Source: Cloeon dipterum (lineage: Eukaryota; Arthropoda; Insecta; Ephemeroptera; Baetidae). From it: a stretch of 64,000 bases of DNA. A model generated the notes under the pieces. It saw only the letters and a list, made by a program, of their open reading frames with translations. It was not told the DNA's origin and did no database searches. The stretch is from positions 31,004,545 to 31,068,544 of the forward strand of contig NC_088790.1 of assembly GCF_949628265.1 (NCBI RefSeq). Direction: 5' to 3'. Below are positions 1-64,000 of the stretch, in pieces; position 1 is the stretch's first letter; each line of letters starts with the position of its first letter. The translations under genes were made by a program, and so were the position numbers.

Positions 1-289
1 CATCTAAACTTACTTGAATAAGAATTTTTAAAAAGGTTCTAATTTCCGTGTTAGACGGCCGCTAGTTTCCAAAATATGCGTCTATCACAACAGCCCCGAA
101 ATTGGTCTAAGCCCGGATTGGAAAACAAAATTACCGGATTAAGCACCCTTTAAAAAATATGTTTAACTGCTAAATTCGATTCGAACAAATTCCATTTTAA
201 GCGTTTCAGACAATTATTTTCAAACATTCTACGAATTCAAGTGAATTATTATTCCTATTTCAACGAATCAAATATTTATGTTTCGATCC

Positions 290-510
290 ACCTTTGGGCG
301 CCCAAAAGGGGAAAGAGCCGAAAGAGGAGGGAGAGACTCAGGTGAATCACAACTCGAAGGGCTGCTGCTGCCACCCTCTCTTTTTTATTCTTCTATACTG
401 ACTGCGGACCGAGCAAGCTGTGGTCCTCTCTCTCTCTCTCCCCCATCCCTTTAGTATAGTCGAGTTGCACGTCCAGTGCGATCAACTTTAACTTTTATAG
501 GTACGGAACC
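290..510 (+). promoter_or_regulatory. Shared promoter / 5' leader block of zinc-finger gene A
   Basis: This block recurs upstream of genes B and C and nowhere else. It holds a GGGCGCCC palindrome followed by AAAGGGGAAAG, a CT-rich tract, and GAGTTGCACGTCCAGTGCGA, which looks like an initiator region. It ends near 503 at a possible first splice donor (ATAG|gtacgg). A second leader exon starts at about 1159 after a TTTTTCAG acceptor and carries the start codon. The start site and the non-coding first exon are inferred from conservation between copies. Confidence 0.5.
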
Positions 511-1211
511 AACTTCTCCTATTCCCTTTCGGGCGTCCACTTGCAAACCAAACATTTTTTCTGGTTAAATATTATCAATTGTTTTTTTATGAAATTAAAA
601 AAAAATAAGGTTCTAGATCTTAACCTGCAGTCATCAAGCCACAATTTCTAAACAAAAATTTTCACTGTTTTATTAAACCTATACGACTTTTCTCTCCGAA
701 AATTTATTTTTTCTCGTCATTTGAACAAAGAAAAATTCCGAAAAGATTCTAGAAAAGATCTCTTGCTAAAAAATTTGAATGCCTTTTGAATTCCTTGAAT
801 TTCATGAGCAGAGAGTTAAATTTGTGATTGCATAATGGTTTATTTATTAGACGCATCTGCGGGTTTGTCTTAACTTTGTATCTAAAAGGAACTAGAAATC
901 GATGCAAATTTATTATCTAATCTAAATCTCCAAATTTTATAATTAATATTAGTGTCCAAAGAAATATGTACGAAAAAAGTCATTCTGAGCATGCCAATCA
1001 ATATTGAAATACCTCAAATTCTTCTCTGCTTCCAAATATTTAGCTTTTCACCCTCTCTAGTCTGCACGAAAACTAATCGAGTTGTCACATTTCTTTGTAC
1101 ATGCCAACTGTTGTTGCAGGAAGGTCTTTAGGAAGTTCAAATAGCTCATATTTTTCAGCCTCCTGATTCTAACGGATATATTGAAGGAAGCCGAAGAATT
1201 TTAACTCAGAG

Positions 1212-2196
1212 ATGTCTTTGAGTGGTGCGTATTTTTAAAATTATATTTCAGTTATGCATTATTGTAGAGATTATACGGATCATTATTTTAAAATTAAGAT
1301 ATTTACAAATAAATCTACCTGTGGAAATGTCTGAATCCATATTTCGAATTCCACAGTCATAATGTGTTTCTACTGCGAGAGGAATGACCTCAAAAAACAC
1401 CTGAGAGTGGGTATTGAGAAAATGGATGCAAAGACCTCAAGAAAAATCACAGCTGTCTCATGTATGAAGTGTTCAGGCAATGCAAAGTAAGATATCCCTG
1501 CAGTTAACATCGTACATATGTATATTTATTAATATTTTTTCTAGATTACAAGTTATGATGTTTACTTTGAGCTCTATTTCCGGCATCCCTTTTAAGAAAT
1601 TCAAAAACTACCCTTGCCTCACTGAATACTTCAAGGCTTTTCCTGAAACTACAGGTATGTTCCTTTATTAGCTATCATAATCAACTATATTTTTTTAAAT
1701 AATCTTAATTTACAATATCGCTTTTTGCTATAAATAAATGATAATTTATTTTTTAGATTCTGAGAAAGAAGGAATTGTGATCGGACTCTTCGACAGATAC
1801 AAGTGCAAGATATGTGATAAGTTCCTCAAATTGTTTCAAACTGTGGAGGAGCACAATACCGAAAGGCACTCAAATGAAAAAATGGAAAAAATTGCAAAGT
1901 GCACCTCTGGTTGCAACGAACACTACTACAAAAGTGACATAGTAAGCCACAAAGACGAATGCAGCATTTTATGCCCAGTTTGCAAGAAAAGGTTCAAAGC
2001 AGACACTGAACACATTGAAAACAAGCACCCTAGTAGCGTCAAAATGTGTCCTTTCCGTGGCTGCGCCATCGCTTTCCGGATTAAGAAGAATGAACAGGAA
2101 GATGATGAGGATGGGATCAATGAGTATTTGAAGCACATCATCACTTACCACGTCTGGAAGACGGATCGACCGCTAAAAATCTTCCATTGTAAATGA
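1212..2196 (+). CDS. Zinc-finger-like protein, tandem copy A (230 aa)
   Basis: Coding exons are 1212-1224, 1357-1486, 1545-1654 and 1757-2196, with intron phases 1, 2 and 1, and they sum to 693 nt. I recognise no named gene. Residues C8, C11, C40 and C43 form a CxxC...CxxC pair, a little like the arthropod ZAD zinc-binding domain. Exon 4 encodes four finger-like motifs: C101-C104-H117-H122, C133-C137-H149-C153, C157-C160-H170-H175 and C182-C187-H211-H216. The second and third have the spacing of TRAF-type fingers (CxxxC, HxxxC, CPxC), and the fourth has an acidic insert (EQEDDEDG). There is no signal peptide or membrane segment, so an intracellular role is likely. The start was chosen because the same exon-1 position holds an ATG in all four paralogues. 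Function is unknown. Confidence 0.85.
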
Positions 2197-2460
2197 AATT
2201 TTAGCTGTCATTATAATTTATCAGATAGATTGTAGTTTAGATTTAGAATGGGATGTATTCGCTTTTAGATTCCAAATTTACAGGATGTGCCTCTAATTGC
2301 GGCTAATTTTACTCCAAAAATACTGAATATAATTAGATAATTATTTTCAGGACCCTGGCAAAGCCGCAATCTTGCCGTATTTTCACAATATTACGATACA
2401 AAAAAAATCAATTCATGTGTTAAGGTCTAATTGTGCATTTTGTATAAAATTGTAGCAAAC

Positions 2461-2466
2461 AATAAA
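2461..2466 (+). terminator. Polyadenylation signal of gene A
   Basis: AATAAA lies 265 bp after the stop codon in the context AACAATAAAATTT. The same context follows the stop codons of genes B (5821) and C (8804). Confidence 0.7.
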
Positions 2467-2659
2467 ATTTAGTGTAAAAATAATAGCGTGTGTTTTTAAT
2501 TGTTTTCATACTCGTAACTGAACACCCTTTTGATTCAACCCTTTCTTATTCGCTCTAATAGCGAAATACGACGAGGGCATCGATCGAAAATCTTATCTAA
2601 GCTTAACGAAGGTGATTCTTCTGGCCATTGCTGACCTATTACATATTTATGCAAATTCA

Positions 2660-2860
2660 GGTTTGCAGAAGTGTTAATCAAATTAGCTGAAATAGATTTG
2701 TAACACTCACGCCGTCGATCACACCCTTCAACCACGCCTTTCTTCAGTTCAAACTGGATCAATTTCGCTTACCTGAAACAAAAGAGACGAGATGTGTTAA
2801 TGAAAAGGTCTAGAAAATGTTTAACTATCACAAGAGGACATGAAGGCTATAAGGAACACA
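2660..2860 (-). other. Recursive-splice-like site, copy 1 (repeat shared with 17.6 kb)
   Basis: Read on the minus strand, a pyrimidine tract and TTTGTTTCAG run directly into GTAAGC, so a perfect acceptor abuts a perfect donor at 2773/2772. Exactly 62 nt downstream lies a second donor (CGGC|gtgagt, 2705-2710). All three frames of the 62-nt segment contain stops, so it is not an ordinary coding exon. About 200 bp around it is strongly similar to 17600-17840. The layout matches a ratchet point with its recursive exon. A dispersed repeat that happens to carry splice signals is the alternative. Confidence 0.4.
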
Positions 2861-3589
2861 GGACTATGTTAAATTAAAAAAGGGGTTTATATTTTAACAT
2901 TTATTCACTTTAAAAAAGATTTAAAAATATTTCTGCGGTTACGAACTTGTCCAAAGCATAAATTTGGAATGTTTCTTAAAGAAATTTATCCGAATTTATA
3001 TTTAAAATAATTCCGTTTAGAACAAAATCCGTTTTAAGCGTTTCAGACAATCTACGAATTAAAATGAATTATTATTCCTATTCCAAAAAATCAAATATAT
3101 TTTATGTTTCGATCCACTTTTGGGCTCTTTAAAGGGTAGAAAGGAGGGAGATAACAAATATATGTTGACGCGGGCATATTCTGAGCGTGCCAATCATAAT
3201 TGAAATAGATCAAATTGTTCTCTGCTTCCAAATATTTAGCTTTCTCACCATTTTATTCCATCCTCACGTCTTAACTAACATTTGTAAAGAAAGTAATTTT
3301 ATAATTTTAAACGTTTTAAATTTGATTTTTACAAATTTATGGACAGCTTCACAATTGATTAAAACCTGGATTTGAAATCAGAAGGCAGATCTAAATTGCC
3401 AGATTAAACAACCATTAAAGAAAGGTTAGCAAAGATCGTCAGCAGTTTTATTAAAGAGATCGCTGCGACTTAATTGTCCAAATAAACGTTAAAACGGATT
3501 GTTCCTTTCGTGCAAACCGCATTCAATTCTCCATTTTAAGCGTTTTGGACCAATTAATTTCAGACAATCTACGAATTAAAAGGAATTAA

Positions 3590-3655
3590 TTATTGCATCC
3601 TACAATTCAAATAATTGTCATTTAGTCACCCTGTATATCGATCCACATCGATCGT
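3590..3655 (+). repeat. Fragment of the GGAATGATACTGG MITE family
   Basis: The stretch resembles the right end of the complete element at 21211-21648: a 'gcatccaacaattcaaataatt' -like run (seen here in diverged form) followed by CACCCTGTATATCGATCCACAT. Only the terminal part is recognisable. It lies just upstream of the gene B promoter block. Confidence 0.4.
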
Positions 3656-3659
3656 TTTT

Positions 3660-3842
3660 AAGTGTTTGGGCGCCCAAAGGGGAAAGGGGAGAGGGAGAGA
3701 CTCACTCAGGTGACTTGCAGGGGATGCTACCCTCTAATATTCTTCTACTGACTGCGGACCGAGCTAGACGTGGCCCTCTCTCCCTCGCCCATCCATTGAA
3801 TACCCGAGTTGCACGTCCAGTCCTATCAACTGCAACTCACAG
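3660..3842 (+). promoter_or_regulatory. Shared promoter / first non-coding exon of zinc-finger gene B
   Basis: This is the counterpart of 290-510. It has TTTGGGCGCCCAAAGGGGAA, a shortened CT-rich tract, GAGTTGCACGTCCAGTCC and a good splice donor after CTCACAG (gtaagg at 3843). Relative to copy A part of the middle is missing. The strong donor supports a short non-coding first exon joined to the leader exon that contains the ATG at 4538. Confidence 0.5.
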
Positions 3843-4537
3843 GTAAGGAACCAACTTCACCTTTTCCCTTCCTATAGAGACCACTTGCACATCAAACATT
3901 TTTTCTGATTAAATTAAAAATATGGTTATATTTCTTAACTTATTGCAATCATCGAACCTCAATCTTTCAATATACAATTTTCACTCTCCTAAAACCTCAG
4001 CTTTCTAGCAAAAATGCAAAAAATGCGGTGTTTTGCCCATCATTTGAATAAAAAATTCGAAAAATTCCAGTCTCGAAAATAACCTTTTAAAATTTTTATG
4101 CAGAGAATTCCTAAAATTTCAAGAGCAGAGGGTGCAAAGAAACATTTATGGGTGCATATAATAATTACGGTTTATTAATTATGATGCATCTGCAGTTTTT
4201 TCATATATTTTTTATCTTTTATAAGCTAGCTAGAAACGTAAATTCATGTTAATTAATTTTTTTCGGCAAGAAATCTCATCATTGTAATATTAAATTTTAG
4301 ATTCCACAGAAAATGATGACACGGAGGCATTCTGAGCGTGCTAATCATTATTGAAATACATCAAATTCTTCTCTCTGCTTCCAAATATTTAGCTTTTTTC
4401 ATTCTCTGTTGTGCACGAAAATCAATCGAGTTGTCACATTTCTTTGTACATGCCAACTGTTGTTGCAGGAAGGTCTTTAGGAAGGATAGAAACATTTTCA
4501 TCCGTTGATATATTTTTAGCGTCTGAATCGAACGGAT

Positions 4538-5595
4538 ATGTCGAATACTTTTCGTGAGTATTTCCATTATGATATCCCAATTTAATGTATTTTTTAAGAG
4601 ATTAAATCTCAATCCTATACGGATAAGATATTTATAAATAAATCTACCTATGGAAATGTCTGATATATTTAACATTTCGAATTCCACAGGCACAATATGT
4701 TTCCACTGCGGAATGGAAGGCCTCACTGAATCCCAGAGATTGGATTTTCAGATAATGGATGTAGAGACCTCAAGAAAATTCAAAACTGTCTCATGTTTGC
4801 CCTGCACAAACGATAAAGAGTAAGACACCCCTGCAGTTAACATCGTATATAATATAATAATTATTAATATTTTTTCTAGATTAAAAATTACAATGAATGG
4901 TTTGAGCTTAGCATCCGGAATCCCTTTTGAGAAATTCAAAAACTACCCTTGCATCACTGAATCTTTCAGCGCCTTTTCTGAAGATATTCCAGGTTTTAAT
5001 TATATATTTTAATCAATTCTTTCGAGTGGATTAACGTCTGAAAATTCTAAAAATTAAGGTTTACATTAAGGATACAGTTGCTTTATCGTACATCTTTTAA
5101 TTTTTCGCAATATTTTTTTAAATGTACATCTGTCCTACTAATTTAGAGTTAACACCGCCAATTTATTTAGATTCTGAGAAAAAATGCATGTTGATCGGAC
5201 TCACTGACTTACATCGGTGCAACATCTGTGAGGATTACATCGAATTGAAGAAAACAGTGGCGGATCACAACACAGAACGCCACTCCAATGAAAAAATATT
5301 CTTGTGCAATCCTGGATGCAGCGCATACTACAAAGAGAGCGACAAGAGAAAGCACCTACTAAATTGCCGAATTGTGTGCCCAGTTTGCAGTCCGGGTAGT
5401 CCGGTTCCAGTGTATGTGCGAGACTATGCACACTTTGATCAGCTTGATCACGTGGGCCGTTTCGCCTTTTGTCCAGTCATTGGATGCACCATCTTTTTTC
5501 GGATTAAGAAGAATGAACACGAAGATGATGAGAATGGGATCAATGCGTATTTGAAGCACCTCATGGATTACCACATTTGGCAGAGAGTAGTTTAG
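4538..5595 (+). CDS. Zinc-finger-like protein, tandem copy B (227 aa)
   Basis: Coding exons are 4538-4553, 4690-4819, 4880-4992 and 5171-5595, summing to 684 nt, with the same phases as copy A. Exon 2 encodes CFHC...CLPC. Exon 4 encodes the four finger-like motifs: CNIC...HNTERH, CNPGC...HLLNC, CPVC...H and CPVIGC...HLMDYH. The third is remodelled by a longer Gly/Pro/Val-rich loop before its histidines. The exon 3 donor (gttttaa) is weak but is the only one that keeps the frame. Orthologous or paralogous function is unknown. AATAAA at 5821 is the likely polyadenylation signal. Confidence 0.83.
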
Positions 5596-6394
5596 ATTTA
5601 AAGTTCCGAATTCACCAGGTATGCCTTAACGCATATTTTTACTCAAAAGACACTGTTAATTAGAAGAGAATTGCTCAGAATCCTTGTAAAGCCACCATCG
5701 TACCTTAATTTCATAATGGTAGTAGATAGGATATAAAATCGACAAATCCATGTTGGGGGTCCTACTGTTTTAAATCTGTTTTGTAAATATTTCATGAAAA
5801 TTGAAAGCCCTGTCGTAAACAATAAAATTTTTAGTGTACAAAAAATTGTATTCTTATATTTTAACCTAATTTTTCTTGTAAAATATTAATGAGAATTTTA
5901 AGTTTTATTTTGTAAAGTTAAATTAATTTTTAATATTTTAAAAATTTTCCCTTTGTATCAAATACTCTTCTCGATTTCATTTAGGAAATAATTTAAAAAG
6001 AAAGTTCCAGTCGTGTCCGGTAATGTAGATTGCAAATTTATTTAAATCATTTTCAAGATTGTATAATATTTAGGATTAGGGTTTTCGCAGAATTAGGCAG
6101 TATACTTTCTCCCCTATTTATCAAAATCACACTTGGACAGCCACTATTTTACAAAATTTGAGTAAATAAACAATCAACATCCCCATATTTGCTCTAAATT
6201 CGGATTTGCAAACAAACGCCGTGACCAAATTGTCAGATTTAACACCTAATTTTCCAAATCGTTCAAATGGAATATTTTCGATATGGATTTTTCCTAATTT
6301 TTTCCTTTCAACATTCCGTTTTAATCGTTTCAGATAATATTGCATCCAATTATTCAAATAATTTTCAGTTTTATCCATCAACTTTAAGCGATAT

Positions 6395-6570
6395 AAAGCC
6401 CAAAGGGGAAAGTCGATGGAGGAAATCAGGTGAATCACGACTCGCAGGGGCTGCTGCTGCCACCCTCTCTTTTTTATTCTTCTACTGACTGCGGACCGAG
6501 CAAGACGTGGCCCTCTCTCCCTCGCTCATAAATTGAATATAGCCGAGCTGTAAGTTCAGAGCGAGATCAA
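6395..6570 (+). promoter_or_regulatory. Shared promoter / 5' leader block of zinc-finger gene C
   Basis: Third copy of the block, with GCCCAAAGGGGAAAG, GACTGCGGACCGAGCAAGAC and GAGCTGTAAGTTCAGAGCGA. The donor seen in copies A and B is altered here (CTCATAGAACAA has lost the GT), so splicing of the first exon must differ or the first exon is unspliced. Identified only by similarity to the other two copies. Confidence 0.45.
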
Positions 6571-7293
6571 CCGCACGACTCATAGAACAAACTTCTTCCT
6601 CTTCCCTTTCGAACGTTCTAGAGACCATTTAATTTTGCACGCCAAACATTTTGTTTTTCTGGTTAGTTATTATAATTTTTTTATTAAATTAAAAATTAAG
6701 TTTTAGGCCTTAACTTTGCAGTCATTATATAAAATTTTCAGGAGGTTTTAGAACCTTCTCTCCAAAATGGTATTTTTTGCCCGTCATTTAAAGATAGAAA
6801 AATTCCGGTCTAGAAAATAACTCTTAATAACCTGAATGCCTTAAATTGCTTGAATTTCAAGTGCAGAAAAAGATTTTGTGATTATTACGGTTTGTTTATT
6901 GTAATGCCTCTGCGGGCTCGTCTTAACTTTTTATGGAAAATGACTAGAAATGTTTTTGCAAGTTATTACTATATCTACTCCAAATCTCAAAATTAATTAT
7001 TAAATTTTAGTGTCCGAAGAAAGATTTACCAAAAATAAAGAGATGAAAGGAATTCAGAGCGTGCCAATCATTATTGAAATACATCGAATTGCTCTCTTCT
7101 TCCAAATATTTAGCTTTTTCCATTCTCTTGTGTGCACGAAAGTCAATCGAGTTATGTCACATTTGTTTGAACATACCAACTAATGTTGCAGGAATGTCTG
7201 TAAGACGGATACAAACATTTCATCAATTCGTATTTTTCTAGCCTCTGAATCGAACGGATACTGAAGGAAATTTCGTAGAAATTTTACTTAAAG

Positions 7294-8374
7294 ATGTCTC
7301 GTTTTTATCGTGAGTATTTTTTAAATTATAATCCTATGCTATGTATTTTTGTAATAATTCGTTTGCAGAATATCATTTTAAATTTAAGGTAAATACGAAA
7401 AAAATACCCTTGCAATGGTCTGTATCCTTATTTATCTTCTTGAATTCCATAGCCATTGTAAAATGTTTCTACTGCGCAAGGACGAATTTCCAGAACGCTG
7501 CCAAAGTGTTCCTTGAGAAGACGGATATAGTGACCTCAAGCAAAATCACAGCTGTCTCATGTTTAAGCTGCACAAAGAAAATTGAGTAATACACACCCTT
7601 GCAGATAAAACCGTTTATATATATTTGTTAATATTTTTTCTAGATACAGATTTACGATGACTGAATTGAGCGAAATATCCGAGTTCCCTCTGGAGACATT
7701 CAAAAACTACCCTTGCATCACTGATTCCTTCAGTGCCTTTTCTAAAGATATTCCAGGTAAATATATATATTTATTTTAATCAATTTCTTTACCTGTAAAT
7801 TCTAAAAAAATAAGAGATTTAAAGTAAAGATAGAATTGATTTATCAATTTCCCTTTGATTTTTGGTGTGCATAATTTTCAATATTCTGCCTGCTCTTAAT
7901 CGACTTGGTCTGATACATTTTTTAAAGTTATATCGCATTAAAATATATTTAGCTTCTGAAACAGAAGACATTTTGATCGGACTCGCGGACAAATATCAGT
8001 GCCAGATCTGTAAGTATTTCTTCGATTTATGCAAAAGAGTGGAGGATCACAATGCCGAAGAACACTCCGATGAAGAAATAGCCAAGTGTGATCCTGGATG
8101 CAACATGTACTTCCGCGAAAAAGACATGGAAAGCCACAAAGCGCAGTGCGCAATATTATGCCCAGTTTGCGAGACAAAGTTTTCAGCAGACTCCGGACAC
8201 TTTTCAAACGTTCACCCTTGCTTTCCGTGTCCAATCTATGGATGTACCAACGCTTTCCGGCTTGAGAACGATGAACACGAAGAGGATGTGAATGCGTCCA
8301 ATGACGACCTTTTGAAGCACATCATCACTTGCCACATCTGGAAGGCGGTTGATGGTAGTACCGGTTGTATATAA
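7294..8374 (+). CDS. Zinc-finger-like protein, tandem copy C (227 aa)
   Basis: Coding exons are 7294-7309, 7453-7585, 7644-7756 and 7953-8374, summing to 684 nt. The N-terminus reads MSRFYR, exon 2 carries CFYC...CLSC, and exon 4 carries CQIC...HNAEEH, CDPGC...HKAQC, CPVC...HFSNVH and CPIYGC...HIITCH. All predicted metal ligands are present. The acidic insert before the last His pair (NDEHEEDVNAS) is kept, so that spacer seems to be a family trait. The intron/exon plan is identical to copies A and D. AATAAA lies at 8804-8809. Function is unknown. Confidence 0.85.
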
Positions 8375-9029
8375 AGAAAAAAAACAATGACGAGAGGAGA
8401 CGGATATAATTCTCAGGGAGGTAAGAGGGCATCAAAATTTTGCCTTTCTTTTCCATTTATTTGGGATTTTTTGCTTCCATTATATATGAAATTTTAGCAA
8501 CCAACATGTCAAATTTAATCAGTTAGATTTAGATCAGAAATAATCATTTTTCGGCATTCGTTTTTGGGTTCCAAATTTACAACAAGTGTGACTTAAATTA
8601 CAGCCGATTTAACTCCATAAATTAATACTGTAATTGTAATGACCTACTAATTAGAAGAGAACTGCTCTCACGATCCTAGTGCATAGCCACTTGCCTTATT
8701 TTCCTAATGGTAGGATACAAAATTTGCAAATCCATGTTTAGGTCCACCTGTTTTGAATCCCTTTTGTAATTTTTTTATCAATATAGAAGAATAAGTAGTA
8801 TACAATAAAATTTAGCTAAAGAAATTGTGTTTATTTAATTCTATCCTTGTCTGATAGATTACTCTTAAAAATACAAATAAGATTATACAATTTGTTTCTA
8901 ATTAAAAAAATATTGTACAAAACTTATGCCAATTATACTTTTGTATTGTATATTTTAGTAGATTTGGTTTTTTGCAGTATCCAATAGTTTTAAAAAATAA
9001 TCATGTATAATTTAAATTAAATTGACTTG

Positions 9030-9390
9030 AATCGCGGAGAGCGCGAGCGCAGGCAAGCTGACTTCGCGGGCGGAGCCAGAAGAAGGAGGCGGAGCCAGAC
9101 GGCACAAGTGCGCATGCGTGGCTGGCAGTTGGCCGTGGCACTTAAGGGGAAGCAGCAAGAGTGAGCAAAAGAGGGGAAGGAGTGGGGAGCGAACAAGCGA
9201 TCATTGCCCCCACTCCTTCCCCTCTTTTTATGTCTGTCTGCTGCTTCGCTTCTCCTACTCTCGTCAGTCTTTAACTGGCAGCGACGGGAAGAGGACGTGC
9301 GTGGTGCTGGTCTGCAGCCGTGATTGAGGGGCCAGCGACCGCGCACCAGGCGATGATCGAGGACCACGGCCACATTAAGGGTGAGTCCAA
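9030..9390 (+). promoter_or_regulatory. GC-rich island upstream of the minisatellite; candidate new promoter of gene D
   Basis: A sharply GC-rich stretch inside AT-rich DNA. It contains a GCGCATGCG palindrome (9111-9119, like an NRF1/Ewg site), duplicated GGCGGAGCCAGA boxes and an inverted repeat whose arms read AAAAGAGGGGAAGGAGTGGG (about 9167) and its complement (about 9207). It ends with a good donor, TTAAGG|gtgagt, near 9381. Gene D has no copy of the A/B/C promoter, so transcription from here, spliced over the minisatellite into the gene D leader exon, is plausible but unproven. Confidence 0.35.
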
Positions 9391-9411
9391 TTTCTTTTTT
9401 CATTTCTTTCT

Positions 9412-10922
9412 CAGCAGGGTCATGCCCGCCTGTGTTTTTGACGCTTGTGGGTGTGACCCTGCTGTTTAATTTTTTCCTTAATTTTCCCTTTTCTTCTTAA
9501 TTTCCAGCAGGGTCGTGCCCGCCTGTGTTTTTGACGCTTGTGGGTGCGACCCTGCTGTTTAATTTTTCCTTTTTTCCCTTTTCTTCTTAATTTCCAGCAG
9601 GGTCGTGCCCGCCTGTGTTTTTGACGCTTGTGGGTGCGACCCTGCTGTTTCATTTTCTCCTTAATTTCCCTTTTTCTACTTAATTTTCAGCAGGGTCGTG
9701 CCCGCCTGTGTTTTTGACGCTTGTGGGTGCGACCCTGCTGTTTAATTTTTCCTTTTTTCCCTTTTCTTCTTAATTTCCAGCAGGGTCGTGCCCGCCTGTG
9801 TTTTTGACGCTTGTGGGTGCGACCCTGCTGTTTCATTTTCTCCTTAATTTCCCTTTTTCTACTTAATTTCCAGCAGGGTCGTGCCCGCCTGTGTTTTTGA
9901 CGCTTGTGGGTGCGACCCTGCTGTTTAATTTTTCCTTTTTTCCCTTTTCTACTTAATTTCCAGCAGGGTCGTGCCCGCCTGTGTTTTTGACGCATGTGGG
10001 TGCGACCCTGCTGTTTAATTTTTCCTTTTTTCCCTTTTCTTCTTAATTTCCAGCAGGGTCGTGCCCGCCTGTGTTTTTGACGCTTGTGGGTGCGACCCTG
10101 CTGTTTAATTTTTCCTTTTTTCCCTTTTCTTCTTAATTTCCAGCAGGGTCGTGCCCGCCTGTGTTTTTGACGCTTGTGGGTGCGACCCTGCTGTTTCATT
10201 TTCTCCTTAATTTCCCTTTTTCTACTTAATTTCCAGCAGGGTCGTGCCCGCCTGTGTTTTTGACGCATGTGGGTGCGACCCTGCTGTTTAATTTTTCCTT
10301 TTTTCCCTTTTCTTCTTAATTTCCAGCAGGGTCGTGCCCGCCTGTGTTTTTGACGCTTGTGGGTGCGACCCTGCTGTTTAATTTTTCCTTTTTTCCCTTT
10401 TCTTCTTAATTTCCAGCAGGGTCGTGCCCGCCTGTGTTTTTGACGCTTGTGGGTGCGACCCTGCTGTTTCATTTTCTCCTTAATTTCCCTTTTTCTACTT
10501 AATTTTCAGCAGGGTCGTGCCCGCCTGTGTTTTTGACGCTTGTGGGTGCGACCCTGCTGTTTAATTTTTCCTTTTTTCCCTTTTCTTCTTAATTTCCAGC
10601 AGGGTCGTGCCCGCCTGTGTTTTTGACGCTTGTGGGTGCGACCCTGCTGTTTAATTTTTCCTTTTTTCCCTTTTCTTCTTAATTTCCAGCAGGGTCGTGC
10701 CCGCCTGTGTTTTTGACGCTTGTGGGTGCGACCCTGCTGTTTAATTTTTCCTTTTTTCCCTTTTCTTCTTAATTTCCAGCAGGGTCGTGCCCGCCTGTGT
10801 TTTTGACGCTTGTGGGTGTGACCCTGCTGTTTAATTTTTACCTTAATTTTCCCTTTTCTTCTTAATTTCCAGCAGGGTCATGCCCGCCTGTGTTTTTGAC
10901 GCTTGTGGGTGTGACCCTGCTG
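9412..10922 (+). repeat. Hairpin minisatellite, 17 units of 90 or 93 bp
   Basis: Units start at 9412, 9505, 9595, 9688, 9778, 9871, 9961, 10051, 10141, 10234, 10324, 10414, 10507, 10597, 10687, 10777 and 10870. Each has a 53-nt hairpin core: arm CAGCAGGGTCGTGCCC, a 21-nt loop, and arm GGGTGCGACCCTGCTG. The arms pair over 16 positions with two G.T wobbles. Cores are separated by a pyrimidine-rich spacer of 37 or 40 nt ending TTTCCAG or TTTTCAG. The two spacer types alternate irregularly. Inner units are almost identical, while the two end units differ at matching arm positions. Both periods are multiples of three, which is why a long Lys/Arg-rich open frame appears on the minus strand. Confidence 0.95.
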
Positions 10923-10936
10923 TTTCCTAATTCCCA

Positions 10937-11117
10937 CACTGCAAGTCAGGGGTGAGAAAATGTCACTGCGCTGCATTGAGAAAATCTCACCTCACCGCAT
11001 GTCACTATTCAAGGGGTGTCAAAGGGGAGTTTTTCGCACCACAAAGGAGTGACATGCGGTGGGGTGAGATTTGCTCGCTGCAGCGCAGTGACATTTTCTC
11101 ACCCCTGACTTGCAGTG
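10937..11117. repeat. Foldback repeat with 74-bp inverted arms
   Basis: The left arm (10937-11010) starts CACTGCAAGTCAGGGGTGAG and the right arm (11044-11117) ends with its exact complement. The outer 39 bp pair perfectly and the inner part pairs imperfectly around a loop of about 33 bp. The inner sequence CACCACAAAGG recurs in inverted form at about 11224, so the structure may extend further. It directly abuts the minisatellite, so the two may have moved or expanded together. Confidence 0.85.
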
Positions 11118-11801
11118 CATTGCATCACAGGCCCCTGATGTGAGTCGTCGAAGTTGAGCGAGACCAGTTTGACGCCGGGCTTGCGGGACTGCGTTCACGA
11201 CGTCAAGATTGAAACCTGAAACGTCCCTTTGTGGTGCCGGCTGCTGGTATGAGAGTCCAGTCGCCTGCAAACGCACCTACCAAAAACAAAGGTCAGTACT
11301 GATTTTTCTTTTCTATCTGCACTTAACCTTTAAATTACTGCTAGATATTTGTAATGCTGTTCTTTGTATGTAATTTAGGGTTTTTCTGATTCGGTGCACA
11401 TTTAAAAAAGATTAAAATTAAATTTAAATGAGAAAGACAATGCCCTTCGCTTAATTATGTTTTATATTTGGGGACTGATCAATTTTCTCAGACACTTTCT
11501 TTACATTAGCATGAATTAGAACCTTCTATTTCTATCCAAATTGGTATTTCACCCGTCAATTTAATGACGAAATAAAATTGAATGCCTTGAATTCCTGAAA
11601 TATTTCCAGAGCAGTGAATGCAGAACAAAATTGTTGGTTGTGTAATGCTTTAATTGTTGAAATTCTTCTCTGCTTCCAAATATTTCGTTTGGTGCACGAA
11701 AATCAATCGCGCTGTCTCATTTCTTTGTTTGTTGCAAGAAATTCTTTAAGTAGGCTAAAACCATTTTCATTAGTTCATTTTTTAGCCTCTGAATCGAAGA
11801 G

Positions 11802-12763
11802 ATGTTTCATCAGTATCGTGAGTATTTTTTAATTTAAATTAAAACTACCTCTGGAATTGTCTGTAGCCTTATATAACTTTTTGAACGCCACACAGCCATA
11901 ACTGAATGTTTCTTCTGTGGAAAGCCGGCGCTCGGCAAAGAATACGGAAAGATTGTTGAGAAGATAAATGCTGAGACCTCTACCAAAATCCGAGCTGCCT
12001 TATGCATATCCTGCTCACAGAAAAAGGAGTAAGACTTTCCTCTAGTTAAAATCTTATTTAGTATTTTCCTAGATTTAAATTTACGATGGCTGATTTATGC
12101 GAAGTGTCTGACGTCCCTTTTGAGGAATTGAAAAACTACGCTTGCATCGCTAATCCCTTGAGGGCCTTTCCTGAAAATATTCCTGGTATATATTCTCTAA
12201 TATTATTATTTTAAACCTGCTTGAAATTTCTTAAAAAATTATTTAAGTGGATCAATGCTATTACCTATTACAATTATTTTTTTAATGAATCAACCGCAAT
12301 TTAAATATTTAAGTTATATCTTTATTTAATACCGAAAATTTATTTAGATTCTCAGATAAAAGAAATCGTGATCGGAATCTCGGACAGATATCAGTGCCAG
12401 ATCTGTTTGGATTTCATCGAATTGAGAAAAAGAGTGGAGGATCACCACACCGAAAGCCACCCCGAAATACCGATGTTCAGGTGCAATTCTGGATGCAACT
12501 TGTGCTACTGCCTAAGTAGCAGGAAAAGCCACAAAGCTCATTGCGGCATTGTGTGCCCAGTTTGCAAGCAAAAGTTCGCAGTAGACACTGGACACTTTTT
12601 AAGAGTGGACCCTTGCGTCAAATGTCCAGTCAGTGGATGCACCACCGCTTTCCAGATTAAGAAGAATGAACTTGGAGAGGATGAGAACGGAATCAATGAG
12701 TTTTTGATGCACATCATGACTACACACGTGTGGGAAATTCTAAAATTTGCTGAAACCGGTTGA
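11802..12763 (+). CDS. Zinc-finger-like protein, tandem copy D (225 aa)
   Basis: Coding exons are 11802-11817, 11896-12028, 12073-12185 and 12348-12763, summing to 678 nt. Exon 2 encodes CFFC...CISC. Exon 4 encodes CQIC...HHTESH, CNSGC...HKAHC, CPVC...HFLRVD and CPVSGC...HIMTTH. In the third motif the last histidine is replaced by aspartate, which may weaken that metal site. The leader intron sequence at 11430-11760 still matches copies A-C, but the upstream promoter block is replaced by the GC island, minisatellite and foldback repeat. AATAAA lies at 13102-13107. Function is unknown. Confidence 0.85.
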
Positions 12764-14499
12764 AATCATTGTAATGAGGAGACGACGGATCAAAGTAAAA
12801 ATCTTTTTTCCATTTATTTTCGAATTAAAATTCGAACGAAATTTTAGCAGCCTTTTTAATTTAATCAAGCAGAGTGTAGTTTAGATTTAGAATACAAATT
12901 CAGTAATCATTTTCTTGTATTCGCTTAACAGTTCTTCCGTAACTCTGCTGCAAATTTTACTCAAAAATTACTGTAATTTAAATTACCAAATAATTAGAAG
13001 AGCAAAAGTGCTCAGGACTAATTTAAATCCGTGTCAGGGTCCTGCTGTTTTGAATCCTTTTTGCAGATTTTGTATCGAAATAAGAAAAATGTATATTCAG
13101 AAATAAAGTTTTACAAACAAAACTAGATGGTTTTTATTAATTTTTGTTTAAAACTTTCGTCTTTTATTCATCAATCTTGTACTATTTTAATAGAAATATT
13201 ATTTTAAATATTTTTTTAATGCGTCTGAATCAGGTACTTCCCTAAATTTTATTTGGCAACATATTTTTATAAATAGTTATTCCATTCCTCAACTGAACAT
13301 ATTGATTATATTCAAATTTTTAGTGCACAAATGTTTTTTGCTGTTTCGAGGTTTAGAAGTAGAGCCATATTTGCCTTCTTTCCCTGCTTTCGAATAAACT
13401 CCGTTCAGACAAACTGCTTTCTTTCCCTATTACAAATTTTTCCAAGAAAGCAATCGTTTATTGATTTAAAAATTTATTTCCAACAAACCGTTTAATTTAA
13501 AAAAATTTCCATGAGCCTCTTACGGTCTTAAACAATAAAAATTTAATAAAAATTAAAACAAATTGCTTATGTTTGATTTTCATTAGAATTTGGCGCCATT
13601 TCACTCATTTTTATATAATTTAAATGCTGGTAATAAATCAGCTTTTAGAACGAGCCTGCCGCCGTTTCAGTCAGATGGAGCTGCGATGTTGTTGCAGGGG
13701 TGAGCACCGCCGGCCGGCGAGGGGTAGTTCCACGCACCCTCCGCGCATCGCGCGTATGTGCATCTTTCTATCTGCGAGAGTGCATTTATATATTCATTTC
13801 TCTCGCGTTTCAGCATTCCAGACGAAAGGGAAACACCGGCCAGGGGGTGCGTGGGGGTGCGAGCAGCCAACTTTGCAAACAGCCGCTGGGTGAATTCCCG
13901 AATATACATATATGCATGAATTGGGAAGGCACACACGAGGCCGCCGCCGCCACCGCAGCAGCAGCTGATGGCATTTAACTCGGATATTTTACAATCTGCC
14001 GCCGCCGCGCGCGCGTGGGCGTTCGTGTCAATAACACCCGGCTGATTTCATCAAAAATTTGCACACGTGCTGCTTAAAAAGGGGTTCATCCCGGATGATG
14101 CTCCTATCTCTATCGGTATTTTAAACCAATTGTTTTTTTCTAATTTTAAATAGAATATATTCCCAAAAAAATAAATAATAAATTTGGTAAATTCACGAGT
14201 CAGATTTAGCCAAAAAAATAGCAAATTAACTAGTTTTTGCTATAAAATGTAAGTGGATCGAAACATTTGAAAATTGTTTCCGGGAAAATTAAAGCTCCGC
14301 CTTTCCAATTTTTAGATATATTTTTTAAATCGATGATTTTTCAGAAATTTAAGGCGCTGAATTATTCGGTAACGGGGGCATAAATCAGACTCAGACTTGA
14401 AAAGAACTTTTAGAGGATTTTAAAATATGTTTGGTAAAGAAATTAAAATAATTTAACAAATTTTCAACATTTATTCATTACTAAAAATTGCTAGAATTC

Positions 14500-14790
14500 A
14501 ATTAAAGTGGATCGATTTAGGGCGACCATTGAAAAATATTTTAATTATTGGTTGCATTTAGCAGTTAATCGATTGTTAATTAACATAAATTATTTTTATC
14601 TAGTAGAAATCCAAAATTTTTCCAATTTTCTCCAAAATTTGCAGCGCTTGCCCACATTTTCTTGGCAAATTTCGATACCTCTGGTCGAAATCTGTCCAAC
14701 AGCGCATGAAACCTTTTTATTGCGAAATAAAATAGGATTTCAAATAAGAGACACTTTTCTCAAAAATTTACGCTGTGACTTAGCACCATT
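14500..14790 (-). repeat. Diverged copy of the GGAATGATACTGG MITE family
   Basis: It shares the core of the element at 50573-51010: a run of CCAATTTTCTCCAAAATTTGC, then TTTTCTTGGCAAATTTCGAT, then GAAATCTGTCCAACAG and TAGGATTTCAAATAAGAGAC. Its ends are not recognisable. Confidence 0.6.
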
Positions 14791-15269
14791 TCGACTTCAA
14801 CTGATTTTTTTTTAATTTTTAGATCTTAGCTTAACAAACAAAATTAATTAAATTCCAGTATATTCCCAGAAATATGATTCTATTATAAATTAAATATGCA
14901 TCGTGCCAAAGAGCAGATCAATTTCAAACAGCGCTCTTTAGTTCCTTTTCTTCACGTAACAAACGGAGCAGCGCGCGGCCGTTGGAAATTCAAATGATTT
15001 GTGTTCTCGTGAACGGAATGTTTGATATGCAAATTGCAGCGGCGACGCACATAAGTCTCACGTGCGCCATCAATTACTGCAACTGCACCTGATGCGCAAT
15101 ATTTCACGGTGAATGAGCCTCTCTCCAGCACCAGCACGATTACTATTATACAGGTGCTGAAATGAATGGCCGCCATTTCTCAATCAGATATACTGCTCCA
15201 CAGCAAATATTTCTACGTGTTGCTAAGTTTTCTGTATTAATAGACACATTAAAATTATTTAAAGAGGAA

Positions 15270-15605
15270 TGATGGGTATTTTGATTTTTCAAAAATAAAA
15301 TATTAAAGGTTCTCTAACGGCCAGCTGCAATTTTCAGACAAATTTTGTGCGAAAATGGTAAATTCGGAAAAATATGCTCAATAGGAAAACACTGGAAATT
15401 TAATCAGCTTTCTGAATATTGGCAGTTTTTGACGCTATTTGAAACTGCTGAATTTTAATCAGGCTAAACACACACCCCTTTCAAAAATCTGCAATTTTTG
15501 AAAAAAAAAAATAACAAATAGCTTTCAAGACTCAAAAGAACTAAGTTTATCTTCTCACAATTTAATTTTCATAATTTTCCTCACCCCTGAAGCAATTTAA
15601 TTTCC
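15270..15605 (+). repeat. Dispersed repeat, inverted relative to 57478-57825
   Basis: The segment aligns with the reverse complement of 57478-57825 over about 335 bp. Shared blocks include AACGGCCAGCTG, AAACACTGGAAATTTAATCA, AAACACACACCCCTTTC and a final GAAGCAATT. Identity is moderate with small gaps. There is no coding capacity, and no terminal inverted repeat was seen, so the class is unknown. Confidence 0.75.
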
Positions 15606-17599
15606 GTTGTTCAAAGAGAGGGTGAAACCGTTAACATTAATAAAAACTTAGTTTGAGAATATATTTGTTTAAATATATATAAAAATTAACTTTTTATAAA
15701 CTAATATTTATTAGAATATAAAAAATGTATTTATATATTTATTTTAATATTAATTTTATTTTTATTTTTGTAATTTTAAATTAAATAATGTTTTAAGGTT
15801 ATGAAATAGATTTATCTTGTTCACATTTGTATTAAGTTTAAATTTATCTTTTATAAAAATAATTTTAAAAAAATTATAAATATAACAGTTTGCTAATAAA
15901 TCTTCGAAATTCATTAATTAAAATTAGATGGAATTATGGTTCTACTGGGGAAACTGCTTGATACTCATCATAATTGAGATACAATCCGAAGAAACCCAAA
16001 ATTTTGACTCTCTTTCTTCAAATTCTGGGACGTAAATGGTTAAATTAGAAAAAATATTAGTTTTAGGGTTATATATAAAAATCAATTTCATTCCAATTAT
16101 AATTTCAATTCTAAAGAAATCAATATGTTTCTATTTTCGATTAATAATTTTGATCATTCAACCTCTATCCCTTTCCATTTACTTCGTAATATTTATTTTA
16201 AAACTTAGTCTTAAGTGATAAATTATTATTTAAATTCGAATTTTATTACTTTGTAAATTAAAAGAATTAAATAAACGTTTAGTTTTTTATTTGTTCCTAA
16301 TATTTATAACAATGTTCAAACGGAAACACTCACTTGAGTGCTATCAAAGCAGCAAAATACCCCAAAAAAATTAACCCAACCGGGGGCATAACGGCGTGCA
16401 TTCATTCGGCGACTTCAAAGCCACTTTCTGCGCTTTCTCTCTCTCGTTAGAGGCAATTACGGCGAGGCAGTGACCCCTCAAAAGCTTATTGTAAAATCTG
16501 GGCCGAGAAAACACACTGACAAAAGCTCTCTTTAGTGACGTTAATCCGTTCCTAAGGAATGTTATATATTGCATCTCGCTCGCGCGCGTGTGTGTGTGTA
16601 ACCCAAGCCCGGAGCCGACAACCCTTATAGCAAGGGGGCGCATTCCTGGCCTTCAACGCGGGGACTGCTGGTTGCTGGTTGCTGACGAATCTAATGGGAA
16701 ATCTGACAACTAATGAACACCATTCCCGGCATTTTTAACAACACAAAGACGCGCGTGTGCAAATGAACGCTGCCGCACAGATTCCTCAAGCTGTGATTTA
16801 ATTGAATTTCTCTGCCGGGCTGTCACGCCAGCCGCCGAAAAGCCGAATTGCCACCGTGTGTGCGTCTTTTCTTGCGTGTGTTAGCAACACCGACGTGTCA
16901 GCAGCGACTCTTGTTGCTTAATATGGCGTGTTTGACGCGTAATGAAAACCCAGCAGTGTCACGCCACCACACCGTCGAAAAATCACTGTCGACACCGACC
17001 CCAATAAACGCAAGAGACATTATGCTGTCTGATGATAAAAGGCAGTTTATTTTATTTTATTGGATACTAAAACGATCATCAGATAAAGAGTTATCTTTAT
17101 CTAATTTAATAAATTATTTAACAAACATTTTATAAACTTTTTATGGAATAAAACCCTGATAAAAAGCAAAATTTAGCATCTCAAAAATTCAAATGGCGCC
17201 ACTACCTAGGAAATTTAATATTTTTGGTATTTTATATCAAATTAAAAGGGATTTTTTCACAAATTTTCTAGAAACCTATATTTTAATTGGAGCAAAACAC
17301 GCTGTATTTTTAAAATGTCCAAACCAAACAATCAACTCGATGCAGTGTTCGCTTCAACCAACAATTATTCAAACCTTTGATTGTTGTCCCAATCATTTCA
17401 ATTGAACTGTTTTAACCAATTTTAAATTGGTAAACCCGTCATCAATATTGAGGAAACGCAATAATTCTTGTTGATTTCTTTTGAGTTATATTAAAAAAAA
17501 TTATCAGATTTTACAGAAGAAATTTTTGTGAATTTTTCTTTCGGATAATTCGATTATTCAGGCTACTGCTAGAGCTATTTTACGATTTTCTGCAAATTC

Positions 17600-17840
17600 A
17601 AGTCCCTTCCAGGCTTGCAGAAGTGTGATTCGGAGCTGAAATAAATTTGTAACACTCACGCCGTCGATCACACCCTTCAGCCTCGACTTTCTTCAGTTCA
17701 AACTGGACCAATTTCGCTTACCTGAAACAAAAGAGACGAGATTTGTTAATGAAAAGGTCCGGAAAATATTTTAAAATCACAAGAGGACATGAATGCTACA
17801 AGGAACGAAGGATAATTATGCAACCTGTGCAACAGATGTG
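17600..17840 (-). other. Recursive-splice-like site, copy 2
   Basis: On the minus strand CTCTTTTGTTTCAG is followed immediately by GTAAGC (junction 17722/17721), and a second donor GTGAGT lies 62 nt downstream (17654-17659). This is the same spacing as in copy 1 at 2.77 kb. Sequence similarity to copy 1 extends about 200 bp. A branch-point-like TTAAC lies upstream of the pyrimidine tract. The 62-nt segment has several substitutions between copies, but both splice motifs are unchanged. Confidence 0.4.
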
Positions 17841-18658
17841 CTCAGAAAATTGCCTAAAAGTCGCTTTCACAGAACTGTTGAATTCTGTTTGTATTTAATT
17901 TAAATCGAATTACTTTCTAAATATTCGGGAAGGCCTAAAATTTTCACACTTTCTATAAAATCGGCACCGAAATTTGCATTCTAATTAGGCGACAAGCACA
18001 AATGTTCCACTTATCATAAAATCTAAACTTATTTTACAATTTAGGGAGTTTATTTTATTCAAAATTGGCACACCACAATCAAAAGGGGGATTGAAAATCT
18101 CATGGACAAACTGTCCCTTGTTCCTGATTACTTGGGGACAACAATTAAAAATATTCTTAGCTGATTAAATGTAATAATCAATACAAATAAAACAAAATTT
18201 ATATATTTTATTTTAAAATGGATTGTTAAGGGCAAGTTTCATACGTTTTCTTTTAATTTTTTAAAAATGAAAAATGAAAAATTAATAAAAATCAGAGTTG
18301 TGAATAAGCACAAATTTTATTACTTTTTATGTATTTTTAGATTTTACCGGTTTAAATATACATGAAAACAAAAAGAATTTATATTTCCTTCTATTTACGA
18401 ATTAAATTCTATTTTTTAAATTAAAAACCTCTGCTATGACTAAGTATTTTAATGTAAAAGCTTTACATTTTATCCGGAGATTTCCTCTTTTTCAAGCGTA
18501 AATAGTGTAACAAAAATAAAAATTAAACAGAATTGAGCATAAAATAACCAAACGACACGCGGAGAGAACCGTAACTTCGGTGGTGATGAATAAATTACGA
18601 GCAAAACAACAAGCATAAAAAGGGGGCAAGCTCGTTTATTCGCCACACGCATTTCAGC

Positions 18659-18660
<2 letters not shown>

Positions 18661-18729
<69 letters not shown>
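18661..18729. repeat. (GA)n microsatellite, about 69 bp
   Basis: An uninterrupted AG dinucleotide run. In arthropods such tracts can bind GAGA factor, but here it may be only a microsatellite. A Leu/Ser-rich open frame on the minus strand across it is an artefact of the repeat. Confidence 0.97.
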
Positions 18730-18732
<3 letters not shown>

Positions 18733-20259
18733 GCAAAGCGGCTGCTGGCAGCATAAGTAAGAATTAGGGAATCTGCGCGCTGCTTGTTTTCTCAGGCGGC
18801 AGTCGGCTTAATTCCTCATTAATTTCCAAGCCTTATAGAAGCGAGAAGAGCGAACCGTGTCATTTTTTTAATTAAATTTCCCCTGCGAAAGATCTCGCGA
18901 GAAACAAAACTGGCAGCAACACAAACGAACCAACGAACGCATGTGCTCACATACAAAACGAGCGTGTATAATAAAAGTTTTACGATTCAGCTGCGAGAGA
19001 GGGGGTGGGCGGGCAAAGAGGGGGTTGTTTGAATATCATCACCGACTGCAAGAGTATGCAAATAAGACTCGCCTTCTCTCTCTCTCTCAATTTTTATTTA
19101 CTCGCTGGCGTGCGGAAAGGGAAAGGGGGAGATTTTGCTTCGCGTCGGCTGCTTGCTCAATCCATTATGATTATTATGACGTGCGACGAGCATAATTTGA
19201 GAGGCTTGCTTTTCTTTGGGGACCCTTCATTAATGGCCGCTGCGGCGAGACACGGGGGTGACTTTCGCTGCAGACCACGCGGCCGAGGTGTCTGTCACAA
19301 TTTGGGCCATTTGCATGTCAAATTGTGCAGTGGAAACAATGCGAGTGAGCGCGTGCCTCGTTAAGCATTTAAATCTAATTTGCTCGGTGAGCCTCATCTC
19401 GTTATTATCATTATGTTTCTATTACACGAATTATTTTCCGCTTTTACAATTACATTTTGAGTTAGATTTTTAGGGGGGATAATTTAAAAATAAAAATAAA
19501 AATGCAGTGCAGAGGTAAAAAGTGTTTTTTCTTGAAAACAACCTCAGTTTTCAATAATTTTCTAATTATTTGCTCATGAACTTGACTTGAAAATTTGTCA
19601 GAGATAATACTTTGGAGAAATTGAGGCTGCAAATGGCAATTTAAAAGAAAAATTCTGCACAGTAGAGGAATTTTGATCAATCCGACTGCGAATTTTAGAT
19701 TTTTACAAGGGAAAAATGGACTAAATTCAATTTATGCACAAGAAATTGGTAAAAATTTAGCAATAAAAACTGTGGCGTAAAAAACCGGGTGGTAAGCAAA
19801 CGATGCTAAGTATTTTTACGTCCCACCCGAAAATTCAATTCAGTTTACAAAAAAAAAAAATTAGTTGGTTCAATTTTCCGACTGTTGCTACAAGTCTAAA
19901 TTTAAGAAAGAACTCTTGATACGTATTTTAAATGGATAATGGGCTATATTAAATTTTTTTGATTTGTATTGATTCACACATATAACACAATAAAAAAACT
20001 TTGAAATTCATTTATTACCATATTGTAGAGATTTACGAGTCCAAGATATAATTATACCAATTTTGGTCTATAATTACAACAAAAAAATGAGAAAACACTA
20101 TAAAATTTTTATCTACATTCAAAGAATAACTATTTTAAATTGTAAAAAATATTAAAATAAATTGTTTCAATATAATATAAATAAATAATTATTCTATTTT
20201 TTATAGAACAATAATTAAAGTTAAACTACTTAGTGTTAATTTTTAGAAAAAGGCTGCAA

Positions 20260-20520
20260 AATGTTGAGGACTGTCTCCATACTTAAAATCCTAATTTATT
20301 TCCCAACAAAGAGTTCCCTAAAAGGTTTCACACGCTGTTGGACAGATCTCGACGGCGAGGAATCGAAATTTGCGAAGAAAATGTGGTCAGGCGCTGCAAA
20401 TTTCGGAGAAAATTTGACAATTTTGAATTTTTATTGTATACCAAAAGGTCCATTATTTTTAATTTATAAAAATTGTTCATTGCATCCAACAATTAAAATA
20501 ATTTTCAATTTTCGTCTTCC
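20260..20520 (+). repeat. Diverged copy of the GGAATGATACTGG MITE family
   Basis: It matches the interior of 21211-21648 in the same orientation: GGACTGTCTCCATACTTAAA, GTTGGACAGATCTCGACGGC, TTTCGGAGAAAATTTGACAA and TTGCATCCAACAATTAAAAT. The ends are lost. Confidence 0.65.
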
Positions 20521-21210
20521 TTTTGGCTAAAACAGATCTTAATAATCGAACGAATTCATCAACCCTGCTTCTAATTAAGAGAGAGCCAATGATATTGCTC
20601 TGAACCAACATCATTAATAATAATAGCAGAGTGGTGAAAAACAAAGCACCTGCATAATGCATAATTCGGGGCACATTTACACACACGCGCGCGCGTGTGT
20701 TCCTTCATGCATCGGCCGCGTAGCTCGTCTCTTGCTTAACCATAATTATGTATATAGAGAAGGGTAAACAGAAGAGATAATCACGCGTGTTTGCCGAGCG
20801 GCGTGGAATTATTTTAATAACAATGCCAAAGCAGCCAACCCCGCATCTGCAACAATATCAATTAAGGCGGCAGACGTTAAACACGGCGCGAAATGAGTTG
20901 CGGCGCATGTTGGAACAGCATGATGAGCCCTCGAATAATATAACACACACGCAAACACCTATTATACATTATCTGAAATGCGCGCCGTGCAAATGTGTGT
21001 CATCAGCGCGCGCGCGCCTCTGCCTCCAACCTAAGTGGTTAATTTGCCAAAATAACCAACTTCATTTGTAGGCAATCAAGATGCTCCGTATCGAAATTAA
21101 TGCATGGCTCGGATATTCGGAGAAGGGCAATTTCTAGACAATCGCTGCTCCCTTCCAAATGAACAAAAATCAGTTGAGGAAAGGCAAGGTGGAAAATTGT
21201 TCTGCTGCTT

Positions 21211-21648
21211 AAAGAGGAATGATACTGGAAAAGCCTGGAAAATTCTTGTAGGCAATGCATAAACTCGTCCCTTAGGATTAAGTTAAAGCCTAAATTTATT
21301 TAAGAAGCACTGTAATTTTTTGAGAAATTGGCTGGAAAGTTAGCGTGCTTTTCAAATGGTAAGGGCTGTCTCCTTACTTGAAATCCGATTTAATTTCAAA
21401 ACCAAGAGTTTCCCCAATAAGTGGCATAAACCGTTGGACAGATCTCCACGAGAGGAATCGGATTAGGCCAAGAAAATATGTTCGAGCACTCAAAATTTTG
21501 GAGAAAATTGGTAAAATTTGAATTTTTACTGTAGGAATGTTCTTTTTTATTATTGCAATTTGTTGAACAAATTGTTTATCGATCAATTGTTTATGGCATC
21601 CAACAATTCAAATAATTTTCAATTGTTGCCCTGTATCATTCCACATTA
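21211..21648 (+). mobile_element. Complete MITE-like element with terminal inverted repeats (438 bp)
   Basis: The left end AAAGAGGAATGATACTGG is complementary to the right end CCTGTATCATTCCACATT. The interior has no open frame and contains many short inverted motifs (CAATTTGTTGAACAAATTG). A second copy of the same length and opposite orientation lies at 50573-51010. Flanking bases suggest insertion near TTAA but no clean target-site duplication could be fixed. The superfamily is not assigned. Confidence 0.75.
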
Positions 21649-22103
21649 AAAAGGATTTTTATTGCAATTTTAATTGTTGGATGAAGCAAAAAAGTTGCAA
21701 ACATAAAAAATGGGCTATGCTGCAGTAAAAATTCAATTTTTTTCTGAAATTTTCTGCGCTTTACCCCATTTTCTTGGCGTGTGAAACCTTTTCGGTTGTT
21801 TTAGTTTGTAATGTCTGTAATTGATATTTTAGCTCCCTTTAATTTACATCCAACGATGGTACAATTCTGAGATAGATTCATTAAAATTCATTCCGAAGAA
21901 TGCAACATGGTTTTTATTAATTTTACACTACAAATTAAACAAAATTCAGTCTGTAAATTTAAAATTTCCTTGTCTTCACTGAAAAATGCATATTTTGGTT
22001 ATTTTGCTCATTTTCCGAGCTTTCCAAATTTGACCCGAAAACAGATCTTGTTATTTTGAGCCACTATTCAAATTACACGTTGCCAAGAAATAAAAAAATA
22101 ATG

Positions 22104-24165
22104 TTATAAGCACTGTTTAATAAGGCAGCCTCTTCCGTGCAGAATTTCAGAGGCGATTCTCAAAATGGGCATGAGCCCGCATCCGCATTTGTTTTCGACG
22201 TCGTCGTCCCGAGAGCGTGCGTACATCAGTCCACCCATTCCAATTGACTGGAAAAATCCAATCTGGTGTAAAATCTGGTTTTTATTCCGTTTATAAGACG
22301 TTTTATTTAATTTAACCTTTTCTTTTAGAGAATTGTAGTCTTCGTAAGCGTAGACGTGCGTCTTGTTGTGAGCAAAGTTTCCGTCATTGTCGTTTAAAAT
22401 AAATTTCCCCTTTTGACTGATTCACACACCTGGAGAATTTTTTAAGTGATTTTTGCATTATGAAATTTATTCGACATACTTCTACGATGCTGGTGTAGGA
22501 GGAAATATAGCTCTCATCCTTGTATTTGGGTTTGGGGTTCGGTTTCGCCAAGGTGTAAAGCGTGGAAACAGAGGAAAATCCGGCAAGAAACTTTTTCATC
22601 TTGGCCAAACCTAGATTTTTTCTTATTGTGGCCATGGAAAGCCGCTGAATTGATAAAATTACTTTATTAAACATACAAAACCTTAATGTTAACACTACCA
22701 TTTTGTTCAAGGATGAAGGGTATCCAAGGAAATCATTAAAAATGCCTTCGTAGAGGTAAGAGTGGAAGAAAAAGAAGTCGACTAGATTCCATAAATTTGG
22801 CAAATCGTATCCTGCATTTTTTTAAATTTATTAAATTTATTTTTGGTTAGTTTCAACGCACCTTGGGCTAGGGGTAAATCGACATGCGGCAACAATAAAA
22901 ACAGCAGCTTCCCGCGAGGCTTGGTGACATTGTACAGCTCTCTCATTAGCGTCACCAGGTTTTCTTTATCTTTTCTATTTCCCGCCGAGCAGTCAGACTG
23001 CAAATTATAATTAGAAAATATTCCAAGCCTCCCTCTAACTCCGTATTTTATACGTTTGGGCAGACGCTGTAGTGCCAAAAGACACTGATGCCGTCGAATT
23101 TGTTCACGTCCATGATTTCAACCATCTGGGTGATTATTTTTTTCCTCGAATCCACATCCGCAGCCACAATTGACCAGTTTCCAGCGTCCATTCCATTTTC
23201 TGCCTCCTGACTGCCGAAAGTAAGGATTGTTTTCACTCCCCGCACCTTTGAATATTCCTTCGCGGGCAGTTGTTTCTCTATATTTACAAAGATTTAGACG
23301 TGAAGAGATGTTGTTTCTAATTATTTTACTCATCACGCTGCGGATTGGATCGAATTTGATTTGTTCCGAGTTGTAAACGTGCCACGGACCAAACGCGACG
23401 TGCGTGCAAAGGTTGTGCTCCACGGCTGTCATTATGTTCGCGCCAAAATCTATGCTGAGTGAGGCAAAATTAAATTTGGAAATAATTTTAATTAATTAAC
23501 ATTACTGGCAGGTTTGAAATAAATTATTTTTATCCTAATTTATAAAATTCCCTTTTTAACTGTAGAGATATAAATTAAAAACATTTTAATTCAATTTGAA
23601 AATGAGATCTTCTTCTGAAACTCCTATTATTAATATATTTTTTCAAGGTATAGCTTTTAAATAGGTAATCAAGAAGAAATAAATATTATGTGTTTTTCCC
23701 AAAGGTTCGTAATTTCCAACAAAATTTAAGTTGTATGATTTTTTTCGATTATTTAAAATTTCCTGACTCGCGTTCAGATATACTTGGGATTAAAATCGCA
23801 AAGCATGACTTTCTGGTCTGATGAAATCAACGTTGGATGAAACGAATTATACGCGGTGCAATCCTCGTCAATAACTGGAAAAAATTAACTCCTGTATTGT
23901 AAGTAATTAAATTTTAAATTTGAATTATGTACATCCTCCAGTTTTGTAATTTGCGGTGCAAGATTTATTACTGAAGTGTAGGCCGATGCAATCCGAAATG
24001 CAGCTCGCCACATATTCGTCGAACGTCCTTTGCGTCGGTTCTACAGCAAAGGATAGCCTTTCTAGACGAAGAACCTAATTGAAAACCTCTCAAACTGAAT
24101 ATTTTAAACAATTTTAATATAATTATTACCAGAAGTATGGCCAGGGTTTTCACTCTGCTGTCCAT
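22104..24165 (-). pseudogene. GH18 chitinase-like gene G1, frameshifted in exon 9
   Basis: Ten exons: 24130-24165, 23933-24074, 23784-23874, 23330-23454, 23054-23277, 22862-22997, 22699-22811, 22480-22644, 22317-22429 and 22104-22262. The first eight read cleanly and encode a signal peptide (MDSRVKTLAILL), a Cys-rich extension and most of a GH18 barrel. The active-site strand reads FDGISVFWHYSVCPN, with His at residue 200 where the catalytic Glu belongs. Exon 9 lacks 7 bp present in the otherwise near-identical G5 (AATTTCACATTTATT is shortened), giving a stop at 22394-22396 and removing the last strand and C-terminal Cys motif. Exon 10 is still open in its old frame, so the break looks recent. 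A sequencing error is possible. Confidence 0.8.
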
Positions 24166-24230
24166 CGCTAGTATAATGCAATTATTCAGCGCTCTGCAGA
24201 TGATTTTTATATTATTTTATGAATTTTCAG

Positions 24231-24241
24231 AACATCCTGTC
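24231..24241 (-). promoter_or_regulatory. ACAGGATGTT promoter motif of G1
   Basis: ACAGGATGTT lies 66 bp upstream of the ATG on the coding strand. The motif or a close variant is found 45-100 bp upstream of all eleven GH18-like genes. It resembles an ETS-factor site. Confidence 0.5.
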
Positions 24242-25192
24242 GCCGCTCTCTCGCTCACGAGGGTCCGCACAAATGTTCGAGGAATTTTTTCCTCTATTGA
24301 GGCCAGTTGGTGAGCACAGAATACAGTATTTTGCAGGAATAAAAATTATGGGAATCATTTTTTTGTCAAGAAGATTTGTTTTAGCTGCCTAATCCTTTAT
24401 ATTTGTTAAATACATTTTTACAAGAGATGGCGAACTATTTAAATATTTTTAAAATATTATTTCCTGTTGGCCTTTTTTGTAATAAAATGACTTAATTTGT
24501 TGCATTTCGTTTAGTAAATAATTGATTCTTGATCAGAGTGCGGGTAAATGAGTACCATCTGGACACAAATGTGTGCTTGAAGAAATTATACTAGCCGCAC
24601 TGAAGGGCTGAAATGCGGCACAGCTTCTTACTTCTTCAAAGCACACTACGTAATAACGAGGTTGTTATTGCTTTTCAAGCACTGTATCCTTATTGAAAAT
24701 AAATATCTCACCGTTGGATAGGTCGCAACGAGAGGAATATTAAAAGTCAATCGCCAACCAATTAATTTTAAGGCAGGTTTCACTAGATTGTGATATTTGT
24801 CCACTTCAATCAATACGATTGATATGCAAATTTTGCATTGAATTTAAACTGAACAGAAATAATATATCCAAAATTTAAAAATGAATTTAAATAAAGTAAA
24901 AGAAAAAATGTTTTAAAATAATAAATAAAAAATTAAAAAAATGACGTCTTTATAATACACACAGCACTGCAGCTGCAATTTTGTTAAAATTCTCTAACAG
25001 ATCTCTAAATGTTATTGAAGCTAAAATCTGGAAATTCCCAGTAATCATTTCTGTTTCAATTGGCATCAAACTGTCGTAAAACTGCGCAAACTCACATCAA
25101 GCAGGACGTTCGGCCGGCCTAAAAATTAAAAAATATCACTCCGCTCCACAAATGAATGTAGCAATTTGTTGTGCTGAAAAAGGCAAAGCGAG

Positions 25193-27410
25193 ATGAAATT
25201 TATCGCAATTCTACTGGTAAACCTTTTTTATGATATTTAAATGTATTTTTTAAATTTTCAGTTATAGATTCTTCCTGTGCAAGGGTTGTCCCCGTGCATG
25301 GCACAACAGTCCTTCCAAGAAGCGTTGACGGGATATGTGAGGAGCTGCCTTGCGAACTGCCTCGGCTTGAAAAGTGGAAAAGTTTGTAACGTGGATTACA
25401 AAACTGGAGGAAGTATTTACGTAAAATCTTATTTTGGGCAAAATAACCTTTGAACTAAAGGCCCGGACGAGGATTGTGCTGTGACGAGGCCATTTCAACA
25501 GACCTTTCGCGTCTCAGACCAGAAAATCATGCTTTGCAGTTTACACAGAGAGTTCGTAAACTTAAACATATCCGAAGAAAAATTCTTAATTTGCTTTGCA
25601 GCCCTAATGAGTACCTCAGAATCAGGACGATGGTGGATTTGAACTTGTGCACGCATTTTACTTTCGGATCCTGGCATTGGTACAGCTCAAAAGAAATTAA
25701 GTTTTATCCGAACAGAAACGTTATAAGTTACAAATATTTTTTTTTTGTTTGAATTAATTAAATAATTCAAAAATTAGTAAGGGAAAGGCCGGGGAAGGAG
25801 TACGCACAACAACGCCGCGGCATAAAATGCATCATGATTTGTGGCAGGTCTGTATAATCAAATTAATTCAATCAACCCTGCTTTTAATAAGAGATTTACC
25901 CCTAAACCAACATCAGAGTGCGAATGCAAAGCGAGTGTGTGTCCTAAAAAACAAATAAGCACAAAATTTTGACTGGCTGCTTAAATTAAAAACATTTTAA
26001 ACATTCGCCAAGAGATTTTCATGAAAAATATAAAAAATAAAATCCACCAACATTTGACATATTCTGATCCGACGTATTTAAATTAAGAAAAAATATTAAA
26101 CATTTATTTACACCGAATTTATGTAGACTATTTGCTACTCAATTGCCGAGCATAATAATCGAATATTTTTACACATCCCTAACTATTAAATCTCAAGTGT
26201 GTTTTCAACGCCCAAAACACGAACCAAAAAAAAATCAGGAATGGATTTCCTATCGTAGAATCTCCCTTGTCTTTTTTGTTCTTATTTTAAATTGTCTTTT
26301 TATGAAGCCTGAGTTCTGATGAATGGTCCAAGGCGGCTGCGGATCAAAATTCAAGGAAGCAATTACTAGACCAAATGATCCAGATAATCGAGGAGGAAAA
26401 TTTTGATGGATTGGGCATTGGTTGGCAGTACAGGTGCCTGCCCAGATGTAAATTATTTTATTCATGAAGAAACTCGTTAAACAATTTTAAAATAAGGGTG
26501 ACTGTTCCAAAGGCAACAGAAAAGACAAGGAAAACTTAGTAACCCTGATGAAAGAACTTTACAAAATGACAAAGGAACGAGGGAAGTTGTTACTTTTGTT
26601 GCTGCCAAGTCCTGATGAGATCTTAGACGCAGGTGTGTCCTAATTTTATTTTTAATTTTAATCAATTAAATCTGATTTTAGGATACGATTTAAAGGCATT
26701 GTGGAATTCTGTCGACTACTTTTACATCTACACCTTTTTCTACGCCGGACTGTGGAACAATTATTTCGACTACCCAACGACTCTGTACAGAATTGTGCTC
26801 GGTTATCAACATATAAAAATGCATATTACTCATCTTATGATCATTTGAAGGGTGGAACCATCAATTCATTAAAAGGAAAAATCGGGCTCGCAAAAATGAG
26901 AAAGGTTCTCGGTGGGTTTGCTCCGCAAGCTGTCCTTTACGCTTTGGAACAACCAAATCCGAAGCCAGCATTTAGAAATCCTACTAAGAAAGATCTATCG
27001 TATTATTCAAACATGTCGGAAGTACGAATATTATTTTGAAAGGGAATTCCAATTATTCCTCGTCCTTAGGTGTGTCAAAAGGTTCAATCAGAAAATTACA
27101 AGATAGTGCTGGACGATTTAAAAAATAACTGCGCTCACAACACGACTCACACTTACGTTTATGAAGACTACAACACTCTCAAAGAAAAGGTTCGGTCCGT
27201 ATTTAAATAAATCACTCTCTAAAAGCCTGAATTTCTGTCTTTATTTAGATTAATCTTTTCAAAGTCAACGGAGTCGGTGGATTGGTTGTCGGAGAGTTGC
27301 TGGCAGATGATGAAATAAATAAATGTGGACGCGGTCCCATGCCGATACTTCGAATCTCCTCTGAACTTTTGCATGGCACTTCATGTATTATTAAACAATG
27401 TGTAAACTGA
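25193..27410 (+). pseudogene. GH18 chitinase-like gene G2, one-base insertion in exon 6
   Basis: Exons: 25193-25216, 25268-25412, 25461-25551, 25602-25726, 25778-25847, 26308-26447, 26497-26632, 26682-26794, 26851-27021, 27070-27189 and 27249-27410. Every exon matches the length of its counterpart in G3 and G4 except exon 6, which is 140 nt instead of 139. One extra G at 26433-26434 (TACAGGTGCC against TACAGTGCC in G3) shifts the frame in the active-site strand FDGLGIGWQY and leads to a stop. All downstream exons remain open and splice sites are intact, so the lesion is very young, polymorphic or an assembly error. Gln replaces the catalytic Glu. The N-terminus MKFIAILL is a signal peptide. 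Confidence 0.8.
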
Positions 27411-28280
27411 TTTACACGTTAAAATAAAAAAAAAATAAAAACTTTCAGCAACAGGGTTGCATTTGCTTACCACCTTGTTTTTCCACCACTGTTTTTTAGC
27501 GACTTCTTGAGCAAGATTTTCAAGAAATGAATTTTTTCATTCATATTTCCCCGGTGAAAATCTCAAATTTGCGGTCGGAGTGGTCAAAATTTGCTCTCCT
27601 GTGTCCTGTGTGCAGATTTTTTTTCTTTTAAATTACCGTTTTGGTGCATAAGTTTATCCAAAAAATTCTCTCTCACACATTTTCAAGTCAATGTCGTGAG
27701 CTAATGAAAACTGAGGTACAAGAAACTAATTTAAATTAAAAAAAAATGCTTTTTACCATACTGCACTGAATTGAAAAAAAAAATGGATTTTTGCAACCCT
27801 GTTCAACATTTAATTTGATTTACCGCAACCCCACAATACAAATATTTGTAGAAATTTATGAAAATATTTTGTACTTTATTTTTCAAAATTAAAAAACAAT
27901 CCTGAAGAATTCATCATGGCTTTTACTACAGTTACTCAACAAATTAAAGGATGGATGCCTGACGGAACTCCAATATTGACATTCACTCTTCTTTATTTTA
28001 ATTATATGACATCCCTTTCAGTTTCAATTTCTTTGACAGGTACTTAATTGTTCAATATTTGTTGCGGATATAGAAATGATTTTTTTATTCAAATTAGATT
28101 TTTTTAGATGTATTACGGTGAATTTTGTGGTCTGTGTGCTTCTTATGTATTATTTATTTCCGCACAGCTTTATGAAAATTTATCGAAACGCTCTTAGCTT
28201 GTAACGTGCTAAAATCTGGCAATTCCAGCAGCGTTCGGCATTAAATTGGGGAACAACAACTGCGCAAACTCGCTCGCATC

Positions 28281-28292
28281 AAGCAGGATGTT
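28281..28292 (+). promoter_or_regulatory. GCAGGATGTT promoter motif of G3
   Basis: GCAGGATGTTTGGCCGG lies about 90 bp upstream of the ATG, within a block shared with G2 (25101, GCAGGACGTT) and G4 (31142). The block also contains ACTGCGCAAACTCGC. Confidence 0.5.
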
Positions 28293-28379
28293 TGGCCGGT
28301 CTAAAAATTAAAAAAATATCGAAATCTGCTCCGTCGTTTCAGATGTTAACAATTTGTACTGCCGAAAAGGCAAACCGAG

Positions 28380-30675
28380 ATGAAATTTATCGCCATTCTG
28401 CTTATTGTAAACCGTTGTTAAAAATTAAAATTTATATTCTAAATTTCAGTCAGATTCTTCCTGTACAAGGGTTGTCCCCGTGCATGCCAAGAAAATCGTC
28501 CCAAGAAGATTTAACGGGATCTGTGAAGAGCTGCTTTGCGAACTGCCTCGGCTTGAAAAGTGGAAAAATCTGTAACGTGGATTACAAAACTGGAGGAAGT
28601 ACGTCAAATCTTATTTTGGGCAAAATAACCTTTGAACTAAAGGCCCGGACGAGGATTGTGCAGTGACGAGGCCATTTCAACAGACGTCTCAGCTCTCAGA
28701 CCAGAAAATCATGCTTTGTACTTTACACAGAGAGTTTGTAAATTTATTCAAATGCAAAGAAAAATTCTTAATTTAATTTACAGCCCTAATGAGTACCGAA
28801 GAATCAGGACGATGGTGGATTTGAACTTGTGCACGCATTTTACTTTTGGATCCTGGTATTCGTACAACTCAACGGAAAATAAACTATATCCAAAGAGATC
28901 CGTTATAAGTATCAAATAATATTTTTCGACTAGATTTTATAAGTCAAAATCAGTAAGGGAAAGGCCGGGGAAGGAGTACGCACAACAACGCCGCGGCATA
29001 AAATCCATCATGGTTTTTGGCAGGTAATCAAACTAATTCTAATTTTAATTAAGAGAGTGCCAATGATTTTCCCCTAAAACAACATGTGGGAAACGTCGAA
29101 TTAACAAAAATCAGTTGAGAAATTTGCTATACGGCTTAAAAAGGATTTTTTTATTGTAAAAAACTCTAAAATGCAATTAACAATTTTTTTGACAACTCGC
29201 AATAATCAAAAGTATAAAAATTAATTTTTTTTTAAATTTACTCCTAAATTTGCAGCACTTGACCAAATTTTTATGGCATATTTTGATTCCTATGGTCAAG
29301 ATCTGTCCAACATGCAGGGAAATAAAATAGAATTTCAAGAAAGGAGACGTGTGAAAAGCATGCTTCCAACTTTTCTAGGGTTTGGAACTAAATTTTTCTC
29401 TTTGCTGCTATTTAAGACTTTGTGGCACAATTTTATCCTGTGACAAAAACTCTCTTTGTTTGAATATTACTATTTTTAAATTTTCTATCGTAGAATCTCC
29501 CAACAGTTCTTTTTTTCTAATTTTAAACTGTCTAAAATTGCTACACTTTTTATGAAGCCTGAATTCTGGTGAATGGTCCAAGGCGGCTGCGGATCCGAAT
29601 TCCAGGATGAAATTAATAGATCAAATGATCCAGATAATGGAGGAGGAAAAATTCGATGGCTTGGGCGTTGGTTGGCAGTACAGTGCCTGCCCAGATGTAA
29701 ATATTTTTTTGTTTTGCTCCTGATGAACTCGTGTTAAACAATTTGACTATAAGGGTGACTGTTCCAAAGGCAACAGAAAAGACAAGGAGAATTTAGTAAG
29801 CGTGATGAGACAACTTTTCCCAATGACAAAGAAACGAGGCAAGTTGTTAATTTTGTTGCTGCCAAGTCCTGATAAGTTCTTAGACGCAGGTTTGTCCTTT
29901 TAAACTTAGTGATTTTTAAAAATTAAATCTGATTTTAGGATACGATTTAAACGCATTGTTGAATTCTGTCGACTACTTTTACCTCTACACCTATCGCTAC
30001 ACAGGACTCTGGGAAAATTATTTCAACCACCCAACGACTCTGAACTACATTGTGCTTGGTTATCAGCGTATAAAAAAGCGTATTATGCTCATGTCATAAT
30101 CATTTCAAGGGTGGCACCATCAATTCATTGAAAGCAAGAATCGGGCTGGCAAAGATGAGAAAGGTGCTCGGCGGGTTTGCTCCGCAAGCTATCCTTTTTG
30201 CGTTGGAAAAACCAAATCCGAAGCCAGCGTTTAGAAATTCTATCAAGAAAGACCTATCATATAATGCGAACATGTCGGAAGTACGAATATTATTTTGAAA
30301 GCAAATTCCAATAATTCCTCATCCTTACCAGGTGTGTCAAAAGGTTGAAACAGAAAATTACAAGGTTGTGCTGGACGATTTCCAAAATAACTGCGCTCAC
30401 AACACGACTCACGCTTACGTTTTTGAAGACTTCAACACTCTCAAACAAAAGGTCTGGTCTTAATTTAAATAAAGCACTCTCTAAAAGCCTGAATTCATGT
30501 CTTTTATTTTTAGATTAATTTTTTCAAAGCCAACGGAGTCGGTGGATTAATTGTCGGAGAAGTGCTGGCAGATGACGAAGAAAATAAATGTGGACGCGGT
30601 CCCATGCCGATACTTCGAATCGCCTCGGAACTTCTGCATGGCACTGCATGCATTATTAAACAAATTTTAAACTGA
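28380..30675 (+). CDS. Secreted GH18 chitinase-like protein G3 (432 aa)
   Basis: Eleven exons: 28380-28406, 28454-28598, 28643-28733, 28784-28908, 28954-29023, 29558-29696, 29754-29889, 29939-30051, 30110-30280, 30332-30451 and 30514-30675, summing to 1299 nt. Residues 1-15 are a signal peptide (MKFIAILLIILPVQG). Residues 19-85 form a Cys-rich extension (CMPRK, SCFANCLGL, ICNVDYKTGG, DEDC). The GH18 barrel follows: strand 1 near DQKIMLC and LCTHFTFGSW, strand 4 FDGLGVGWQYSACPD (185-199), strand 6 around VDYFYLYTYRYTG, and strand 8 GVGGLIVGE. The catalytic Glu position holds Gln193 and the two preceding Asp are Gly, so chitin hydrolysis is not expected. NTTH is a glycosylation sequon. Role unknown; carbohydrate binding is an inference. 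Confidence 0.88.
29150..29390 (-). repeat. MITE-family fragment inside intron 5 of G3
   Basis: The intron carries the family core: TTTACTCCTAAATTTGCAGC, ATTTTTATGGCATATTTTGA, GGTCAAGATCTGTCCAACAT and TTTCAAGAAAGGAGACGTGT. Orientation matches 50573-51010. G4 has a related fragment at the same intron position. Confidence 0.6.
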
Positions 30676-31231
30676 TAGAAAGTGTTATGAGTGTCTGTAA
30701 AATACACCTATAACTGCTTCCACCTGCTATCTAACGAGAGGAATTAAAAAGGAGCTAAAATATCAATCACCACCAATCAAACATAATTTTAAAGTTATAC
30801 ACTTAGAAAATTACAGTTTTTTTTATTAGAATCATTATAATTTATATGCAAATTTTGTTTTCAATTTTTGTTTGTCGGAAATAGTTAATTTTGAGTTTTT
30901 AAATAAATTTTAATATACATAAAATAAGGGGTGCTCTTTCATAAAATAATGGAAAAATAGAATCACTTTAAATCATTATATGTACACCGCAGCTGCGATT
31001 TTGTTAGAATTTTTCATGAAGAATCTAAACGCTCTGTACTTCTTGTTACTTACAAAAATCTGGCAATAATTGTTCCCAATTCCCACCATTCATTTCTGTT
31101 TCGGCATCAAATTGCGGTACAACTGCGCAAACTCGCATCAAGCAGGATGTTCGGCCGGTCTAAAAAAACCCTCAAACTCCACTCCCTCGTTTCAGATGTA
31201 GCAATTTGTAGTGCTGAAAAGGCAAAGCGAG

Positions 31232-33449
31232 ATGGAATTTATCGCCATTCTGCTTATTGTAAACCATTTTTAAAATTTTAAATCTATTTTCTAAATTTTC
31301 AGTCAGATTCTTCCTGCGCAAGGGTTGTCCCCGTGCATGCCAAGAAAATCGTCCCAAGAAGAATTGACGGGATCTGTGAAGAGCTGCTTTGCGAACTGCC
31401 TCGGCTTGAAAAGTGGACAAATTTGTAACGTGGATTACAAAACTGGAGGAAGTATTTACGTAAAATCTTATTTTGGGCAAAATAACCTTTGAACTAAAGG
31501 CCCGGACGAGGATTGTGCTGTGACGAGGCCATTTCAACAGACCTTTCGTGTCTCGGACCAGAAAATCATGCTTTGTACTTTACACAAAAAGTTTGTATAT
31601 TTAAACATATTATCCAAAGAAAAATTCTTAATTTGATTTGCAGCTCTAATGAGTACCGAAGAATCAGGACGATGGTGGATTTGAACTTGTGCACGCATTT
31701 TACTTTCGGATCCTGGTATTCGTACAACTCAACGGAAAATAAACTATATCCAAAGAGAAACTTTATAAGTATCAAATAATATTTTTCGACTAAATTTTAT
31801 AACTCAAAATCAGTAAGGGAAAGGCCGGGGAAGGAGTACGCACAACAACGCCGCGGCATAAAATCAATCATGGTTTTTGGCAGGTCTTAATATAATCAAA
31901 TTAATTCATCAACCCTCAGTTAAGACAGTTCGAGCTGGAAATTTATTCTGCGGCTTGAAAATGATTTTTATTGCATAAGACTCTAAAGGCAGATTCATAC
32001 AGAGCGACAATTAAAAATTATTTGAATTGTTGGATGCGATAAACAATTTTTTATAAATTAAAATGGACCTTGCTAGAGTAAAAATTCAAATTATCTCAAA
32101 TTTTCTTTAAAATTTCCAGCGCTTGACCAAATTTGCTTAGCCGATAAAAAAAATTAATGAAAAATTTTGTAAATATTAATTAATTTTTTGTGGTTCGTTT
32201 CCATCTCGGTTTGTTTTCAACAACACAAACCAAAAAATCAGGAAGGTGCTAAATTAATTTTCTATCGTGGAATCTCCCAAGAGTTTTTATTTTTCTTATT
32301 TTAAATTGTCTAAAATTACTATAATTTTTATGAAGCCTGAAATCTGATGAATGGTCCAACGTTGCTGCGGATCCGAATTCGAGGATGAAATTAATAGACC
32401 AAATGATCCAGATAATGGAGGAGGAAAAATTTGATGGTTTGGGCGTTGATTGGCGGTTCAGTGCGTGCCCAGATGTAATTTTTGTTTGCTCCCGATGAAC
32501 TCCTGTTAAACAATTTTAAAATAAGAGTGACTGTTCCAAAGGCAAGAGAAGAGACAAGGAAAATTTAGTAACTCTGATGAGAGAGCTTTTCCCAATGACA
32601 AAGGAACGAGGGAAGTTGTTGCTTTTATTGCTACCAAGTCCTGACAAGATCTTGGACGCAGGTGTGTCCTAATTTTTTTGTTTTAATATTAATAAATTAA
32701 ATCTGATTTTAGGATACGATTTAAAGGCATTGTGGAATTCTGTCGACTACTTTTACATCTACACCCATGGCTACACAGGACTGTGGAACAATTATTTCGA
32801 CTATCCAACAACTCAATACTACATTGTGCTTGGTTATCAACTTTTAAAAGTGCATATTATGCTCATCTGATAATAATTTCAAGGGTGGCACCGTCAATTC
32901 ATTGAAAGGAAGAATTGGGCTCGCAAAGATGAGGAAAGTGCTCGGCGGGTTTGCTCCCCAAGTTATCCTTTATGCTTTGGAAAAACCAAATCCGAAGCCA
33001 GCATTTAGAGATTCTATTAAGAAAGACCGATCATATTATGCAAACATGTCGGAAGTACGAACTTTATATTGAAACGAAATTCCAATAATTATTCCTCTTC
33101 CTTTCCAGTTGTGTCAAAAGGTCCAATCAGAAAATTACAAAATAGTTCTGGATGATTTAAAAAATAACTGCGCTCACAACACGACTCACGCTTACGTTTA
33201 TGAAGACTACAACACTCTCAAAGAAAAGGTTCGGTCCTAATTTAAATTAATAACTCTCTTAAAGCCTGAATTCATGTTTTTATTCAGATTAATCTTTTCA
33301 AAGCAAGTGGAGTCGGTGGATTGGTTGTCGGAGAGTTGCTGGCAGACGATGAAATAAATAAATGTGGACGTGGTCCCATGCCGATACTCCGAATCGCCTC
33401 GGAACTTTTTCATGGCACTTCATGTATTATTAAACAATGTGTAAATTGA
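31232..33449 (+). CDS. Secreted GH18 chitinase-like protein G4 (432 aa)
   Basis: Eleven exons: 31232-31258, 31307-31451, 31500-31590, 31644-31768, 31814-31883, 32336-32474, 32526-32661, 32713-32825, 32884-33054, 33109-33228 and 33288-33449, identical in length to G3. The signal peptide starts MEFIAILLI. The active-site strand is FDGLGVDWRFSACPD, so this is the only paralogue that keeps the last Asp of DxxDxDxE, but Arg193 replaces the Glu. The C-terminal half matches G2 and G3 closely and ends ELFHGTSCIIKQCVN. AATAAA lies at 33484. It forms a head-to-tail trio with G2 and G3, spaced 0.8-1.0 kb apart. Expected to be secreted and non-catalytic. Confidence 0.88.
31930..32130 (-). repeat. MITE-family fragment inside intron 5 of G4
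   Basis: It shows AATTATTTGAATTGTTGGAT, GATAAACAATTTTTTATAAA, AGTAAAAATTCAAATTATCT and AGCGCTTGACCAAATTTGCT, in the same order as in the complete elements, but diverged and without ends. Confidence 0.55.
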
Positions 33450-34032
33450 TAGAAAAGTGCGCTTCCGTCTTCTCTAACGACACAATAAATTACCAAAGAA
33501 TTAAATAATTTTATAGTACTTTTCACATTTTTAGTGTGTATAATCGCTATTTAATTTTTTTAAATAGCATTAATTTAAAAATAAAAAAAGGTTGCAATAT
33601 TTGCTTACCACCTGTTTTTTTCAGCACTGAATTTTTACCAACTTCTCACGCAAGAATGGCAAGAAATGAATTTATTCCATTTTTCGCAGGTGAAAATATA
33701 AAATGTGGTCAAAATTTCCTCCACTGGGCAGTTTTTTTTTTTTCTTTTAAATTGCAATAATTTGCTGCCTCAATTTCTCAAAAATAAAATGTTTGAAAAC
33801 TGATGTGCAAACATTTACAGCAAGCTTTGATTTATTTGTCTTACATTTAAAATAATTAAATTCTTGAAGAATTAATTCTACTTGGTTTTTATTCCTGTCT
33901 ATCAATTTCATATTTCCTTGTCTACGTGGGAAATTCGTAGAAAACCAGCTGCAATAAAACACTGCCATATTTTCCGAATTTGAACTTGATTTGAGCCAAA
34001 GAATTCCTCAGATAGCCAAGAAATAAATTAAT

Positions 34033-35883
34033 TTACTTCAAGCACTGCTTAATAAGGCAGCCCCTTCCGTGCAGAATTTCAGAGGCGATTCTCAAAATGG
34101 GCATGGGCCCGCATCCGCATTTGTTTCCGACGTCGTCGTCCCGAGAGCGTGCGTACAACAGTCCACCGAGTCCATTTTTTTGGAAATATTCAATCTGGTG
34201 TATAAAAACTAGATTTTAATTCCGTTTATATACAAGACAATTTTAAATTTAACCTTTAGTTTTAAAGAATTGTAGTCTTCGTAAGTGTAGACGTGCGTCG
34301 TGTTGTGAGCAAAGTTTCCGTCATTGTCGTTTAGAATAAATGTGAAATTTCCCCTTTTGACTGATTCACACATCTGGGGAATTGTAATCTTAGCAGATTA
34401 GCATAATTAAATTAATTCTATACTTCTGTCATGCTGGTGCAGTTGGAAAAAGAGGTGTCATCCTTGTATTTGGGTTTGGGGTCAGGTTTCGCCAATTTGT
34501 AAAGTGTGGACGAAGGGATTATTCCAGCAAGAACCTTTCTCATTTTTGCCAAGCCTAGGGAAGTTCTTATCACGGCTATGAAAAGCCTCTAATTTGATTT
34601 ATAAAATTTATTTTTGATTGTATATAAAACGTTTGACTCTACTAATTGGCTCAAGGATGACGTGTGTCCTACGTAATCATAATTTGTGCCTTCGTAGAAG
34701 TAAGAGTTGAGGTAAAAGAAGTCGACTACATTCCATAAACTAACCAAATCGTATCCTGCATTTAATTATATTTAAATAACACTTATTTTTTATTAGTTTA
34801 GACGCACCCTGGGCTAGGAGAACATCAGAATCCGGCAACAATAAAAAAAGCAGCTTCCCGCGAGGCTTGGTGACATTGTAAAGTTCTCTCATTAACGTCA
34901 CTAGGTTTTCTTTATCTTTTCTATTTCCCGCTGAGCATTCAGACTGCAAATTATAATTAGAAAATATTCCAAAACTTCCTCTAACTCTCCGAATAATACG
35001 TTTGGGCAGACGCTGAACTGCCAAAAGACACTGATGCCGTCGAATTTGTTCACGTCCATGATTTCAACCATCTGGGCGATTATTTTTTTCCTCCACTCCG
35101 CATTCGCAGCCACAATTGACCATTTCGCAGCTTCTATTCCATTTTCCGCATACTCACTGCCGAAAGTAAGAATTGTTTTCACTCCGCGCTGCTTTAAATA
35201 TTCCTTGGCAGGGGATTGTTCCTCTAATTTACACAGGTTTAGACGCAAATAATGATTTTAAAATTATTTTATACTTATCACGCCGGGGAGTGGATCGAAT
35301 TTGACTTGGTTTGAGTTGTAAACATGCCATGGACCAAATGTCACGTGCGTGCAGAGGTTGTAATCCACGGCTTTCATTATGTCTGCACCGATATCTATGC
35401 TGATTGTGAGGGGAAATTAAATTTGGAATTATCAAATGACAGAGATGCATTTTTAATTTTCAGGAGTAAATCAATTATCAGATTAAAATTATTTACATAC
35501 GTGGGATTAAAATCGCAAAGCATGACTTTCTGGTCTGCGGAAAGCATTGTTGGTTGGAATGTATTATTCACGTTGCAATCCTCGTTAATAACTAGAAAAA
35601 TACTTTTGTATATTATTATATTAAATATGATTTTCAACAGAATTACATCCGCCAGTTTTGTAGTTAAACATGCAAGTTTTATTACTCTGGCCGAGGCCGA
35701 TGCATTTCATAATGCAGCTCGCTACATATTCGTCGAACGCTCTTTGCGTCGGTTTCGGTCCTGAGCAAGAGGATAATAGCCCCTGCACACGAAAAACCTA
35801 ATTCAAAATCAACTTAAAACCAATATTTGAAAATATTTTGGTAATACCAGCAAAATGGCCAGTGTTTTCACTCTGCTGCTCAT
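34033..35883 (-). CDS. Secreted GH18 chitinase-like protein G5 (440 aa)
   Basis: Ten exons: 35848-35883, 35647-35797, 35501-35591, 35275-35399, 35000-35223, 34808-34943, 34643-34755, 34424-34588, 34254-34373 and 34033-34194, summing to 1323 nt. The signal peptide begins MSSRVKTLAILL. The Cys-rich extension has CSGPK, SCIMKCIGL and FNYKTGG. The GH18 strand 3 equivalent is KTILTFGS. The active-site strand is FDGISVFWQFSVCPN, with Gln203 at the catalytic Glu position. The C-terminus is CGCGPMPILRIASEIL then HGRGCLIKQCLK. It is the intact close relative of the broken G1 and shows what G1 lost. AHNTTH gives a sequon. Predicted secreted and catalytically dead. Confidence 0.88.
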
Positions 35884-36049
35884 CGTTGGTGTGCTGTAAA
35901 GCGCTCGAACTAAGCTCTCTGTATGGGATTTTCATATATTTCCAATTTTCATAACTTCCTGTCTCCGCTCTCTCGCTCACTAAGGCCTCTATTGCACAAA
36001 TTTTCGACGGATTTTTACTCTATTGAGGTCAGTTGATGTGCATAGATCG

Positions 36050-36250
36050 AATACGCTTCTACAGAAGATCTGTGCTGAAGCGGTGGAACTTTTGGAAGAA
36101 ATTGGAAAAAATTGAATTTGTCTGTAGCACGATCCTTTTTTAATAATTATGCAGACTGTATAGCAAATTGTTTATCTGTATCGATCAACTGCATATTAAA
36201 TTGAATCGAGTGGTTATAATAATTTCCAATTGTTGCACAACAATCTCATA
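36050..36250 (+). repeat. Diverged MITE-family fragment between G5 and G6
   Basis: Matches TGAATTTGTCTGTAGCACGA, CAAATTGTTTATCTGTATCG and AATAATTTCCAATTGTTGCA in the order of the complete element at 21211. The ends are absent. Confidence 0.5.
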
Positions 36251-36283
36251 TTTTAAATACTTTTATTTGATGCCAAATAGTTG

Positions 36284-38016
36284 TCAACTCAAACACTGTT
36301 TCACGTCACAGCCTCCGCCGTGCAAAAGCTCCGAGGCAATTCTCAAAATCGGCATCGGCCCGCATTTACATTCGTTTGAAACGTCATCTTCAACAATTCC
36401 GTCAAAGTACATTCCAGCCATTCCGGTCGATTTGACAAATTCAACCTTGAACAAAACTCTACATATTTTTCTCATATAAAAAACAAACTGCACCAATATT
36501 AACCTTCAATTTCAGAGAATTGTAGTCTTCGTAGGCGTAGACGTGCGTCGTGTTGTGCGCAAAGTTTCCGTTCGTGTCGTCCAGCAACAAGGTAAAATTT
36601 TCCTCACGAACGTATTTGCACATCTGGATTTGAATGTTTTTAGATGAAACTTGATGTTATAAATAATTTACTGTTTTATATTTCTGGCTGGAAAAATCCA
36701 CAACGCTGTCTTTCAATTTAGGCTTGAGGTTTGGCTTGGACAACTTGTACAAAACTGTGTTGGAAGTGAAGCCAACGAGAACCTTTTTCATTCTCGTCGG
36801 ATCTGCTAAGTACTGCCTTACATAAGCCAAGTTATATTTCTGAAAAATAAATTATTTGCAATTGCAAAATATTATTTTTCTATTTCATTCAACGAACGAT
36901 TCTGTTTAAGGGTGCTATGTAATCCAAATAACAAGTTCCGTCTTCATTATTGTAATGAAAGGTCTCGAGGAAAAAGTAGTCGACTTGGCTCCATAATTTT
37001 ACAAGATCGTATCCTTGATATTTTTTCTTGATTGAAATATTTTTTTTTTTTAATTCGAAAGAGACAAACCTTTGCTCAGGTACACTTCCCAATTTGGTAA
37101 CAGCAAAAACAGCAGCTTTCCTCGTTCCTTTACGGCAGCGTAAAGTGCTTTCATCAACAGAACCAAATTTTCTTTGTCATTTTTGTTTCCCGCGACACAG
37201 TTGTTCTGCAAATAAATTTATTGTGAACCCTATTTTTTGAGTCTAAAAAATTGTTACATTTGGGCACCCACTGTAATGCCAATGCACTTTAATTCCGTCA
37301 AACTGGTTTTCGTCCATCAATTTGATTAACTGCCCAGTTAATCTCGTCCTAGAATCCGGACTCGCCGCCAGAATGGACCAGTTAGCAGCATTCAATCCTC
37401 CTTCGGGAGTCCTGCTGCCAAAAGTGAGAACCGTCTTCACACCACGTTGCTGCGCGATTTCTTTCCATTTAATTTGACGACCTGATTTTTAATTATTATA
37501 TGAAGCAAATTAATACAAAAATTAAACCTATGACGTCTTGCATTGGTTCAAAATCAGTTTTCACAGAATTGAACGTGAACCAGGGTCCGAAAGCTGCGTG
37601 AGTGCACAGGTTTAATTTTGAGGCCGTGTTAATATTCTCGTTTGCAGCATTGCAAAACATAATTTTCTGTTCCGACACTTGGAAGGTTGGTTCAAACGAC
37701 CTGTTGACATTGCAAACCTGGTTGACGACTGAAATTTAGCGAATAATTTATTTTTACGCGGAATAAATATTTAAAAAATGCGCTTGCATCCACCAGTTTT
37801 GTAATTGACGTTGCAAATATTTCCGCTTCTTAAGCCGAGACAGTCCGCGATGCAGTTTGCTACGACACTTTTTAAGTTTCCCCGTGACGAATTAATTGGC
37901 GATTCGCAAATGGACAAGGCCCGCAGAGGAAGAACCTGTTTTTCAAAAATTAATTTAAATGAATAGAAGGAATTTTCTGAAAGCATTACTAGAAAAATGA
38001 TGAAGCACAAACTCAT
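36284..38016 (-). CDS. Secreted GH18 chitinase-like protein G6 (433 aa)
   Basis: Nine exons: 37990-38016, 37788-37935, 37528-37728, 37258-37481, 37070-37205, 36898-37013, 36672-36839, 36504-36623 and 36284-36445, summing to 1302 nt. Exon 3 is a fusion of the exons 3 and 4 of its paralogues, with the intron cleanly missing. The donor after exon 2 is GC rather than GT (GGAT|gcaagc). The signal peptide begins MSLCFIIFL. The active-site strand is FDGIKVHWHYSGCPN, with His194 replacing Glu. Strand 6 carries VDYFFLETFHYNNEDG, one residue longer than in G7. The last exon is nearly identical to that of G7, suggesting recent duplication or gene conversion. Predicted secreted, not catalytic. Confidence 0.87.
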
Positions 38017-38361
38017 TTTGCTGCTCTTGAAAGCCCGCCGAGATCCATACTTTTGAGCTCTGAATGTTGATTCCCCCAATTCAAACATCCTGCTTCCGTC
38101 TTTTGCAGGCAGAGTGGGGGAATGCATGCGAATTCCCCACAAAATTCATTCAAAGCGTAGATTCAAAAATTCTCTGAATTTCTAATTAATTTAAGATTGC
38201 TGAGCTCTAAAACTACTGTGTTCGCCAATTTTGCACTGCGCAAAAATTTCAAATTTTCCGTTCTGTTGGTGAAACCGGTGGCTTTAATACGGTTTGTGTG
38301 AAATCCCTATTTTTTGTCTTCCATAAAAATGCATGTGTTCCGGAAAAATGCGCCAAATTGC

Positions 38362-38381
38362 AAAAAAAAAAAAAAAAAAAA
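38362..38381. repeat. Poly(A) run
   Basis: About 20 consecutive A. No retroposon body or target duplication was recognised around it. Confidence 0.9.
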
Positions 38382-39037
38382 TTCGCCTTGCAAAGAACGG
38401 GGTTTTGCGAAATATTTTTTTCATCAAATTTAAAATCCATATGCTAAGACTGATTTTAATCAGGTCTGTTGATTGGCATGTGAATTTTTTGCAGTTAGTT
38501 TCTCCCGTTTTTTTCAGATATTAATTTTTGCTTTTTTAACAATTTTGCCAATTTTTTAAGGCAAAAGTTTAACACAAACCTTTTGGGATAATTTTTAATT
38601 TACAAAAAATCATGTGATCCCCAGATTTTCTAATACAGTTTAACACATATGTCCAGATCACCGCACAGGCATTTAGAAGTGACGCCTCCTATAAGTTTTT
38701 AAAATTTTAATTATCCTCTGAACTTAAATTACTCCACCACAACAGAAATAAAAGTCTCGATTTGGTTATTGTTTTTTCCTGACGCCTTTAGATGTGGTTC
38801 TATATGATTCAAAATGCTGAACCATCCCTTAACGATTTGAATATACAATTGTCTAGAATTAAAAGTTTGGTATATATTTATTTTTAATTGTTCTTATCCG
38901 TAACATGAACTGTCACCATTTTATTTTAAATGGGAATAAATTGCGTTCAACTTAAGATTTGTTCAAAGAACCGGGTTTGAAAGGAAATTAATTTTAAAAT
39001 TTAAATTTACTTTTAATATCCTACATAAAGCAGTTTG

Positions 39038-41078
39038 TCAATTCAAACACTGTTTCACGACACAGCCTCCGCCGTGTAAAAGTTCTGAGGCAATTCTCAA
39101 AAGCGGCATCGGCCCGCATCCACATTCGTTTGAAACGTCATCTTGAACAATTCCGTCAAAGTACATTCCAGCCATTCCGGTCGATTTGACAAATTCAACC
39201 TTGAATAAAAATTTTTCTCATTTAAAAAACAAGCTGCACCAATAATAACCTTCATTTTCAGAGAATTGTAGTCTTCGTAAACGTAGACGTGCGTCGTGTT
39301 GTGCGCAAAATTGCCGTTCGTGTCATCGAGCAACAATTTAAAATTTTCCTGACGCACACTTTTGCACACCTGGACATTAACGGTATACGTATATTTGATG
39401 AAAATTGAGAACGTTTGCAAACTTTTTTAAAATGCAGCTGGGAAGAAATGCTCACGCTGCTGTCTTTCAATTTAGGCGCCGGAGTCGACTTGGACAATTT
39501 GTACAGAACTACGTCGGAAGTGAAGCCAGTGAGGACCTTTTTCATTTTGGTTGGACCTGTTAAGTACTGCTGTACTGGGAGCATGAAATATTTCTAAAAA
39601 CATTATTTTAGATAAATCACAATTATTTCAATTAATTGAATTCAACGAACGACTCTGAGTGAGGATGCTGTGTAATCCAAATAAGGATTCGCGTCGTCAT
39701 TCAAATGAAAGGTCTCGAGGAAAAAGTAGTCGACTTGGCTCCATAAATTCACCAGATCGTATCCTTTTTAGCTTAGTTAATATTGGTTTTATTTTTAGTT
39801 TGCCACGCATACCCTCCGAATTCAATTCCAATTTTTTATTTACATGAATTGTTCGAATTTTAGAAAAATAAATCAGAAGAAAAGATTTGCCGGCATTTTC
39901 ATTCTTATAAATATCATCATGAGTTGACACAATTTTTAATTCGAAAGATATGCCCTTTTAAAGTGGAATAATAGTGATTTTTTTATTTTGAAAAATTAAA
40001 TTTCTTGGTTGGGTAACCCTAACCAACCTATTATTTACATGTGTACTTCTGACCAAAATCCATTTTCTTTTAATTTTATAGGCTGTGGTTACGCCCTTTT
40101 TTTAGAACAAATTATATACCTGTGCTCAGGTACACGTCCCCCATTGGTAACAGCAAAAACAGCAGCTTTCCTCGTTCTTTTACGGCAGCGAAAAGTGATT
40201 TCATCAACAATACCAAATTTTCTTTGTCCTTTCTGTTTCCCGCGGAACAGACTTCCTGCAAATTTAATTTTTTCCTAATACAGTGAACATTTTTATAAAC
40301 GTTAAAAAAGCTTCGTCACATTTGGGCAGCCACTGTACCGCCAATTCACGTTAATTCCGTCAAACTTGTTATCGTCCATCAACTTGACCAACAGTCCTGT
40401 TAAAATTTTCCTCGAATCCGGATTCGCGGCCAGAATGGACCAGTTTGCAGGATTCAATCCTCCCTCGGGAGTTAAACTGCCTATAGAGAGGATCGCCTTG
40501 ACACCCCGTTGCTGCGCAGTTTCTTTCCATTTTAATTGCTGGCCTGATTTTAAATTAATATAAAAAGCAAAATAAAACAACAAATCAGACCTATGACGTT
40601 TCGCATTGGCTCAAAATCAGTTTTGGCCCAATTGAACGTGAACCAAGGTCCGAAAGCTGCGTGGGTGCACAGCTTGTGTTTCGAGGCAGTGTTAATATTC
40701 TCGTTTGAAACATTGCAAAACATAATTTTCTGATTCGAAGCTTCCAAGGTTTGTTCAAATGTCCTATTTACAGGACATTTCTCGCCGAGGACTGAAATTT
40801 AACAAATTATTTGCGTGCAGGAGTTGAAATGAAATTTGGTTTACATCCACCGGTGCTGTAGTTAATTGTACAATCGTTACCCGCCCTGTCCAAGCCGAGA
40901 CAGTCGGCGATGCAGCCTGCTACGAATTGGTCGAGCAACCCTTTGGAAATTTTCACCTGCTCTCCCGGTGAGCAGCTGGACAGAATTTGCAGAGGAAACG
41001 CCTGTTTTCAAAGTAAAAGTTAATTTAGAAAAAGTGGTTAGTTGCCAATATTACTATGAAAATGATGAATATTGTCAT
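39038..41078 (-). CDS. Secreted GH18 chitinase-like protein G7 (435 aa)
   Basis: Nine exons: 41055-41078, 40845-41001, 40591-40791, 40320-40543, 40120-40255, 39651-39763, 39423-39593, 39250-39369 and 39038-39199, summing to 1308 nt. Like G6 it lacks the intron between the third and fourth exons of the other paralogues. The signal peptide starts MTIFIIFI. The N-terminal extension has SCSPGEQ, GCIADCLGL, DCTINYSTGG and GEKC. The active-site strand is FDGINVNWRYSGCPN with Arg196 at the Glu position. Intron 5 is long (39764-40119). The C-terminus reads GMAGMYFDGIVQDDV then CGCGPMPLLRIASELL. Predicted secreted and non-catalytic. Confidence 0.87.
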
Positions 41079-41099
41079 TTTGCTTCTCGCTTTGCAGTC

Positions 41100-43290
41100 A
41101 CTTTTGAAGTGGAGACTGGAGAGAACCAAACTTTTTGCCTGCGTCAGTCAAACATCCTGCGCTGGCAGCACAACGGAAATTCACTATTCCGAAAACTTCA
41201 TTTATCAAAATCAAACGTACGTAAACTGAAAATTTGAGTTGAAAAATTGAAAGTTAAATAACTTATCTTTTTAACACAATAAGATTATTTACTTTTTAAT
41301 TACCCCGGAGTAAAATGCATCATGATCGATTGCTGTAAGTGAAAATTATTTGTTTTCCTTGTAGATTTTGAAATTTATCTAGTAAAATTGTCCCTTATCA
41401 GCTCAATGGGAACAAATGCCAGATCATTGAATTTACAATCACGGTAAATTCAGTAAATCAGAATTAATATTTTGTAAATCAGTTAATTATTTGTAGCGGT
41501 GTCACCTTCCGGTCCTCGGATATTTGCTTCACAAATCATATTGACAAATCTAAATTCTCTAATTAAGCTATTAAATTATTTAATTTATGAAAGTGCCAAG
41601 TCCCGATGTCCCTTTTTATTATGAAAAACAAATTAATTCCAGGTTGACGTATCAGCTAATTCAGTCAGATTTATTTGTAAATTAATTAAAAAAAAACAAA
41701 TATACTAACAATAAACCAATCACTTTTGTCCAAAGGCACCGCTTGTAAAAAATTGTTATTTTCCGTGTTTATTTAGTTTATGCGTTATTTGGCCTTTAAT
41801 AAATAAATAAAGCAATCAATATTTTGTTTACGAAAAATAGTGAGATACTCGTTCAGCCCGGAGTTGCTGAATGAAATTTGTTCGTCTTATGTAACTGATT
41901 GTATATTATGTAGCTGAAAGAGCTGGTTTAAGTAACACATTAACAGGAAGTCCCGCTAAAATTCCTTTTTCATTTGGCGGCCATCATGAATTGGGACGTC
42001 AGTGATTTCATCACAACCGCTTTATTGCATAATAGCACCAGCAGTGGTTCCACCGTCAACTCCCATATTCATGCGGCAAGTATCTAGATTATAATTCATA
42101 TTTGAATTTAAGCCTTAAAAAAGGAAATGTATAAGTTAGCAAATTATTTAAAAATTTCTGCTTTGTAATATAGCATCATTACAAAAAATATTTCTAGATA
42201 TTTTCGGTTGATCGCAGATTTCTAACAACTTTCTTTCCAAAAACCGAAAAGTAAATTCTATATGACTGGTGGGGAGAGACGTAAGTAAAATTGTTTCTAG
42301 ATAAATTATAGCCACCTGAAATTTTTTTTACTCAAAAGTTAGCCCCCAATGTGGTCATCTTTTCGCTTCTCTGCACCAAGTTAGTTGGTTGAAACACCAC
42401 ACATTTGTCCCTTTAAATTTCATATAAGAATTGAAGTCTTAAAAAGAAAGGATTTGACAGTTTTTAGATTAAATAAAAATATTACAAGCTATTTTTTCGG
42501 TTGATTGCGGATTTGGAAGGACTTTATTTGAAAAAAATGAAAAGGAAATTCTAAATCACTGAGTGGAAACAATGTTTAAGCTGTAAAATTGATTTTAAAA
42601 TATTACTAACCCAATTTTCTGCATTTCTTAAATTAATTTGTCCTGTCCGTCAGTGATTCTTTAGTGGTACAAGATCAATTTTATTATATCCAACACCTAA
42701 CTGTCTTCTTTTTAAATTGTTTCACAAAGCAATCTGTGAAAAAGGAGGAGCGCGTTTCTCTACATCGGCATTGGACCGTGTGAAGGGAAATTTAGAAGAC
42801 GCACCGAATTAAGGAATTTAATCTGACGAGAACGCATTCATATTTGATTTCTCCGTCAACATATTCACAACCCTCGGATATAGAATATTCGATTTAAAAA
42901 TAAAAATTTATGTTCACCTTGGATTTCCGATTGCATTTTTTACTTATTTGTAATCAAAAATTGCTCCGCAATAGAATTATTCATAATTTGTACAGTAATC
43001 AGTAATAAATCATGTAACGCAAGTGTTTTAAATAAATAAAAAATACACTCATAGGTTTAATCAAAAATTCTGCTAAAGTTAATTTGATATTTTTTTTATT
43101 TTAAATTGAAAATATTAAAAATCTATCTTGTATTGATAAAATTAAAACTTTAACGTACAACTGTGCAAATATTGAAATAATTAATCGACTGTTTTAACCT
43201 AGTAAACACACAGAAATAATTTTTCTGTTCAAAATAATAAAACTTTCTACAATCAGGAGAAAATCGCCCACTGTACGCTTACATCAGAAA
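41100..43290. other. Gap in the array without a recognisable gene
   Basis: Apart from the G7 promoter motif (CAGGATGTTTG complement at 41150-41160) I see no exon, RNA gene or complete mobile element. The DNA is very AT-rich. It may be the eroded body of another array member, because the relic at 43305 follows directly. Confidence 0.5.
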
Positions 43291-43304
43291 TTTAGAATCA
43301 ACTT

Positions 43305-43740
43305 AAACACTTTAACAATGGCATGCGAAATTTCAGAGGCGTAGCGCCGCATCCACAGCTGTTGGCAGCAGCATCGTCATCAATTTCACTCGTTTTGACC
43401 TTAAACTTTGAATCAAAATTGTTTTATAGAGGAGAGAGCACATCAAAACTACCGCATGAAGGGGAAATGACGCTGGATTGTTCGATGCTCCATTTCTAAA
43501 ATTTCATGATTAGAGGGGCAAATTTCACTGCGCTTACAAAAATTTATTTTCCACTCTTATTGGCATAGTTTAATTCTTTTGAGAGAAGTTGTCTTCATAA
43601 ACATAAACGCGTGCGTCTCATTGTGGGCGAAATTGCCATCCAAAGAAATCGTAAAATTTCCCCTTGCGTTGAAAATAAATATTTTCTCACTGTATTTAAA
43701 TCCGAGGCACTCCGCGACGCAACCTCTAATATAAATTAAT
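43305..43740 (-). pseudogene. Decayed GH18-like relic between G7 and G8
   Basis: Three degenerate pieces lie in minus-strand order. At 43305-43400 a last-exon remnant contains GCGAAATTTCAGAGGC and CCGCATCCACAGCTGTTGGC, cognate to the HGGGC/CGCG region. At 43572-43675 a remnant of exon 9 keeps the complement of GAGACGCACGCGTTTATGTT and TTTCGCCCACAATGAG. At 43700-43728 a remnant of exon 2 resembles the CIAECL segment. The pieces are too close together and carry indels and stops, so this is a dead copy with internal deletions. Confidence 0.65.
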
Positions 43741-44517
43741 CCTTGAATCTATTTAAAATTAAATTTAGAAGAGGCGAAACTGTAATATTTACATGCAAAA
43801 TAGTGAACGTTACCACTGTGCCTCTAATTAATCGTGATTTTTACTGTATTAGTGTTTGGAAATCCCTTTTTGATTTCATTTTTCCATTCACAAACGTCCT
43901 GGTGCCGCGTTCGAGCTGCGTATTGGCCAAACCACTGAAGCACAATTTTGCCAGGAAGCTTAGCCGACTTTCACGCAATTCGTGCATGCAGTTCAGCTAC
44001 AAATTGCGGGCAAAAATCTGGGTTTTAACAAATTGGTTGTTCAATTACTAACTTAAATTGGATTGAAAAATGATCACAAAATGAGGTATACAATTTTAAA
44101 TTTTAATAAAGAGGGGTGTTTTTTTAGGACATTATTTCCAAACATATTCTACAAGAAAAAAATTTGAAGAGATAGTGACGGAAATAAAGGCCAAAATATA
44201 AAATAATTTTTTTGTTTATTTAAAAACCAAGACTTATCTTGTGAATTCTACAATATTATGAAATAATTAATTTATTGATTGAACCGCTTGGTCTTCCAGT
44301 ATATAAAAATACAGTAATTTTATTTACCAGTAACAATACAAAATTAAAAGTCACATTTATAAAAATAACTTAAATTTCTAATAATTTGTTTTAACGTGGC
44401 ACATTTTTAAAATAATCAACCAAATTTGCTGCGTTGTTTAGCCAAAATTAAAATTTTTTGCTATTTTTAATTTGTTAATTGACAGTTATTTCAATACCAA
44501 TTTTTAAGTCTGAAAAT

Positions 44518-46312
44518 TCAATTCAAACACTGTTTCAAAGAGCAGCCTCCGCCGTGCAAAAGTTCAGAGGCGATTCTCAGCATCGGCATCACACCACAGC
44601 CGCATTTGTTTTCGTCGTCGTCCGACGTAACGCCGGAGTAAATCATTCCTCCCAATCCATTCGATTTGAAATAATTAACCTGAGATTTTAGAATTTAAAC
44701 TTCTATTCGGCAGTAACTGAATAAGAAAAACCTTTTCTTTCAGAGTATTGAAGTCTTCAAAAACGTAAACGTGCGTGGTGTTGTGAGCAAGGTTGTTATT
44801 TATATCTTCCAAAATGACAGAGTAATTTTCCCTTTGGACCTTTTCACAGAGCTAGACAAGAATTAATTAATTAATTGACAATAATTATAAAATTATACGA
44901 ACGTTTAACATGCTGGTGTAATACGAAAGGGCGGGAAACACTGGGTCCCTGTATTTCGGCTTAGTTTTCATTTTGACCAAAGCGTAAAGCGTGACACTCG
45001 AAGTAAATCCAGCAATCACCTTTCTCATCTTGGCGGCGCCCAGTTTGTCTTTTATATAACCTATTGACATTTTCTGGAGTTTTTTAATAATCATTAAAAT
45101 TTTGAATCGTTTTTAATTTTAACAATTTAACATACGACGTTTAATAAATTTGTCGAGTAGCCTAAATAGTCGTTCCAAGTTCCTTCGTAGGTGTACGTGT
45201 TGACGTAAAAATAGTCCACGTTATTCCACAATGCGTTCATATCATATCCTGCATTATTTAATTAAATAATTTCTAAAATTTCAGGACCAATACCTTGGAT
45301 TAAAATTCCGTCAGAGGTCGGAAGGATTAAAAATAACAACTTTCCGCGTTCCTTAATTGCTTTGTAAAGTTCCTTCATCAAAGAAACTAAATTTTCTTTA
45401 TCCTTTTTGTTGCCTTTTGTACATTCTTGCTGAAAATTAATTAATAATTCATTTCTACTCTTTATGAAAGAAATTAAACTCACATTCGGGCATCCACTAT
45501 ACCACCAATAAATACTTAAAGCGTCAAATTCGTTTTCTTCCATCAATTCAACCATTTGGTTAATTAATTTTCCTCTAGTTGCAGCATCTGCAGCCGCTAT
45601 GGACCAATTGCCAGGGGAAATTCCAGTAGATTGACTGATGCTTCCGAAATTTAAAATCGTCTTTGCTCCGTGTTCCTGTGCGTGTTCCTTCGCCAGTAAT
45701 TGATCGGCTGAATTTTTGTTTAAACTGGTAAGAATTATCTCTAAAAAATAAAAAATCTTACGAATAATATTCGTCCGAGGCTCAAACGTTTTCGTTAGCG
45801 AATTGTAAAAATACCACGAGCCGAACATGAAGTGCGTACACAAGTTCATGTCCGCGACTTTCTCTACTTTTTGATACGCATTATTGCTGGAGAAAAATTA
45901 AATTAAATTCGTTTGAATTTTCCTCAGGAATTATGCAAACTTTGGATTTATGTCGCAAATCATGATTTTTTGATTAGCCAACAGCGGAGTTTGTTCGAAT
46001 GGCTTGTTCATGGCGCATTTTTCTCCCAAAACTGTGTTTTTTAATTAGATTATTACCATTTTAAAATTAAATTCCGACTTACGGGTTCCAGTATCGAAGT
46101 CCAAGGTGCAATTCTTTTTGTTTGAACTCAATTCGAGACATTCCGCGATGCACGCCGTCATGTACTCCCTTTTCGGATCGGCGGGACAATTTTGAAGAGA
46201 ACCTCGAAGCATGAAAATCTGCAATTATTTATAATTAACCGAAATTGATCGAAATAAGTCATCAATTTCGCACTAGTAAAATGGCAAATAATGTGCTCTC
46301 TCTGGCCGTCAT
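44518..46312 (-). CDS. Secreted GH18 chitinase-like protein G8 (438 aa)
   Basis: Ten exons: 46274-46312, 46083-46218, 45941-46031, 45762-45886, 45484-45707, 45294-45429, 45136-45248, 44903-45073, 44732-44851 and 44518-44679, summing to 1317 nt. The N-terminus MTARESTLFAILL is a short hydrophobic signal. The extension has CPADPK, ACIAECLEL, NCTLDF and GEKC. Strand 3 is KTILNFGS. The active-site strand is FDALSIYWWYSGCPN, with Trp199 where Glu is expected. Strand 6 is VDYFYVNTYTYEGTW, and strand 8 GLGGMIYSGVTSDDDE resembles the GLGGxMxW...DD of active chitinases without the Trp. Intron 4's acceptor after AAAAATTC is the only one that keeps frame. AHNTTH carries a sequon. Predicted secreted lectin-like protein, by inference. 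Confidence 0.88.
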
Positions 46313-46356
46313 AATTTGCAGTTTGATATGCTCACCCGCGATGCCTCAGTTCTGCG

Positions 46357-46382
46357 AACATCCTGCCTCGGCGCTTGCGCTT
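46357..46382 (-). promoter_or_regulatory. GGATGTT plus GCGCAAGCGC promoter pair of G8
   Basis: On the coding strand AAGCGCAAGCGCC is followed by GAGGCAGGATGTTCGCAG, 45-70 bp upstream of the ATG. The same pair, in the same order, precedes G9 (49301-49330), G10 (52863-52890) and G11 (55322-55350). Confidence 0.55.
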
Positions 46383-47470
46383 TTCGAAACAGCAGGGAAA
46401 TCACATAAAGCAAAAAATTGAACTGGAAACACTATCCCGCGGGCAATATCAGTGTTTGGATGAAACACAGGATATGAAGCAAATCGCGGTCAGCGGCGTT
46501 TCGCGTGTGCACCGACTGCACAGACAAAAGGATGAGCTCAAACTCAGAAATTGATTGAAGAGGAAAAGATGTGCGTGCTGGCTCTTCCATTCCTCAGAAT
46601 AAGGTACACACCGTTTATTTTTAGTGGCAGAAGTTGCGAATATATTCCAACAATTGCGGAAATACAAACTAAAATAGATTTTTCATGTTATAAAATTCCC
46701 TGAATATTTTAAATACCATGAAAAATGATCGGGGCTAGAGCAATTCATGAATAATTGAGTTTGAAATTAATTTTTACCCCAAATGGTCATGCAGTGAAAT
46801 AAGCCATCAAATTTATTTTTGTCTACAAAAATAAATAATGGGATCTTTTCATTGCTGATTTTAGTAAATGGTTCATTCTTTAAATTTAAGTGACAGTCAA
46901 CCTCTACAAGGATTTCAAATTTATTTATAATTTAGATTTTGACAAATTTATTTAATAGTTAGACGATTAATTTGTCAATGTTTTTCTACTTGATGTCGAT
47001 CCTTCATCCGTCTCGTCGCGATCTATCAAATGATGTGCGAATTAAGAGTTGAATTTCCCTTCAGAAACATGAAATTAAATGAGAAGAAAGGGCTCACCGC
47101 TTGATTAGCCGATTTTCTCAAATATTTAAAATTTGAAATAAAAGTGAAAATTAAGCATTCCAGTTTCCTGGGCAAGGAGTTTATGATATAAAGATTTGAC
47201 CAGAAGTAAAAATTGTGGAAAAATAAATTTCTTTCATAATTCCAAATTGCACGGTCTGCATTAAAATATTTAAATAAAAACGGCGACGCTGAAAGGGTAA
47301 TTTAGACCGAAAAGACAAATTGATTTTCTGCCCTAAAATAAAAAAGTAATATGCGCTATTAAAAATTTTCCACAATTCGTATTTTAAAAACTGTCAACTT
47401 ATTAAAAATAATTAATAGAATAGAAAGTTAACAAGTAATAAGACTCTTACATTTTTTCTTTTAAAATAAT

Positions 47471-49238
47471 TCACTTTAAACACTGCTTCAAAATACAACC
47501 TCCGCCATGCAGAAGCTCAGCGGCAATTCTAAGAATCGGAAAGACGCCACACCCACAAATTAATTCATCATCGTCCATGTGGAGGCTAGCGTAAAACATT
47601 CCTCCCAAGCCATTCGCTTTGAAATAGTTGACCTGCAAATTATAATTAATAATTCCCTCCTATTAAATTTTTAACTAAAACCTTTTCTCTCAGCGTATTT
47701 AGATCTTCATAAACGTAAACATGCGTTTTGTTGTGCGCAAAGTTATTGTTGGCGTCGTCCAAAATGACGCTGAAATTTTCTGATTTGACCAATTCGCAGA
47801 CCTGGCCAATAGGAAATTAAAATACTGTAAAATTTAATGCCGATAATTACGTACTGTAAAAATTCCTGCGTAGGAAGATTGCGAAGAAGCGGTGAAAACA
47901 GGATCCATGTATTTCGGCCTGGGATTTTGTTTCACCAAGGAATACTGAGCCACGGTCGAGGTGATCCCTCCGATCACTTTATTCATCCTTGCGTGGCCCA
48001 GTTTTTCCCTTATTGCAAATATAGATATTTTCTGCAATATTATTTTGTTATAAAAAAAGAGTTATTGATTCCTTTTGGAACTTGCAATATTGTACACGTT
48101 TGCTACGTAGCCTAAATAATTGTTCCAAATTCCCTCGTACAGATAGGTCGGAACGTTGAAGTAGTCGACGTAATTCCACAGTTCGTTCATATCGTAGCCT
48201 GATGTATTAAAAAATTAATAATAAATTTAACCTCTTCACAACGCACCTAGGTTCAAGACTCTTTCAGACGCTGGTGTAATTAAAAACAGCGAAATTCCTT
48301 TCTCTTTCGTTTCTGAATGAATTTCCCTCATCAAATACACTAAATTTTCCTTGTCCTTTTTGTTTCCCCTTGCGCAGTTATTCTAAAAGGAATAAAATTA
48401 TAATTAAAAGTTTAATAAAATCCTGGATTTACTTCTGGGCACGCGCTGTACCTCCAATAAATATTTATAGCGTCAAATTTGAATTCTTCCGTCTCATTGA
48501 TGATTTGGTCAATTAATTTTCTCCTGGAGTCCACGTTCGCTGTCAAAATGGACCAGTTACCAGGAGAAACTCCAAATCTGTATTCAACGTGGCCAAAACT
48601 CAAAATCGTCTTGAATCCGCGATTCTGGACATATTCCTTGAACGGCCATTGATTTTCTAAAAATTTTCTGTTATTTAAAGTCATTATCACGAAAATTAAT
48701 TTGAATTTTACGAATATTGTCCGTCCTTTGTTCTAAATTTTTACTAATTGGATTATAAAGATGCCAAGGACCAAAGTGAAAGTGCGTGCACAGGTTAAAA
48801 TCCGTGATTTTCGGCAGTTTGAGGTACGCGTCATTGCTGTAGGAAAGAATTTAGTTCAAATTCGATTTTAAATCAGTGAGAATACTTGGGAGGAACCTCG
48901 CAAACCATGATTTTTTGATCCGTGACCTCTAGGGTTTTTTGGAACGGCCTGTTCACGACACAGTTTTCGTCGATGACTACAAATGCAAATAAATAATTCC
49001 CAACGAAATTAATTAAATTGTAAACTTGCATCCGCCAGTTGTGTAGTTAACGGTGCAGATCTTTTTGATATTCAAATTGAGACATTGTGCAATGCAGGCC
49101 ATCATGTAGTCCCTTTTCGGCTCGGGACAAGCTTGGAAAACCCCTTGACGAATGAGAACCTGGAGAAATGTTAATAATTTGGTAAACAGTAATAAATTTC
49201 ACCAATATTATGGCGAATTGTTCCACTGTGACCGTCAT
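47471..49238 (-). CDS. Secreted GH18 chitinase-like protein G9 (437 aa), with two GC-AG introns
   Basis: Ten exons: 49203-49238, 49030-49159, 48886-48976, 48712-48836, 48433-48656, 48247-48382, 48086-48198, 47855-48031, 47682-47801 and 47471-47632, summing to 1314 nt. The donors after exons 2 and 7 are gcaagt rather than GT. Paralogues have GT at the same positions (gtaagt in G11, gtaggt in G10), and no nearby GT preserves the frame. The signal starts MTVTVEQFAIIL. The active-site strand is FDAINIYWRYSACPE with Arg196 replacing Glu. Strand 3 is KTILSFGH. The sequon here is NKTH. The last exon ends GCILKQCLK. Predicted secreted, non-enzymatic. Confidence 0.87.
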
Positions 49239-49974
49239 TGTTTGCAGTTGCCGAGCAATTGAAGCGAAATGGCCGTAGTAATGATGTCTCAGTATTCTGC
49301 GAACATCCTGTTACAGACGAGCTTGCGCTTTAATTGACAGACAGAAATTCAAGCGCAAATTAAAATTGAAAATTTTTACTGGTCAGTTACTGCACAACAA
49401 TTGTTAATAATTTTTAAAATTTTGTTAGCCAGTGGTTAATTTCATTTAATTATTGTACCTTTTGTATTCATGATTTAATCAAAATTCCATCTTTTTTCAT
49501 ACTCACAGCATTAGCAATATTAAGATCGATGTTATTTTAACGCTGATTTGGCAAAAATTATATATTTTTTTCTAAAATGATTAGAAAAATTAAACTTTAA
49601 AGAGCTTTGATTGCTTTATTCCATTAAAAATCACGTTTTAAAATTGAAAACGTAAATCCTTGTAGCTTTTAATTTAAACTGTTGTACTCATACATTTTTA
49701 ATTATTAATTTTAACCTTTTTAATTCAAAAAAATATCAGTAATCCAAACTACAAACTGATTTTTATTTTTCATAATCTGTGCTCATCACATCCCGTGGGA
49801 TGAGCTCCCAATATCAGCGCCGAGTGAATAAAATGCAAGCAGAGGAGCTTTGGGCCGAATGTGGCAATCTTTTCGCCTCCTCGTACGCCAGAAATTTGTC
49901 CCCAAAAATAGGCCCTTAAGCTAATAGAGAATTTAGAGTGACTAAAATAAAATAATTTAATTTCTTTTGAACAT

Positions 49975-52799
49975 TCATTTTAAACACTGTTTCACAATGC
50001 ATCCTGCTCCGTGCAGGAGTTCAGAGGCGGCTCTGAGAATTGGGAAGGCACCACACCCACATATTTGCTCACTATCGTCCGCGTGAAGGGGCGCGTAAAA
50101 TATTCCACCCATCCTATTCGATTTGAAATAGTTGATCTGAAAATTATTATTTATGTTCTAATTCACTCCTATTACATTTTTCATCCCAACCTTTTCTCTC
50201 AGAGTGTTTAGATCTTCAAAAACGTAAACACGCATGGTGTCGTGGGCAAAGTTATTGTTGACGTCGTCTAGAATAACTTTATATTTTTCAAACTGAATCT
50301 TTTCGCAGACCTGGACAAAGATAATTAGAAAAATTGTATAATTTGTGAATTTTTCACTTTAAAAATGCCGGTGTTGGAAGATTGCGACGCTGCGCCAAAG
50401 GTAATATCCTTGAATTTAGGCTTTGCATTTGGAATTATCAAGGTATACTGCGCGACGGTGGAGGTGATCCCTCCGATCACTTTATGCATCCTTTCTATGC
50501 CCAGAATTTCCCTTATTGCAACAATGGACACTTTCTGCAATAAATTTTAATTGATTTTAATTCATTCTATTTGAAGTGGAATGATACTGGGCAACAATTG
50601 AAATTGATTTAAATTGTTGGATGCCTTAAACATTTGACCGATAAACAATTTGTTCAACAATTTGCAATAATAAAAAATGACCTTCCTACAGTAAAAATTC
50701 AAATTTTGCCAATTTTCTCCAAAATTTACAGCTTTCGAACATATTTTCTTGGCATATTCCGATTCCTCTCGTCGAGATCTGTCCAATTGTGTGTCCCACT
50801 AATTGGGGAAACTCTTGGTTTTGAAATTAAATCGGATTTCAAGTAAGGAGACAGCCATTACCATTTGAAAAGCACGCTAACTTTCCAGCCAATTTTCTCA
50901 AAAAATTACAGCGCTCCTTAGGTCAATTTAGACTTTAACTGAATCCTAAGGGATGAGTTTTTGCATTGGCAACAAGCATTTTCCAGGCTTTTCCAGTATC
51001 ATTCCTCTTTAATTAATACCTACAATATTGTAAATGTTTGCTGTGTAGCCTAAATAATTATTCCAAATTCCATCGTACAAGTAGGTGAGCACGTAAAAGT
51101 AGTCCACATAATCCCACAATTCGTGCAAATCATAGCCTTTAATTAAATTTTTTCTTAATGCACTAAATATTAGAATTTTTTCACTACGCACCTTTATTTA
51201 AGACTGCTTTCGAAGCAGGTAAAATTAAAAATAGCGACTTCCCTCTCGCTTTGATTGCTTTATAAAGTTCTCTCATCAGAGAAACCAAATTTTCCTTGTC
51301 CTTGCTGTTTCCCTTTGCGCAGTTATTCTAAATTTAATCGAATAAAATTAAAAATATCCCAGGTTTAAAAATCAAATGCTGAATTTACGTCCGGGCACGA
51401 GCTGTACCACCAATAAATGCTGATGGCATCAAATTCGAGTTCTTCCGTCTTGAGAATCATTTGTTCTATCAGTTTCGCTCTAGTGACTGCGTCGGCGGCC
51501 AGAATGGACCAATTGCCGGGGGAGAGTCCGAATTCAGAGTTGCTGTGGCCGAAACTCAAAATTGTCTTTGCACCACGTTGCTGCGCGTATTCCTTCACTG
51601 GCCATTGCTTCGCTAAAATGGTAATTCTTTGCATTAGACATTAGACGGTGGTGTCTTTTAATTTAAATTAGAAAAAATGGAAAAAATGTAAATGGGGATT
51701 TTCAAATTATTTATAAATTAATTATTTAAATAATTTAAATTTGGTATGAACAGTGGACCTTCTTTGCGAAGATAAAATCGACCCAAATAAGTAGTTTTTT
51801 AAATACTCACCGCAAACTTAATAGCTTTCTAACGCACATTTTTTAGTATTATTTTTTATAAATTGACAACGTAATATTGCCTTATTAATATATACATATA
51901 TTTTAATTAACAATATTTTTGTCTTAAATTTTAATTATTTTAATATTTATAATAAAAAAACTAAGAGCATTATTTTTAACTAAAAATATAAATACAATTT
52001 ATTCTATTTTAAATTAAAAAAATATATATTTTCTGGTTAAAGATATTCCAAACAGATATTATCAGCAAATAATGTTGTTTAAAATATTGATTATTTAAAA
52101 ATTGCTTATATCAAGAAAATCTAAATATTAAATTCAGTTACGATTGATCATAAAATTAGATTTAATTTATTTCTCAAACTTTAAATGCCAGAAATGTGAA
52201 TTTAATAAGAGGCGGTATTTTTTGAGGCTGGAAGAAAATAAAAATCTCACGAATATTGTCGGTCCTCGGTTCAAACGTTTTGTCAACTGGATTGTACAAG
52301 TGCCACGAACCAAAGTGAAAATGCGTGCACATGTTGTAATCCGAGATTTTCTTTCCTTTGAGGTACGCGTCATTGCTGTTAATCAAGATTTTAATAAGTT
52401 ACAAATATTCTCGTTCAAAATAAATTCAATACGAACTTTGGATGGACCTCGCAAACCACGATCTTTTGGTCACTGACCTCCAAGGTTTTTTGGAATGGCC
52501 TGTTTATTTCACAGTTTTCTTCAGCGACTTTGTGTAATTCAGAAATTAAAAAGAAAATTTATCTTTTAATAAATACATACAGCCGCCAGTTGTGTAGTTG
52601 ACCGAGCAGATTTTTTTGCTCTCTAAATTGAGACATTGGGCAATGCAAGTCTTCATGATGTTGTCCTTCAATTCCGGTCCGTGACATTTCTCAGACAGCA
52701 CGCGAAGAATTAAAACCTACGTGATATAATTTTGATTTGGCCGAAAAATGAATCAAGTTTTACTAATATGATGGCGAATTGTTCCACTCTGACGGTCAT
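49975..52799 (-). CDS. Secreted GH18 chitinase-like protein G10 (439 aa), MITE in intron 7
   Basis: Ten exons: 52764-52799, 52581-52716, 52437-52527, 52251-52375, 51389-51612, 51192-51327, 51024-51136, 50358-50534, 50191-50310 and 49975-50136, summing to 1320 nt. The signal is MTVRVEQFAIIL. The extension has CHGPEL, TCIAQCLNL, ICSVNYTTGG and EENC. The active-site strand is FDAISIYWWYSSCPD, with Trp198 at the Glu position. Intron 4 (51613-52250) is enlarged and AT-rich, and intron 7 (50535-51023) is almost entirely a complete MITE-like element. Unlike its paralogues the strand-8 segment reads AHDTMRVYVF, losing the NTT sequon. Predicted secreted and catalytically inactive. Confidence 0.87.
50573..51010 (-). 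mobile_element. Complete MITE-like element in intron 7 of G10 (438 bp)
   Basis: The ends GAAGTGGAATGATACTGGG and CCAGTATCATTCCTCTTT are inverted repeats, as in the copy at 21211-21648. The interiors align throughout in opposite orientation. The insertion leaves the flanking donor (gtaggt) and acceptor (TTATTGCAG) of the host intron intact. The equivalent introns of G9 and G11 are about 60 bp, so the insertion is specific to this copy. Confidence 0.8.
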
Positions 52800-53239
52800 A
52801 ATTTGCAGTTGACGAGCGATTGAAGCGCACGCCAATATAATTATTTCTCAATTCTGTTTTATTACATCCGGTTTGCAGCGCTTGCGCGTCTATTGCGACA
52901 TTGACACGGAGCCAGAGGAATTCAAGATCAAATTCAATTTGAAACTCTTTCAGCCGTCCCATTGCGTAACAGATTCACAAATTAATTTTAATAATTTCTA
53001 GCCCTCTTATATTTTGTTTTTTTTTTTTAATTTAAATATGTATTTACTTGAAAATTAAATTTACCCTGCTGGCTCATAAAAATAAACAAGTTTGGGATAA
53101 ATTTTGAACCCCAGATTGCTTTAAAAAATTTTATTTTTAATTATGTTGACAAGAAAATTGAAGATTGATATAGGGCGACAAGTTGAAATTATTATTTTTA
53201 CAGGATTGCCATGAATATATGGTTAATCGTATTTTAAAT

Positions 53240-53360
53240 TAAAATAATTTGTTCTAAAATGCGCAATAATGGAGAGAGGAAACTCTACTACAGTGAAAAA
53301 TACGCTTTGCCAATTTCCATCGCTGGAACAAATTTTCTTGGCGGATTTTGATTCATCTCG
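53240..53360 (-). repeat. Diverged MITE-family fragment between G10 and G11
   Basis: Shows TTGCCAATTTCCATCGCTGG, AATTTTCTTGGCGGATTTTG and ATTCATCTCGACTTGAAATT, matching part of the core of 50573-51010. Confidence 0.45.
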
Positions 53361-53471
53361 ACTTGAAATTAATTAATTTTTTATTTTTCAACAAGGATTT
53401 CCGCGATTCCACTGTTAAATTGAATGAATGCGTTTCTTTTAAGGGTGAAATTTTATTTTTAAAACTGAAAT

Positions 53472-55267
53472 TCAATTTCTCGGCGTTGATTTTAAACACT
53501 GTTTCACGACACAGCCTCCGCCGTGCAGAACTTCAGCTGCAATTCGAAGAACCGGCATGAATCCGCATCCACATTTGCTTTCGTCGTCGTCTGACAGAAT
53601 ACTTGAATAAAACAATCCTCCCAAACCGTACAATTTGAAAAATTCAATCTGAAATTTATAGTAAAAAACATGTTATTATATAATTAAAACGTCAAAACCT
53701 TTTTTCTCAGAGTGTTAACGTCTTCATAAACGTAAACGTGCGTTGTGTTGTGAGCTAGGTTACAGTTTTCGCCGTCTAATATGACGGAGTAATTCTCTAT
53801 TTGAACCGCTTGGCAGGCCTATTAAACAGTAAATAGGGGAGGAATAATAATTTTATTGCAAATATACTCGTAAAATATTGGTGGAGTGGGAAAGCGAAGA
53901 TGCGGTGTAAACTGGATCCTTGTATCTGGGCCTAGACTTTGGAATCGCCAAAGCAAAAAGCGTGACAGTCGAGGTGAACCCTCCAATCACTTTGTTCATC
54001 CGTGCAACGCCTAGTTTTCCTTTTATTGCATCCATGGATATTTTCTGGAATTTATTAAAATTGGGAATTTCATGGAAATATGATTTGGAGAGAAAAAAAT
54101 CAGACAAGGTAATGTAAATTTGCCGAGTAGCCTAGATAATTGTTCCAAGTCCCCTCGTAATTATAGGTACACACGTAAAAGTAGTCGACGTAATTCGACA
54201 GCTCAGGCATGTTATAACCTTAAATATTTTTTATTTAAATTATATTGATAATGCTTTTCAACTGACCCAGGCTTAAAGTCCTTTCAGAAGACGGAATGAT
54301 TAAAAACAAATTTTTCCTTCTCTCTTTAGTGGCGTTGGACAGTTCCCTCATCAATAAAACTAAATTTTCCTTGTCCTTCTTGACTCCCTTTCCGCAATTA
54401 TTCTATTCTCAAATTAATTATTTGCCAGTCAAATTTAAGACCTAGAAATTCACATCTGGGCATCCGCTGTACCACCAATAAATTGCCAAAGCGTCGAATT
54501 TGAGTTCGTCCGTCTGGTTGATAATTTGGTCCACTAATTTCCTCCTGGCGTCCCCGTCCGCGGCCAAAATGGACCAATTTCCAGGGGAAACTCCGTGTTT
54601 GTAATTGCTGCTGCCCACACTCAAAATCGTCTTCACCCCGCGTCGCTGGGCGTATTCCTTAAAAGGCAGTTGCTTGGCTAAAAATGTCCATGATAAGTCT
54701 TTTTTAAATCAGGAAATTAAAATCTTACGAATGTTATCTGTTCTTTGTTCTAAATTTTTACTGACTGGATTGTAAACATGCCATGGACCGAAATGGAAGT
54801 GCGTGCAAAGGTTGTAGTCAGAGATTTTCATCACTCGAAGGTAATCATCATTGCTAATAATAAAAATTAATTAAAAATTTTAAATTTCTGAGATACTAAC
54901 TTGGGAAGCACGTCGCAAACCATGATTTTTTGGTCAGAAATTAAAGAGGTTTTATCGAATGGCCTGTTTCCAACACAGTTTTCGTCGATGACTGAGTTTC
55001 AAAGTTTAAATTAATTTTAAATTTATAGCAAATTTGCAAACTTACACCCGCCGGTTGTGTAATTGACAGTGCAGATTTTCTCGTTGCTCAAATTTAAACA
55101 TTCGGCGATGCAGGCCAGCATGTAGTCCCTTTTCGGCTCGGGACACATCTCAGACAGTCCACGTAGAATGAGAATCTAATTATTTTAAAGAATGCTCCAA
55201 AAAGGAAAAAGTTGATTTGAATTCGCACCGATAGTATGGCGATGAGGAATTCCACTCTGACAGTCAT
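53472..55267 (-). CDS. Secreted GH18 chitinase-like protein G11 (443 aa)
   Basis: Ten exons: 55229-55267, 55046-55175, 54901-54991, 54729-54853, 54454-54677, 54267-54402, 54106-54218, 53868-54044, 53699-53818 and 53472-53648, summing to 1332 nt. The signal starts MTVRVEFLIAILS. The extension has CPEPK, ACIAECLNL, ICTVNYTTGG and DENC. The active-site strand is FDALAIYWWYSGCPD with Trp197 at the catalytic position. The stop codon used by the paralogues after KQCLK is lost, so the protein carries five extra residues (STPRN). Strand 8 reads GLGGLFYSSILSDDDE. It is the outermost member of the array; nothing similar follows downstream. Predicted secreted and non-catalytic. Confidence 0.88.
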
Positions 55268-55321
55268 AATTCGCAATTATTCCCGTTCAATTGAAATGCC
55301 TGGCTAGACTTGATTTGTGTC

Positions 55322-55350
55322 AACATCCTCTGTTTCAGCGCTTGCGCCTT
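55322..55350 (-). promoter_or_regulatory. Promoter motif pair of G11
   Basis: On the coding strand AAGGCGCAAGCGCTG is followed by AGAGGATGTTGACAC, about 55-80 bp upstream of the ATG. It parallels the pair before G8, G9 and G10. Confidence 0.5.
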
Positions 55351-55399
55351 TATTGCATAAGCCAGACACTTTAGCAAAAATCAATTTAAATTTTTTAAC

Positions 55400-58300
55400 T
55401 AACGAAGAGCAAGAAATACTGATTTTTATTCAGAAATGTCTTATTTATTTTAATTAGCTATCAAATGTCTCAGTTAATTTAAATAAAGTTTTTTTCAGTC
55501 GGAGCGTGCAGCTGTGGAATATTTGACCTGATTTATTTAAAATTAATTTACCGCGAAACTTGCTGCAAAGTTGGCTTGTGACGCAAATGTGAGGCACTCT
55601 ACGCGAGGCATAAAATGCGACAGTTATTAAACTGCTCGCATGGCACGGCGTACTGTCAACTGCTCTAACAAATAAAAAAACGCAGATATAGAAAAAAAAT
55701 AATACGAGCCCCAATCAAACCTTCTGGGCACAATTAATTTAACAATATGGAAACGAGAATGTGCGTCATTTGAGGTGAAACTAACAATAAGCCGAGCTTA
55801 ATAATTCCACTGCACATATTTTTTATTGAACATTTTGTCTTCCTCTTTTTACAATATATTTTATTTGTTACTAGAAATAAATTGCAGCGAAAATAAATTG
55901 AAGCTTTTTAGTTTAGTAAAGAATTTGCGTGCTTTTCAAATTTTAATTTATTTCGCAAGAAAGAGCTGGAAAATTTCATCAAGAAAAATATAAATATATA
56001 CAACAATTAATCTATACAATGTACAAAATGAAATCATGGCTCATAGGCGAATTATGACAGTAAAATTTATGATTAAATTTCTCGTACAGTAGTTAAGGAT
56101 TTTTTAATTTTTCCCTTTGATTCTTTAATTCCTGTCGTCGTGATCAAGCTAAATCATATTTTTATTGTTCTTACCACTTGATTAAAATTTAATCTTGAAA
56201 ATATACGTGATGAATTAACCATTTTTTCTCAAAATTTAGCTTTATCCACTTTAAAAGCTACGGGTGTTTGCCTTTTCTAAATTCGCAGGATTGCGACACA
56301 AATCAATAATTAAGAAGCAAAACTGCGACAAATTTTTGCCTGCACGCGCGGCAAATAGTTCTTTTCGCAATTAAATATGCGCATCGTGGTCCGTCGCAAA
56401 ATAGTGCCGTTGGGGAGAGAAGAAGCAACTACTAACAAAACAGAATAATGTATCACCGCGCGCGTAATAGAGCGAGCGAGCGAGAGAGCCGGCGCATCAA
56501 AATTTCAATAGCGGCCGCAGGGGCTGGATTTTAGCTAATACATAAATGGGCCCCGTCATGCACGTGCTGCTGCAGGGTGGGGGCGGGGGTAATTGCCCTC
56601 CCTGGGGGTCATCAGGCGCAGACGGTTCAAAGGAAAATATACGCTGCTAAGTGCCCATCAGTTGAGCAAGCCAAACAAGCAAGCCCTTTGCGGCTCGGCT
56701 ACAGTGCGTAATTTTTATTTTTATTGATTGTTCGAAGGAAAAATTTATTTACCATATGCTGGAATAAATATTTCATTTAGCTGCAAAGATTTTTAAGAAT
56801 TCTAAGCAATTTACCAAAAATTAATTACAAATTTCAGAGATTAAATGTTTTTTATCGGCTGCCAAAACGAGGAATAAATATATCTGTCGGAATCATCTCG
56901 AGTTAAAAATTTTATTTCATGAGCTGAAGCTGAAAATATTCTCTTCCAGTTACAAGACCGCAGATACTCTGTAGCTTTCATTCAAATAATAGTATATTCC
57001 TTGCTAACATTTCGGCTTTAAATATTATTTTTTAGATCAATATTAAAATTATTTAAATTAATAATATCAAAATTAATCTGTTTTAAAAACTACAAAAGCA
57101 TTTTGAATAAATAAAAAAGTAATGTTATTCATTATTTTGATTTTTAATAACAAAACAATAATTTTAAAAAATTGTACGAAAATTAAAAATTATTACACAG
57201 TCAACCGCAATACAATCATATTTTGGCAACACATTCCTCATTTCAGAGGTAAACTCTCCTTCCAAAGCTGCAGAGTATTTTGAACCAGCGATCGTGATAT
57301 AAATTTTTGCGTTTAAAGTTGAATGCTATTGTTCTTTTCTTAATTTAAAAAAAAGCATGAAAATTTAACCCTAGTCGACCATTTTTTTCACATAAATTCT
57401 GACCAAAAGTGCCCCAAAAACCAATTTTTTAACTTAACCGGTTACGCCCTCTTTTTTGAGAAAAGAAAAATAATTAATTGCTTCCGAGGTGCGAAAAATT
57501 ATGAGAATTTAATAGCGAGAAGATACAAAATAGTACTTTTGAGTCTTGAAAGTTTTTTTAACTTTTTCAAAAATTGCAGATTTTCGAAAGGGGTGTGTGT
57601 TTGGCCTGATTAAAATTCAGCAGTTGGTAGTAGCGTCAAAAACTGCCAATATTCAGACAGCTGATTAAATTGCCAGTGTTTTTCCTATTGAGCAAATTTT
57701 TCTCAAATTTACTGTTTTCGCAAAAACTTCGCCTGAAATTTTCAACTGGCCGCTAAAGAACCTTCAAATTCTTTTGGGGAAAATCAAAATTCCCAAAATT
57801 AAGTTACTTTATTCAGGAATCATCTCAGAAAAAAATTCATTTTAAAAATTTCTATCATTTTCAGAGACTCTGCATAGCAAAGAAAAATTTTATTGATTTA
57901 GAACTGCTTACCACGTTTGAAAGTTTCAAAATTTTCTCTTAAATATTTTCCTTCTAATTTTACCGAAAAACTGCAACCCGCCCTTCGAACAATAAAGGGA
58001 GGGGTGAACGAGACCCTTTTTGACCTTTTTAAGTGTACACACTCTGCAATAATGTGGCAAAAAGCAGCAGCGATTGTTAAGAGTGCAGCGCACGCCGCAT
58101 CCATAAAAGGATTATGCAAACGAGGCTCGCTTGAGAGCAAGGCCAAGCATCAAAATAAAAAGGGACTAAGGCAATTACAGCTTGGTTGAGTCACTGCAGG
58201 CCGACGCAGAGAAATTCAATTCTAGCCTTTCTTGATCCTCTTTTCGGCTGCCGAATGCGCGCGCGGCTTCAAAGCAGCCGCCGCCGCCGCCATCAAGAGT

Positions 58301-58990
58301 GGTTACATCAACATTTAATCATGTTTACACACAGAAGGGTTCTCCCCCCGAGAGGTGAACGCGTAACGTGTGTACGTACGCAGCCGACCTGCTTTTATGC
58401 TCTCGCAACGAAAAATACACACACACACACACACATCATCAAACTGGATTGCGCGTGCCGGTGGACTGGCGCGAAAATAATATAACTGTGCAAATTCTAA
58501 AATAAATATTTGTGGGGTTTTTGATAAGGTTTAATGTGTGTTATTTTTCAATTTAAACCCGAATTTTACTAAAAGATTGGAATATAACACATGTTTTTAA
58601 TTTTAATAATTTGAAAAGTTCCCAGTCAATATTTTTTCCTAAGAAAATATGTTTTAATTTTTATTTATTGAACTAATTATTTTTTGTAATGGAAATAAAT
58701 TAAACCAGGCTTACTCTAGGGCAGGCATAATATAAAAATTTAATCAATTTTTGTGTAGCATGTTCCCTTTTTTATAATGCAGAAAGTACTGTACATTTTT
58801 CATCATTCTCAAAAGATTTTATTTAATTATCAAGTAGTTCATTATCCCACGAGGAAACTCATCAACAACTTGAATTTATAATTTGGTTATAACGATATTA
58901 GGTATTTATTTCCTAAAATGATGCAAACGTTTCAAAATAACTCGTATTTTTCCAGTAATTTCACACCTTAAATTTAGTGAAATAATTTCT
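55400..58990. other. Intergenic DNA downstream of the GH18 array
   Basis: No protein gene can be supported. A GC-rich block at 56340-56700 contains alternating CGCG runs, a GCGAGCGAGCGAGAG tract and G-rich runs. A second GC-rich block at 58190-58480 contains a CCGCCGCCGCC run and a (CA)n tract at about 58419-58434. The remainder is AT-rich. Both blocks could be regulatory, but nothing in the sequence fixes a target. Confidence 0.5.
57478..57825 (-). repeat. Dispersed repeat, inverted copy of 15270-15605
   Basis: Its reverse complement aligns over most of its length with 15270-15605. Shared segments include AAAGGGGTGTGTGTTTGGCC, TTTTTGACGCTACTACC (variant) and CTGGCCGCTAAAGAACCTT. There is no coding capacity. 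Confidence 0.75.
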
Positions 58991-59028
58991 TAGGATTTTC
59001 TAATTTATTAACTTATTGTTAAATACAT

Positions 59029-59383
59029 CTTTGACGAAGATTTTGAGCCCACCAATCGATTCCTGAGGCTCGAATTAGGTAAAATGGATATTTTTACTGA
59101 CCAAAAAGGTCCAGCGCAACGTGAAAACTTTTTTCCCGCCAAAACAATATGAATGCGAGAGCTGCGCATGCGTCAGAGCTGGCTGAATGTGACAAAGAAG
59201 TCATTCGTACAGCTGCGGTCTCGTCTGCAAGTGCTCAAACCAGTTCTCACGCATGCGCACTACTCGCATTCAAATTGTTTTGGCGGGAAAAAAATTCGTA
59301 CGTCGCGCTGGGCCTTTTTGGTCGGCAAAAATATCCATTTTACCTAATTCGAGCCTCAGGAATCGATTGGTGGTTCGTCAGAG
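59029..59383. mobile_element. Foldback / MITE-like element with arms of about 140 bp
   Basis: The left arm (59029-59178) and right arm (59245-59383) are inverted copies. Paired blocks include CACCAATCGATTCCTGAGGC, GAATTAGGTAAAATGGATAT, ACCAAAAAGG, TTTTTTCCCGCCAAAACAAT and GCGCATGCG. The left arm has a small insertion of about 10 bp near its outer end. The loop is about 65 bp. Open frames across it are by-products of the palindrome. No clear target-site duplication was seen. Confidence 0.85.
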
Positions 59384-59439
59384 GCGTTTTTAAAATAATT
59401 TTTTAGGATATTGTCTTTATTTTGTAATTTATTTCGGCT

Positions 59440-59540
59440 GAAAATGTTCAAAAACTCACTGTTTACACGCTCAACGTGTACGTTGCATCAACTTTGGCTT
59501 ACCTGTAACAAAAGAAATAGCAAACATTTAATTAAAACTA
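59440..59540 (-). other. Recursive-splice-like site, copy 3
   Basis: On the minus strand ATTTCTTTTGTTACAG runs straight into GTAAGCC (junction 59503/59502), and a donor GTGAGT lies 43 nt downstream (59454-59459). The motif and layout match the sites at 2.77 and 17.72 kb, but outside the splice motif the sequence is different, so it is not simply the same repeat. Confidence 0.4.
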
Positions 59541-60271
59541 TTTATGAAAAATGTAGAACGTGTCTTCATTCATCATTAAAAAAAACTACTCATATTTTAT
59601 TCTCTGTATATTGTGTCCCTCCTTCATAAATATTTAAATCAGATTAAAGCCATTGCGGACTCCTCGCTTCAGACGAAACTGCATATAATGTCGTCAGTGC
59701 AGCAGGCGTCTAATGAATTTATTTCTATCGCTCTCTCTCTCCCTGCAGAGCACCCTCGAGACACGAGGGATCTAACTGCATTACAATGCCGCTGCAAGAC
59801 GTCACAGAGCCATTTGCGGTTAAGTATTTGACATTGCCATTGCTGCACGGTTAGAGGAGACAGCGCAACGAGTCGCGACGACTCTCGCTCCACTCGACTA
59901 ATATTTGTTCAGACTACACGCGCTAAGGGTAACGGGTAAGGGGCCTTCTGCTTTAAATTCAACCTGCAAAATCCTCGGCGTGTTTGGTTAGGCTTACGTA
60001 ACTGTCGACTGCACAGTGGTTACGTAATAAAGCGCATTTCATTTCCTTCAAATTATAAATATAAATGCCTTGGAGATGATTTAATGAGCTGAATAATTGA
60101 ATATAATTTTTGCCAATATTTTCATGGACAAATCGCAGTTTTGAGCCATCAGATTTACAAAAATTACCCATCAACACAATTTTTGCCTTTATTTCTTTAG
60201 TAAAAATTATTAAAAATGCAATGAAATAATATCTGGATCTGAAAACTATAGATATTTCAGCTTTCCACTCT

Positions 60272-61020
60272 AAATAAGGGAAAGAGGGTAGTTTATTGGG
60301 GTGAATTTTTACCATTTTAAGAGTTTTGATGAGTAAATAATTTTGCTGAAATCGATTTTTATCGTTTTTTAATTGCACTGGGTGGAAGGGGATGAGGATT
60401 GAAAACCCCTAAAACCATTTGGCTATCTAGGGGAGGTTAAGACGAGTCGAACGGTATGTAGCTTTTACAATTCTGACAGTTAGAACTCAAGATTAGGTGA
60501 TTACAATATTGGCAAAAAAATAAAATTTTCGATTTTTGCACATACTGTCATCGCTTAATCTCGGGTTCTGACGGTCAGAATTATTGCACAAACTGCATAC
60601 CATTCGACTCGTCTCAACCTCCCCTAGGTAGCCAAGGGGTTTAGGGGATGATTGGTGATCACCCAGCAGCCCCATTTTCCTCTATCTCCGGGGTAAAAAT
60701 TTATTAGTAAAAATTCGATGAAATAATTTCTGGTTCTGATAATTAGATCGTTGTCTTAATCCCTTCCAACCTCTATAGTAGATGAAAGAGGGTAGTTTCT
60801 TGGGGTGGATTTTTACTAATTGAAGAGTTTTGATGAGTAAATAATTTTGCTAAAATCGATTTTTATCGTTATTGAATTGCACGGGGTGGAAGGGGATGAG
60901 GATTGAAAACCCCTAAAACCATTTGGCAATCTAGGGGAGGTCAAGACGAGTCAAACGGTGTGCAGTTTTGGCAATTTTGACAGTTAGAACCTGAGATTTA
61001 GTCCTCAAAATATTGACAAA
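60272..61020. repeat. Local complex repeat: two direct units with an inverted partial unit between
   Basis: 60272-60490 and 60783-60995 are direct copies (GGTAGTTTATTGGGGTGAAT, GTTTTGATGAGTAAATAATT, GGGTGGAAGGGGATGAGGAT, TCTAGGGGAGGTTAAGACGA). Between them, 60570-60680 contains the reverse complement of the distal part (CGACTCGTCTCAACCTCCCC). The middle could pair with either flank. No coding potential was seen. Confidence 0.8.
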
Positions 61021-61479
61021 AATGGAGCAACTCACATAATTATTCGCGTATATTTTAAAATAATTTCTAGGCGTTCAATTAGTTTAAAATCTTGTCTAGA
61101 CCGAGATCTTGACCAAAATCAAACCTTATTATATATTTTTAATGAGAAACACACGCTATAAGATAAGTTAGAATCCAAACTAAACAATTTGAGCGGTTTT
61201 AACCGCTTCTAAACAATTCAAGTGTGGTTAATTAAACTTAAAAATGCATGATTCATATTCATTCAAATCGCTTATGTATACCGATAATGATTAAGCATTA
61301 GCCTTAAAATAACTGCCCTTGAAAAGCGATTTGTAAATATTTAAAATAATTTAGTACGTATTTTTAACAAATTTAATACTCTAATTCCTTCAATTGATTT
61401 GAAGAGCATCTAAATAAATTTTATTGTAAAATAGCATTAATTTTAAAATAAAATAAAGACAATTTTAAATATTTCTTAT

Positions 61480-62200
61480 TAAACAGTTTTCACGAAATAA
61501 AGTGCGTGTCTACGTCAGAAAAGCACCTGCGATTCAGTTCAAGCCGCGCGCACTTTGCGTCTTTGCCGCAAAAAGAAGCAGCAGCAGAATTTTACGACTG
61601 TTGGGCCCGCAGGGAATAAATATTAGGAAAAAAGCAGCGTTGCCCGCTGCGATTTACCTTTATATTTTATTTTTGATTGACCGCGTTAGAGTGCGCGCCA
61701 TGAAAAGAGAGCGCGCTGGGGCAGTTTCTTTTCGTTACACTGTCGAAAATCTCCATCCCTCAGCAGCAGCAGAGCAACAGCTTCTTTTGTGCCAGAAACG
61801 AATATAAATGCGGCCACGCGAAAAGAAAATAGTAGGCACGAAAATTTCGTGGCTGGAAAATGGCTTTGCATGCATATTTATGAGCTCTCGTCGGCTGTTG
61901 TCTCTCCTTTGTCGCCAAATTAGCTAGACGCGCGCGCACAGCACTAATGGCAATTTCCAGCTCGTACAAACCGCGAGTTGCTCAAACTGAAAAGGACGAG
62001 CATAATATTATGAACTGTTGCGATCTCAGCCACCTGTGTCAACACGCACTCTGCCCAACTTAACATTCATGAGGTAAATTCAAAATTGAGATCTTGCCGC
62101 GCGTATATATTTGGAAACAGCCGGTGCGCGCGTTTTTCCGCATCTGTGATCTCGCAACACAGACAATGTTGGGACAGGCACATGAATCGAATTGCAAATT
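61480..62200. other. GC-rich block without recognisable gene
   Basis: The segment has CAG runs (61583-61592 and 61761-61771), GCGCGC alternations and ATG-poor frames. Its open frames have no domain that I recognise. It could be a promoter or 5' region of a gene outside the window, but there is no direct support. Confidence 0.35.
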
Positions 62201-62439
62201 AGGATGCGCATGTACGGTGTAGAATACACTTTGCTTTTCAATTTCAAATCCATGAACAAGGGTTGCTATTTACTTTTATCTTAAAATTGGTAATACTAGG
62301 GGCCATGAATGAATATTTTTTGTTGTTATTTCTTTAAAAACAGCTGATTAGCCCGGTAGTTGACGAATCGACCGTTAGATGGCACATCAGGCTAATGGAA
62401 AAGTAACAAAATACGCGGGAATGAAATAATTAGAGCGGC

Positions 62440-62800
62440 ACGCCCCTTTTTCGACGCTTCTGATTGGACGCTCGACTGTCTCCTGATTGGCCACCATTAT
62501 TTCGACGCCATATTCACTTCTGACCGGTGGGAACCAATCACAGATCGCAACCTGGCCCCCGGTGGGAATTACGACTGCGCAGAAGGTTTTGATTTGGGTC
62601 ACGCATGCGCAGTGATGAGTTTCAGTCTCCCTGTGAGATGAAGAAGCGATCTGAACCTACTGCGCATGCTTCAGATGCGCACAAGTTTACTGCGCAGCTT
62701 CTAAATGGGCGAATATTCAAACAATTATAAATTTCGACGCCATATTGACTTCTGACCGGCGGGAACCAACACAGATCGTAACCAGGCCCCAAAGAAATCC
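62440..62800. promoter_or_regulatory. CCAAT-box and NRF1-like motif cluster with a duplicated block
   Basis: GATTGG/CCAATCA boxes occur at about 62461, 62485 and 62534. GCATGCGCA-type motifs occur at about 62603 and 62662, with TACTGCGCA nearby. A block of about 60 bp, starting TTTCGACGCCATATTCACTT at 62499 and ending GGCCCC, is repeated directly at 62731-62790. This composition is typical of constitutive animal promoters, but no transcript start or gene could be defined. Confidence 0.35.
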
Positions 62801-63019
62801 TCCAGTTTTGCTAGGAAAATTCTGAATTATGTATCAAATTAGTTTACAACCTTAAATAGAACTTAAATTAAACTCCCGAGCTTTGTTATTAAAATCTGTG
62901 GAAATTCAAAACCAAAATTTAATTATACTGTATACCGCACAGCTTATACGAAATGGAGATATTCAATAACTGCGAGCTTTTGAGCCTAGATAAGAGCTTT
63001 CCCTGCCTCTCGAAGAGGT

Positions 63020-63760
63020 CAAAGGCTCGAGTTAACCCTCCGGTCGAGAGCAGGGGTGTAAGTGCAGTGTCGCACGTAGCATTTTGATTGGTCAATATTC
63101 GGCTGGGCAGCGTGTTTCACCGTTTCAATTGCACGACGCCCCGAGCGCATTTCCGTCTCGGGCAAGTCGTTACAGCAGCAGCAGCAGCAGCAGCAGCGCA
63201 AAGTGCAAAGCCTTCTCGGCGTGCATGAAAAATTCATGCTCCACTACGCTCCGTGTAGCGAAGATAAACACACGGGGGTGCAAGGAATATATATAGCGAG
63301 AAGACACAGAGTTTCTCGGTGCCGGAACAAATGCAATATCGAAGGTAATAACGCGCGGTGAGATGATAACACACGCTGTGCAGCAGGATTGCATTTCAGG
63401 AGCGAGCGGCGTGCACGTCATGCATCATGATAATGGCGACGACGCTCTTGCATGTAAATAGAGTGACGCCGCCGCCGCCGCATGCACTTCCCCTGCTCCA
63501 AAGTGAAATACTGCAGAGGGACATTAAAATTATTTTCAACGCCGCAGCGTGTGTGTTTGTTTTCACGAAGGCGTTTTCCGCAAATTTATCTCGTGGCGAG
63601 TGCTGCGGCTGGTGTTCCCCTTCTAGTATTTCCCGCCGCTTAATTCAGAGTTATTGTTTTACACGTGCAGTGCAGATGAGTATGTTCACGTCGCGAGAGA
63701 AACATCCCCGCGGGGACGCACTATTCCTCCAGGAAAAGGTCTGTTTATTGGATTAAAGGC
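63020..63760. other. GC-rich terminal block with (CAG)n tract
   Basis: 63174-63197 is a run of CAG triplets. GCCGCCGCCGC lies at about 63469. Several open frames cross the block but owe their composition to the triplet runs (poly-Ser or poly-Cys). GC content is well above the surroundings. It may be the start of a gene beyond the window edge; I cannot support an exon. Confidence 0.35.
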
Positions 63761-64000
63761 ACTGCTCGCCGTTTTTTACTAGAAACTTGTCCGAAAGACG
63801 TCAAAAAGACGTTTAAGAAAGTTGCAAAATTTAATTTCTAGAGGTTATTAGGACTGTCTCCTTTTAATCCAGTCTAAATGCTCTTAAAATCGCTTGTGAA
63901 TCTAAAACTTCCCCTAAAAAACTTGTTTACTTGTCGAAAACCCGCCTGAAGGGAGGAAACAAATAGTAAACTACTTAGTCTGCGGTGTCACGTGTAGAGC

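What the first reader, a model, noticed from the sequence alone, without database searches (positions are those of the whole stretch)
22104..55267. Eleven-gene array of GH18 chitinase-like proteins, all without the catalytic glutamate
Every copy keeps the GH18 fold landmarks (LCTH strand 1, KTILxFG strand 3, FDxxxxxW strand 4, GLGG strand 8) and a signal peptide, yet the Glu after the invariant Trp is gone in all eleven: His, Gln, Gln, Arg, Gln, His, Arg, Trp, Arg, Trp, Trp from G1 to G11. Nine copies are intact, so the inactive form is being maintained. This looks like an expanded family of secreted, non-enzymatic GH18 proteins, possibly immune or glycan-recognition factors.
Basis: partly seen in the sequence, partly recalled or inferred. 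Interest (0 to 1): 0.82.

Follow-up and report, generated by a model that had tools for sequence, protein, structure and literature searches.

The report
Tandem array of dead chitinase-like genes
A stretch of what looks like an arthropod genome carries eleven neighbouring genes for probably secreted proteins shaped like chitin-cutting enzymes, all without the cutting residue and most of the sugar-binding pocket, yet mostly kept intact by selection, so they probably do a non-enzymatic job outside cells.

Summary
Spliced alignment recovers eleven GH18 genes (22104-55267), three on +, eight on -. Nine are intact; G1 and G2 carry frameshifts. All pass Pfam's GH18 cut-off, and the catalytic Glu is replaced by H,Q,Q,R,Q,H,R,W,R,W,W as stated. 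Additions: (1) the second Asp of DxxDxDxE is lost in 11/11, the third in 10/11, the beta-6 Asp in 11/11, and the beta-8 segment has no Trp in 10 of 10 readable copies, so canonical chitin binding is probably gone too. (2) Nearest solved relatives are insect group II (Cht10-type) domains. (3) Selection is purifying: omega 0.31, omega = 1 worse by 208 log units; no positively selected class. (4) A decayed twelfth copy lies at 43.3-43.8 kb. (5) CAGGATGTT (ETS-like) or a near match sits 53-96 bases before every start codon, conserved where flanks are random. Best reading: a secreted, non-enzymatic, probably co-regulated family acting by binding other molecules at barriers or in immunity; that step is inference. 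Precedents exist (nematode CHIL, insect IDGF, wasp venom), so this is a new variant of a known kind. Species unidentified.

The parts
22104..24165 (-). G1, GH18-like gene, broken: 7-base deletion and stop near 22402, before beta-8; catalytic Glu position = His
25193..27410 (+). G2, GH18-like gene, broken: 1-base insertion near 26432 after the catalytic strand (assembly error not excluded); Gln
28380..30675 (+). G3, intact GH18-like gene, 432 aa; Gln
31232..33449 (+). G4, intact GH18-like gene, 432 aa; Arg (third motif Asp kept)
34033..35883 (-). G5, intact GH18-like gene, 440 aa; Gln
36284..38016 (-). G6, intact GH18-like gene, 433 aa after correction; His
39038..41078 (-). G7, intact GH18-like gene, 435 aa; Arg
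43320..43760 (-). Decayed twelfth copy: leader scrap (about 43698-43725), insertion-domain exon (43578-43664), terminal scrap (43334-43384)
   Evidence: tblastn best E 1.5e-4; sequence
44518..46312 (-). G8, intact GH18-like gene, 438 aa; Trp
47471..49238 (-). G9, intact GH18-like gene, 437 aa; Arg
49975..52799 (-). G10, intact GH18-like gene, 439 aa; Trp
53472..55267 (-). G11, intact GH18-like gene, 443 aa (last five residues read by eye); Trp
24231..24239 (-). promoter element of G1, CAGGATGTT
25102..25110 (+). promoter element of G2, CAGGACGTT
28284..28292 (+). promoter element of G3, exact
31143..31151 (+). promoter element of G4, exact
35953..35961 (-). promoter element of G5, CAGGAAGTT
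38084..38092 (-). promoter element of G6, exact
41151..41159 (-). promoter element of G7, exact
43893..43901 (-). same element before the relic, CAGGACGTT
46357..46365 (-). promoter element of G8, exact
49302..49310 (-). promoter element of G9, exact
52863..52871 (-). promoter element of G10, CCGGATGTA (two mismatches; place computed from its distance to the ATG)
55322..55330 (-). promoter element of G11, GAGGATGTT

Best explanation
The window holds a complete-looking tandem cluster of chitinase-like genes in what is probably an arthropod genome. Each gene encodes a probable signal peptide, a Cys-rich leader of roughly 50-65 residues, and one subfamily-A GH18 barrel whose closest solved relatives are the catalytic domains of insect group II (Cht10-type) chitinases. 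SHOWN: all copies lack the catalytic Glu; the second Asp, most of the third Asp, the beta-6 Asp and the beta-8 Trp are gone too; the scaffold (12 Cys invariant in the nine intact copies, structural Gly and Trp, the first Asp) is under purifying selection; copies arise and die (two frameshifted copies and one relic); every copy has the same 9-base element or a near match shortly before its start codon. INFERRED: the ancestor lost catalysis before the duplications; the proteins are co-expressed under one factor (ETS-like site) and secreted; they act without hydrolysis, by binding proteins or ligands other than chitin outside cells, at a barrier surface (cuticle, gut lining), in haemolymph or in a secretion, as other chitinase-like proteins do. 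The former active site is no longer held constant and is free to differ between copies.
For: Models and residues (G6); GH18 in 11 of 11 copies. Profile against PDB sequences: the two group II domains 128.4 and 111.8 bits, the next entry (5gzu, labelled 'Chitinase') 97.1, OfChtIV 86.9, chitotriosidase 74.0, Ym1 61.3, chitinase-3-like protein 1 up to 60.7. Both group II domains align without a gap over 83 of 83 residues from beta-4 to beta-6, including a C-x4-C pair, while OfChtIV (77 for 80 residues) and 3wkz (80 for 81) need gaps. M0 omega 0.31, lnL -9945.7 against -10154.2 at omega = 1. 92 of 417 gapless columns invariant. All 7 exact CAGGATGTT in 64 kb are GH18 promoters on the gene's strand; between-clade identity 0.91 inside, 0.28 in flanks; best shared 9-mer (at most one mismatch) in 10 of 11 upstream stretches against 3-5 in 40 mononucleotide shuffles. 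Precedents: PMC7932123, PMC2685406, PMC8314478 (passages), PMC12090808 (abstract, passages).
Against: No transcripts, protein or species: expression, secretion and function are untested. Signal peptides rest on hydrophobicity only. Group II descent rests on scores against the few chitinases in the PDB, not on a tree with arthropod chitinases. No class of sites with omega above 1 was found, which one might expect of a pathogen-facing family. The excess of change at pocket positions is not significant on a set chosen without regard to loss (p 0.06). 'Same promoter element' could partly reflect common descent, although the flanks are randomised.
Confidence: 0.55

Rival explanations
1. Chitolectins: the proteins still bind chitin or chito-oligosaccharides in the old groove, as YKL-40 or Ym1 do, and act as chitin sensors or chitin-coating proteins.
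For: GH18 fold kept; beta-6 Tyr kept in 7 of 11 copies; other dead chitinases bind chitin (stated in PMC7932123, passage).
Against: Beta-8 segment without Trp in 10 of 10 readable copies, beta-6 Asp lost in 11 of 11, GGW turn lost in 11 of 11, and the replacements differ between clades; no chitin-binding module found by Pfam in the nine intact copies.
Confidence: 0.15
2. A gland product: the array makes venom, saliva or seminal proteins that act on prey, host or mate, like the dryinid wasp's IDGF-like expansion or mosquito AgBR1.
For: Probable signal peptide in 11 of 11, tandem amplification, shared promoter element that would suit one gland; precedents PMC8314478, PMC12090808, PMC4595131 (passages).
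Against: No expression data; species unknown; no positively selected class of sites. This is a variant of the best explanation with another site of action.
Confidence: 0.2
3. A dying gene family: leftovers of chitinase duplications without function.
For: Two frameshifted copies and one relic; catalytic residues lost.
Against: Nine intact frames; omega = 1 rejected by 208 log units; 12 invariant Cys; conserved promoter element.
Confidence: 0.04
4. A new enzyme: the barrel has taken up another reaction with His, Arg or other residues at the old site.
For: Fold and scaffold conserved; polar residues (His, Arg, Gln) at the old Glu in 8 of 11 copies.
Against: No residue other than the first Asp is constant at the old site, and Trp sits at the Glu position in three copies; an enzyme would be expected to keep one constellation.
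Confidence: 0.03

Closest known systems
Insect group II chitinases (Cht10-type; Ostrinia OfChtII domains, PDB 5y29 and 5y2a)
   Same: Best profile and pairwise matches; C-x4-C pair and ungapped beta-4 to beta-6. Cht10 has several GH18 domains, some inactive (PMC9933517, passage); Dm-CHT10 is listed with domains lacking the Glu (PMC2685406, passage).
   Different: Cht10 is a large multi-domain enzyme with chitin-binding domains, one gene in most insects studied; here one GH18 domain per gene, no other Pfam domain in the nine intact copies, eleven genes, all without the Glu.
Insect imaginal disc growth factors (group V) and AgBR1
   Same: Single-domain, secreted GH18 proteins without activity; large expansion known (47 in the wasp Gonatopus, PMC8314478, passages); AgBR1 does not bind chitobiose or chitinhexaose (PMC12090808, abstract).
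   Different: There one or two motif residues are changed (Glu to Gln, Asp to Ala); here two or three of four besides different replacements in each clade. None of the 60 PDB matches shown of 128 is labelled IDGF.
Caenorhabditis CHIL chitinase-like proteins
   Same: Large family (at least 28) of catalytically dead chitinase-like proteins, induced by oomycete exposure and thought to modify the cuticle (PMC7932123, passages).
   Different: Nematode family; sequences not compared here; no link to pathogens shown for this array.
Daphnia CHT1/CHT2 and arthropod clade Ib chitinase-like proteins
   Same: Single GH18 domain, no CBM14, no active-site Glu, grouped with immune-related genes (PMC2685406, passages).
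   Different: Two genes in Daphnia pulex rather than an array of eleven; sequences not compared here.

Membership tests
GH18 (Pfam PF00704) | Profile score above the gathering cut-off | tested here: met
   9 of 9 intact copies (G8 first); pieces of G1 and G2
GH18 subfamily A | alpha+beta insertion between beta-7 and alpha-7 | tested here: inconclusive
Active GH18 chitinase | DxxDxDxE with the catalytic Glu | tested here: not met
   Glu 0 of 11, second Asp 0 of 11, third Asp 1 of 11, first Asp 11 of 11
Chitin-binding chitolectin | Groove residues of the -1 subsite: beta-8 Trp, beta-6 Tyr and Asp, beta-3 GGW (list recalled) | tested here: not met
   Trp 0 of 10 readable, beta-6 Asp 0 of 11, GGW 0 of 11; beta-6 Tyr 7 of 11. 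Binding itself not tested
Group II (Cht10-type) lineage | Closest relatives are group II GH18 domains | tested here: inconclusive
   Best group II domain 31 bits above the next other entry, second domain 15 bits above it; ungapped beta-4 to beta-6; no tree with arthropod chitinases possible
Group II (Cht10-type) architecture | Several GH18 domains with chitin-binding domains | tested here: not met
   One GH18 domain and no other Pfam family at E 0.01 in 9 of 9 intact copies
IDGF (group V) | Closest relatives are IDGFs | tested here: inconclusive
   No entry labelled IDGF among the 60 shown of 128 matches; no tree
Secreted protein | N-terminal signal peptide | tested here: inconclusive
   11 of 11 have a hydrophobic stretch (9-residue Kyte-Doolittle mean 2.7-3.8) near the N-terminus; highest 19-residue mean in the rest 0.9-1.6, highest in G9; no signal-peptide predictor on hand

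The most novel reading that the evidence does not exclude
A group II (Cht10-type) chitinase domain was isolated, killed and amplified into a co-regulated family of secreted recognition proteins whose former active site has become the variable surface: the barrel mouth is diversified copy by copy on a rigid, disulfide-rich scaffold under one ETS-like switch, an arthropod counterpart of nematode CHIL proteins that arose from a different chitinase group.
Probability: 0.25. Interest if true: 0.65.

Novelty: new variant of a known kind. Interest (0 to 1): 0.42.

Why it matters
Dead chitinases recur as growth factors, immune modulators and venom or saliva proteins, but how they work is mostly unknown. 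Eleven paralogs that share a scaffold and a promoter element but differ at the former active site are a natural mutational series for asking what the pocket and the surface do. If the group II origin holds, chitinase-like proteins were recruited from a second insect chitinase group besides the IDGF line.

Tried and rejected
Whole-genome context: none is held for this window, so the species, its other GH18 genes and an active parent gene could not be sought. tRNA scan empty. Viral contigs: 42 pattern matches, none confirmed as a relative. Positive selection: M2a no better than M1a, M8 over M7 by 2dlnL 1.15: not supported. Pocket hypervariability: eight lost pocket positions have mean omega 0.66 against 0.39 overall (permutation 0.00025), but they were picked because they are lost, and one of them has gaps in two copies while the control drew gapless columns only; a 12-residue canonical set chosen without regard to loss gives 0.50 against 0.39, p 0.06 (11 gapless columns: 0.47 against 0.37, p 0.10), so it is not claimed as shown. 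Upstream-ORF reading of CAGGATGTT (it contains ATG): rejected by eye on the sequences, because the frames differ between copies and G2 and G5 lack the ATG. Cys-rich leader as a known domain: one sub-threshold Pfam match (FAZ1_cons) in 2 of 5 segments, none in the PDB for the one segment searched. A mini-exon in G2 and G3 was an artefact. Novelty in print: eight searches of an open-licence library; among the papers listed I saw no report of a dead array derived from group II, but one search listed 20 of 267 papers, only eight papers were opened (abstract or passages), and most subscription papers are not held.

Dropped rows: the codon models used the nine intact copies only (G1, G2 and the relic left out). 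3 of 36 pairwise dS values were saturated and gave no ratio. Alignment A1, used, has the uncorrected G6 (an error of about a dozen residues at one exon junction). M0, M1a and M2a were rerun with the corrected G6; the pairwise table, M7/M8, the pocket tests and the protein tree were not.
Full report
WHAT IS THERE. The window looks eukaryotic: short GT-AG introns, no long ORFs, no whole genome held. Repeats of 100-300 bases recur on both strands between 22.1 and 55.0 kb. I wrote a spliced protein-to-genome aligner and started it with a model of G8 made by eye. It recovered eleven copies, refined with the signal-peptide exon seen in the upstream sequences. Nine encode full-length proteins of 432-443 residues (G11's last five residues read by eye); exon lengths and phases are nearly the same throughout. 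G2-G4 have one extra intron between beta-3 and beta-4 and a shorter loop; G6 and G7 have exons 3 and 4 fused. The G6 exon 7/8 junction was first misplaced, then corrected. Pfam GH18 is found in 9 of 9 intact copies and in the pieces of G1 and G2.

BROKEN COPIES. G1 has a 7-base deletion relative to G5 and a stop directly after it, so its product would lack beta-8. G2 has a 1-base insertion relative to G3 just after the catalytic strand; an assembly error cannot be excluded. Between G7 and G8 lies a twelfth, decayed copy at about 43320-43760 (-): scraps of the leader (RGCVAECLGF), the insertion-domain exon (RGNFTISL..DGNFAHNETHAF) and the C-terminal exon (DDAAANSCGCG) remain (best tblastn E 1.5e-4; sequence). 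Spliced alignment of that region scored 138-170 against 111-123 for the reversed sequence, so only the local matches carry weight. The promoter element stands before it (43893-43901). Among the 25 best tblastn rows outside the eleven genes, the others have E 0.27 or worse; one at 42724-42795 (-), E 1.0, looks like a further C-terminal scrap.

THE ACTIVE SITE. The strand FDGLDLDWEYP of the group II chitinase 5y29 is FDxxxxxWx(Y/F)S here. Over G1-G11: first Asp kept in 11 of 11; second Asp replaced by S,G,G,G,S,K,N,S,N,S,A; third Asp replaced by F,G,G,(D),F,H,N,Y,Y,Y,Y, kept only in G4; Glu replaced by H,Q,Q,R,Q,H,R,W,R,W,W. The MTYD of beta-6 has lost its Asp and its Met in 11 of 11 and keeps its Tyr in 7 of 11 (nine intact copies, G1 and G2 by eye). 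The beta-8 segment has no Trp in the ten copies where it can be read, and the GGW turn after beta-3 is gone in 11 of 11. That these residues form the -1 subsite is recalled from work on chitotriosidase and YKL-40, not tested here. Hydrolysis by the known GH18 mechanism is therefore excluded, and canonical chitin binding is unlikely. Within beta-4 the structural positions (F, D, I/V, W, S) are nearly constant while the former catalytic ones vary. Tested formally the excess is not secure: p 0.00025 on the lost positions, p 0.06 on a 12-residue set chosen without regard to loss.

SCAFFOLD. Twelve Cys are invariant in the nine intact copies, two more are present in seven and eight. A C-x4-C pair after beta-4 matches both group II domains in the PDB; the Cys of strands 1 and 2 and the pair C349/C413 (G5 numbering) match canonical GH18-A disulfides from recall. 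Five Cys sit in a leader of roughly 50-65 residues between signal peptide and barrel that reaches no Pfam cut-off in 5 segments and matches no PDB chain in the one searched. A hydrophobic N-terminal stretch is present in 11 of 11.

SELECTION AND HISTORY. With the nine intact copies M0 gives omega 0.31; fixing omega at 1 costs 208 log units. My likelihood code reproduces IQ-TREE's value on the first alignment (-9967.518 in both). M1a puts 59% of sites at omega 0.16, M2a adds nothing, M8 over M7 is not significant. Pairwise NG86 dN/dS is 0.13-0.46 in the 33 of 36 pairs not saturated, highest for G6/G7 (uncorrected G6). Tree: (G1,G5) with (G6,G7), and (G2,G3,G4) with (G8,(G11,(G9,G10))), the order within G2-G4 open. 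G1 and G5 are sisters although the inverted G2-G4 block lies between them. As no copy keeps the Glu or the second Asp, one loss before the duplications is the simplest history (inference).

PROMOTER ELEMENT. Upstream sequences of different clades are otherwise unlike, but each copy has CAGGATGTT or a near match 53-96 bases before its ATG, on the gene's strand: 7 exact, 3 with one mismatch (G2, G5, G11), 1 with two (G10). The exact 9-mer occurs 7 times in 64 kb and all 7 are these promoters; with one mismatch allowed there are 16 matches, 10 in GH18 promoters, one at the relic, five elsewhere, against 12.7 expected by chance (17 of 100 shuffles reach 16), so it is the exact matches, their places and strand that carry weight. 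Between-clade identity is 0.91 within the nine bases and 0.28 in the flanks; the best shared 9-mer (ACAGGATGT, at most one mismatch) occurs in 10 of 11 upstream stretches, against 3-5 in 40 mononucleotide shuffles. GGA and GT are invariant; the base between is T or A in 9 of 9 intact copies and C in G2 and the relic, while broken G1 keeps T. GGA(A/T) is the ETS core (recalled); whether an ETS factor binds is untested.

WHAT IT IS AND HOW IT LIKELY WORKS. Identity as GH18 proteins without the catalytic residues is well supported. The nearest solved relatives are insect group II domains: 128.4 and 111.8 bits against 97.1 for the next entry (5gzu, labelled 'Chitinase') and 86.9 for OfChtIV. I think the array descends from a Cht10-type domain; without a tree that is not proved. 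Cht10 carries several GH18 domains, some inactive, and a single-domain group II protein exists in Diaphorina, with another suggested in Bemisia (PMC9933517, passages). Mechanism (inference): extracellular, non-enzymatic binding of proteins or other ligands. Precedents: C. elegans chil, at least 28 genes, induced in epidermis and thought to modify the cuticle (PMC7932123, passages); Daphnia and other arthropod chitinase-like proteins linked to immunity, single-domain and without the Glu (PMC2685406, passages); AgBR1, which binds neither chitobiose nor chitinhexaose and alters macrophage pathways (PMC12090808, abstract and passages); 47 Idgf genes in a dryinid wasp and 29 chitinase-like genes high in its venom gland, 8 of them with predicted signal peptides (PMC8314478, passages); a cricket nuptial-gift protein with Gln for Glu (PMC4595131, passages). 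Birth-and-death evolution of GH18 is long known (PMC1945033, passages). In Rhodnius 1 of 9 GH18 genes lacks the catalytic residues and is put in group V (PMC9574080, passages).

VERDICT. The kind of thing is known; new is the combination: a probable group II rather than IDGF origin, deeper loss of the active site with different replacements in different clades, a Cys-rich leader, and a shared promoter element. Function remains inference.

Noticed in passing
window 1738-2193, 5122-5592, 7859-8371, 12305-12760 (+): A second tandem family: four Cys/His-rich zinc-finger-like exons, 43-51% identical to each other, with only sub-threshold Pfam hits (UBZ, C2H2, IBR) in two of the four, and none in the other two.
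   Followed up: partly
window 9423-10877 (-): Minisatellite-like repeat read as a repeated Arg/Lys/Gln-rich unit (KQQGRTHKRQKHRRARPCWKLRRKGK).
   Followed up: no
window 21209-21656 and 50564-51012: Inverted pair of repeats, 90% alike, perhaps a mobile element; the second copy fills most of intron 7 of G10 (50535-51023).
   Followed up: partly
window 42724-42795 (-): Possible further C-terminal GH18 scrap (tblastn E 1.0), downstream of the relic.
   Followed up: no
window 25102-25110 and 43893-43901: The two C variants of the promoter element (GGAC) are both at broken copies, while 9 of 9 intact copies have GGAT or GGAA; broken G1 keeps GGAT, so this is only suggestive.
   Followed up: partly
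upstream of G2-G4 and G8-G11: A second possible motif, GCGCAA(A/G), some 15-25 bases before the main element in seven copies (seen by eye).
   Followed up: no
G6 intron 2; G9 introns 2 and 7: GC-AG introns in the gene models.
   Followed up: no
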